A stretch of DNA of 64,000 nt. It comes from Membranipora membranacea. Taxonomy: Eukaryota; Bryozoa; Gymnolaemata; Cheilostomatida; Membraniporidae. The stretch spans positions 24,342,283 to 24,406,282 of the forward strand of contig OU612066.1 of NCBI GenBank assembly GCA_914767715.1. The letters are read 5' to 3'. This document shows, piece after piece, positions 1-64,000 of this stretch. Below the pieces are notes generated by a model. It was not told the origin of the DNA and made no database searches. It was given only the letters and a program-made list of their open reading frames with translations. The position numbers and the translations under genes were made by a program. Every line of letters starts with the position of its first letter. The first letter of the stretch is position 1.

Positions 1-711
1 AGTTAAAGCGAAATTGCTTATTACTGCATGTCACTATATCATAATGCACACTGAGTTGGATTTACCATTGTCTATGGGTCATATTTATTGAGAGGTAATT
101 GTATTCTGCAGTTTTCTCAAAATAGTTTTGAATTTACACTTTGGAATTTTACACTTGGATTAAAAATTCAATTGGGAAATTGAGAACTACATGTCTAACA
201 GTGCAGCATGTTAATGTCATTCCCACAATGCACCTGCAACATGGAATTCCCTTGGTGAGCAGGACAAACCCTAACACTTGGATATAGTCCTAACGTGACT
301 AAGAATTCCCGAAGTGGACTTATGGGATTCCCTGCCTTTTTCATACCCTAACCCAAAGTGAGACCGACCCTCACACCTGCTTGATACAGCTTCACTAAAG
401 ATTTTGATTGATTGGGTAAGTACACTGTGTCTTGTGTTAACCTTTGAACCCCTTTTGCTGTTGAGATGCTTGAATATGTTCCATGCCAGAAGCGCAGCAC
501 TTTCAATCCCACCCTGATTTGGTGCGACAATTTATACACAAACCTTCTTTTACTCCGTGAATCCTTGCCATATACCATAGCATTCAGAATTTACAAATAT
601 CACAGCTCAGTAATTTTTGCATACTTTGAGGTGTATAACAAGTCAAAATGTGTAACACAATGTGTTTTGTGTACGTGTGTTCCATGTTTTAAACGCTGCA
701 ATATTTTGCAG
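1..711. other. Upstream intron or 5' region of the giant calponin gene
   Basis: No exon can be supported here. The first recognised exon begins after the acceptor at 710-711, so this stretch is most likely intron. Long open frames on either strand (466-822 plus, 348-578 minus) have no recognisable sequence. Confidence 0.5.
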
Positions 712-2324
712 AGTGTTCAGGTCAGTGAGAGTAAACAGGTTCAGAGACCTGCTGTGATTGAGAGTTCCTCATCTTTCAGTAGTGGAGGTGGTGGTGGAGG
801 CGATCAGGTAAAAAAATACTAATCAGGCATATTCCTACAACATACCCACAATGCATCTGCAAGCTTGATTTTGATGGACACCTGCGCTTATTTTGTCAGT
901 TAAAAAGAGCATTAATGAGTTATGGGGAGGGGGGGGGGGTGGTGAGCTGTTCACCTTAAGAATTTCTCAGCTTTGCTGTTTCTTATATATATGATTCGCC
1001 GTCAGTATGCTTTGATATCGGCATCTTAGAAGCTCTGTGTAATCCTGACCTGCAGACACAATTTTTGCTCTTCACTCCTTAGTATTGATAGAAACATTAT
1101 TATGGTATCCAGACAGTCTGCTCATTATTTTGTTATCTCATAGCATGTGTTAAAAATCAGACTGTCCATTAAAATGTTAAACTCTGTCTGACAAATGTAG
1201 GCTTGTAAACAAACATCATACGATAAATGTAGGCTGGGAGGAGAAAACTCTCTTATAGTCCATAAGAAAAATGACGCAACGCGAGGTTTTCATGTCTAAT
1301 GAATTTTTGTTGTTTACTTGGACAGGATGTTGAAGTTATAACGGAGACATTACCAGACGGCTCAACGGTCACTAGGACTATCAGGCGAACTAAAAAAGTT
1401 GTGCAACAATCATGGAGCTCAGGTGGCGATGTAAGTATAATCTCAAATTAATCACCCTTTTGAGAGACCGTTTTCCTGCACTCAGCATTGGTCACCTTTC
1501 AAGCACTTCACCGAAACTCTCAATTTATATATATATATATATAATTATCAATCACCAATTAAACTATTTCTCAGAATAAGTTGATGACCATTTAGGTAGA
1601 GTTATAAAGTTTTGACTGTATTATTTCCACCTGTATTAATCTAACTATATAACTTGCCGTAGGATGAAGGAGGAGGAGGCAGTATGATGCGCTCTTATCG
1701 CCGAGGAGGTAGCAGTGGATATGATACTGCTGATGGATATAGTGATGGTGATGAACATAGCTATCAAACTCAGACTAGGTCATCCAGCTCATATCAGACA
1801 TACGAATCTCCTCAAACTCAGACTAGAACATCCAGCTCGTATGAGACATACGCATCTCCTCAATCTGTGAGTTTTTTATCCTTACGTAATAGAACATTGG
1901 TTTCCCCTCCAAATTGTTTCACAAACGCAATACAAGAAAAAAATAGTTCAGGATGATTGTTTGCTTGTCAAATTTGTGAACATTATATATAACTTTATCT
2001 GATTCAAGTTGAGTTGAGTTGGTGATCGTTTATAAATTGTCCAGTTTATCATGGCCACTGACAACTAGGACTTTTTTTTCCCCAACAACGCTTGTCCTAG
2101 TTGCATTTAAAAAAGAATCATCTCATTCAAAGCTCTGCACTTGTCCCTCTAAAGCGACAAACTTACCCAATCATCTAATGACTTCAAGCAGAATGTATTC
2201 ACAAGTACATGAATTCAAACTTCTATACAATCAAAGTCTTATTTGATTATATAATTTCCGTTTGAAGGAGAACCAGCAGAATTATTCCAGCTCCAGCTCC
2301 TCATCGTACCAGATGACGCCTGAA
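712..2324 (+). CDS. N-terminal low-complexity exons of the giant calponin gene
   Basis: Four exons, all phase 0: 712-807, 1326-1430, 1663-1866 and 2268-2324. The translation is disordered: a Ser/Gly-rich piece ending in a six-Gly run (FSSGGGGGGDQ), then VITETLPDGSTVTRTIRR, then a Ser/Tyr/Gln-rich piece holding two copies of a Q-T-Q-T-R-S/T-S-S-S-Y repeat, then NYSSSSSSYQ. The TETLPDG-type sequence resembles short basic/PDG stretches found in other cytoskeletal proteins, but no named domain is assigned. The acceptor of the first exon could lie at 711 or 720; both keep frame. An ATG upstream at 466 is in frame, but the sequence between looks like translated intron. Confidence 0.68.
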
Positions 2325-5300
2325 GTGAGATACTCTCTGTGACTGACTGTGACCCAGTGTCTCCTCAGCCGTACCCTGCTGTCTCTCTCCGGCTGTACCG
2401 CCCTAGCCCTCGACACCGCTCCCCTGCTAAAGTGTTCCTGTGGACCCACCCTACCCTCCTTCACTGGTGTTTGTGTGTTACCATTTCCCCTGCTTTTCTA
2501 ATAGGTCATTTTTCTGAAATTTAAAGTTGAATAATATCACAGAGTAAGGATATATCCTTACTCTGTGTTAGTACGCTATAACCCATGAATATTTTTTCTG
2601 TAAGATCAAGCTATTGCATACCCAAGACATTGATCGTCCTAAGTATGTGTCTTTTTCAATCATGTTCCTTGCTCCTAATGTGTTGTGTATCCCCGTACCT
2701 ATGATGTATCACCTCCCTTACATACTCAAGCTGTTAACTGCTGACCAGGATAGCTTGTTAGCGTTAATTGTTGAATGATTACTGTAATAGTTACGCAATG
2801 TCTTGCAATATATATTGTTTGTATAGTGATATAGTATATGCAGCGCAAGCCAAGGTGTAGCAATAATAATTCGGTGAGATGTACTTCGATAATGTATATT
2901 GTAACACAGACAACTCCTACATCAAATTCCACATACAACAAATCATATAAATTCAAATATTAATGTCGCTTTGTTGGATATTGTTTTTTATTATTATGAC
3001 GGTGACATAAAAGGATTGGCAAAAATGAGTCTGAATCAAGAAGTGTGTGTGTGGTCGGGACCCAATGTACTGCAATTGCTGTTGTACATACCTTCAACCT
3101 TGCACCTCTTGTCTATCTATTCATTCGCAGTTTTTCATCCCTCTCAGCCTGTGATTTACCCGTTTTCAAATTGTCAACATTTATGTTGAAAAATTTAGCA
3201 TAACCAGCACTGCGTCTCCCTTTACACTGCTTATGTATAATTGTGAGACCTTTAAACCCTGAGTACTCATAAGGAGTGTTTGCAACACCTCAATGAGGGT
3301 AAATTAGCCTGTGAACCCCAGAGTGATCGGGCCAACTGGTAGATGACATGACCACCCTGAGGAATTTCAGAAAAGTTAGAGTATGTCAAACATTTTTATT
3401 TTTTCCTTGTGTCACTTCATCATTCATGAACTGTTGTTCTTTTGCAGCAAATGGCCAAGTATGACTACGGAGCAGAGGCTGAGGTGAGGGAATGGATACA
3501 GTCAGTGACTGGAGATGAAATCCCAGAAGGCCCTGAAAATGTATACAAAGAACTCAAGAGTGGTGCCATTCTTGTCAAGTAAGTTCATCACATTCTTGTG
3601 AATAGAGGCCCTGTTTTGCATGACTCCCAGTATCACCTAGAGGGGGCCTCTGACATATTTGAATTGTTTATGAGAAACTAACTTAGGTATTTAATGATGG
3701 TGACCATGTGTTTTCTGGTTTGGGGTTTCTGCAATCCGGAAAATTACTTGCTGAAATTCGGTTACTGTAATGTGATTGATGTCAAGTGAATATTTTTCAT
3801 GGTTGAAAGAATTTAATGTTATAATATGTTGTTGTATAAATAGTGCAACTTCTGTAGGATTTTAATTTGCATTTTCATTTGTTTTGTTTATATTTTTACT
3901 TGTAGTTTATTGATTGCACTCTACGACGGGTCATCTGATCTCTCTGAAAAGGCTCAAGCCTTCAGAAAACACCTCAAAGCTAACAAATCTGACCTCGCCT
4001 TCAAGCAGGTAAATTTCAGCTTATATACACAAATACCTGTACGCTGTGCTGTGAATAGATCTAGTACTCTCTAACAGAATACTAAATTTAGTCCTGGAAA
4101 TTGGAATCTGAATGCCTCTAATGAGTTTTATATTTTAACAGGTACCAGTGATTGTGAAAGAATCAAGTTTTTGGTATCATCCTCGAGTTACCAGTCTTAT
4201 TTAGAATACTGCTCTTGGTTCGTTTGCAACTTTGAGTAAAAATCATCTGAAACTGGGCACAGGCTCAACCTAGAGCATCATTCATAATTAGGCTGAGAAC
4301 TGAAAATGATAGCAAAGCTGATCCCTTCTCAGTCACTTAGAAAAACTCTGTAACTCAACTACATTTAATTTCAATAATTTACCTTCAAAGTTCAAAGATA
4401 ACCATCAGAGCCGATTCACAATTCATTGCGTTTTTCTCCACGTAAATACCTCCCACTTTCGCGCACACTGTGAGGTGCTATGAATCAACTTACAACTTAA
4501 ACAGCTTAGTGTAATTTGCATGTTGCAGAGTTTTTATCATCGGTCAGTGAATGTAACTTACAACTATGATCATGCAGAATAAGAAATCTACTCCGTGATA
4601 ATCATTATGATACATGATCTATATTTATAAATGAAGCTCAAATCACTGATAGTTATCATAGCGATCGACGCAATGCACTTTGGCCATTCATCATCAATAG
4701 AAGTTTATTTTACACTCTCCATACACTGTAGTTTTCAATTTAGCTTATGCTGTGCGAATGTTCGAGCTTTTATATGTATGAAATATGCGGATGGTTGGAC
4801 ACAGCGATCTTATGGTACCTGTGCCTATTATTCAGTGCTCAACCTCTAAGTATAAAATTTTCAACAGGATCTATTTATTTTTTAATCTGCCTATTTGAAA
4901 AGATGTTCTAATCATTATTATTATCAGATCTATATATTGTTTTGTTATAAATAATTTATTGTTGTGTACAGGGAGATGATCTTAGAGGAGCAGAGGTATA
5001 GCGTCATGTAAAATTAAAAAAAAACCAAAAGGGCGTATGAAAGCAAATTGCTTAATTCCGTTATTTTCTTGAAAATTATGAAGGATTGGTACACATTTTG
5101 TACCATAATCCTCCATATCGGGAAATTGAGTTCTTTTTCACACGCCCTTTTATACTTGTCACCCTCCCTACCCTGAAATTACCCTTTCAATAACGTAATG
5201 AATATAAAACCCGCAAAAGTGTCTACCTTACCCTTTTTGCCTACCCAGACATAAGTAAATCCCACCTATGACGTTCTGCAGATCAGATGAGTACCATAAT

Positions 5301-8300
5301 GCAGGTATATTTGAAGCGAGTTGTCTCAAGAACCTACCTGCAGATGCCATGGTGTGCCCCTAACCTTGTTAACCGATGTACACAAACTTGCAAATACACA
5401 TAATGATAAATTCCCTATAATGAAGAGTTGTCCCCCTAATGTCAGGGGAAGGAAAACTCTAAATCTGCATAGCTTCCTCAGCAGTGTTTAGTACCTACTT
5501 TTGCAAGTCTCTATATTATAAGATATGCAATTAATCTTATTTCAGATGGAGAATATTGAGAAATATCTGAAGGGAGCTGCTCTCTATGGTGTTGGTATCA
5601 CAGGAATCTTCCCCACTGTTGACTTGTATGAGAACAGAAATCTAGGAGCAGTCATCTCTAGCCTTCAATCACTCGGCAGTGAGGTCAGTTCATTACCACT
5701 TACCTGCAAATCACCTCCTCTCAATCTTCATATCCACACTATTTGTGATTCATATGATATTGGATTATCAACTGTGACTAGTCGATGGTCGTAGTTGACT
5801 GTTGACTGTGGCCATGAAAGAGGTCTTTTGTTTTCAATGTGTTGAAATCACAAATTCTTGGAACTTGATACTTGCTGGTGACCATTTTCAACAACCTTGT
5901 AACAGCTTATCATAATCATCGTGACATATGCGTACGTTTGGATAGGCTGCGATGGATAATGAAATGCCACTACCAGCAAACTGCAAATAGTAAAGAAAAT
6001 AGTGTAACAGATGCACCATGTGGTTTTTCTTTGTATTTCTAGGCCCAGAGAAGTGGATTTAATGGTGCTACATGTGGACCCAAACCAACCACTAAGAATA
6101 AGAGACAGTTCAGTATGGAGACACTGAGAGGTGGAGAGGGAGTTATCGGACTTCAATCAGGTACGGCACTCTCATCAGTTTTTATTAGTTACTTTGTCCT
6201 TATACAGGGTATCATACTACAGACAAGGGTGAAAAACAAGTGATATTGCCAATTCTAGTCTCAGCCAATAAAGACATGTTAGGTTTAACACGAAGTCATA
6301 TTAAGGTTATCAAATGCTAGCAATAATCTAGATGCTGATGCCCGAGGGGACCACTTATATTATCGGTTACAAAGCTACAAACTATGCATGCTCACTCTTT
6401 TGCTCCGCTTTAATTTGTTCATTGCATGCTGAAAACCTTTGAAAACTGGAAATCTTAAAAAAATTAGAATAGGGAAACTCATCGATAGATATAGTATTTT
6501 ATGTCGTAAGAGAAACCCGCAATTTTTAAAGCAATCATCAAAATTGTTGTCTTATCACTAAGGAGTTGTGTGTACAATGAAAAAGGGAGATGATAGCCTT
6601 GAGAAATAATAATTTTGCCCACCGCAAAAACTTCCATGCCTGCCTGCAGCCACCTCTTTGTACAGCCATGTACTGGCCAACCTCTCTGCCTTGATAATAA
6701 TAAAACCATGTTTTACCCATGTGTTAATCCATGCACCACCCAAGTATCGTGATTTTTAGGTACCAACAAATTCGCCTCCCAGAAGGGTATGTCCATGGGA
6801 GCGGTGAGACATGTCGCCGATATCAGAGCTGATGATATGAACCAGGAAGGTCAGGGTATCGTCAATCTGCAAGCAGGTACCAACAAGTTTGCCTCGCAGA
6901 AGGGCATGTCCATGGGAGCTGTTCGCCACGTGGCTGATATTCGTGCTGATGACTTGGACCAAGAGGGTTGTGGAATAATTGGTCTTCAGTCAGGTGAGGC
7001 TCTCGCAGCTGATTGGTTGATTAATGAAACAGAAAACTTTTTAGCTATCCTTAGTTGTAGACTACCCAAGCCACCAACATACCAAATCCCTATGCTCATG
7101 AAAGCTATTACCATGCATGCCCCCTTTTCGTTTGACCATCGATGCTAGTAAATAGATCTTGGAAAGGTGAATTCAGGTCAATTTGAGCTGGTTGGAATCA
7201 GGAGTCAATTTTCATCAATATTATGCCATAATACTACCCTCCAATTATCAACAATTGAGACCCTGTTATCAAATATTAGGCACAAACAAATTCGCCTCCC
7301 AGAAGGGCATGTCCATGGGAGCGGTGAGACATGTCGCCGATATCAGAGCTGATGACATGAACCAGGAGGGACAGGGTATCATCAATCTGCAAGCAGGTAC
7401 CAACAAGTTTGCCTCACAGAAGGGAATGTCTATGGGAGCTGTGCGCCACGTAGCTGATATTCGTGCTGATGATTTGGACCAAGAGGGTTGTGGAATAATT
7501 GGCCTGCAGTCAGGTACTAAAAAAATCCAATAGGAGAAAACTTAGTTCTGTAATCACTTATTTTTAACTTGTTCTCAAGACACCCGAAAGTTTTCAGTTA
7601 AATTCCTGATGGTTTCCCCATATTGACAAACTTTACCCTCCATGTGTAACGTGATATATGTTTCTTCTCCTCTCATTTGATGTGAACCTCTAAACCTTTG
7701 ATTAAACCCAAACTGCATAGTTCATCTTCCTTTGCAAATCTACTAAATAACAACTGACTCAATAAAAAAAGGGGAGCACACTCTTGACCCATTACTGTAA
7801 TGGTCTGATTCCAGGTACAAACAAATTTGCTAGTCAAAAGGGTATGTCCATGGGTAAGGTAAGGCATGTAGCCGATATCCGCGCTGACGATATGGTACCT
7901 GAGGGTCACGACCATGTGACACTTCAGTCAGGTACCAACCAATTTGCCTCACAAAAAGGAATGTCCATGGGCAAAGTACGGCATATCGCTGATATCCGTG
8001 CAGATGATTTGTCTAGGGAAGGAATGGACCATGTACAGTTGCAATCAGGTTTGTCAGCATGCCCAGATAATGGAATGCTGCTGCTTGAGAATGGGATTCA
8101 GCGGGGCTGTGATTGGTCCACAGAACTTGACAGCATGGGCATGGTTAGTTGGATATTTTCAATCTGTTAAAGACAAAAATTTACTAAACTGATTTTAGTA
8201 GGGTGGTTTGTTGGTGGCTCAGTGGTCATAAAAAACGTCCATGGTCATCAGCATCTATATTTTGCTAAGCATTTGGTGGTATACAGTACTTTCCAGCTAA

Positions 8301-11300
8301 GGCTGTGTGCATTTTGCATAGAATAGTCTTTACTTTTTGCGTCAAGCTCTTTCATGCAACTCTGTCTAGAGAACTAATAATACTCATCTATCAATCTTTG
8401 CTTTCATGTAGCATGATCTCATCTATTGTTTACTATGGATAGTGTTAGAGGAGTGTGTTTTGATTATGCTCTGATTGGCATGCCCGCTATATAGGTGACC
8501 ACCCATCTAAGAAGGTTATGTCAATGGGAGGCATCAGGCACGCCGCTGACTCTCAGATGGAACCGTATGTGGATATAAGAGGACAAGGAATCATTACTGC
8601 TCAGTCTGGTGAGTCACTCATCATCGAAAACATTTATGATATAATGCATTGTTTTGTATATTATGTTATATATGTTTATGCTCGTTACCAAAAACATGTT
8701 ATATAATATATTGTGTCATATATTATGTATGTTTAGCTCATCACTGATCAATTTTGGATAATAAACCTGGATGCAATCACTTGGTGATGCTAATTTTGTT
8801 TTTTTGCTGCAAATTTACATATCACATATTATTTCAGAGCAAGGTTTGAGTGCAGGTCACTTGTCACCATGTAGCTATGAAATTGAATTGATGCCTTAGA
8901 TAGCATTAGAGAGGGCATTTTGGGGAATATCTGATATCCTCACTGCCCTCAACATCTTTGTAACTTGCACTATTCACTATTGTTTATGTAGGCGACTATC
9001 ATTTGGCATCACAGCAAGGAATGGCTATGGGTGGTGTCAGACACGCTGCTGATATGAAGACTAGTGAGATGGATATGAGAGGACATGGGGTTCTCAGCCG
9101 TCAAACAGGTATAGTCTCACTAGAAACACAGCATCAGTTATCTTTACTGAGCCAAAAAACCATCATAGGCCTACAACTAAATGTACATTATGTATTTTGT
9201 GTGCAAAAAAATGTTACCAAACAGACCCACCACATGCATGTTATATAGGATTGTAAATGGGCTACTTATTTAGCATATAATCAGTTTCGCTGTGGCATTA
9301 CATGAATTATGTTTTGATCATTCTTGGTTGGAAATAGGGGTATCTGAAGATAATTTTGTACATCGCCATAATATAAACTGATATTTCTGCCATAAGTGTA
9401 TCATGATACCTGATCATCTTTATCCAATGGCTGAACGTTAAAATGCAAAAGTATAATTACTCAGCTCATTACTTTTCTAATATATTTAAGGTCCAGGAGA
9501 GAATGCCCAACAAGGTGGATTAGCTATTGGAACAATCAGACCTACTCGTGTCGCAAACCAAGAGTCTCCTTCTCAGGCCAGTCAAGCTTATCTACACCCA
9601 CAAACTGGTAAGTGTATTACATAAGGTGTGAGTGTCTTGAGATAAATGTAGACAGCCCTAAATGATAATGTTATAATGATAGCTGAGCCTTGTTTTCCGT
9701 TTCAATTTATTACTCTCTTTTTATCAACTGGTTCTTTCGTGTTGCAGGCACTGGCGATGGAGCAAACCAGAAAGGAATGGTGATGGGCAATCTGCGACCA
9801 CTGTCCAGTCAGAACGAACAGATTTCGAGAGAATCACAGTCAGTGCTCCACCCTCAGACTGGATACAATTTCGGAGTTAACCAATCAGGTATGGTGATGG
9901 GATCTCACAGACCTATGGTGGACCCTCACTACGATGTCTCGCTCACCCAGGCATCCCAGGGGCATCTGCATCAGCAAACTGGAACTGGTACAGGAGCAAC
10001 ACAGAAAGGTATGACTATGGGTCATGCGCGTCCATTGGTTGACTCTCATGTCGAAGCTATTTCTCAGCAGTCACAGGGAGTTCTCAACCCTCAAACAGGT
10101 TTAGTGGCTGCAGATGGAGCTTCACAAAGGGGAATGGTAATCGGAGGAATGCGGCCTGTTGTTGATAGGAAAGCAGAGCCAGCCGTGCAGGCGTCTGATG
10201 GAATATTAAGACAGCAGACTGGAACTGGTGATGGGGCCACACAAAAAGGCATGCACTTTGGAGGAATGAGACCTCTAGTTGATGGGCAAGCAGAAGCTGC
10301 ATCTCAAGCATCAGAAGGAGTATTACGACCACAAACAGGTGGACCATCAGCAGAAGGTGCATCACAGAAGGGAATGCAATTTGGAGGAGCAAGAGCACTG
10401 GTTGATGGGAACGCCCAACCACTCCTGCAAGCATCACAAGGAGTACTCCGACCCCAAACTGGCGGACCTTCTGCTGAGGGTGCCTCACAGAAAGGAATGG
10501 TCATAGGAGGTGTGAGACCTGTTTTTGATGTTCATGCCCAGCAAGCATCTCAAGCCTCGGAAGGTGTCCTTAGGCAACAGACAGGCGGCCCTTGTCTTGA
10601 TGGAGCCTCACAGAAGGGGATGGTGATGGGTGGACTTAGATCCGCTTTTGATAGTAATGCTCAGCCGGCCTCTCAAGCTTCTGAAGGTGTATTGAGACCA
10701 CAAACCGGTGGACCATCTGCTGAAGGCGCATCACAGAAAGGAATGGTGATTGGAGGAATGAGATCTGTTCTTGATATTCATGCTCAGCCTCCCTCACAGG
10801 CTTCAGAGGGTTTCCTCCGACAGCAAACTGGTGGGCCTTCTATTGATGGTGCTTCCCAAAAAGGAATGCGTATCGGAGGATCGAGACTGCTTGTCGATAG
10901 TAATGCTGAGCCTGCTGTTCAAGCATCTCAAGGTGTACTACGACAACAAACTGGTGGACCATCAATTGAGGGTGCTTCACAAAGTGGAATGGTCATGGGA
11001 GGGGCCAGGCAAACTGTAGATGGTAAAGCACAACCCGCAACACAAGCCTCTGAAGGTGTTCTCAGACCACAAACTGGAGGCCCTTCTGCTGAGGGTGCAT
11101 CACAGAAAGGAATGGTGATCGGTGGTGTGAGACCTGTTTTTGATATCCATGCCGAGCCTGCCTCTCAAGCTTCGCAAGGTGTGCTTAGGCAACAAACAGG
11201 AGGCCCCTGTCTTGATGGAGCCTCACAGAAGGGAATGGTGATTGGTGGAGTGAGACCTGTGTTTGATATCCACGCCCAACCGGCTTCACAAGCTTCAGAA

Positions 11301-14300
11301 GGTGTCCTTAGACCTCAAACAGGTGGACCATCTGCTGAAGGCGCCTCACAGAAAGGAATGGTAATTGGAGGTGTGAGGCCTGTACTTGACAGTCATGCTC
11401 AGCAGGCTTCCCAAGCTTCTGAGGGTGTCCTTAGACCACAGACTGGAGGTCCATCAGCTGAAGGTGCCTCACAGAAAGGGATGGTCATTGGCGGAGCTAG
11501 ACCTGTTTTTGATAGACATGTCGCACCCGCATTGCAGGCATCAGAAGGTGTACTACGACCACAGACGGGTGGGCCCTCCGCAGAAGGTGCATCTCAAAGT
11601 GGAATGCATATTGGTGGATCAAGACTGTTAGTCGACAGTCATGCCGAGCCTGCCGCTCAAGCATCTCAAGGGGTACTAAGACAACAGACTGGTGGACCAT
11701 CAATTGAGGGTGCTTCACAAAGTGGTATGGTTATTGGAGGTGTGAGGCCTGTTGTTGATAGCCATGCAGACGCACCATCCCAAGCCTCACATGGTGTATT
11801 GAGAGCCCAGACTGGTACTGCTGAAGGCGCCACACAGAAAGGTATGCAAATGGGTAGTATCCGCCCCTTAATGTCCTCAGAAACACAATCAATATCACAA
11901 GCATCACAAGGTGTACTGTATCCACAGACAGGAAATAGTGATGGAGCTACTCAGAAAGGAATGCTTATGGGTTCACTGAGACCTCTTATGAACAGCGAGA
12001 TTCAACCACTTACTGCTGAGTCCCAAGGTGTATTGCATCCTCAAACTGGTACAGGCCAGGGAGCAACTCAGAAAGGAATGTTAATGGGAGGAATTCGCCC
12101 ATTGAAATCTGAATCTGCAGGCACAATGTCACAAGAGGCACAAGGGGTGCTTCATCCACAGACTGGAAGCAATCAATTTGCTAACCAAAGAGGAATGAGC
12201 TTTGGTTCTACATGGCATGGAGCTGACCACGGGCTTGACAAGATGTCCATTGCAACACAAGGCTTTCTCACGCCACAGACTGGTATGAATATTCACTCTT
12301 CATACAAAGCTGGAGATTTGATCACTGCACCACTTTCCCAAGCTTCGCAAGGAATTTTGTTTCCTCAGACTGGAAACGGAGACAATGTCTCAATTGGAGG
12401 GCTGGTCATTGGTGCAACCCGTCATGCAGCTGACATGAAAACTGATGCTATGTGCCAGCAGTCCCAGGGAGTTCTTCACCCACAAACTGGAACTAATTTG
12501 GGAGCAACTCAGAAAGGAATGAAGATTGGGTCATCATGGCATGCGGGAGACCTGCACGTTGGTGCAATGACCCAAGCTGCCCAAGGCATTTTGTGTCCAC
12601 AGACAGGAAATAATCAGTATGCTACACAGAAAGGTATGACTATTGGGTCTAACAGACTGTCAGTTGACACAAGAATCGCTCCAATGATGCAAGCATCTCA
12701 AAGCGTTCTTAATCCACAAACAGGCACCGGTCAATTTGCTTCTCAAAAAGGAATGTCTTTTGGAAGTACATGGCATGGAGCAGACTACGGTGCCGATAAA
12801 ATGTCTTTACCTTCACAGGGTATCCTTCACCCACAGACGGGAGACAACCGTGGAGCTAATCAACATGGAATGTGTATAGGATCAGGAAGACAACTTGTTG
12901 AAACCCATGTTGAGGCTCTATCAAAGGAATCTCAAGGTATACTTCATCCACAAACAGGAAACAACTTAGGTGCAACTCAAAAAGGTATGTGCATCGGCTC
13001 TACTCGCCTCACTGTTGACCAGCATATAGATCAAATGGCAAAGGCTTCTCAAGGCATCCTGCATCCCCAAACTGGCAATTCTGAAGGTGCCACACAGAGC
13101 GGGATGGTCATAGGTGGTTTGCGGCCAACTGCAAGCACCGGAGAGGTGACTATGAGCCTGCAGTCACAGGGTGTTCTTCATCCTCAAACAGGCACAGGCC
13201 AATACGCCACACAGAGTGGGCTTGTAATCGGAGGTTTACGCCATGCTGGTGATCTTCAAACACAGGAAATGACTCAGCAAGCACAAGGAGTTCTTCATCC
13301 CCAAACTGGAACTGGCCAGTTTGCCACTCAGTCAGGAATGATGATTGGTGGAATCCGGCAGGCTGCTGACATGGAAGGAGGTATGCAGGAGCAGCAGTCT
13401 CAGGGCGTACTTCACCCCCAGACAGGAACAAATATGTGGGCAAATCAATCCGGCATGAGCATGGGATCTACATGGCACGGCGCTGACAATCAACTTCAAC
13501 CTATGGCACAGGAGTCACAAGGAATTTCACATCCCCAAACTGGTAAGTTGCAACTTGTCATGTAAAGCATGTTCTGCTCCCCCTTGTTGTTGCTTATGCA
13601 TTATTAGATGATGCTCTACCGATATTTAATAATGATGTAATGTGCCCTTAGCTTGCAAACAAGTCTATGACCTGACCTTAAGCCCTGCATCAAATCTTTT
13701 TATGACGTACAATTTTCCTGGGTGTGTTGAGCTTATTAACTAGATTTTCTGTGACCATAACTCATGCATAATGTCTAATATTCCTTGCAGACGAAACCTT
13801 TGTTATGTCAACAAGCAAAAGCCTTCCTGTGTCCAAAGAGCCCTGCAACACCATTCTTGTATTATGTCTGTTTTCGTGGTATGTATTATCAAGTGTTATA
13901 AAAGTGATGCATTTTGGAAAAGGAGACATGAAACATTTGGATAGTTGTGAGTAGTGAAAGTTATCAATCAAGACTCTTCCGTCTTCATTGAGTAATTATT
14001 GGAAAGTCCCCTATTCCAAAATGTAGTTTATAGCTGTAACTTTTTCTCACCATCGGCAATGATAATCCTTGCTTTGCATTGATTGACAGATTGACTTAAT
14101 CGATTGAGTTTTCCCATGCATCAATATTAATACAAGTTTATGATCATATCAACTGAAATGCTTTTTGTCAAAAAGTCAGCTTTTGGATAATATAATTGGT
14201 TAGACCATTTGAAGATGACCACTGAAAGAAGTGAACATAACCTCAATGGTTATGTTTAACTCAGTGAATCTTGGTTAAATTATCTGCTATCACAGAGTCG

Positions 14301-17300
14301 TGCATGCTTCGATCTCTGTATTTTCTTTAATATTGGATAATATTAATGAATATTTATTTGAAGGTTGCAATGAGTATGCTACTCAAGAAGGTATGAACTT
14401 TGGATCTGTGAGACATGTCTGTGATATCAGAGCAGACGACATCACCCCAGAATCTCAAGGAATACTGCACGCACAGACTAGTGCTTCTGGATTTGCCTCC
14501 CAACAGGGAATGAGAATCGGAGGCTTACGCCATGCTGGTGACTTCCGAGATGGAAGCATGTCCCAGCAATCTCAAGGAATACTCAGTGCCCAAACTGGCT
14601 CTTCTGAAGGTGCATCGCAAAAAGGTATGGTCATTGGAGGCTTGAGACATGCAGGTGATCTTGAAATAGGCTCAATGACCCAGGAATCTCAGGGTGTCTT
14701 ACACCCCCAGACTGGAGAAGCGGGTCTTGCATCACAAAGAGGAATGGTGATTGGAGGAGTGAGGCATGCTGCTGAGTTCAACTCATCAGAAATGGCTCAA
14801 AAATCCCAAGGAATTCTGCATCCTCAAACTGGATCTTTGCAACATGCTTCACAGAAAGGAATGAGCATGGGTAGTGTTCGCCATGCAGCAGATCTTCATA
14901 CTGAAACAACAATGTCTCAGCAATCACAAGGATTTTTACATCCACAAACTGGTTCCAAAGAGCATGCAAATCAATCTGGTATGAGCATTGGCAGCATCCG
15001 ACACGCTGGTGATATGCCAACTGGAGTAATGGACCAGAAATCCCAAGGTGTGCTTCACCCACAGACTGGTTCAACACAGCATGCCTCCCAACAAGGTATG
15101 AGCCTTGGCAGTGTTCGCCATGCTGCTGATATGCAAATCCTTGAGATGTCAAAGGAGTCACAAGGTGTGTTGCATCCACAGACAGGTTCCAAAGATCATG
15201 CTAATCAGAGTGGAATGAGCATTGGTGGAATTCGTCATGCTGCAGATATGGATGTTGGCTTATGTTCCCAAGAAGCACAGGGAATTCTTCACCCCCAAAC
15301 TGGTTCAACACAGTTTGCGTCACAGTCTGGAATGAGCATTGGAGGTATCAGACACGGAGGTGACATGTCAATGGATCAGATGGATCAGAAATCTCAGGGT
15401 GTTTTACATCCTCAGACTGGATCTGGTCAGCATGCTTCTCAGAGTGGTATGAGTTTGGGCAGTGTAAGACACGCAGCAGACATGAATGTTGGAGAGATGT
15501 CCCAGGAAGCTCAAGGAGTCCTACATCCCCAGACAGGATCTACTCAACATGCAAGTCAAGCTGGAATGAGTATTGGTAGCATTCGCCATGCCGGTGACCT
15601 GAAAACCATGGAAATGGATCAAAAATCACACGGTGTTCTTCATCCTCAGACAGGCTCTACCCAGCATGCCTCACAAAAAGGAATGAGTCTTGGCAGTGTA
15701 CGTCATGCCGGTGATATCTCAGTACTTGAGATGTCTAAAGAATCCCAAGGAGTGCTCCACCCGCAAACAGGATCAACACAGCATGCATCACAAGCTGGTA
15801 TGAGCATCGGAAGCATTCGTCATGCTGGTGATTTGAAAACTACAGAGATGGATCAAAAATCACAAGGAGTGCTCCATCCACAGACTGGGTCAACACAGCA
15901 TGCATCACAAGCTGGTATGAGTCTTGGTAGTGTTCGACATGCTGGAGATCTGAAAACAGAGATGATGGATCAAAAGTCACAAGGGGTATTGCACCCTCAA
16001 ACAGGATCAACACAGCATGCATCACAAGCTGGTATGAGCCTTGGCAGCATTCGTCATGCAGGTGATTTGAAAACTACAGAGATGGATCAAAAATCACAAG
16101 GAGTGCTTCATCCACAGACCGGGTCAACACAGCATGCATCACAAGCTGGTATGAGTCTTGGTAGCGTTAGACACGCTGGAGACCTGAAAACGGAGATGAT
16201 GGATCAGAAGTCACAAGGGGTATTACATCCACAAACTGGCTCAACACAACATGCTTCCCAACAAGGTATGAGCCTTGGCAGCATTCGTCACGCTGGTGAT
16301 TTGAAAACTACAGAGATGGATCAAAAATCACAAGGAGTGCTTCATCCCCAGACAGGTTCAACCGAGCATGCTTCACAAAAGGGTATGAGTATGGGAAGTG
16401 TTCGTCACGCAGCTGATCTTCCAACTGGAGACATGGCCCAAGAGTCGCAAGGAGTCTTGCATCCACAGACTGGCTCAACACAACATGCATCACAAAAAGG
16501 AATGAGCTTAGGTAGCATTCGACACGCTGGAGATATGACAACAGGAGTCATGGACCAGAAATCTCAAGGTGTCCTTCACCCACAGACTGGATCACTCAAT
16601 CATGCCTCCCAGAAGGGTATGAGTCTGGGAAGCATTAGACATGCAAATGATATGAACATCACTGGCATGTCCCAAGAATCCCAAGCTATCTTGAACCCAC
16701 AAACTGGATCAGCTCATTTTGCATCACAAAAGGGTATGAGCCTAGGCAGTGTGAGACATGCTGGGGATCTTGGTATTGACGAGATGGCACAGGAATCACA
16801 TGGAATTCTTCATCCACAGACAGGATCCACTCAGCATGCTTCTCAGAAAGGAATGAGTTTGGGAAGTGTGCGTCATGCTGGTGATATTAAGACCACTGAA
16901 ATGTCTCAAGCTTCTCAGGGAGTTCTTCATCCCCAGACAGGCTCAACCCAGCATGCCTCTCAAAAGGGTATGAGTTTGGGAAGTGTTCGACATGCTGGTG
17001 ACCTGAAAACAACAGAGATGTCTCAGCAAAGTCAAAGTATTCTTCATCCTCAAACAGGCTCTACACAACATGCTTCACAAAAGGGAATGAGCCTTGGTAG
17101 TGTCCGCCACGCAGGAGACTTGAAAACCACAGATATGGATCAAAAATCGCAAGGAATACTTCATCCACAGACAGGCTCTACCCAGCATGCCTCACAAAAA
17201 GGAATGAGTCTTGGCAGTGTACGTCATGCAGCAGATCTCCCATTGACAGAGATGTCTCAGGAGTCTCAGGGAGTTCTTCACTCCCAAACTGCTGAAACAG

Positions 17301-20300
17301 GGTTAGCATCCCAGAAGGGTATGGTAATCGGTGGTGTTAGACATGCCGGAACAATTCAAGGTGATGAAATCAATCAGAAGTCCCATGGAATTTTGAATAA
17401 GCAGATCGGAACTGGAGAGTTTGCTACACAGAAGGGAATGAGTATCGGCAGCGTGCGTCATGCTGGCGATTTACAAACCACCGAAATGGATCAAAAATCA
17501 CAAGGAGTCCTACATCCCCAGACAGGATCAACTCAATATGCCTCACAAAAGGGTATGAGTTTGGGAAGTGTACGTCACGCAAGTGATATGAAAACAACTG
17601 TGATGTCACAGGAATCTCAAGGTGTTCTTCATTCTCAAACCGCTGAAACAGGAATGGGTTCACAGAAGGGCATGAGTATTGGAGGTGTAAGGCATGCCGG
17701 TTACATCAAAGGACCTGACATGTCGCAAGAAGCCCAGGGCATTCTTCATCCACAGACCGGGTCAACACAGCATGCTTCACAAAAGGGTATGAGTATTGGA
17801 AGCGTAAGACATGCTGGGGATATGAAAGTAGCAGAGATGTCACAACAATCCCAGGGTGTTTTGAACTCACAAACTGGCTCTGCTAATCGCGCTACACAGA
17901 AGGGAATGAGCATGGGTAGTGTTCGCCATGCTGGTGATGTTAAAACAACCGAAATGACACAAGAGGCTCAAGGTATCCTTCACCCTCAAACAGGCTCAAC
18001 ACAGCATGCCTCCCAAAAGGGTATGAGTTTGGGAAGTGTACGTCATGCTGGAGACTTGAAAACAACTGACATGTCCCAAGAATCACAAGGTATTCTTCAT
18101 GCTCAAACTGGATCCACAAAATATGCGTCTCAGAAGGGAATGAGCATAGGAAGTGTGCGTCATGCAGGAGACATCAGTGCCGGAGAAATGAAGCAGGAGT
18201 CACAAGGAGTACTTCACGCTCAGACTTCGGAACAGCATGCTTCACAAAAAGGAATGAGTATCGGCGCTGTACGACACGCAGGTGAATACAAATCAGCAGA
18301 AATGTCCCAGGCCGCCCAAGGTGTACTACACAAGCAAACTGGTACTAAAGACTTTGCTTCACAGAAAGGAATGAGTATTGGAGGTTTGAGACATGGTGGC
18401 GACTTGAAAACAACAGAAATGTCACAGAAATCTCAAGGTCATCTGCATGCTCAGACTGGTACAAAGGACTATGCAACACAGAAAGGAATGAGTCTTGGTT
18501 CCTTGAGACACGCTGGAGATGTCAAATCTGCCGAGATGACCCAAAAGGCCCAAGGAGTGCTACATGCCCAGACAGGAACAGGTCAGTACTCTACACAAAA
18601 GGGTATGAACATAGGTGGCAACCGACACGCTGCGGATATAACAAGTAAAATATCTGACATGACTCAACAGTCACAAGGACATCTCACCGCCCAGACTGGT
18701 GATGGAGCACACGCTACACAGAAAGGTATGGTCATTGGAGGTCAGCGTCATGCTGGTGACACTAAGATCAGCGATATGAACCAAAGCTCTCAAGGATTGC
18801 TTAGCGCTCAGACAGGTCAAAATAAATACGCCACACAGAAAGGAATGAGCCTTGGTGGCAAATGGCATGGCGCTGACTTGCAAATGGATAAAGCATCTCA
18901 GAAAGCTCAAGGAGTTCTGCATGCACAAACCGGAACAAACCTGTATGCCACACAAAAGGGTATGAGTTTGGGAGGAACCAGACACGGAGCCGACACGAAA
19001 TGTGCGCAGATGACGCAGAAGTCACAGGATGTGCTTCATCCTCAGACCGGCACTAATCTCTATGCCTCACAGAAGGGAATGAGGTTGGGAGGTACAAGAT
19101 TGGGGGCTGACATCAAAGGAGGAGATCAGGATCAAAAGTCACAGGGTCTACTCACTTCTCAGTCTGGTATGTTGGCATAATCAAGATATCAATGCTGGTT
19201 TATACTTACTGACTCACGATCGATCAGAAATAGATTTGTTGAGATTCTTTTTTCAATTGCAGAACAAAGCTTCTTCAAAAAACATTCATTGGCAAATTAT
19301 TCATGTTACTTAGAAAGTAATCACTAGTCCATTGTATTCATGTAAACATGCTGGTTGAGTTATTTGAGCGAAGATCGTCATAGTTTGTGGTTATAATGAT
19401 TGAACTCTTGTTCTATCACAGGTAATGGTAAATACGCCACACAGAAGGGTATGAGTATCGGTGGTAAGAGATATGGTGCTGACTATTCTATGGGTGCAGG
19501 TGTACTGGCCTCTCAGAAGTATATACCACTACAATCAGGTAATTACCCTGGCCCTTTCAGCTGTAAACACAACCAGTCACTATGTTCCATACAAACTGAA
19601 GAATTATGGCGCAATATAATATTTCTGCCAACAATCAGTATTTGAAAATGCTTAGATATAAAATAATACTAATAGCCTTCTTTGTGGATTCATCAACCAT
19701 GGCAAATATCTTTGCACGTTTATTGATCTTTTCTTATGTCTATTATCTTGTCAGGTACAAACAAGTTTGCTACACAGAAAGGAATGAGTATTGGCGGTGT
19801 GCGACATGTATCTGACATCAAGGTGACAGAGCTGTGTGATGAATCACACAAGATATTGACACTGCAGACAGGTACCAACAGGTTCTCCTCTCAACAGGGA
19901 ATGAATATTGGAGCTCAAAGGCACGTCGGAGACATCAAAGTCACAGAGCTGTGTCAGGATGGTCAGGGTGTACTAACATCACAAACAGGTTAGAAAATAA
20001 ATCATCCCAATATTCATGAATGTGCATGAAGACATGTCATAAGTGATCTAGTTTTGACAGTTCATCACAGAAGTTGCAGTTTTACTACTGGTGGATACTT
20101 ATATGCCTTGTGATAGCTCATCTCTCAACCAGATTTGATACCGTTTTTCAACATAATATATTGTCATACATAGCAGCTTCCCAAGTTCTGCGATCAGATG
20201 TCTGATAACTCTGCATACACTGTTTCCTTTTACAGCTCATGACAATGATTCGGTGGTGGAAATGGCTTCAGCGTAGTTTTATTTTCGAATGTTTTTTCTT

Positions 20301-23300
20301 TTTTGACAATATTTACATCTGCAACAAAAAACCACATATGTATAACTCTTACCTAGCTCTTACAGCTCTATAACAATTCTGTGATAGTTCTATAATAATT
20401 TTATACTTGAGCGGTTCTATAAAATTGGATAGCTTGAAAAACTTTCAAATGGAAAAAACGATGTTGAATAAATATTATGAAGTAACTGTCTTTCTAGTAA
20501 ATTAATCTAACTATTTTCAGATTGGTCTTATTGAAGCCTCCTCGCCCACATTTGTAAACAAATAAAATTCTGATTTATTGTTTTCGTTTAGAGTTATTCA
20601 TTTTGAAAATAATTTATCAATGTGAAATTGCTGCTGTTGTCAGGAACAGCAATCGTCCTAACATCAAATCTCATTTCCACCACTGCGGCTAGATGAAGGT
20701 AAATCTTTTTGGTTTCCCCATTTCTGAAACCACTATAGATGGATAGAAGTGTGAATTTACCCCCATAGAGTCGTTATAATATATCTATTGCTTACCCCTC
20801 TAGCATAGATTTGTTTCCATAAAGAAAGCTTCTCTTTCTCATATTTAATTTTATCGTGTTGCGAGTCGTGTCATATATGATAACTTGTCCTTGCTCAAAC
20901 ATGTGCCTAATTTTACAGGTAAAAACGAGTTTGCCACACAACAGGGTATGAACATCGGATCACAGAGACATATCACTGATATTAAGCCTGAATCTATCTC
21001 AGCAGCGTCTGAGAGTATCATCAGTAAGCAGGCCGGTACGTATATCATTACGATAAATTCTTGGTTTCGTTTCAGTTCGGAAGGTTTGATTACTATCAGT
21101 GAGTGACACGTGACGATATTTTTGTCCTGTCGAGTATTGATTCTTTTTGTGACTTCAAGAGATTGCAGTTTTTGATGATAATTGTGTGATATTTATCTAT
21201 GACAGGCAATTCATTGACGCAAACACTTTATAATGCATTTTATTGTATTATATTCCGCATAATCTTTTACTCCTCAGGTGATATAAATCACTTATATAAT
21301 CATATATTATTATTTTTATAATTATATTATGTTTTCATTTCTCAGGTGATATAAATCTTGCCTCACAGAAGGGAATGAGTATCGGCTCAGTGAGACATGT
21401 CGGCGATATCTATGCTGATAAACCCACGATAGATTCTCCTGAATCCCTTCCTAAACAGTCTGGTATGTATTCAGATCGCTATTAATTACCTAGCACATTA
21501 ATTCACTCTCTATGATAGATCAGGTGACCAGTGTGGGTGTGTAGTCAGCTCTCAAATCGGTGTTATTATGCTACAATCGATTATGATCGCAATTAATACA
21601 TTCTCAACATTTTGAAGTTGCCTCCTCTCTTTGTCTTCAAGTTCAACACCCTAGCTGACCTATGCCAACAAAATCAGAGCCTTTCATTACATAGTCCAGG
21701 TGCTCTTCTGGACAACGATCATCATAACTTGTGGCAGTTCTCCTCACAAAAATTAAATAATTCAGAGGTGAATGACGCACACATTTCTTGAAACTAAATT
21801 GATGGTTGTTGGGATCTAGTAAGTTTATAACAGATCTGGCTTTATTTGTAGGCACTAACATTTACGCCTCCCAGAAGGGAATGGCTCTGGGCTCAAACAG
21901 ACAGATTACTGATAAAACCATAGACAAAGCATCTGATGACTCTCAGGGCATGCTCACCATGCAGACAGGTGAGCTGATAATAAAATAATATAATAACATA
22001 GAATAATAGTAAAAAATAAAAAGTGTATAATAATGATAATAATAATAATTATAATAATAATAGCAAAGCTTTTCAGTGTTGCCCCACATAGTCTGATGTC
22101 TTAGATCAGCCTGTTCAGGAATGATGTGGTATGTTTTGTCAGATATATCCATAGAACTTTTCAACCATCTGATCGCTCGGACAACTCTCCATAATTCTTT
22201 TACTATTCAGATATACTTTTGTTATTTATCATAACCGTACAGTCAATTTTGCACAATATTTGTGTCAGCAGTTTTCATGACCCCGGCGCAGGCTTCTACT
22301 ACATATACCATCAAAGTAATGCAAGATAATGTCAGAGTAACGCGGAGCTTGGGCTGTTAAAGTTCAAAACATTTATATGATTTGTAAATATATCAATGTG
22401 TCTCTTGTTTTAAGGTACTGGTGAGCACGCCTCTCAGAAGGGGATGACTTTCGGTGGGGTTCGTCATGTGGGAGATATCCGATCTGATGACATGAACGTG
22501 GACTCCAAGAGTATCCTTTACTCCCAATCTGGTAAGTTTAACCTTATTTGGTTAATTTTTGGTGTATGCTTTAAACCCTGCCAGCAATGGAATGCGAATT
22601 ATATCAATATGCAGCTTTTTTGCTGTTGCTTATTATTAGATGAGATAGTAAATAGTAATATTTTGATAGCCTCTATGTTAGAACAGGGAGAATGGTTAGA
22701 AGTAAGTCTATTGTTCAAATATATGTATAATTCAAGAAGCGATGAACAACCATATGTCTGTAAAAATTTCTCTGAGTTATGAGCTATGCTGACATGGTAG
22801 ATGCAGATATCATTAGTGTTGACTAATGATGAAGAAAAGACACCATAATGGATCGTGATGGTGGGAGTTGCCTCATCAGTGAACAAAAGAGCTTCGAGAA
22901 AATTTCAAACACAATCTGAGTTCTTGGATTTGGAACTAATAATATATATAACAGAATGCTTTTGCTTCTTCGTTATGTAGGCTCTAATCAGTATGCAGCT
23001 CAGAGAGGAATGAAGATGGGAACATCTCGTGACATCACACAGCACGAGGATGAAGCCGTCGCTACAACTGACGTTCCTCAACAGTCTGGTCAGTGTGATT
23101 AACTGAACAATATTCTGTTGCTCATTTTAGTTCCAATTGACTCAGACATATTTGAGCGTTTTTCCACATCCTCCTGGCACCATTACCCAGAATGCAACAC
23201 AAGAATGTGAATTAGATTCTTCTTCGTTTCCCGGTGTGTGAATCATCACTCATTTATAAAATTGGGCAAAATCACGCAACTGTGTAGATGTGCCAATATA

Positions 23301-26300
23301 GATTTAGCCATAATGGAAGAATAAGAGGGGGTAACTCCTGAATTCTCCCTGTGCTAATCGAGTGTTAAGCCATGTCGTACCAGAATCCTTGTCTAAGCTG
23401 GATATATCCCATGTTATAGTGACTATTATTTACTTATACAGGCAGTAACAAGTACGCATCACAGAAGGGTATGAGAATCGGAGCATCACGTCACGCTGCC
23501 GATATAAGAGCTGACAAACCAAGCAGAGAATCACAGACTATTCTTCATCTGCAATCAGGTGAGAAAATGCTCAAAATGGCTAACTCTGTCTACATTAAAA
23601 ATTTTGTCATATATTTCATTGATAAAACTGATGACACCCTGCAAGATGGAACAAATATTCAAGGAATTAAATTTAAACATTTTCTCGAGTAGATGGTTTT
23701 CGTCTGTGAATTTGATTCTTTCTTGTAGTCTTGTCATTGAGAATTTCAAAATTATTAATAGATGGAATTAAATTATGGTCATTTTTCATGGTGAAGTAAC
23801 AAAGTTTAAATCCAGCGAGGCTTTCCTATCCAGGAATCCTCAGAATATTCTTAAAGTGATGATTGAGTCACTATTTTCATTTTTGCTCTGCACCGTTTTA
23901 ATTATCATTTTATGATTATCCCCAAGTAAACATCACATCAAACCTTGTGTTCTAATTTAAGGTGTGAGTGCCAAACAATTGAGGAAGAGAGCCAGCTCCG
24001 AGGGCAGATCTGGTAGAAGTGGTAACAGATCTAGTCTAATGACCAGACTTATTACACAGCAGCAGCAAACTGGTATGTGATCTCATGTTATAATGATACA
24101 TGCTAAATACACATGGATAGAAAGATTTTTAGCCCTAGATAAGAACAGCTACCTACTTGGTTATATTATGACCCCGATAAAGCTTTCCATGACTGCCATA
24201 GAGTCAAGCTATGGTGCTGTTGAAAAAGTGGCTTGTGCATCATCTCAAAACAATTGTAGCGAGGGTACTAGTATAAACGCTGTATGCAAACCAGCACGGA
24301 AAGATTCTGCTGTAACTTCTCCCTCTCAATTTTTCCAATTTACTGCATTTTTATCCAATATGTATGAGAATTTACCTTGAAATGAAGCAATGGCCGCCAT
24401 TAAACCCCTATTGTCTACAGGTGCTAGTGCTCAGTACCCACAACATGGTGGATACGCCCTTAGAGGATCACGTATAGGAGGAGGTGTCTCAGGACAATCA
24501 GAGGGAGGTGTGTACTTATCTCGCAGTTACTGGGCTGATGTCGATAGTGAAACAGGTGCGGGTGTACAGAGACAGGCCCGAGCACAATCTGCTGATATAC
24601 ATGGAGCTCAGACTACAACACAGCAGGCTATGGGTGACATGACTCAACAATTTGGTGTTATCTCTATGTCGTCAGGTATGTTCAGAGTGTGGTATCAATC
24701 CATGAGGAGTAAAGTCTTGGCAGGAGGAAAATTCCGTCTTTTTGCAAAGGCTTGGTTGGTTTGGTTAAAGGCTAGCTAAGTTTTAATCACTCTCATTAGT
24801 TGATATCAACTCCAACCTCAGCTGACCAGAATTAAGCTTTAGCTAAAATTAAGCCAACAGAAACAAGTAAAATCGAACTCTAGCTGATTCTCTCTCAAGA
24901 GTTATTGTTTGATCTTTCCAATAATAACCATCATGTGATTTGCTATTTGCCCAAAATAACATACAGAAAGCTTGTGGTTGTCCAATGAGTGGTAACCAAT
25001 ACATGAAAATATTGGAAACTTTTTCTTTTTGCAACCAACACTTCTATAACTTTGAATAGGATTGACAAAAAGCTTGTTGAATGTTAAGCAAATCCATATT
25101 TTTTCTTTTTCTGTGTCCATCATCCTCACAACTTAAACCATAATACGATCAAATCTACTTGTTGTGTAGGACCCAGTCAAATGCAAGAAGAGCGGTACGT
25201 CAGACAGTTTGTAACTGAAGGTCCAGTAGTGAGAAGACGTCTCGTCACACATGCTTATCAGCAGCTTCCTGGCACATCAGTCCGATACGTACAACCAATG
25301 AGAGGTGACACATCAGAGTCACTACAACAAAATCAACAACAGGTCGTACATCAGTACACCGTACAACAACAGCACGGCGGCACACAGGGGGTAATACCTG
25401 CTGGTGCACAGGGCTACCAGACCTCTGGCAGTACCCAAAGCTACCAGACTTCTGGTCCAGTATCGCAGACCTTGGACAGTCAGGGATATCAGACTTCAGG
25501 TCAGAATGTACAGGTGAGACATGTTCAACTCCCAGCAGAAGGCAGCCACTCACAGCATGGCTCTGTCACCACTGTGACGAAAGAAATGAGGAGCGGCGCC
25601 AGCAGTGGGATGGGATCAGGTGAAGGTCACACTACACGAACCGTCACCAGGACTGTCCAAGAAATTCCTGCATCTACACTGGAAGGAGGAGTCGTGGTCA
25701 TTGAAGAGGGTGGATCCAGCGGTGGTGGAGATGGACACACAACCGTGAAACAGACCAGAACCGTAACTCAAAGCTTCCAAGAAATCCCCGTCACACAGCA
25801 AAGCTTTCAGATAACCCAGCAATCTATGCCTGTCATCACCCAACAGCAGAGAAATGTGCAAATAACACAGCAGTCTATGCCCATAACCACTCTACAACAG
25901 GGCTATCACACTACTCAACAGCAGTCGATGCCAATGACAACTCAACAACAGGGATACCGCATCACCCAACAGCAGTCAATGCCAATAACAACTCAACAAC
26001 AGGGAGGATATCACATCACTCAACAGCAGTCAATGCCGATGACAACTCAACATCAGCAACAACAGAGCTATCACATTACTCAACAACAGTCAACACCAAT
26101 GATGTCACAACAACAGGGAGGTGTTACTGTAGTAAGACAAGTAGTAAGGGGTGGATCCAGAGAAGGATCTGCCGGAGGGACTGTACGTAGAGGCTTTCAG
26201 CAAGTTGAGATGATGGAAGGAATGACCACTGAAGAGTTGAGCAAGCAGATGGAGCGAATGATCGGTGATCCTCAAGCAGGTTGGTTTATGAGAATTAATT

Positions 26301-29300
26301 CCTGTGGTTTTATATGCAAAATCTAGGCCTTCTCTATTGCAATATGTTTCCGGGCCCGTTCATCAGGCAATATGCAGCAGGATTTCTTCGCCTAGTAAAT
26401 GACCATCAATTCCTGTGACCAATCATAGTCGGGTCTTGTGTTAGGCCTTCACTATAGCAACATGACTCCAACCTGTTCCTCATGCAAAACACAGAAATTC
26501 TTTACCTGTCAAATCTACCCCTGCCAGCTGGGAGTTGTCAGTTCATTTTCATGGTGGAGATAACTTCTTAGTAGATTCTCAGCTTTTTGGGCAGTATTTA
26601 CATATCTGCAACTCCTTTCAAACAGCCAATGGATTTTTACACTAAAATCTTGCTTATAATTTTAGTAACTGAAGGAGCAACTGTAGTTCGCAAGACAATG
26701 ACTAGCTCCAGCGGTACAGGACAACCACCTCAGCACTCTGAGACAATGACTGTTACTCAAACTGGGGCTGATGGCAAAACAATCACTTATACAAGCAGTG
26801 ATGATGGTAAATATATGATAAAATCCAAATACATCCCCACATTTTGAACATGGCACGCTTTTGGCCAAACAACCAACTATAAACATATATAATATATATA
26901 CATGTAGGATATTAATGGTTCCAACAATGTGTTTGCCAAATTAGCCCTACCTTGTCCCCTCAACCTCCCCCCTCCCCCCTTCCATTCAACCTGTATAAAC
27001 CGTATTGATGTACCTAAATCCATGACTTACCATTGTATGAATCCTGCTCACTTGTATTCCTGGATCAACCGACATGGACAAGGCTTGAGATACCCCGTAT
27101 CACCCTGTATTGATATTAGAAAAAAACCATTGTGCACAGAAACACAGAAAATTATATGACCAGAAAAAAAATAATGACAACTACCTCACATTCTGATGCT
27201 CAGATGATTTCCATCCATCACCACATGATTCCTTCTGGTGGTATAGAATAGGCCACAGCACCATTATTATGGCTTCCACAATGTGATCCAAGATTATTGC
27301 TAACATGAAAGTTGTTGTCATATCGATAACCTAGATCAAGTATGACCCAATTTGCCTGGTGCCTCCGGGCTCACCAAGCAGGGACAACCTGCTGGTAAAT
27401 TGGATCATAGTTGATTTCCCCATTTCCCATGTCATTGCCCTCGACCAAGAAACTGTGCAGAAAATGTAAACCAGATCTTACCCTTGAAATCCTTACCTGT
27501 GTTCACCATGCCCTTTTATATTGTCTTATTGCAGGCTCCCGATGACATCAACCAAAACCACCAATCTGTCTCTGCTTTATTGCATCCGTGTGCTTGTGTC
27601 TCATTTTAATATATTATTTTCTCAAAATTGATTAATGTTTGGGATATGCTTAGATTGTGTGTATGTTGACTGTTTCGTTTGAGGCCTGAAGTAGTTAGAT
27701 GTTTTTGCCTGCTATGAAAGATTGAGGGTTTTTATTTGGCTTACCAGTTTTATTAAACTAAGTATATGAACAAATTCCAACAGCTTATTTGGATAATAAC
27801 TATGGTGCTTGCTTTCAATGGCTTCATTATCTCATTCAAGTTTTTTGCAGTTGTTTCTTTTAAAATTACAACTAAGTGATTATGGCTGGACATTTTTTGG
27901 ATGTTGCCCTTAATATACGTTATCGGTTGTATTGCAGGTACTAACAAATTCGCCTCCCAGAAGGGCATGTCTATGGGAGCAGTGAGACATGTCGCCGACA
28001 TCAGAGCTGATGAGATGGACCAGGATGGTCAGGGACTTGTCTGCCTTCAATCCGGTAATTATGATTGACAGGCTAAGTGAGACAGGGCAGAAGTGGATTC
28101 GGATCTGTTGAATATCAAAATAAAAGCAAGGATTTTTCAGGAGTTTTCCTCTCTCAAAACAAGTGCACACAACTCCTTATGATATCAAACCCAACACAAT
28201 TTTAGACAACAAAGTTTATCGTGCGAGAACGAGCCTGTACGCTATGTGAGAAAAGTCTTCTAAGATATTTGAAAGGGATCATAAAGCAAAGGGGGGGGGG
28301 GGGGCTTTTGAGAGTTATCCTTATCAAATAGTTAAGATACACGGGTACCATTGTATCGAAGATTGAAAGTTGATTGTATTCCTAGTTCCCACGTTGTTTT
28401 GTTGATACAATCGTGGGGCGGGTCATTGTTAAAACTAACCATAAAGCATCTGATAATCTGCATGTTGTAAATGTGGAGATCTTATATTATTACCACATAA
28501 TAGATTTGCGTGGGAAATTAAGACTAAACAGTTGCATGCATCGAACAATCAACGCAGTCACTTTTTTTAAAAAGCAAAAAAGGAGGATAAGACATACGTC
28601 ACGGCTGTATGTTATTAATTCAGTGCTATAACTAATCCCTATGCTTAGGTTGTGGTTTTGTGGTTTCGCGGTAGAGCGTAATGGATATCTATCATATCCT
28701 GTCTGCTTACTGACATTTTTTACTCCTCCTAATGTCATGAATGCAGACTTTTTATGGTGTCAAACTGCAACCAAGGAGAGATTAACTTTATATACTTGGT
28801 TTTATTACAGAAACTAAATAACCCTATTATCTTTTTATATAAAGTAGTAAGTAGGGTGTACCCAAAGCCCCAGCCGTTTATGCCTATGTCTACGTGTCCC
28901 TATCCCATTCCACCACATGGCCTTATCATCAGATGTCATACTGTAGCCCACTCATATAGCGTGATGTGTTGAATGAAACCTGACAGCTGAATAAAGAGCA
29001 TAAGAGGTCAAAACCTATGAATCAGTTTCCTCGTGATAAGACTATCTGTCTTTCAGTCATCCCTATAATAGAATCTCAAATGCTACCCCATCCCTACATA
29101 TCTGTAAACATTGCCGACTTAACTTAGCAACCGCTTGAGAAACAAAACTGCATGACGCTTTACAAGGCACTTTTTGCATTGAAATGTACTTATTTACATT
29201 GTGCATAAATTTAAATTGTGATGCTCTGGCACATTGTTTTAACAACAACCCTGCACAGCTATTTTTAATTATTTAAATGTTCATTTCTTTAGGTACAAAC

Positions 29301-29516
29301 AAATTTGCCTCCCAGAAGGGAATGTCTATGGGAGCTGTGCGTCATGTCGCCGATATCAAGGCTGATGAGATGGACCAAGATGGTCAAGGTCATATTGGTC
29401 TCCAGGCTGGCACAAACGCGTTTGCCTCACAAAAGGGAATGAGTTTCGGCAAAGGTAGAGGAGTTAGTGATATCAGAATATCCAAGGTGACTGATGAAGA
29501 TGAAGAGATGTTCTAA
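712..29516 (+). CDS. Giant calponin-family protein: one CH domain plus about 94 CLIK-type repeats (5' end outside window)
   Basis: Exons by splice signal and frame: 712-807, 1326-1430, 1663-1866, 2268-2324, 3448-3578, 3906-4008, 5546-5683, 6043-6160, 6760-6993, 7280-7513, 7815-8048, 8495-8608, 8992-9108, 9491-9607, 9748-13542, 14364-19166, 19422-19538, 19755-19988, 20919-21035, 21346-21462, 21852-21968, 22415-22531, 22981-23088, 23442-23558, 23962-24072, 24421-24675, 25170-26279, 26666-26806, 27938-28054, 29293-29516 (TAA). The joined frame is open for about 4,533 residues. Order: disordered N-terminus (1-154), transgelin/calponin-type CH domain (about 155-278), linker, long repeat array (about 318-3880), Gln-rich region, three terminal repeats, acidic end DEDEEMF. 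Calponin-family repeats bind the sides of F-actin; nematode UNC-87, made only of such repeats, has seven. The role here (actin bundling or stabilising, contractile or stress-fibre-like structures) is inference. The first exon begins at an acceptor, so the true start is probably upstream. Single gene versus two overlapping transcription units is not proven. Confidence 0.88.
2538..2567. repeat. Perfect 30-bp palindrome
   Basis: Bases 2538-2552 (cacagagtaaggata) are followed directly by their exact complement. It lies in the intron before the CH-domain exons. A related imperfect copy is at 46524-46565. Confidence 0.85.
3448..6160 (+). CDS. Calponin-homology (CH) domain exons of the giant calponin gene
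   Basis: Exons 3448-3578, 3906-4008, 5546-5683 and 6043-6160. The first three encode a single CH domain of the calponin/transgelin type: AEVREWIQSVTG, ELKSGAILVNLLIALY, the hallmark LAFKQMENIEKYLKGA, and YGVGITGIFPTVDLYE followed by AVISSLQSLGSE. The fourth encodes the linker seen after the CH domain in calponins, ending VIGLQSG, which runs straight into the first repeat. A single CH domain of this class usually does not bind actin strongly by itself; the repeats do. The ATG at 3451, next to the acceptor, could start a shorter isoform lacking the disordered N-terminus. Start of the first repeat intron is phase 1, a phase then kept by all following exons. Confidence 0.92.
4149..4336. mobile_element. 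MITE, family 2, shorter decayed copy
   Basis: The left end (gtgattgtgaaagaatcaag, then tttttggtatcat) and following bases match the complemented right end of the element at 52902-53254. The right side (ggctgagaactgaaaatgat, then agcaaagctgat) is the decayed inverted counterpart. It lies in a CH-domain intron of the calponin gene. Confidence 0.62.
5026..5152. repeat. Hairpin-forming element (MITE-like)
   Basis: The outer arms are caaaagggcgtatgaaag near 5026 and the complement ending cacacgcccttttat near 5152, with an inner stem around ggattggtac/gtaccataatcc at about 5083-5112. It starts some 30 bases downstream of a possible 24-nt micro-exon in the CH-domain intron. Confidence 0.65.
6760..9607 (+). 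CDS. Repeat exons upstream of the giant exons (9 calponin repeats)
   Basis: Six exons: 6760-6993, 7280-7513 and 7815-8048 carry two repeats each (234 bp); 8495-8608 (114 bp), 8992-9108 and 9491-9607 (117 bp) carry one each. Each repeat is 39 codons with the core FASQKGMSMGAVRHVADI, and ends LQ-S/A-G or QTG at the splice junction. All introns are phase 1 after the G of the Gly codon. Exons 6760-6993 and 7280-7513 are nearly identical in DNA, so they are a recent exon duplication. The repeat at 9491 has lost the usual RH pair (RPTRVANQ) and already resembles the first type in the next giant exon. Confidence 0.9.
9748..13542 (+). CDS. Giant exon A: 32 tandem calponin repeats in one 3,795-bp exon
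   Basis: The acceptor is gttgcag at 9741-9747 and the donor gtaagt at 13543; the exon is 1,265 codons, phase 1 at both ends. By hand count it has 32 repeats, each ending in QT before the next Gly. Repeats 1-5 and 18-32 are mainly 39-residue units; repeats 6-17 are 41-residue units (123 bp) that begin GGPSAEGASQKGM or close variants and have R-P/L-x-x-D in place of the common RHAxD. Repeats 21, 24, 26 and 32 carry a W-H-x-x-D variant. Repeat 22 (about 12280-12370) is short and has lost the ASQKGM core; repeat 23 (GNGDNVSIGG) has it altered. The sequence is open throughout, with no stop or frameshift, which argues for selection on the protein. Confidence 0.92.
13543..14363 (+). other. Intron separating the two giant repeat exons
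   Basis: This 821-bp intron (gtaagt to ttgaag) is the only interruption in a run of 73 repeats. It has no repeat-like coding sequence, only AT-rich DNA, so the two arrays probably expanded separately from pre-existing neighbouring exons. Confidence 0.75.
14364..19166 (+). CDS. Giant exon B: 41 tandem calponin repeats in one 4,803-bp exon
   Basis: The exon follows an acceptor at 14361-14363 and ends before gtatgt at 19167; it is 1,601 codons, phase 1 at both ends. Hand count gives 41 repeats with the consensus GSTQHASQKGMSLGSVRH then AGDLKTTEM then Q-x-S-Q-G-V-L-H-P-Q-T. Repeats 11-17 are nearly identical and alternate between two types. Repeats 26 and 29 begin AETG, repeat 34 is one residue short, and the last five drift toward GTNLYATQKGM, like the single-repeat exons downstream. 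The core ASQKGMSxGxxRH is the calponin-family (CLIK) signature, known to contact F-actin. There are no stops or shifts. Confidence 0.93.
19422..23558 (+). CDS. Repeat exons downstream of giant exon B (9 calponin repeats)
   Basis: Eight exons, all phase 1: 19422-19538, 19755-19988 (two repeats), 20919-21035, 21346-21462, 21852-21968, 22415-22531, 22981-23088 (108 bp) and 23442-23558. Each except 22981 is 117 or 234 bp. Repeat cores include KYATQKGMSIGGKR, KFATQKGMSIGGVRH, NLASQKGMSIGSVRH, IYASQKGMALGSNRQ and KYASQKGMRIGASRH. These units are far more divergent from one another than those in the giant exons, as expected for older copies separated by introns. Introns run from about 220 to 930 bp. 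Confidence 0.88.
23962..26806 (+). CDS. Linker and Gln-rich exons of the giant calponin gene
   Basis: Exons 23962-24072, 24421-24675, 25170-26279 and 26666-26806, phase 1 throughout. The first is a 37-codon basic, Ser-rich unit ending QQQQTG that may be a decayed repeat. The second, starting GASAQYPQHGG, has no repeat core. The 1,110-bp third exon is disordered: three copies of YQTSG, two of an R-T-V-T-x-x-x-Q-E-I-P element, then about six copies of ITQQQSMPMTTQQQ. It ends in a possible helix (MTTEELSKQMERMIGD). Its donor (gttggt at 26280) is weak. The fourth exon contains TVTQTGADGKTITYTSSDDG, which echoes the PDG motif of the N-terminal exons. Confidence 0.72.
27938..29516 (+). CDS. C-terminal repeat exons and stop of the giant calponin gene (3 repeats)
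   Basis: Exon 27938-28054 carries one repeat; exon 29293-29516 carries two and ends in TAA after SKVTDEDEEMF. Phase 1 matches the donor at 26807, so the two join in frame after the Gln-rich region. The repeats (TNKFASQKGMSMGAVRHV, then ADIRADEM or ADIKADEM) are almost the same as those just after the CH domain and unlike the repeats at 19422-23558. An alternative end is possible: the acceptor at 27531-27534 would add only SR before a TGA at 27543. It is also possible that these exons belong to short isoforms in which most of the array is skipped. Confidence 0.85.
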
Positions 29517-30693
29517 AGTATAAGATAACTTCCACTCACCTCTATACTACTGCAATTTGAGCTAAAAGTACGCGACAGAAATTTTAGACAAGTTTCCGAA
29601 TTTTGGGCGCTGATGAGAAATTATTTTGAGACATTCTCTTGTTATTTATATCACTTATTATGTTTATTGGCCGTTGACCTGGCGTTTGTTTGACGGGAGT
29701 TTTTTCTGCAAATATTGGGATATTTACAAGAACTTTTTTCCAACTGTGAGGGCTATCTGTTGTTTTTGTTTGTGGTTTGTTTCGCTTTTTTTCTTCCTAT
29801 TATGTTGTAATGAGTGCAGTTAAAAAAATTTGTTGTGCGCAGGAATCGACTTAAAAACAATACATTATATTTGTGATTTTTCCTATTATTACAAGAGGAA
29901 GATGGTACTCGTCAAGGTAGAACTATATTTTTCTCTATGACCCCTAAGACGAACAAGTTGCACATTTATTGTTATTACTGAAGAACTGCTAGCTTTAGCG
30001 TCCTCTGTTCAATAAGTTGTCTTGATTCTATGTTCCTCTTTTTGTGATAACGCTTTGTTTTATACCAAACTTCAGTTGCCTTCAACCAAACAAAATCCAT
30101 AATCCTCGTTCTGCTTTAACCACCAGAAGTCTGCAAACGCCTCTGTCTATTGTGTGAATAATAAACCAAAAGTAAAAGGACACTCTTATAGACTGGTAGT
30201 ATCATGTGGCGGGGGGGGAGGTGTTGGTAGTGGGGGGGTTGAGTGTGGGTGTCGGTAGTGGGGGTTGGAGCAGGGTAGGGCTCACTTGTTGCTGACATGG
30301 TTATTATAAAATGCCTACACATTACAGCGCTGTGAAAATTTTTGTAGGTTGACATATCTATTATAATTATAGCAAAGATTATAAATGATTAAAGCCTTGC
30401 CTTCATTGATGAACAAGTTCATTGCCTTCAAACAAAAAATGCCAAAACCACATTCTTCACTCAATGAAACTGAAAACCAGCATACAGCTACAATCTTTAG
30501 AGTTTAGAATATTGCAATACATTCTTATTAAATCAATAAGGGCCAGCACAATATTTGCCTGGCATGACATAGGTGTGACCTTGACAGCCGCTGCTGACGT
30601 CTGACATCTGTGATGATTTCTTGCATAACAGTATGAGTTTGGCAGCAATGAGACACCAATATCCTTGCCATAATGGCAACAGAATTTATTGGC

Positions 30694-30762
30694 TGTAAAG
30701 CGCAATTAATTTGTTATACAGAGGTGTATGTAAAGCGCAATTAATTTGTTATATAGAGGTGT
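30694..30762. repeat. Tandem duplication of a 35-bp unit
   Basis: Two adjacent copies of a unit starting tgtaaagcgcaattaatttg differ at about one base. Non-coding. Confidence 0.8.
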
Positions 30763-31890
30763 CTTGACTAATCCTGCTGATTTATGACCACAATTGCTGG
30801 CTGATATGATTTATTTTTTTTATCTAAGTCTTTCAACTAGAAAGAGAAATGATTTTAAAAGCGAAAATATTGCATCACATATACGGATAGAACATGCTCG
30901 TTAGCCAAGCTGGTGTGTCTGGCGGATCTAACCTAGCTGTCCTGTGCTACTGGCGTGGCCATACTAAAAGTGCCCAAATCCTATGGAAAATACAGCGTGT
31001 GTAGAAAGCTTTAGAATGTGTATAGTTCAATTACAGAGCAACTTCTTGTGACCGAATTAGTAACGAGACTTCTAACAGGTCTCACTTAGCCCTATTCACA
31101 CGGCCACGGGTTTTGGAAACAGGGCTAGGTCTCACTCACTTAGCGATCAGGTAGTGGTTTGGTCAATATTTAAATGAAAGACCCCCATGAGAGCCATTTC
31201 TTTGTACATTAGAAAGCCATTGCGGGGAGTTATGTTGGAGCAGAAGACTAGTTTGGCTTTATAGTAGCACCAGAGACTATAGATCTATAGTGTCTGGTAG
31301 CACGGCATCAATGAATGGAGTTCATTGACTACATCAATAACAAAATTTCTCTGATGTGGGTAAAGTGATTAAAAACAAACAATGCCATTCAAATATAAGT
31401 AGTTTGGATAATAAATGTACCCAAGTTCATGCGTTTTGAAATTCAATATCAAAACAGCTATTTCTTCTCCTGTTCACACTCCCTTTTTGGTGAATCAATT
31501 ATCTTTTTTGATTAATTAATGCTAGATCACCACAAAATTACCACAAATCACCATAACAGGTTTGCAGTAACGAGACCTTATAAATAAGTAGTCATTCTGA
31601 TGAAGGCAGACAGATCCTGGAAAGCCTATGAAAACACACCCACACACTATATGAGAAAAACATTTTAGCTGAGGTCGTTACCGATATAAATCAGTGTCAT
31701 ATCAGGATAGCCTTGTGAGGGATATCATAATATTATTATCATTTCATGTATCAAATATCTACAGTACTAGCCTTATCTAATAGTGGTTAACCCAGAACTG
31801 TTCATGTAGCATTGATGTTGATAACAGCAATGAGCAATAGCAATGGTATTTATAATCTTTGATAATGGTGTTTGAATGCTACCTAATGCT

Positions 31891-31993
31891 TGGTTCACAT
31901 TGTCCCAGATGACACTAGGATGCCATCCCGGATGCTTATCCCAGTCACATTATAACATTCATCCCAGATAGCCATCCCAGTCAATGTGAACCA
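31891..31993. repeat. Short inverted-repeat element in intergenic DNA
   Basis: A 12-base arm tggttcacattg at 31891 has its exact complement at 31982-31993. Between them, cccagat/ccatccc(a/g)g motifs recur several times. It resembles a MITE remnant, with no coding content. Confidence 0.5.
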
Positions 31994-34900
31994 GAAAACG
32001 ACACAATCCCAGACTGTCTGAGTCCGTCTGGGATAACATGGGAAAAGTTCGTAAGCGTCAAACTTTCCATTTTTGGTAGGCTGCCACTGGACTACTACCT
32101 TATCAAGAAAGATTAAAATATTCCCACATGTATGCAATCAGTATGGTAATGTAAAATGGACATTGTAATGGAATGGTGTTATCAATATTTTTACAATACT
32201 CTTTCAGCTTTCAACTTGACCGGCAAAATAATGATGTAGTGGCAGTGGGTGGAAGAGAACGTGACACCCTTCAATATAACCAAATTAGATTTTTGGTTAA
32301 CCGCATGACTGGAGTTATGGATGAGGTGCCTGGGCGGGCTAGGTGCAGTTCAATATAGGGCGATCAAAATTCAATCTGTTGTGTCCCATCAATCACGATT
32401 GATTCTACCACAAAGTAAAAAGGGGTACAATCCTCCCCAGGTCAATATGGTAATAAACATCGAACGGCTTTATTAGGAAAAAAACACCATCTGTTTCGTT
32501 TGTGTATAATGCAGGTCATTTGTGTATAATGCAGGTTGTGATATAACAGGGATAGCAAGGGTTGCAACTACCTGGCGACTCAGAGCTACTGATTTGATTC
32601 GTCTTCCTTGCAACAAAATCTCTTGTTGGCTTGGATACAGTCTAAGCGGCTATTCACCCGATCAGACAAAATTCCAACATATTATAAGGGATTTTGTGCC
32701 TTATTTTTGAATAAAAGTAATAACAATCAATAATTTATATGCTGGTTTTACCGACCAAGTAGATTGACAACCCACCAACCAAATACTATTGTATATACGA
32801 GACCTCTTGTTACAGAGGAGGCTAGACTTTCTAGACTTTCCTTATCCACATACTAGATAACCAACAAGCTAGATCAAATATTCCATGATTGTCAAGAAAA
32901 AGCGTCATGACTACAGAAATTATATTTAAATTATACACTTGCTGAGCACTAACCAGTCATTTATCAGACTGTACGTGGAATGCTGATAAGAAATGTTGCA
33001 ATATCCTGTTAGAATGTTCCAGAAGGCAGCTGTAAGGGCCCACCGTTCACCTAACAGCTATCCCACAGTGATACAGTTGACGCAATCGTTATGCTAAAAT
33101 CTGGCAATGAGCCAAAAGTTCTCCAAATAAGGAGTTGTTATTCAGCTGTTGCCCAGTTGCATTGTTAAAAATAGATTCAAATTGTGATTGATTGTCTGGG
33201 CATAATGATGTGGAAGCGTTCTGATCAGTAACAAGAATCTATGCCAGCCATATTGATGACTCATTTTCTAGTGACCTTTTGAAGCGATTGGGTGCAGATT
33301 TATCACAGAGGAGAGCGCAGCAAACGCGACAAGAGGGAAAACTAGAGCGCTGTATACTGTCAATGTAGATGAAGAAAAACAATACCACACACAAGGTTAG
33401 TTGATAGCTCTGCGGATTTAATCAACGCTTAATTTTTTTGACACACTTGCTTTTAGTTTATATTGCAGTAAACTGCAGAAGGAACAGATCCGAGGTTCGC
33501 TGTTTAAACTATTCTTCACACAAAGGAGTTTGCTGTGGAAAGGAACAACATAATCAAGATGGACGAGCCAAGTAGTTTCTAACTCCTTGGACGAGCCGAT
33601 CGATGTATAACCCCTCTGAGGCAAACAAGAATTGATATGCATCTCAAGTCAAATTTGCAGTCCATGTTCCATAACATAGAGCATGCATCAATGGGGTTGT
33701 TCAAAAATAAGCCATGTTAGGGACTGGAGGGAACACCAAAACTGATGAAGGTCTTCCAAAACCCAAAAACATTAATCGCCTGAGTGGACGTAGTCTAAAA
33801 GTCGTGTAAATCAAGAAGCTCAAAAACTTAAACACAAGGTACATCGATGACATGGTGAGTGACCTCAATTTCAGATAAGTGTTCTCCTAAGCCTTTACCT
33901 CATTTATAACATCATACTACCCTCGCATGGCTTAAATAACACGATGAACTGTACAGGAGACCAGACTTTCCAGCCAAACTATCACTCATTTATAGATAGC
34001 AATAGAATTTTGATCCCTATCCAGCACTTAAATGATGCACATGTTCGCAAGAAACTTGTATATATCCCCGAGTCCAAAACCCTTATTAATCACAAAATCT
34101 ATGGAAACTCTTCCAGACTGTTGGTCTAAATAAGTGAAGTTATTCAAGTAACTCAGCATTCTTTTATCGCCAAACCAAGCAGCCAAACCACAAGCAATTA
34201 CCAAAGATATGGGAAGATTACGAATGAGATATAATAATATGTGTTAGGTTGTTGTTGATCCAAACATGTATTAGTAAATAATGTGAAAAAATTCTTCTCT
34301 TGTGACTGATAAATGCAAAATGCTAGGCCAGTGCACCTGTGTCACTTAACATCAAGTTGATCGGCAATTAGTCTGAGCAATCAGAATTCATTTCTAACAG
34401 ACACGATGTGCTCTATCTATCAATCCATCTATCAAAGCATGACCTTCAGAGAGATAGTCAATATTACAAATTGGCATGTAACAATCATCAACATTTGATT
34501 CTGAAAGAAAGGGAGGTTTTGTTTATATGGGTCATATTAAAAAATGTCCTGCCGGGTGAGCTCAAGTTGGCATCCCATCTAAGCTATTCTCATCACCTCA
34601 CGTCTCTTGCCGACTCGCTCATGATCATGAGTTGCAATTCTTTTGATTGATTGCTGTGTTGGTTATGCCGGACCTAGCCATGATATCCCATCCTCAACAT
34701 GAACAATCTGACATTTCATCAGCCTCTTCTTGAGCACAGAGTTTGCTCAACAAGATAATCTTGTCCCAAGGAAAGTTCCTCCGGTGAGATTTTGATGCAG
34801 CAAATCTCCCTGGAAAGTCACGCCAGGAAGCAGTGTGTTGTCGCACTGCCCTACTTTCATTGCTTGATCACATGACAAAACAAACTAAGAAGCCTAATCT

Positions 34901-37670
34901 GATTGGGCTACAATAGAAATGCGAGGCACTTATTGGGCAGTACATTAAATGTGACCTTTGACCTATTGAAAAAGTATAACTGGAGTTGCTAGAACTTGTG
35001 TTAGACCCAAATGGTCCATGGGATATTCAGCACCCCTCCCAACTCCATTGGTCTTGTTTGTGAGATTAACTGCCATAGATAGTTGAAAAAGAGTCACTGG
35101 GTAGACTGCACACGTACGTAGGCTTGTTAAACAAGACACTCGACAGATGAAACACTGCAGGATATGTATGTGTAAGGCACCAAGCTGATTGTAAACATAG
35201 AACGAAGAAGGCCTCTGGTCTGTTGCCAGATTCAATGTATCCTAATCATATTATTATGATAATATCGAGTCCTGACCTAGCTAGGTAATCATTATTATTA
35301 TTATTATCATTTCTGCTAAAATAATTAATTTTAATAGCTTTTTATACATCGGTTAGTAACAGCAATGAACTAAACCTTGAGTTCATTGGTAACAGTATCA
35401 GTACAGGAAATCATTGTTATTAATAGGAAGGACATGACTTCTCCTTGCACCTGGTTAACAGTGAGTATGGAGATCAAAGTCATTAATAAATTTCCTGTAT
35501 AAGTATGTATGCATGCATGCCGTCATTCTCCCTGATGCCGTGTTCATAGGCAACAAGCACAAGCACTAAAATGACAGAAACTAATTGAAATGGTCTCATC
35601 AATCAAATTATCTTCCTCCATGAGTGTGACTGGAATGCTAGGTCCTTTTTGTTAGGCTACAGTGTATTCACAGTGAACAACAGTGTCATAATTATATTGG
35701 CAAGTGATGACAAATAATTATTTATATGTGTGTCGATCGTGATATGTATGTCACTAGGTTACCCTGAGTTGAGGTATTTGCCGCTCTTTGGCAATAGGAT
35801 AGGAAAAGATATGTTGCCACTAGCTGTTTTATGCTCGTCTACATTCCAGTTAAATGCAGAAAACTTGATTAACCAACATAAACAATATGGGAAAAAACTT
35901 GTCAAAACAAAAAGTTCTTTACATTCGTTGATTAAAAAAATAAATTGTATCAAATATTTGTTGTGAGAGTTCAGAGAGGCGTGAAATTGCCAGAGTCATG
36001 TTTTATAACACCTTGAAAGTCGCATGATACGCATGAGTTTTATTTGAGAGCAACGTTTGACCTCCATTTGATCGGTTTTTGCTTAATTATCAGCAGGAAA
36101 TTTGTCCAAATTTGATTTGTGTTTAAAAATAGGAGCTGTTAGGAAGACAACTGCACAGTTTTTAAGGGATGAACAGGATCGTTGCATGGACACGACAATT
36201 TGAATTTGTTAAAAGAAAATTCATTATATCATTTTCACTGGACCTGGGAGACGAAACACAATTGACAGAATCTTCACAGTCAAATGACAGCTGCCGCGCT
36301 GTCCCGTATACGTCATGATATTCATGTTATTTGTTTCTTATCACATGTCAGCTTTCAAACGGAAATTATATTCTTTCAAATGTTGATTTCAATACATTCC
36401 AGTTGTAGTAAATTTTTGTTTGGGTTAGCTTGGTAGGCTTGCTGCTCATAATTTCTAGACTACATCAATCAATAAAACTTAATGTAATAGACTGTGACAG
36501 TGCCACGTGTATCTGTTCTATAGGAGACAGGTCTGGATATTATGTCATTTTATTTCTGATCAAGGGGGAAGCAACTCTCATTTGGAATCGATATCTAATT
36601 AGAAATGATCACTGATTTAGATTCTTCTCTTAGAATGGAAATAGTATCATAGCGCTATACGGTTAGGACACTAAACACAGGGACCCATCTGACTGTTATC
36701 TGATTGGCTGTCCCTAGTAGCATGAATAATTAGCCTGAGAAATTGTCTTGTTTACAATGTTGCAAACAGTAGTTATACCCCTACAGTGTCGATGATTAGG
36801 GCATTTCTAGATTGCTACTAGGGACTGGCTATTTTTGCAAGCCCTTTGTTTTGCAAAAGAAAGCTAATGATGCTATTCCAGATATGGAATTCAATGGAAA
36901 TGATGTATTTTGGAAATTTGATTTTTTTAGATTTTGTTGTTGTATCAAGCATGTTACTATGACCTGATATAATTGTTGAATCAGATTGGAGAACACAGGC
37001 AGAGTATTGACTACAATATCAAATTTTAAATAATTAATTTGCTACTGTGACACTGGGTGGCAGCAAGGAGTCTTTATCTCCTTGGTGGCAGCTAGCCTGT
37101 ATATTTCTCCAGTGTATGCTTGTTTGTTATTTTGCGTGGCAGCAATGCACACTCATCAGTTAGATATTTTACTGAATCGACTTTCCTGCTAAATATGTTG
37201 TACATATTTTATCTGCCTTGGCACACATCCCTCCACCCATTGATTGTCAATCATCCTATCGTGACATTTGATGAAGATTTTTCCATGTTTACTTTTGACA
37301 GTTTTATATTATAGACAGTGATGGTTTTAGTTGGCAGCTATTTGAGCCTTCTGAGTTGCCAATTATATCTTAACCAGCAAACTGCCATCGTTACATTTTT
37401 TACAATTATGTCATAATCCCTACTCTAGAAACCCCCGGATATGCATCAATGGATCAAGTATACTGCAGCTGTAGTTTACTACAGCCTTGCAACATTTCTG
37501 ATCCTTTTGTTTACACCATAAAGCTTTTGTGCTTTTCATGGAGCTTTATGTACTTGGTGAAATAAACACATAAGTTTGAGGTAGTCTGTCATCATTATAG
37601 AATAAGCTCTCAAACTAGTAACACCGTCTAGATATTGCTCAGTTTGTATGTTATAATGGAATAAATAATC

Positions 37671-40600
37671 ATGGTGAAAGGAAACTATAGAATTTTCCAT
37701 TCAATTCACAATCATCGAGATACTGTAAGTCAAAACAACCTGTTATTTATTTTCATGAGTGTGTCATTCTGTTGCATCATAATTTCGAAGGTTTTTTTAT
37801 TTGCTGATTCATCTATTCAAAAGAATTATTGCATCTTGGTTTCGGATTTTAGAAGGAGGGGAGAAACCGAATACTACAGGTGAATTTAAAACCAGTTGCT
37901 CCTCAGAAATCATCAAAGACAAAGCAAAAGAACCAGCAGACATTTTCAGGTGAGAGGACATCTTCCCAAACGGCTGTGTTGGCGGTGCCAATACTTGTAT
38001 GTTTGCATGAAATCAAGTAAGAGAATTGACAAAAATAAACATGCAGACTTCATATTACCCTATTATGCAAAATTGCATGCAGCAAGGTTTGCATCGACTA
38101 TAATTTAGTGTAATTTTATTGCACCTCTGTGATAACGCACGCTGCAATTTAATTGAGTTTTAAAACTTTGATGGAATAGATTCGTGTAACTAACATTCGT
38201 ACTAAGTTAATAACTTATTATCAAAGGGAAAATAGATCACTATTATGTGTGTATCGGTCATGACAAGTAATGCCAGTGTTGAAATTACCTTCATTAGTTT
38301 CCCCTGGCGAAGGTGCTGCCAAGCCGCTGAAGGCTTCTCCGGTGAAGGGTTACACAAAGCGACTCCAACTCCAGAATAATCCATCCCCGATAAAACAGGC
38401 GGAGCAGGAGATCCCGGGCTACTCGAGACTAGCATTACCTGATGTCCGCTCGCTTAATCGTCGCAGACAACCCAGAAGAAAAACAGAACATACAGGTGTC
38501 TAAAACTCTCTACCTACAGCTATTTAATATCCAATGGGCAGCTTGGTTTTGTATTGACTTATGTAGACTAATGAAGTGCATATCCTACAGAAAAAAAAAT
38601 CATAAGATTTTAGATATAACTGGTACCCCATCAATCTACTATTTTGCGTAAAACCAATTCTAACCATTAAATTCAACAAGTCTTGCCGAGGTCGCTAAAT
38701 TCAATCAATCAATATTTTCGTTCTGTGGGTGAATTTAACCATTCCAAAAAATTTAGGTTTATAGGGGAAGCTACAATAACAGATAGAGAGCACCTAGACG
38801 TCGATGTCAACGAGATATTTTAACAGGTTCACACGGACACTGAAGCCAGATTTTAGCTAGGGATAGCCCATGCTCATAGTTTCCCTGTTAGATGTGCTCT
38901 TTACTTGAACATTAATCCATTAAAAATTCTGCTATATGCCGTTGAGTAACAAGGCTAAAGTGACCTGTCAAGTGCTTCTCTGCTGAACTTGTGGTTGATG
39001 AGAAGAGAGCTTGTTACTGATATAATGATTTATTACAAAGGTCCGAATGGTTATGTGTAATTATGACTCGCATACATACCATTTGCAACAGGATCTGTAA
39101 TCTTAGGGTGCAGGTCTTATCTCAAATCTGGAGCGTGTTACTCTGTTAACACTTGGATTAGCATAATTAAATTGAATTATAGGCATAATGACTTAACTTG
39201 ATATGCTTAATTTCTTATCTATTGGCACAAATAGGTCATGATTTGGCATGAATAAGTACCGAACTTCTACTATCAATCGTAACATGATAGTAATCTTTGC
39301 ATTCCCTTTGTCACATATTTCCAGATGAGACAGCCAGTTTTTCGGAGATAAAAGTAGCACCCAAAAGTGCCACAAAACAGGAGTGGATTGAGCCCACACC
39401 ACCTAGGGATGTTGAGGTACCCTGCCCTGCTAAGAAGTTTGCAGCCACTCCTAAAACCGTGAGGAAGCGTATTAACGACAGTTCGGATTCTGAAGAAGAA
39501 GCAGTGAAAGAAAAGATTAAGACTGCATTCCCTCTAGTCAGGAAACTTGACGAGAGTGTAGTTGATAAGCCAGGTGCCATCAGTGAGGCTTTTAAAAACA
39601 AAGCACAGGTAAAGTTGGAAAAGGTGAAGACGTTATTGACAGATCCCAATTCTGACTGTGAGTTTGTTACAGAGAGAGCTCCTAAAATAAAGCCAAAGTC
39701 CAGAGCTAACACTCCTAAAGCTGTAACAGAGACCACGCTACCGTCTGAGTCGGCAGGCCCCCCATGTGATGACGCAAACTCAGCTGGTGACAAATCATTC
39801 ATGACTCCCGGTAAAGAGAACAAAAAAGTCACATTGGAAAATGCGAAGACAAATCAAAAGCGATCCAATGATGCACCCACACCTGCTACTACACTGAACA
39901 GCAGTCATGAAGACTCACCCCCTTTCAAGAAGAAACTGTTATTTGACAAAGGTAAATTATCACTGGCCCTTATGAAGTTAAAGACTTCTTCCTCCGACTC
40001 ATCATCTAAAGAAAGGCATCTGAGCAGATCGGACAGAGCTGACTCTGTGGACTCTTTCTCCTCCACAAACACTGACATTGCTTGCTTAGATCTCATACCA
40101 CCAGAAACACCGCGACCACTGGACTTTGAACTGGAAGGATCATCGAAAGCCAAGAAGAAAAAGAAAGACAAGAGTGAGTATGAGCCAACACAGGACGTGA
40201 TAAATGTGTTTGCACTGGGAAGGCTAGCTTCACAATGGACATTGGCTGTGGCCGCAAGGTGCAAGCTGGCTTACTTTTGTGTCAAATAGATAAATGGAAG
40301 TTGTGTGCTCATTGTCCAGATAAAAAAAGAGAACACAACTCCAAAGTATAGCACATTGGAGATTAACCAGCACATTTGCTACCTCAGAGATTAGTTGACA
40401 CATTGTTTTCCGGGCAACTATACCAGCATATACTTGTATATTTCTTTTTGTAGCCTGTATGACTTGTTCGTCTGTATAAAAAACAAAAATCTTCTGTAAC
40501 TGGTGGAAAATTGTGTGACCAGTATGGATGTATCGATGGTTGTATTCATGCCAATCTCATAGTGACAATGATTGAATATTATTATAGTTATATGCCACGG

Positions 40601-43600
40601 GAAGAATTATTTGAAACGTTGTGATATTGGGTGTTAATATTTAAGTATATTCCTCATATATTTAGAGAAGCATAAAAGAAGACACAGGACGTCTGGAGAT
40701 TCCTCAAGTGATGTCGTACCCACTAAGAAATCTCGTACAGAAGATATCACACCGGGCAGCAGCCGAAGCACCTCAGTGACTCGCTCCCCACAGCGCAATG
40801 AGAGTGGCAGTAGTAGTAAGAAACGCTCCCCTAGACCACATGGCGATGGTGATGAAGACATTGTTCTAGTAGCTGAATTAAACAATGAGGCCCCTCCATC
40901 ATCTTCAGGTGATGCAGCACAGGCTATGACTACAACAAATCTAGCAGAAGCTAAAGGCCTGAAAAGAACTGCTCGCAAGACACTCAAAAGAGAGAAAAAT
41001 ACAGCCAAAGAAATGGAAATGGTCGCACAGTTCAAAATATCACAGCAACAACCTGGCACACCAGCTACTGATCCTAAATCAGCAGCTACGCCGGCCTTGA
41101 CCTCTCCTTGTACCACTGTCAGAATAACGACGTCTGAGACAGTCACCAAACCAAAACCGGTGGCACTTAGTGCTGAAATGGTGAAGAAAAACTCAGCTTT
41201 AGTATTGAACCAACTAATAAGAAAGAAGCCTAAGGTTAATAATTCTGCTACACTGATCACTTCAAAGTCAACCAACTTGGAGAAGACGTCATCCCCTACA
41301 CCGTCCTTGAGCAGCAAACAATCAAATGCATCAACGGATAACATTTCACATGGATGGTCTACTAACACACCTGTGACCCAAAGCAAGCTGAGTCCATCTA
41401 TGAATAGTGACAGCGAACAATTACCTGATGATGACAAGGATAATGGTAAAACAGGCAGACATAGGTTCTCAAGCTCCGAGACGCTAGCCATAACAAGTCC
41501 GAATATGGCGTCTGTGGCTGCTACTTACCCACCAAATACTACTCATGATGTGTCTGGAAATGAGATGGTAAGTCCCAGTCATTCAAACAGTAGCGCTGCA
41601 ACCACCGTGGCTTCTATGACTGTGGTTAAAACATCTGATCATTACAACGTATTCCCTAATGACAAATCCATACATTCCCCTGTCACATCTGTAACGAGCA
41701 AACCACCTGATGTCATGCAGCAATCCAACTCTAGTACAGAAATGAACGGTAACGTCGGCACCCAACCAAGTGCCACACCTTCCCCCATAGCAGGAAAGGA
41801 GCAATCTGGTTCAGATGCGCAAGGTGATAAAGACGGTGTTGTGTCACAGAAACCTGAAGCGGTGAATACTCCACCTAGAGATGGGCTGCCGAAAGCTTTG
41901 GCTGAAGAAATCACCAACGTCACTGAGACTGCTTCTTCTCCAGTAACATTCAAGCCAGCAGAGGTAAAAAAGACTTATGGTAAACAGTCTCTGAGTCGAA
42001 CCAAGAGTGCACCTGAAGTAAACAGCAGTGATTCAACCGTTAAGGACAAATGGGCTAAATCAGTGGAAACTTACTCTACTAAACAGAAAACCGGAGATAC
42101 TCTGCGCAAACCTTCACCTGTTCCTACTGATCTAGGTTTGTATTTGAGTTTCAGTTTACAAAATTTGAATTCTATAAGAAATTTACAATTAGCTGCTGAA
42201 TTCATCTAGTCTAGCTTTATTTACAATGTAATATTTGCAATTGATTTGCAATTGATTTTGCCATATACTGCTTGATTTCCCAATGTTTTTGATTACATCA
42301 TAGACACCATTAACATGTCAATGAATTCATTAATCAGTGATTGCTTCATTACAGGAGATTTGAATGCGAAGGTGGATGGTGATAAGAATACACCTAAGGC
42401 TGCTCCTGTGATCTCCCAGGGCGAGCAGTCCCAGTCTAGTTCAGTAAGTCTGCATGGAGTGTGATGTAATTGAGGATGAGTAGATGTTCGCTAGCTATTT
42501 ATTGCACATTGCACACTCATTGCCTGTTTTACTGGCACCAACACTTTATACAGAGAAGACAACTTCTAGTTTTTTTTTGCTTAATGTAAATCTTTTTTAG
42601 TTATATGCTAGATTGTTTGCGATAAGTTGGAAGGGTAAACATTGGTGTTTATCTAAAGGATGTAATTATACTGATTTATTTTGTTATTTAGGAGAGCCAG
42701 TTGTCTCAGTCACAACCTAGTCTTGTGATCGATACTCAACCTTCGGAGCAGTCTCAGCTTCAAGCCGCTCAGGAGTCATCTCCCCCTAAGAAATCAGTAC
42801 ATAAAAGTGATAGTGTAGATTTAGATGAGCCGCTTTTCTCACCATATAACGTGCCACCTCCAAGTGTACAGGTTGTTGGACATTTTATTGAAGCGCCCCC
42901 TAGTGTAGCTCCTCCCACTCCAGCGCCAGCTGATGAAGAGCCTACAGCAGAGGAGTCTGATGCAGATGGCTGCCTGTCTATAACTAATGTTAGAACTGTC
43001 GATGTGCCAATTATTGATGAGAATTTTACTCCCAGTGAAATTGATAAACATCTGGGCCAGTATAGATTTCCTAATGGTGCTAGGGTTGTGACAATGTACA
43101 AGGATGGACAGTTGTACTGCGCTTCTCATGAGCTTGTGATTAAGCTGAGGATTTCAATGAGCGGACTCACTCAGATAAAGTGTACGGCAGAGGAAGGAGC
43201 GAGGATAAGAACTATGGGACGAAGTCATCTTAAAGAGAATTTTGAGTTCAAGTTGGTGCCTTTAGCTGAAGTTAACAAAGTTTTGGAGACTCAGCACAAA
43301 ACCCTGCCCCTGACCACCAGCAAAACTTCACCACATGCTGTGCTAGATCGGAGAGGAAGCTTGCCTGCTTACGCAAACAAATCTTCAAGCTCAGCAGAGA
43401 CGAGTAAGCCAAAGTTGACGCCATCTCAATCAAACCCGATCATGGGGGACCTTTTGAAGCAAGCAGTAGATACGAGTATCAGAAATCCGCTCCCACCGGA
43501 TGCTTCACCTGGACAATCTCAAGTGGGTAGTATGGACATGCCATCCGTCGGGGAGATGATAGGCATCACTTGTTCAACAGACGTACACACCGATGTACTA

Positions 43601-46600
43601 GGAGTTCCCGGCAATATTTCTGTAATGGATACAGCTGGCACAACAATTCCGACTCATAATGCAGGTAAATCACCAGGTGCCACTGCATCGTCAACACATA
43701 GCTGTAACTCAGCTAGCATACCAACCATATTTGATCGTAAAGAAGGCCCTGAAAGCAATGACAAAGCACAGAATTTTCCTGCCAATAAAAATGATCTCCC
43801 TTCTGAGCTCAGTTTCGCAAGCAATAGCCAAACTCACATTAATGCACTGCCAACAACCCCGCCAAAACCCGTGACCACATTAGTGATAGCTAGTCCTGAA
43901 ACTGCTGCTCAAAAGGAAAGTTTGTCACACATGACAAACAGTATGGGAAATAATGTAATAACAATTTTCTCTCCAGCAATCCTGACAGCTCAGATGACAG
44001 CTGCACAGGCACCTGCCAAAGCTTTGTCAGCCACTACTGCCCCAGTGTCAACCTCGGCTAGCACTGTCATCACTTCTACAGCGTCTAAAACATCTAGTGA
44101 CAAAGATGATGCCGTTACTACTTGGTGGCCTCAAGGGACACAGAGTACAGAGAAGGAGCAAACCCCCTCAGCAAACGACGATGTGATATTTGTAGAAGAA
44201 AGGAAATCTCCTAGGAAAACCAATGCTAGCGGTGAGTCAGCTTAGATGTATTCAACTGAGAAAATGGTAATATAAATGGTATATGAACAGGCTGAAATCT
44301 TTTAGCATCGTTGTAAAATTGAAGATTGAGAGCAGATAACTCTAAAATTTATCTTTTGTAAAAGCTAACATCATATCGTCTACAGTTCCAACTAAACAGA
44401 TTGGATAGATTTTTTACATTGTCATATTTTCAGCAGCTTCTGATCCCGGAAACAATCAAAGTGCAACTTCAGTCTCTACCAAGCGCAGTGCTAGCAGCTC
44501 TGCAACGGCAATCAGCCCCTCGTCACTGCTGATGTGTGTCGATGCTTTTACTCACATGGCTGGTGATTACAAGGGTGTACGGAAAGCTCTCGGTCAGAAT
44601 GGTAATTTGACAATAGCTGTGGCGCACACGAAAGTTCTCACTGTGAGGAACAAGGTGTACAAAGGACAGCTGTCAGTGAACTATGGGGTAAGCTTCTGTG
44701 AACTATTTTTAAATCTGTGAACCATTTATCAGCTTACTATATTCTTAAACTATGTGAATAATGTCTATAATATTGCAAACAAATTTTTGTCCATCATGGC
44801 CTACTTGGCGAGGTTTTGTAAATTTTAAACAATTAAGAATTAAAGATCATATTGGCAACTCAATCACTTGTCACTAGATATGTAAGTTGGTCTTGCGCAG
44901 GCATCAATCACCCTAATACCACTTTGCTTCATCTTTTCTCTCTAACACTCTCTTAACCCATAAGCCGTAGAATTATCACTGATGTACTATTCGAATCACT
45001 ATAAGTTTTCTTCCGTAGCAACAGCTACTCTGATTCTATCTGTGGTCTGTACATGTACTCAAATGTAATCTGTCAGATCTTGTTGCAGGAATATAACACA
45101 AAGACCCCATTCATCGTAAGCTGCTCTATGGGGTGTGGAGCGAATTACAGCCCGCTAGATTTCATGCTGCACCTCGAACGAGAAGACAAAGGCAACTTTC
45201 AGACGGCCTCTAGCTTGTGGGTGGAGAGCATCATACTAGATCCAGAAATCCGCCTGTCTGGAGAGAATCAGGTCGTCTTTTGGAACACCTTTGTCGACTG
45301 GTTCCAGCTGTAAGTTAGAGCTTGATAGTATATGTTGCAATGATGTCAAAGTTGAAAAAAAAAATTTCTTCTCCCCCTCTGAAGTATAGGCGCCGAAAGA
45401 TGGCTTTGGACTAAACTGTTGCATGCCTCTATAATTTTATATTTCCTTTGATGAAGAATTCGACCCCTCTATAGACCAGAATGTTGCCCATCCCCATATC
45501 ATAATTTTGCTGTACCGATAAATCTGAGCGTTGTGTTATGTGTTGTTGGCCCTGAGCCGTTCATGTACTCTGGACATTAACAACACTGATCACTACATAA
45601 TTTCCACCAATAATATCTGGAATGTTTTAATGCTTTCTGACAAAAAATTAATTGAGCTGCTTCATTAAACTCACCTTTTCATGGTAGTTCCAAATCGCTG
45701 TATGCCCGAGTCAGACCACTAATGTGTGACAATGCCTGTCTGAAAAAACCACAACCATATTGTACAGATTGCTTACATAACTCCATAGCATTGCCGCAAA
45801 CAACCCTCACACACCCCGTATGGTTCTCAGATTGGCATTTGATCAAACCTATCTGTAATGATGCTGAGTTAATACCTGTTAAACTAGTAGGCTACACAGT
45901 AGAATACTATTTCCCGTGTGTGTTCGATCAGCTATTTCTTCTTCTATAACATACCGAGTGACTGTTTCAAACAGGAATTTATTTGTTTTGACCCTTTCTC
46001 TAACTGGTGATTGATTACAATAGATTTGTTGAGATGTACAGGTGAGAAGACAACTACTCTCTGCTTAATTGTTTTCCTGCAACATGGAATGGCTGACCCA
46101 TTTAAATCTTTTTTAACAGTTTGATAACTCCCATCTATCTGTTCACCCTCTACTTCTATATTACCTCCCGGGCCCTTACCGACCATTATGCTGGTCATTC
46201 CTAATTTCCCTTATTTTTTATTGGACTCTACTAACCTTTAACTAACTTACTTGACTAAAATATAAGAAATTGGACTGGTATCATTGATTTGGTATATTTA
46301 TGGTAGGCTGAATGTAATTCCCAACAGGAATATGAATTATTGAGAAGTGACTAGCATCTCATATTTCCAGCCCCTCCCTACAAAATCGGCCCGTCCAAGT
46401 AAGGACCACCCGATAAGCTCTTCTTATCCTTGCATGTTGCATAAGCTCTTCTTATCCTTGCAGTTGCTCAGTTGATGCTGCATATTTTTCTATCCTTATA
46501 TCAAATAATTAACAAATTATAAAATCACTGAGTAAGGATATATTATATCATCGTTACTCTGTGATCAAATGTTATCATTTGTCTGACAGCTGGGTTATCA

Positions 46601-49600
46601 ATGTTAAACGAAAAAACAGCAACATATATGGTTAAGAAATCCATTCTTATCTTTGAAAACCCTGTCATGTCGTGTTAGCCCTGAAGCTAATTTAAATACC
46701 CTATCCAAGGTGCAATCTGGGGGTATTCACAACCCCCCCCCCTCAACTATCTGTAGCTCAAGCTCTAACTCTAGCTAAGCCTTACTGTATGAAGCATAAA
46801 CCTAAAATTTAATTCATTTTGTGATCACGCAGCCCAAGTGTGGAGGCGATATGTTATCTATGGAGCTATGCTGTTAAACTCAGCTGGCATTAAGCTGAGT
46901 TTTATAGAATCTCCCTGTTACTTCGAGCACTTGGGCTAAAATTTCCATGCCATTGCATTTTGTGACTTAAGATAGATAAAGGCGTATCATATCATGAAGT
47001 AAAGAAATATGTGATGAATGTAATGAGAATATATAGTATGTTATAAAGTTTTATGATCTTATTTCTATACATAGAGCTTGTGGAGGAGCAAAAGTCACGG
47101 ATCGTCAATCATCCAACACGGTCGGTAAATAAGCCGTCTTATTTTTTTCGAATTAAGGTTTATCGCATGCATTAAAATATGCTTACAATAGGTAAATTCA
47201 CGCCCTTGGTATCTATATTAAATAATCATTAATTATAATCATTTTCATGGGGAAATCCAACTGAATCCAACTTGAATTCAAGTTGTCTCCCTATTACCAA
47301 TGAGGAGATAATTCTAAGTTTCATGTCAATATCATTGAAAAACCGTATACCTAATCATAAAATCTATTCAGTTGGATTTCCCCATGAAAATGATTATAAT
47401 TAATGATTATTTAATATAGATACCAAGGGCGCGAATTTACCTATTATATGTTTATGTATATATGTATGTTTACAATATATATTTATGCTTTCATGATATT
47501 GACATGTTAATGTTCCAAGATTATCTTTCATTGTTTCAAAAATTTTACTTGTTTGCGTATCGAAATTCCCCGAATATCATTTCTGCAGATCATAGATTAT
47601 GGTAAAATTATCAATGACGGCTTAGAGGGAGCTTAAAAAATGTCAATGTTCACGCCTGTTCATTCAATCATTGACCAAATTGCTAAATTCAAAACTATAA
47701 ATAATACGCAGACTGTCCTTTAGCGTTGACACAAGAAGTGCACATCAGATGTCGAAGAAAGTTTTATAACTTGCGTTTTCTCTGTTTCAGGCTGTTTCTG
47801 GTGCTTCAAACTTACACAGCATGACAAGGTGAGTATCAAACATCATTTGGCTATAATGTTAGTGCCTCCTCCGATTTATCACACGAGGAATGAACAACAA
47901 CAGATAAGCTAACTAAAACAATTTTTGTTCGCTAAAGAAAATCTCTTGCCGCACTGACCATTAACATGTGAGAGGTATCCCTCTAGCCCTTACCTCATGA
48001 TGTGTGTGATCATTCAACACAGACACAGCACCATTTGATTCTAACTTTTCCGCTAATTCTACAGTGATGCGCTTATCTACCATGTCCAACACAGGTACGC
48101 TACCTTGAAATTGCAGCTCGCTTCTGGCTCCTGATTCTATGCCTTCTGCAATTCCATTAATCTTGGTTACCTGCCTTTATCTTGACAAGTTTTTTTTGGA
48201 CTTGAGAGATGATACGGGTCTAATCTAGCCATATTGATCTGCATCTTCTTCACCCTACCACCCAATTGAATTATCTGGCTCAATGTTTGCTCATTGGTAG
48301 AACCATAAACATATAAATACTAGAAGTAGAATGTATGATTATGGGTAGATACTAGCTTGGAATGTCCTTAGCTATGAGACTGATGAATGGCTGCACAGCG
48401 AAGCTTTTATTACTGATGTTAATGTGTAGCGTAGGCATCATATCCAGTCTAGAGATTTGCCTCTCCTCTAGCTTGTGTAACTAAGTAACCCTGATCAAGA
48501 CCTTGGAAAGATTCCTACCTGAACACAGCACATTACTAACATGGTCAAAATATAACATTCAATGTTCTCAAACCTTTCTGTTACTAGCCCATATTTATCT
48601 GCTGGTCAGTCCCTCAATAGTTAGGGTACTGTGTCATTGGTTGGACTCCTGTGTCTTTGGTTGTGCTTCAGCGTAATTTATCACTCTTTGATGATATAAT
48701 TTCATCAGCTTTCAAAATGAATTTCAATAACAAATTTAAAATAGTCACCAATGTTAACTTCAATACATTCTCATTATTTCTGACATTTCTAGTGCGAAAC
48801 ATACATCTGCTACCAGATCCGCTGTGGAAAACCTGTCCTACCTGGACAAGATACCCGCGTCCCCTGCACCGTACCAATCACAGAAGTCTGCCGTTCCAAC
48901 CTCTAATCAGCGTTCTACTGCTGGTACTCAGGCTACAACTTCTATGTCATCATCATCTATGGCTCCGCCCCCTGTACTTCATACCCAAAATCAGGGTATT
49001 GACATGACCGTGGCGGCGGTGGCCTCTGGAGCCCAGCGAGCTCCCCCTCATCGGGCGATGTACGCTCCTAGCATGCAGGCTCAACCAACACAGCAACAGC
49101 ATCAAACAATACAATCACTGCTGCAGCGTCAGGGCGTGTATCAGCAGCAAAACTCTCTCCAGCAATATGGCACCTCCTCGCAGCAGACAAACAGCATGCA
49201 TGGTAAGTTTTCTTTACCGCCTTCCCGTAATGCAATAACATATCAGTATATTTTATAGAATTTATTTTGGTTAAGTGCGAAAAAGAGAATTATTGCACTT
49301 TAACCCGGTGATGAAATGTCCCTCACCCTCGAGTTCAAACCTGAGGACCGTGTAGAGTCTGGTAAACTTCAAAACATCCAGGTTCCTGAACTGATCAAGA
49401 AAGGAATCTCTCATCAATTGCCTATGGGAAATTTGTCTAATGTCGGCGAGGGGGGGGGGGGTTAGTCTTTGGATCTACTTTATTCCAAAACAAAAAAAGT
49501 AACTGCGTGACAAGGCTAGTTCTCTCAACAATACAGTACAATCCATGATGTAGTTTAGATATGATATGATTCCTTTCATCAAGTCCATGATGCCGTAAAG

Positions 49601-52600
49601 ATACAAATAGCTCAACGCTTTACAGATATTGTTGAACTTGCACATCAAATCTCCAACTATATGCAAGATGGTAACTTGACTGCTCAATTCTATTTAATTG
49701 TTTTGTTCTGATACAGTCATGAGCTAGTCATTTCTGTTCCTTACACACCCAGATTAAGTTGGATCCCATTTGCCTGCGATCCAGGTCCATCCCATTCTAC
49801 TTACTGGTAATCGACAGGCAAATGTCAGTGGCTCTGTGAGAACAACTCCAAATGCGGGCAAATTGGATCAACTTTATCTGCATAAAACTGACACTTTGAT
49901 CAAAGATTATAAATACTGCTATTATAAATACTGCTATTAAATACTGCTATAAATACTGCTATACTGCTATAAATACTGCTATACTGCTATTATAAATTAT
50001 AGTCATTGCTTTGATGACACAGACTTAGAAATATTCTATATTGCAAACTACTTTGGTCTTGTGCCAAAACACATTTTGTGACCCCAGAAGATAGTGTTGT
50101 TATCCTGATTGTGACATATTGTTATAAACTTTGTGCAAATTTTATCTCCTAACAGTAATGACTCTTACTCTGTGATAGCCTGGCTGCTATGACAGGCCTA
50201 CATGATGGGAAGCTATTCCCACTACACATTACTGCTAACTAAGTTCTAGCCTTGTTTAATTGTCAGTCTTTCTCGTTTGGTAGGAATGCTTGGACACTAT
50301 AAGATGAAACACACTAAACAAACAGTGAGTAGCATTTCCATCATTATGGTAATAACTAACTTCAGTTTGATGTCTTACAAACCATCATGCTTGGTATGCT
50401 TGATGTGAGCTTTGAGATAGCTCTCCGAATGTTCTTACCCCCTTACAATCTTTACTACTACGATATTACTAGCTTTCAAATACCCTTGTGCTGAATAGGT
50501 TTCTGGCAAATAGCTAGAAAATACAGCAAACATCTTTTAAGTTTCATCCCTGATAACTAGCAAGTTCCTACCCAACACAATGTGCTAAATGAGTGTTGTG
50601 TTTCGCTGCAGACTCATCCATCTAGCACCAATCAGGGTTCAGCAATAGGAACCCTAGAGATGGTGCGCAGTAAGATACTGCCTAAACCATCGACTCTGAC
50701 ACCACTGGCACTAAAGGAGTCGCTTCCTGCTGCCACTACTGCAATCAGTAGTCGTTCTGATAAGGTAGTTATTGTCACTGGGATCGATAAGGGTGCGCGT
50801 GTTGTCAATTGCATCCGCTTGCTGCCTCTTTTTGCCTTCAAATCAGACACACCTTGCTTATTCTTCATCTAGCTTTCTTGATGGGCTCTAGCGCCTTTCT
50901 AGATGAATGTATGTGATTGTTGTGGTGTACTGTAAGACTTTGTGTACACTCTGTAGTGCCAGCAGAAGTGGTGGCACATTGGGATAGTCCCTCTAACTTT
51001 CAAAACTAGCTAGTCAACTTCCCACCGGATAATTCTTCAGATTTTATCTCTCATGATTGTTAAATCCAAAAAGCCTCTCACTCGAAATAGCCATTGAAAG
51101 CCAAGTTCTCCTGACAATCAATATACAAAACAATAAATAGGCTTTAATTTAAAGGTATTTGTTATGTAATTTGGTGTTGAGAAGTAGATTGGCTCATAAG
51201 AGTAGGGGATAGCATGGTAGGGGTTAGCAGAGGATGCTCTAGTAATCTATGCTGTTGATCTCACTGCTGGCAATATCAAATCTGGCTAGTCTTCAGTAGT
51301 GCTAAAGCGATTTCTCTCTTTCTGCCATCGGTGTAGTATCTTCGTTCTGTTTCTGGAAGGTTGGTGAAGGGGATAGACTCGCACCTTGAAAATGGATTTG
51401 ATTGAACTCTATGGTGTCGGAGTAAAATGTTTCTTAAACCACATGGTGCATTCTTTACTTACTTTGCTGTGCTGCTGTAATCATTCATTTCTAAAGCAGC
51501 AGCTGATATTTTATAATGATCATGGCTGAATGTATTGATAATCGTATTATGGTGTTGGTATGGCTGTTCAATCAACTGTCTGCAAGAGAGTTGTCATAAC
51601 AATTGTGCACTGGCACCTTGGAAATACATTCATGGTTTCCCACTTGAACACTGAACACTGAACATTTATCGTTTATCTCAACAGCATGATACATATGCAC
51701 CTGGGTATAGACATGCTGTTAGTCAGCACCAGACACAGGGTACTTCTGCTGCTGCTGCTACTGCTGCCGCTGCCGGCTTATATTATAACAACAGAGCTCT
51801 AGCTGCTAACCCGCGTCCGACATCAAGATGTGAGTATTATATTGGGTTGCTTTAGGAGTTGTCCCTTATTGTAGGGGGCAAAGAACATATGAGACCATGA
51901 GCTTTCAAAATTTTGAAAATGTTTTCATTTGAGCAGATAACATATTTGGTCTTGCAGCCAGAGAAATTGAGATTGAAACGCCTTGTGCAGATATTCATGA
52001 GCATCTTATGCTGAGGTAAAATGGGACCAATTTGATGTGATATTTATTATTAATAGGTAAATTTGCGCCCTTGGTCTCTATATTAAATAATCATTAATCA
52101 TAATCATTTTCATGGGGAATTCTAACTGAATAGATTTTATGATTAGGTATACGGTTTTTCAACGATATTGACATGAAACTTAGAATTATCTCCTCATTGG
52201 TAATAAGGAGACAACTTGAATTCAAGTTGGATTCAGTTGGATTTCCCCATGAAAATGATTATGATTAATGATTATTTAATATAGATACCAAGGGCGCGAA
52301 TTTACCTATTATTATATATTATTATAAATATATAATAAAAAGTGAACATGTAAAATAAGTACAGACCAGGATCATTCTGCATGATGCTGTTCAACAAAGA
52401 TAGTTCTAGTCATTGTATTGTGTAGACTTGACAAAGCGCAAACCTCTGTGATGTGCACTGCTATAGAATCATTGGCAAATCAGGTTTTCATTATTGGCCC
52501 TTGACGTATATTGATATATTCCTCTTTATCATTGTATTGCAGTTGGATTTGTTTATCATATGAGGAAACGACTCTCTAGTACTTTTTCCAACAATGTGTT

Positions 52601-53037
52601 AAGAAGCCTGTAGCTTTATTTAATCAAATCATGTCAACCTCTGAAGGCCTTCTCTCTGCACAGTAAAAACAGACAGATTTTCCAGATTACTTGATATTTT
52701 AACTCACAAATCTTTTTCCTAAGCTTCTGGAACAATGTCACCTGGAATGTCGGCTAGTCCACCCACCAGCGGACATAATACTTCTGAAGTGGTCAACCAG
52801 GCTATCATACAGAAGACTAATGCTGTTATAGGAATTGAAGCTTCCTTCAAAATGATGGAAGGTAGGTGGATACAATAAAAGTCGCAGATGCTGTAAAGTG
52901 AGTGTGATAAGAATCAGGTTTTTGGTATCATTCTGGTTTATTCAGTCCAACTTAGAATACTGCCTTAGGTTCAAAAACTGGCCTTGTTACAACTGATTTT
53001 CACTCAAACCTGAGATGAAAAGGTACTAATAAGGTAC

Positions 53038-53076
<39 letters not shown>

Positions 53077-53793
53077 AGTATATATATATATATACCTTCT
53101 TGATTGTATATACAAAATGCACCTTTGAGGTTCCATTTTCTTCTAAACTTTGAGTGAAAATAGCCCTCAGGCTGTTTATGAACGTAGAGAAGTATTCAAA
53201 TAAGACTGAGAACTCTAGAATGATATCAAAAACCTGATTCTTTCAAAATCACACGTTAAAAAACTATGAGTGAGGCTCTCTATCACACTGACAGGGAATG
53301 CATTTGAGTGTGCAACCAATTTTGAGGTACTGGTAGAAACTAATCACACTTGGCAGCACTGGATGGGATTACTGCATATTTTTTATTGTTTCTCTGTTGT
53401 CCAACCATGGCTTGGGCAACATTTTTATCGTTTCCAAATATCTTTCTCGACCATTTTCAGAAGAGATAAATTCTTTGAGGACCCAGCTTACAGCAGAAAG
53501 ACGCGAAAAACAAGATTACGCCATCAAACTATCCAGTAAGTAGCCATTGAGATTTACATTTTGTGAGACATTGGACATTGTGTAGCAGGACACTTAACAT
53601 GTTGTTTAGCTTTCCCCAAGTTCAAACTAGTAAATTCCGATACCCACAATTTGACAAAAAACTTTTTCTCATTTGTATTATAGAGTCTATAGCCGAGTCT
53701 CAGGCTCAGGCACAGCAGATTGAAGCTTATCGTCTGCAGTTATCACAATATCAGAGTATCTGGCCAACCCAGGTGACGATGAATCGTCGTTGA
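37671..53793 (+). CDS. Divergent SKI/SnoN-family SMAD co-repressor homologue
   Basis: Exons: 37671-37724, 37853-37949, 38298-38495, 39325-40173, 40666-42135, 42355-42443, 42692-44231, 44434-44687, 45089-45309, 47075-47120 (tentative), 47791-47828, 48793-49202, 50284-50324, 50612-50764, 51685-51829, 52724-52861, 53461-53535, 53684-53793 (TGA). Phases agree at all 17 junctions and give about 1,975 residues. Order: long Ser/Thr/Pro/Lys-rich disordered half, SKI/DACH-like domain (about 1020-1118), SKI-type SAND domain (about 1433-1590), Gln/Ser-rich stretch, coiled coil to the end. SKI and SnoN bind SMAD2/3 and SMAD4 in the nucleus and repress TGF-beta/BMP targets; domain order and coiled coil fit that family. 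At nearly 2,000 residues it is over twice the usual 680-730. The first exon (MVKGNYRIFHS) is the least certain part. A polyadenylation signal lies at 54162. Confidence 0.75.
39325..42135 (+). CDS. SKI-like gene: disordered basic region with predicted nuclear localisation signal
   Basis: These two exons (39325-40173 and 40666-42135) encode some 770 residues rich in Ser, Thr, Pro and Lys with no recognised fold. The splice at 40173/40666 falls inside the strongest basic cluster, KAKKKKKDKKKHKRRHR, a likely nuclear localisation signal assembled only when the exons are joined. Other visible features are acidic-Ser runs (NDSSDSEEEAV), a sumoylation-type VKLE and an acidic-flanked hydrophobic DEDIVLVAEL that looks like a SUMO-interacting motif. 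Both exons are phase 1 at each end, so either could be skipped in frame. Confidence 0.72.
42692..44231 (+). CDS. SKI-like gene: exon with SKI/DACH-type domain
   Basis: This 1,540-bp exon begins ESQLSQSQPS and carries a compact domain at about 43000-43290: GARVVTMYKDGQLYCASHEL, then KCTAEEGARIRTMG, then FKLVPLAEVNKVL. The order of strands and the C-T-A-x-x-x-x-x-I-x-x-M-G pattern match the second half of the SKI/DACH domain (in SKI, a CTADQLEILKVMG segment). The middle is roughly 8-10 residues shorter than in SKI, and the usual CLPQ is CASH. The rest is disordered, ending with NDDVIFVEERKSPRK, a SUMO-interacting-motif candidate. The SKI/DACH domain in family members helps to contact SMADs and co-repressors. 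The call rests on motif comparison from memory. Confidence 0.65.
44434..45309 (+). CDS. SKI-like gene: SKI-type SAND (SMAD4-binding) domain exons
   Basis: Exons 44434-44687 and 45089-45309. The segment KVYKGQLSVNYG, TPFIVSCSMGCGANYSPLDF, MLHLEREDKG, then SSLWVESIIL aligns with the SAND-like SMAD4-binding domain of SKI, where a C-x2-C, an M-Y-P-P-x-x-F, an H and a final W-x-x-x-I-x-L occur in the same order and spacing. Differences: the first Cys pair is C-x3-C, and the later Cys-His pair of SKI is replaced by FQTAS. In SKI this domain binds SMAD4 through a zinc-stabilised loop, so metal binding here may be altered. The exon ends in the middle of a Leu codon (phase 2). Confidence 0.7.
46524..46565. 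repeat. Imperfect copy of the palindromic element
   Basis: Arms atcactgagtaa and ttactctgtgat flank an 18-base loop; the left arm continues ggatata as in the palindrome at 2538-2567. It is probably the same small repeat family, here in the long intron of the SKI-like gene. Confidence 0.6.
47191..47442. mobile_element. MITE, family 1 (long terminal inverted repeats)
   Basis: The element is about 252 bp with near-perfect inverted ends of about 80 bp, from ggtaaattcacgcccttgg to its complement ending in aatttacc, flanked by TA on both sides. It lies in the SKI-like gene intron between 47120 and 47791. It has no coding capacity. The TA flank suggests mobilisation by a Tc1/mariner-type transposase (inference). 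Confidence 0.82.
49908..49999. repeat. Minisatellite of aaatactgctat units
   Basis: About eight imperfect units of (tat)aaatactgctat stand in a row in the intron of the SKI-like gene between 49202 and 50284. Confidence 0.8.
52056..52306. mobile_element. MITE, family 1, second copy (inverted orientation)
   Basis: This 251-bp element has the same ends (ggtaaatttgcgcccttgg to aatttacc) and the same central sequence as the copy at 47191-47442, but the centre is in the opposite orientation. It is also flanked by TA and lies in an intron of the SKI-like gene (51830-52723). Confidence 0.82.
52724..53793 (+). CDS. SKI-like gene: C-terminal coiled-coil exons
   Basis: Exons 52724-52861, 53461-53535 and 53684-53793 join in frame. 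After a short SGTMSPGMSASPPTSG stretch the sequence becomes helical: QAIIQKTNAVIGIEASFKMM, EEINSLRTQLTAERREKQDY, AIKLSKSIAESQAQAQQIEA, then YRLQLSQYQ. Hydrophobic residues fall at heptad positions over some 60 residues. SKI and SnoN dimerise through C-terminal coiled coils, so this supports the family call. The protein ends WPTQVTMNRR before TGA at 53791-53793. Confidence 0.8.
52902..53254. mobile_element. MITE, family 2, with expanded TA centre
   Basis: The ends are inverted: gtgtgat then agaatcaggtttttggtatc on the left, and gatatcaaaaacctgattct then ttcaaaatcacac on the right. The centre holds a (TA)n tract at about 53042-53095. It lies in the SKI-like gene intron 52862-53460. Confidence 0.72.
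53042..53095. repeat. TA dinucleotide microsatellite
   Basis: Two (TA)n tracts broken by ttataaag, forming the centre of the family 2 MITE at 52902-53254. A shorter TA tract lies at 1525-1543 in the calponin gene. Confidence 0.8.
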
Positions 53794-55878
53794 TTCGATG
53801 ATGGGTCAGGGAAGGGTCAGGGATGAGTCAGAGATGAGTCAGAGATGAGATGAGCTCATGGTAACAGATCATCAATTGCTCAGATGTAAATAATGTACAG
53901 TTATATTACAGATGTTCTTGTAAATATATATTATTCAGATTGTGATCAAAAGCCAAACTGTTTTATTGTGTCAAAGTGTGGGACTCGCACACTCGCATGG
54001 CTATACATACTTATAATAATATGCATTGTGTCTGCTCAAATTCGTTTTACAGTTGTACTACAACATGGCTCTAGGTATTAGATTGTTAATGTACCTAATA
54101 TAGTTACGGTGTTGCATTGGAGGATAACTCTTAATGCACTAGTTAAAATATAAGATATTCAAATAAAGCAAAGAAGATAATATAGAAAATGCATACTGTT
54201 TGGTTTATGTAATGAAAAGCTAGGAAATACCTGTACAAGGTTGGTTATAAAACCTGTGAACCAAGGAGTAAAAGACTCCTCTGTGCGAACATCTCCTCTG
54301 ATTAACCTGGTTAATTAATTTAATTATTAATTTGTATGCAGTCGCAATTATTCTGCATAACCTGCCATGAGGGAATCTGTTACCTAAGAAGAGAGAACAA
54401 TATAAACAACAGGAGTAGACTTTTTGAGGTGATGACGTTAATTTAATATATGGAATACAATTTTGATCTGTAATGGTTCTCATTGCTTTAATTGAGATGT
54501 TTATACAAGAGGTGTGGTATTCTTGTGCAATATTTTTAGGCTATTTTCAAATTGGAAACATGCAGGTAGGAAAAATTTCAAATTAAACTGATCTTTCCTG
54601 AGCTGACAAAGCAGACCATATTTGCAGTTATGGTCATTTCATTAAATGATTTGGAAGGTGGCTATCTTCGATAGTTATCAGTGCACTACTAGGATCTCAG
54701 CAGGGTATGATCAGATAGTAATAATGGCATTGCATGTGCACATCCCCCAAAATGGCACAAAAGGAAGATGACTAGATATTGGAAATTTGTTATTACCCTG
54801 CAGAGAGGAAGAGACGATTGGGGTGGATGTGACAAGAGTTGGTTTCCTCAATGAGGGTACACTGCTAACTCTGCTGCTAATTGGCGTCTAATGAAATCAA
54901 ATACAAGAGTTGGCCTTCATTGTCAAGGGGCAAACATATTTATTGGTATTTATGGTATGAAAATTATCACAGCAAAATTGAGGGGAGTGTGTATTGAAAA
55001 GTATAGAACATTTTGGAAATTAACATTTATGTTCAGTGCAAACAAGCAATTATTAACCAAGAAAATTGAGCTAGAAAAATCACAGATACGGACAAAAAAC
55101 AAAATTTCCATGAAGGGAAATAGACAATTGAAGGTTTCATTGATATTATTATTAGAAAGAGATATTTGAATGGTGGGGGGGGGGGAGTGTTGTTGGTATA
55201 TCATTGTCATCTATGTGGGCACCACCATCTTGATGATGTCAGTGCAATTTTAGTGATACTCGAGGGCACAGTCGGGATGGGTGTCTATGTAGAAGCAGTG
55301 CCAACAGTAGTAGCTGCCTACAACCTCACAGAAACTTCCGGAATGAACATGACAATAGCCATAATGATCACACGCAGCGTCTCTCTTCTCTCGATCCTCT
55401 GTCAAAATACAATAAAACCGTGCAACAAAACTTATAGTATAGACTAATAATGTAAATTGTAGACTACTGCTGTTATAGCCCACATTTTTGGCGGTCACTT
55501 TTAGATTCAGAGAAATTTGCAATGGAAATCTGGGTTATGTGAATTCATTTGGAAGTTAGTGTCTCAACTGAGTTTGTATTCGTATACATCAAAGGCACAC
55601 TAATATTCTAATATAAAAGAGGGAATTAAAATACCCTAAAGCATTAATGTTGGTAGTCACAGAAAGAAGATTTCGCCATTATTTTCGTGTATGCCTAGCT
55701 AACTTTTAATCACCACCTATTTAATATAGACTCCACCTCTGCTAGCTAACATTAAGTCACCCTCAAACTAGCCAAACTAAAATCAGTGCTTTCATTGCTA
55801 AAATGTAGCTAACATTTACTCCAGGGTAAATTGATAGTAAACTATAAGTTGGTCGATATGTTCAGGGTACTATGACAT
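53794..55878. other. 3' UTR of the SKI-like gene and convergent intergenic DNA
   Basis: After the SKI-like 3' end near 54170 nothing coding is supported. The open frames near 54891-55447 lack recognisable sequence or splice context. A G tract lies at 55175-55187. The two flanking genes converge here. Confidence 0.5.
54162..54167 (+). terminator. Candidate polyadenylation signal of the SKI-like gene
   Basis: A canonical AATAAA lies about 370 bases after the stop codon at 53791-53793. The span between holds a short GGGTCAG/GAGTCAGAGAT direct repeat (53803-53850) and no open frame of note. Confidence 0.5.
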
Positions 55879-57466
55879 CTACATACCCTCAGATACAAAG
55901 GCCAGCCACTTATAACCGTTCACACACTCCTTGTGGGCTCCCTGAGGGATGAAGCTGATGTCTCTAATCTCTCCAGGTAGAACCTTAGCATAGTCTCTCT
56001 TGCCATCCCGGCTGGTGTCATGGGCAACAACTTCTGTGCCATCGCTGTCTCGGATCATTTTCTCAAAATCGTGAGTCTGAGAGGAGTTTGACGATCCGAC
56101 AGCAATCACATAACAGACGCCATCATTGGGATCGCGAGAAAGGTGCAGTCCCTAAAATAGATCACACATGGTTTAAAGACCTTTCACGTCTCTAGTTACG
56201 ATTGCACAGTCTCCTTTCTTATACTATGACAGTTAACTTTATCTGTTCAAGGGAATGATTGCCTGTTGGAAACCAGCAGTAACTACTAGCGTACAATGCA
56301 TTATTATGATATTTATAACAATATTCACTTGCAAGGCACACACATATTTTTTAGGGGCGGCATGAAGGCACTATCTTCCCTAGAAAGCTAAATGAAGTTG
56401 TCAAAAACCACTATACTTGCTTAATCTAATGCTCTGTTGAGCATTACCTGGACGCGTTAATAAAAATATTCAACCAGACAAACCATTGTCTTTTATAACT
56501 TGGAAATAAATAAATTGCTTACCTTGCCAAAATCATCGACATTGTGAATGAGCCGTCATTGCCTCGGTAGTAGGCTACATGATTGACCTGATCATAGGTT
56601 ATCTGTTCCTTTATCTTGAAATTAAAATATTATAAAGAAAATTAAAAAAAAACAAAGCAAATGGAAAATAAAATTCATGTATTTCAATCAATGCGGAGTG
56701 GTTCATGACAGTTAATTTTATTGTTTATAATAATAAGTGATGAAAAACTTATGGAAATATTCTGTAATTAATTTTATGATACTTTATTACAATTCATATC
56801 TTTATAATGCAAATAAAATAGCGTCCCAATACACAAATAATTTATCATCAGCCAATGATTTGTTCTTTCAACTAGTGTTTTCATCTGACAGTACTATTTT
56901 GTTCTCAAATATAAATTCAAAGCAGTAAGTTTTTATATCAATGAAAATAAGTTTTGTTTTTTCAATGAATCAATTTGATTTTTTTAGTTTATGAGCAATG
57001 ATAAAGTTTAATTATAATTCCTAGACACCCACCTGTTTGTTATCATCAGTATTGACAGTGACAGTAGCCTGGACGTCCACTGAGGCTGCGGATGGCTGAG
57101 CAGCAGGTGGCTGACATGTCTGAACTTGTCCAGAAATGACATTCTGGTAGACAATAGCTGCAACGGTCACTCCAAGTAGAAGGGACAAGACGAGTACAGC
57201 GACTCCTACGTAAGGCTTGCTGCTTCTCAGAGGGTCTTGCGGTTTCTATACATAAATTAAAATTAATTTAAATAAAAAAAAATAACAAAAGCAAATGATT
57301 TGTTTGGTAAAGGAAAATTTTCAAAACTGTTTAATGGTCGTCCAACATCAAAATGAAAATTAATGAGAAAGTCTCTGATGGTTGATTTTTAAATATATTT
57401 TGTAAATGTTCATTTATAGAGAAAGAAATTATGAAAATTATCCCTCACCATGTTGAGGTCTTCCAT
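55879..57466 (-). CDS. Type II membrane protein with probable BRICHOS domain; one-base frameshift in exon 3
   Basis: Read on the minus strand: exon 1 57466-57449 (start in gaaaccATGG, MEDLNM), exon 2 57245-57033, exon 3 56614-56523, exon 4 56151-55879. The translation gives a short cytoplasmic tail, a membrane helix (YVGVAVLVLSLLLGVTVAAI, about residues 18-37), a lumenal linker, then ITYDQVNHVAYYRGNDGSF, DGVCYVIAVGSS and HKECVNGYKWLAF. Single-pass N-in topology, an early V-A-Y, and two Cys about 70 residues apart fit BRICHOS proteins (ITM2, surfactant protein C, chondromodulin), whose domain acts as a chaperone in the secretory pathway. Exon 3 is 92 bases; its first part and its last six codons lie in different frames, and exon 4 needs the second frame. 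Either a base is missing in the assembly or the gene is damaged. Exon 4 may instead use a donor (gtatgt) just before the TAG and continue. Confidence 0.6.
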
Positions 57467-57539
57467 GGTTTCTTCAGATGCTCAAGACAGAATGATAAAA
57501 CCAGATGAGTGCATCTCCTAATATAGGCTCTGAGACATC

Positions 57540-60500
57540 CTGGTATTCAAGAGGGTTAAGTGTCTGACAGATCAGGCAAGCAGCTTATTCGTTTTGAGCC
57601 AAGATCTTTGGCGCCCTGATCTATTTGTCTAATCCAATCTTGTCTCTTCAACATAGTAAACTGTAGCAGGAACCAATTGTATATGGAGAGTGATATGACT
57701 TTTTTCACTGACAATCTAATTTCTGTTGCGAAACGCTTCTTGCGAATGACGAAAATATTTATCATCTTAGCTCGCCTTTCTCTGAGCACACTGACCTTGG
57801 AGATATTTAAGATGAGATTTTCTGTACTGCACTAAAAATTACCTCTACAAACAAAACTTGATATCTTTGATGAACAGCTCACTTTTTGGGCTGAATCTGT
57901 TTTTCACTTGTAAATACAAGTGACTTCTCTCATTTCTTTAAATCTCTTTTTTTTTGTGCAAATATTAAACTTAAAAGTAGACATTTATTTATAATAAATC
58001 CGGGAGTAAAATTATGCCTAGGAGGCATCACATTTCTAAACTGTATTGGCAGCGCAAACATCTAAATACAGAAATATTATTGCAAGAAATAGCCCATTCA
58101 GCAACCAACTTCCACAATCCGAGCGCCCTGACTGAGCTCAGCCTCAATCTGTACTGATATCTAAATGAGGTCAGGTTATTTTGAGCCAAGATGAAAAGCT
58201 GCCTTTCGAGCTAACAAACCCCAAAAATGATTCCACATGGGGCAACTTGCGCTCAGGCAGGCAGGGCACGAGGTACAGGTTGTCTGTAGAATAATCACAA
58301 AATCATCTTATTGACCTGTTATGTTTATTTTTATCTATCTTTATTCAATGATACTTGAGTCCTAGAGGTAAGTTTTGTTATAACATCATGGCATCATAAG
58401 GCTTATGAAAAGTGGAGATTTATGTTTTGCTGTTTCTAGCGACAGTAACTCTGTGTTTAAAAGGGTCAAGTTTTCTTAAATGTAAGTCAGGAAACTTATT
58501 TGGTTGGAGTAGACGTTGTTGCCCCCCCTTGCACAAATAATACCCGATACAGTAGGCTATATGTATAATGGTATTCTTTCTCTGCATCGATGCATCGCAT
58601 TGCATAGCTGGAACCATTTGTATATTGGTATTGATATGAATTTTTCCATTTTGGTTTTTATCAATTGTGAATGACGAAGGTGCATCAATTTAGCTTCTTT
58701 GCTCATGATCATACTGACCTTGGTGATATTTGAGAGGATATTTTCTTTGCTGTACTTGAACAAAAGATTACCTATAACCAACAAAACCTGATATCTTTGA
58801 GGAACTCTTTTTTTTTCTGTTGTATAAGTACCTTCTCAAATTTCTTTAAATCTTTTGCGCAAACCCAAAACTTATTATTAAACACTTATCATATATCCGG
58901 GCAGAAGGTATGCTTGAGCGGCATCACGTTCTTGTACCTCTCTTTGCAGCGTAACCAATAGCTTAAGCTTATGATACCAGCGTTGACCGATTTGGACATT
59001 TTACATATCGTTGGAAAGCAAATCGATTACTGATTCTGAAGATATTGGTTTCAGCGTTTCGTCATGTCATGGCGTTGCGCGATTTTGATAAAAGGCAGGA
59101 TTATCAGCTTTGACGAGGATTTTTTTAGAACGATGTGGTGGCGAAACAATCGTTCATATCAGACTTTCAACTGAATTATATTTACTAGATTGCATTGGTT
59201 ATTAGCTCATTTAGGTCGCTTTGGTTTAATGGATGAGGATTCAATGCGATGCAAACCACATGCAGAAAAGAGTCATTTACTGCGGGAGACCCCATGCTAC
59301 ATGTCACGACTAATAAATAACATTGGTATCATTTATATTAGGAGTTGCCCGCACTGTCAGAATGACACAAATATCACAAAACATTGACCACTCACATCCA
59401 GATTACACAGCTTGGGAAAACACTCTTACTGTGGTAGGGCCCTAGGTAGTGGTGTTCTACAGTTTAGTTTGTTTAACTCACTAGAATCATCACAAAACTC
59501 TTATAGACCTGATTCTATCATTTTAATTTACCTTTTTTTCAGTGATAGGCTCCTTCTCCTAGCAATTGGTTTTATTATGACAATCTTGAAACTCATGGCT
59601 TGATAATGAAACAAACATGAAAGAAACATATTGATATATATAACTGGAAGCTGGAAATAGATTGGGAATGGAATTGAATTATAATAATCTTTCATATAAT
59701 TTTATTGCAAAAGTTATTAAGCCACATATTAGACCATTGAAAAAAAATTGAATTATCGCATTGCAACCTCTTACTCATAACTGAGCTGAAACTAAAACAA
59801 AAATATAAACAATTGAAATTACTTATGTACATACTCACCTTGGGGATATTTAAGAGGAGATAAGCTTTCCTGCAGTCAAACAAAAACTAACAAAACCCGA
59901 TATCTTCGAGGAACAGCTTACCTTTTGGGCTGAACCTGTTTTTCACTTGTTAAGTACGAGTGACTTCTCTCATTTCTTTGAATCCTTTTTGTGCAAATAT
60001 TAAACTTATAGGTAGACATTTATCATATATCCGGGAGTGAATTTATGCCTGAGAGGCATCACATTTCTGAACTGTTTAAGCAGCATAACCGTCCAAATAC
60101 AGAAATATTGTACGACAAAGCCCATTCAGCATCCAATTTATAAAACTAAGAGCCCTGACTGAGCACAATAAATACCACCATCTAACTGAGGTAATGATAT
60201 TTTGTTACAAAATATGATCCTAAATATCTCAACTGTTGCTCTCTGGCAAGACACTAGGTAGGGGTTTTCTGCAGTGCGATAGTTTGCTTAGCTCGCTAGA
60301 CTTATCGCAAAGTCATCTTACTGTACTGTTATGATAATGGAGATTAGTTTTTCCGAGTCATCGCCCCTGATCATTTACAGATGGGACTATACTCCCAACT
60401 TTTTTCAATGATAAGTACTAGAAATTGGTTTTATTATGGCAATCCGGTAACTCATGGATTCACGAAACTAATGAAAAATTAAAACATTCAAGTTTTGCTG

Positions 60501-61440
60501 TTCCTAGCTGTTGTTGCCTCAGAACCTCCTCTCGTCCAAGAAGGTCAAGATGGTCAGACGACTTATTTGTTTTGAGCCGACATCCTTGGCGCCTAACCCG
60601 AGTAGTGCCTGGTCTAGTGGACTATTTCCATAATCTGAGCCTTTCTCTGCATCATGGCAAACAGTAGCAGGAAGGTGATATGACTTTTTCACGCTCTAAT
60701 TTATTGTGAAACCTTTATTGTGAATGACGGAGACATATCATCTTAGCTCGCTCTTTACTGAGTGCACTGACCTTGGGGATATTTATGATGAGATTATCTC
60801 TATTGCACTCCAATTAACCTTATATCTTTGAGGAACTGTTGATTTTTCTTCGGAGCAAAATTGTTTTTCTCTATAAGTATGTGCCCTCTCTAATTTCTTT
60901 AAAATCCTTCGTGCAAACATCAAACTTATTAAATCAATAATAAACATTTATCATATACCCAGGACAGTTATAAGGCCTGCGACGCCTCATGTCTCAAGTC
61001 TGTTTTAGCGGCGTTACCAAAATTTCAATTCAGTTATATCGCTAAACATAGCCTGTTCTGCATACAGTTTATACAAACCATGAGCCCTGACCGTGCTCAA
61101 TATGTGGATGTACCAAAATCTAGGCGAGGTCAGGTTATTTTTATCACGGAAAAGCTGTATTCTGAGCTAACAGTACCCTAATATAATCCTGCACGGGCCG
61201 AATCGGACTCTGGTAGGGCTCTAGGTAGGGTATTCTGCAGTTTAGTTTGGTTAATTCATGGAAGTCATCACAAAATTGTATAAGACCTGCTATGTTTATT
61301 TTTATCTATCTTTTTTTCAGTGACAGTTGTCCTAGCAAATGATTTTTTTAAGATAATCACAAAACTCATGACTTCATAATGCTCATGAGACATATTGACT
61401 TATTACTCACTGTCTCTTCATGTAACTGGAAATAAATTGA
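57540..61440. repeat. Four degenerate tandem copies of a unit of about 1 kb
   Basis: An anchor (tgaccttgg then gatatttaaga or close variants) recurs near 57790, 58714, 59833 and 60766, about 920-1,120 bp apart. Around each anchor, long stretches match: an upstream segment with a gtagcagga..tgatatgactttt element (units 1 and 4), a downstream ttcacttgt..tgacttctctcatttcttt segment, a gaggcatcacatttct segment (units 1 and 3), and a ccctaggtag..ttctgcagtttagtttg segment (units 2-4). No copy has a convincing open frame. The array lies directly upstream of the minus-strand BRICHOS-like gene. Confidence 0.7.
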
Positions 61441-62805
61441 GAAGAGGAGTCGTCTAGATCAAGTCACCATAGTCATAATTTCAATTATTTTTTTTATATA
61501 TTTTCCCTATATTGGGGTTACCTCCCCTTTCAAGAAAATCACGTCACACCCATTATGTTTGCTCTTTGATATCTCAATTTCCCTGTGCGGTCATTTTAGG
61601 CACTGTAACTGCCCCAGAATGCAGTTGTAAAGTCACTTAACCTCAACCAATTCATTGACTATTTGTATTTTTCTGAAATCGCTTGACTGTGAGACAAAAT
61701 CATTTTTGAATGGACTGATACAGTTACCAACTGAAAACCCCTTAATCTGCTCTGGATTAGTAAGTGAGGCTGATGTTTCTTGCTGTGGTTTTCATTTGTA
61801 CTAGTTACTTTTTATGTATTACGATCAGTCGTTGATTTGATGCTTTTAATTGTTTTGCTAGTTTGTCCCATTTCTTCATTGTAAACACACTTGTATCCTT
61901 GTTTGTAGATTCATGGTTTTTCTCACAAATTTGTGAACTTCATGTTTATTTTTCAACAATCTTGACGCAGCCACAGGGACAGTGAAAAACTCTACAGCTA
62001 TATATGTCAGGATTGGACTAAGGTTAAGGGTGAGGACTTGTGGTATCTGAGGTCCAAGCTCAATTCTCTGCTCAGGCAGTCATTCTATTCATCCTAACTA
62101 GGTTCTTGTGGAACTGGACTACAAATATCGGATGTCCACTGTGCGTTTGTATCAACCCACATGCAGTTAAATGATCCCCTCCGCTTCTTCGATAGAAAGA
62201 GTAAGGGGTATAGGGTGCAATTTGGATACCATTGGTCCCACCACCTGTACACTAGAGGGGATAACTCTCTCCGCATTGAAGCATTATGTTGATTTCCGTT
62301 TTGACTAGAAAATATTATCATTCTTGTAAATTCAGTTGATATTATTAAATAATTATTTTCTGTAATTCACTTGTTGGAATCTTATGAGATTATAGTTGAG
62401 CTGTTCATCTATGTGTAAGTATTTAGATATGAGAAGTGCTGGTTTTGAATCCATGGAAGCTCTTATTTGCCCATATATCTGGCTGCATTTGTTGTACACA
62501 TTTTTCAACAATCTTATAATGTTCAGCCAGGATTGATTTCTTAGCCACTAATCTCACTTTGTGTGGTATAAGCAAATATTTTCTCTAAGGTATAACAGAA
62601 CTTGCTATCTTTGAGGAGTTGCTTTACTATCCTTTTTGCAGTGATTATTAACTTGTTATTGCTGCTCATTATTGAGGATAATAAATATATACTTTATTAT
62701 TGCCGATCAAAGTCAATGACAAATAAAGACAATGCATAAACAAAATAATAAAAACAAAGCATTCAGGTGTATTTATGAAAAATATCATTGTCTGTAAATG
62801 CTGTC
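61441..62805. other. Intergenic DNA without a supportable gene
   Basis: AT-rich sequence with no recognised gene. A minus-strand open frame of 75 codons at 62094-62321 contains CMWVDTNAQWTSDI but matches no family I can name. Confidence 0.45.
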
Positions 62806-63177
62806 CTATTTATAGAAACGGTGAATTCGGGCTTCCAAAAATATTTTGCACGGATGATTCTCATATTCTCTAACCCTTGCAATAATATATCGAAAGCAAA
62901 GAATATCAAGATGTATTTTTAGCTCTTCGAGCTTTAGCAAAGATAGTCTCTCTTCAAACTCTTCCTCATATGGAATCATAACTCTGGTGCAGAGCATTTG
63001 AAATCTCTCCAGTTTATCCTTATCATTTTGGGAGGTGTGTGGGAACCAGCATGGGGCTGCATATGATAAAACCGATAAAATTCTAGCTTTGTAAAATAAT
63101 ATCAGTGAATGAGATCTCACACCAGCTTTTCTTAGCTTTATAAGTACGTGAGTCTTCCATCCCTGTGGCTGCTTCAC
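62806..63177 (-). mobile_element. Fragment of a non-LTR retrotransposon reverse transcriptase (C-terminal end)
   Basis: The minus strand is open for 123 codons. It contains LRKAGVRSHSLILFYKARIL, SVLSYAAPCWFPH and DKLERFQMLCTRVMIPYEEE, then a C-terminal stretch ending HRFYK. The pattern of a helix, then L-S-Y-A-A-P-x-W, then L-E-R-x-Q, is the typical region after the catalytic palm in LINE reverse transcriptases (CR1/Jockey-like). The catalytic part is absent upstream, so this is a truncated relic. Confidence 0.72.
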
Positions 63178-64000
63178 GGCGGTTTAGATCCTTTGCCATT
63201 CACTGGGAGTTGTGCCTAATTGGCCATAGCTGCATGGCTTTGTGCGGTACCGGGCTATTGTGTTTTGTGTCCAATTATCTGCACTGATGGATTAATTTGG
63301 CGAGCAAATTCCTCAAGCCTTTAGTTGCCCTGTGAGCCTTGGTGTTTGAGGTTTTCCTCACAGGCTCAGTAAACTTGAGTTGTATAAACTTGAACTATAT
63401 TTATCTATTTTTCTGGGCAAAGGTAATATTTGGGGATTTACTAAAGGAGCAAAAAGGTATGTTATAAATTAAATTCTGTTTTCTGTAGGTTAAAATAATT
63501 CGACTCCAAGTTCACTTGACTTAATATCTCTTTTATTTCTCGGTACATTCAAAATTAATTAATAGGGTTTGGATTTGTGTTTATTTGATCTTTGAGTATA
63601 TTGTTCCTTATTATTATTTTTATGCACCACATTAATTGCACCATTTTCTATTCCAGTTTCACGGAACCTTCGGGGATTAAAATAAAACCTGTGATCCTGT
63701 GATACCATCAGTAATCTCTAAAATCTAATGTAAAATAATCAAGAAGCCTTGTGGTCCAGAACAATCCCCCCTCTAATAATCCATGTATAAGACAGACAAC
63801 TTTTGTTAATGTTTAAATCATCGTCTTAGCTGATTCGGTAATCGAATGCAACTTTATAAGTGCTACGATTCCCAAAGTGTGACAATTATTATTGATTATT
63901 GCCATGGGAAGGAGACTTTTGTTTCAATTGAAACATTTTTCTAAAGATTCTATAGTTTTACACAATTTCTAGCAGATAAAGCGATCGAAAAGACGTATGG
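63178..64000. other. Right edge of window, no gene seen
   Basis: The sequence next to 63177 may still be retrotransposon-derived but is not openly coding. The remainder is AT-rich with no supportable exon. Confidence 0.4.

Follow-up and report, generated by a model that had tools for sequence, protein, structure and literature searches.

The window, a 64,000-base stretch of the Membranipora membranacea genome (C2, 24342283-24406282), carries a calponin-family gene whose CLIK repeats form an old, real and selected coding array. The gene extends its family approximately fourfold past the maximum of 23 repeats given for molluscan members (PMC10285543). As read from the gene model, this is a known kind of protein at an extreme of size, and the case for a large size at the gene level is strong.

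The gene model occupies the plus strand from position 712 to 29516 and comprises 29 exons totaling 13,491 bases, with AG/GT borders and consistent phases (Table 1). It is built around two giant open frames (1,292 codons at 9687-13565 and 1,633 codons at 14279-19180, both on the plus strand), to which the short motif-bearing exons on either side were joined via AG acceptors and GT donors. The spliced frame stays open for 4,496 residues up to the stop, giving a predicted product of 471 kDa. Its predicted domain order is a Ser-rich N-terminus, which is probably disordered, one CH domain, the CLIK repeats, and a Gln-rich insert close to the C-terminus. Exons 4, 5, 6 and 7 end in phases 0, 2, 0 and 0, and exon 8 leads into phase 1. 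The repeat exons both start and finish in phase 1, except the last, which carries the stop. Together, the two giant exons hold 2,866 codons without any stop; open frames reach at most 206 codons in 30 first-order Markov samples of the window, and the repeat HMM finds one hit across all 30. The phases, the splice signals and the shortness of the introns suggest that the CH exons are joined to the giant exons.

Table 1. Features of the giant calponin-repeat gene (positions within the window)
Feature	Position	Strand	Evidence or remark
Exon 1 of the model (not the gene's first exon); Ser/Gly-rich N-terminal region	712..807	+	AG/GT, phase 0
Exon 2; N-terminal region with TETLPDGSTVTRT-type segment	1326..1430	+	AG/GT, phase 0; like segment in upstream exon
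Exon 3; Ser/Thr/Tyr-rich low-complexity region	1663..1866	+	AG/GT, phase 0
Exon 4; Ser-rich	2268..2324	+	AG/GT, phase 0
Exon 5; CH domain, first part	3448..3578	+	PF00307 on spliced protein; matches calponin/transgelin CH structures
Exon 6; CH domain, middle part	3906..4008	+	Phase 2 to 0 fits
Exon 7; CH domain, last part	5546..5683	+	PF00307 on spliced model
Exon 8; linker from CH domain to first CLIK repeat	6043..6160	+	Phase 0 to 1
Exons 9-14; 9 CLIK repeats (2+2+2+1+1+1)	6760..9607	+	Model and repeat HMM
Exon 15, giant; 1,265 codons, 32 CLIK repeats	9748..13542	+	Long open frame, Pfam, repeat HMM
Exon 16, giant; 1,601 codons, 41 CLIK repeats	14364..19166	+	Long open frame, Pfam, repeat HMM
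Exons 17-24; 9 CLIK repeats	19422..23558	+	Repeat HMM; PF00402, 9 stretches
Exons 25-27; non-repeat, Gln/Ser/Thr-rich region	24421..26806	+	Model and repeat HMM
51-base tandem repeat within exon 26	25867-26056		Tandem repeat search
Exon 28; 1 CLIK repeat	27938..28054	+	Repeat HMM, PF00402
Exon 29; 2 CLIK repeats, acidic C-terminus, stop codon	29293..29516	+	Repeat HMM, PF00402

The preliminary description had started the gene at position 712. A further exon, with AG/GT borders, phase 0 and a segment resembling that of exon 2, lies ∼240-330 bases upstream of the window; since this exon is in phase, position 712 is an exon border, and the gene begins upstream of the window. No initiator ATG was found in the 20 kb upstream, which was searched visually and with a small set of motifs. 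When N-termini are compared, an insert resembling that of exon 6 is visible by eye in mollusc homologs. A tRNA scan and an Rfam scan of the window returned 0 and 0 matches.

The repeat count was obtained in two ways. A repeat HMM, seeded from the same protein and hence circular, identifies 94 CLIK repeats in the spliced frame (9 + 32 + 41 + 9 + 3, keeping modules of at least 10 bits and leaving out two weak hits of 0.7 and -4.9 bits in exons 25 and 26). Pfam PF00402, which serves as the independent count, yields 88 stretches against these 94 modules at lax cut-offs: 30 and 40 stretches where exons 15 and 16 hold 32 and 41 modules (E up to 10), and 6, 9 and 3 stretches for the 9, 9 and 3 modules outside these two exons (E up to 1). 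At E up to 0.01, only 5 and 22 stretches are found in exons 15 and 16, which indicates that single modules match PF00402 weakly and that the match draws its strength from the array as a whole (207 bits for exon 15, 460 bits for exon 16). The hand count of the preliminary description (9, 32, 41, and 9 plus 3) is thus reproduced exactly by the repeat HMM, and the at least 80 PF00402 hits that it had named as support were obtained, at lax thresholds only. Its outline of a protein with one CH domain, about 94 repeats and about 4,500 residues is likewise supported by the sequence.

The modules share a set of near-fixed residues: Q8, G10 and Q38 occur in 92/92, 93/93 and 93/93 of the modules having the column, and G14 and R17 in 0.99 and 0.94 of the 94 modules. 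Module length, measured over 91 modules with the last three left out, is 39 residues in 70, 41 residues in 14, and another value in 7. Exon 15 contains 16 modules of 39 residues, 13 of 41 and 3 of other lengths, and exon 16 contains 38 (of 41) that are exactly 39 residues long. A few modules are degenerate, including one of 30 residues in exon 15 and one of 38 residues in exon 12, so that the register of the array is imperfect. No super-repeat was detected over lags 1 to 15, across which module identity declines with bumps of at most ∼0.015 (lags 2 and 3 included); the tandem repeat finder reports units of 246 and 351 bases. Nebulin modules are grouped in seven-module super-repeats, whereas none stands out in the giant calponin-repeat array. 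A match of exon 16 to PF15143 (DUF4575, 49.3 bits, above the cut-off) is taken to be cross-matching of the CLIK repeats, with 0 stretches at E up to 0.01 and 6 at E up to 10. A PDB sequence search with exon 16 returned no relatives. AlphaFold modeling of three repeats, using an alignment of 21 rows from the 23 listed triplets (the two holding or adjoining a degenerate module were excluded), gives a mean pLDDT of 49.8, a value that is uninformative on the actin-bound form and compatible with a chain that would become ordered only on actin.

Given the spliced model, the protein carries two sequence hallmarks of the calponin/transgelin family, an N-terminal calponin-type single CH domain and at least one CLIK repeat (PF00402, 88 stretches and 94 modules by the repeat HMM). 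The family is further characterized by F-actin binding and actomyosin inhibition, which the protein would be predicted to share. On this model, the CH domain matches PF00307 with an E-value of 4.3e-13 (49.8 bits, against a cut-off of 26), and its best PDB matches are transgelin-2, calponin-2 and calponin-1 (10 sequences). Proteins of the UNC-87 type have no CH domain; here, CH exons 5 to 7 stand in frame before the repeats, so that the modeled protein is not of that type, although a CH-less isoform may also be made. Assignment to the nebulin family was rejected, as PF00880 has no match in the exons scanned.

A combined CH and CLIK query, limited to candidates of up to ∼617 residues, retrieved 643 homologous proteins. 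Among the 120 matches listed, the repeat HMM counts 3 to 7 CLIK repeats, and the named homologs are bivalve, gastropod, cephalopod, annelid, nemertean and flatworm calponins. In a 31-row tree (the window gene, its paralog on C1, and 29 homologs hand-picked from those among the 120 listed that bear species names), the window gene pairs with the C1 paralog (100/99), and the pair falls inside a mollusc group whose branching is unresolved. The tree and the matches together point most probably to a lophotrochozoan source. Published CH proteins carry five CLIK repeats in mussel, seven in tapeworm and up to 23 in molluscs (range 7 to 23, citing Ono 2021) (PMC10285543). The preliminary description had set the protein against calponins with about three repeats and UNC-87 with seven, and had named none near its size; its remark on size agrees with the present findings, but the published proteins with 5, 7 and up to 23 repeats had been missed. 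Like the giant protein, the lophotrochozoan calponin-like proteins (mussel CaP-40, tapeworm, molluscs) place a CH domain before CLIK repeats. Unlike them, it carries 94 repeats, against 3 to 7 in the 120 listed homologs and at most 23 in the published sources, and its gene has two giant single exons and a Gln-rich insert. Without both giant exons, 21 repeats would be left, and the 23-repeat molluscan proteins may have a layout resembling this reduced form. Molluscan muscle calponins are given as 34-45 kDa, and the excerpts of these sources mention no giant form (PMC12040844, PMC9315827). The term ‘giant calponin’ occurs in none of 11 open-licence papers listed, and an ortholog may nevertheless have been described.

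A single gene probably encodes a giant calponin-family stabilizer that binds the side of F-actin and grips many subunits in series in a nebulin-like layout, a reading held with reasonable rather than high confidence. Judging from its relatives, each CLIK repeat would bind the side of F-actin, and the chain would lie along the filament through many weak grips in series, stabilizing filaments against ADF/cofilin and depolymerization and damping actomyosin. More tentatively, the product might be a muscle thin-filament protein with a role akin to that of vertebrate nebulin. Among these relatives, UNC-87 of C. elegans, which has seven CLIK repeats and no CH domain, binds the F-actin side and shields filaments from ADF/cofilin (PMC2963174), and the 40-kDa mussel calponin inhibits actomyosin ATPase (PMC12040844). 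The giant protein resembles UNC-87 in its run of CLIK repeats and in the F-actin side binding expected of it, but differs in having 94 repeats instead of seven, and one CH domain.

Nebulin is absent from C. elegans, where UNC-87 has been proposed as its substitute. Nebulin modules number ∼200 and are ∼35 residues long, and some nebulin fragments show a ratio of one module to one actin (PMC2963174). The giant protein would share this layout, a mass of hundreds of kDa built from a series of actin-binding modules (tens to hundreds, each of ∼35-39 residues), whereas its module is of another type. By analogy with UNC-87 and nebulin, the protein could plausibly serve as a clamp or ruler running along the filament. 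Actin subunits are spaced ∼5.5 nm apart along one long-pitch strand. With one repeat per subunit on one such strand, 94 repeats would span ∼0.5 micrometre (∼0.52), and repeat length and number would allow one module to meet each actin subunit in a thin-filament-spanning molecule. It seems rather unlikely that the protein goes further and acts as a convergent nebulin-like thin-filament template, its 94 repeats setting or guarding length along about half a micrometre and splicing of the giant exons tuning that length between muscles. The ruler role of nebulin is itself disputed, as it may fall short of the pointed ends, and nebulin-less mice have filaments that are still uniform in length, although shorter (PMC2963174). 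If the full product exists, it would be another case, besides nebulin, of a short actin-binding motif multiplied into a giant molecule able to cover a long stretch of filament. Of the thin-filament proteins in catch muscle, calponin has been described as the least studied, and vertebrate calponin function as still unclear (PMC12040844), which makes the giant CLIK protein a concrete candidate for study.

Whether in muscle or in other cell types, multivalent CLIK arrays could instead cross-link separate filaments. Calponins are able to aggregate actin (PMC12040844), and UNC-87 is termed actin-bundling in a title (Kranewitter 2001, in the reference list of PMC2963174). However, the near-constant 39-residue spacing, which holds in 38 of the 41 modules of exon 16, better suits serial binding without proving it, and such even spacing suggests a chain lying along a single filament rather than one tying filaments together. 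A bundling function is accordingly possible but not the expected one.

A second alternative is that the locus makes two products, the CH exons being spliced mostly to short repeat exons to yield a conventional calponin, and an internal promoter driving the giant exons to give a giant, UNC-87-like protein that lacks a CH domain. Exons 15 and 16 are both phase 1-1, so that either could be skipped in splicing without a frameshift, and the names of two pearl oyster calponins, in truncated form, end in ‘calponin splicing is’. The nearest paralog, a calponin locus on C1 (7586455-7589365), could be taken as a precedent, since it has two distinct C-terminal ends: its 11 CLIK repeats lie in four open frames (2 + 4, then 2 + 3, counted from unspliced frames); a stop follows repeat six, and the other five repeats lead to a second C-terminal end. 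Yet only 140 bases of intron separate exon 14 from exon 15, and the frame runs on uninterrupted from exon 14, which renders two separate products improbable compared with the single giant stabilizer.

Comparison of modules at silent and replacement sites indicates how the array has evolved. Neighboring modules are saturated at silent sites and conserved at replacement sites (pS 0.75 versus pN 0.26 overall; 0.73 versus 0.28 in exon 15 and 0.77 versus 0.21 in exon 16), with ranges of 0.73-0.77 for pS and 0.21-0.36 for pN over the module comparisons. pS exceeds pN in all 93 neighboring pairs and in 4,363 of all 4,371 pairs, the other 8 behaving otherwise. Because of this saturation, dN/dS could be computed for a single set, the exon 15 neighbors (0.135). 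The saturated silent sites imply that most modules diverged long ago, and the constrained replacement sites that they have been retained. The giant exons have the appearance of coding sequence that has been maintained, with repeats under purifying selection. Neutral repeat growth, in which the giant exons would be recent slippage products of little function, fits their tandem repeats within single exons and a few nearby exon 16 modules of up to 0.95 DNA identity, traces of later copying, but is hardly credible and was rejected in view of the saturated silent and constrained replacement sites in 93/93 neighboring pairs and the stop-free giant exons.

An array of this age would be expected to have orthologs, which is at odds with the long-query protein searches: these returned no homolog at E up to 0.001 among 7,991 and 7,989 scored candidates (∼898-2,857 and 1,592-5,066 residues long), a result that lacks a long-protein positive control and is not read as ortholog absence. 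Later copying is also visible in exons 9 and 10, a near-identical pair sharing 219 of 234 bases, in which 14 of the 15 differences fall at third codon positions.

In the genome as a whole (339 Mb, 18 contigs), a protein query with exon 16 revealed no second giant array among the best-scoring candidates. A search of the whole genome for PF00880 likewise returned no nebulin repeats, a weak result because the control genomes gave no match either. Beyond the C1 paralog, the genome contains three transgelin-like loci, two on C9 and one on C10, with one CLIK repeat found in each.

The giant calponin-repeat gene extends upstream past the window edge, as read from the sequence, where the flanking stretch L009 holds a predicted additional, in-phase N-terminal exon whose Thr-rich DGTVT segment resembles exon 2. 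Within the gene, exons 9 and 10 form a near-identical pair, sharing 219 of 234 bases and differing by one residue; their 100-base flanks show identities of 0.26 and 0.37 (ungapped comparison). The pair possibly represents alternative exons or the product of conversion. The tandem repeat inside exon 26 encodes a QQSMPITTQQ-type stretch. The exon 16 frame also matched PF15143 (DUF4575) at 49.3 bits, above the cut-off of 27, and this family may overlap repeats resembling the calponin-like (CLIK) type.

Features of the gene, its surroundings and its paralog
Feature	Position	Strand	Description
Additional N-terminal exon	L009, ~240-330 bases 5' of the window start		In-phase; Thr-rich DGTVT segment
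Exon 9	6760-6993		Near-identical to exon 10
Exon 10	7280-7513		Near-identical to exon 9
Exon 16 frame	14279-19177		PF15143 match
Tandem repeat	25867-26056		51-base unit, 3.7 copies
Three long open frames	39294-44242	+	331, 523 and 517 codons
Nearby frame	45005-45310		c-SKI Smad4-binding match
Minus-strand frame	62809-63183	-	125 codons
Calponin paralog locus	L010:5420-8417		Two differing C-terminal ends

The three plus-strand frames, none with a Pfam match at E ≤ 0.1, perhaps belong to one neighbouring gene; the frame near them gave a sub-threshold Pfam match to the c-SKI Smad4-binding domain (E 0.061). The minus-strand frame, for which the Pfam search returned no match, looks like the terminal part of a reverse transcriptase from a non-LTR retrotransposon. 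On C1, another contig of the same genome, the two ends of the calponin paralog locus (in stretch L010) suggest that its 3' exons are used alternatively or that a second gene lies there in tandem.
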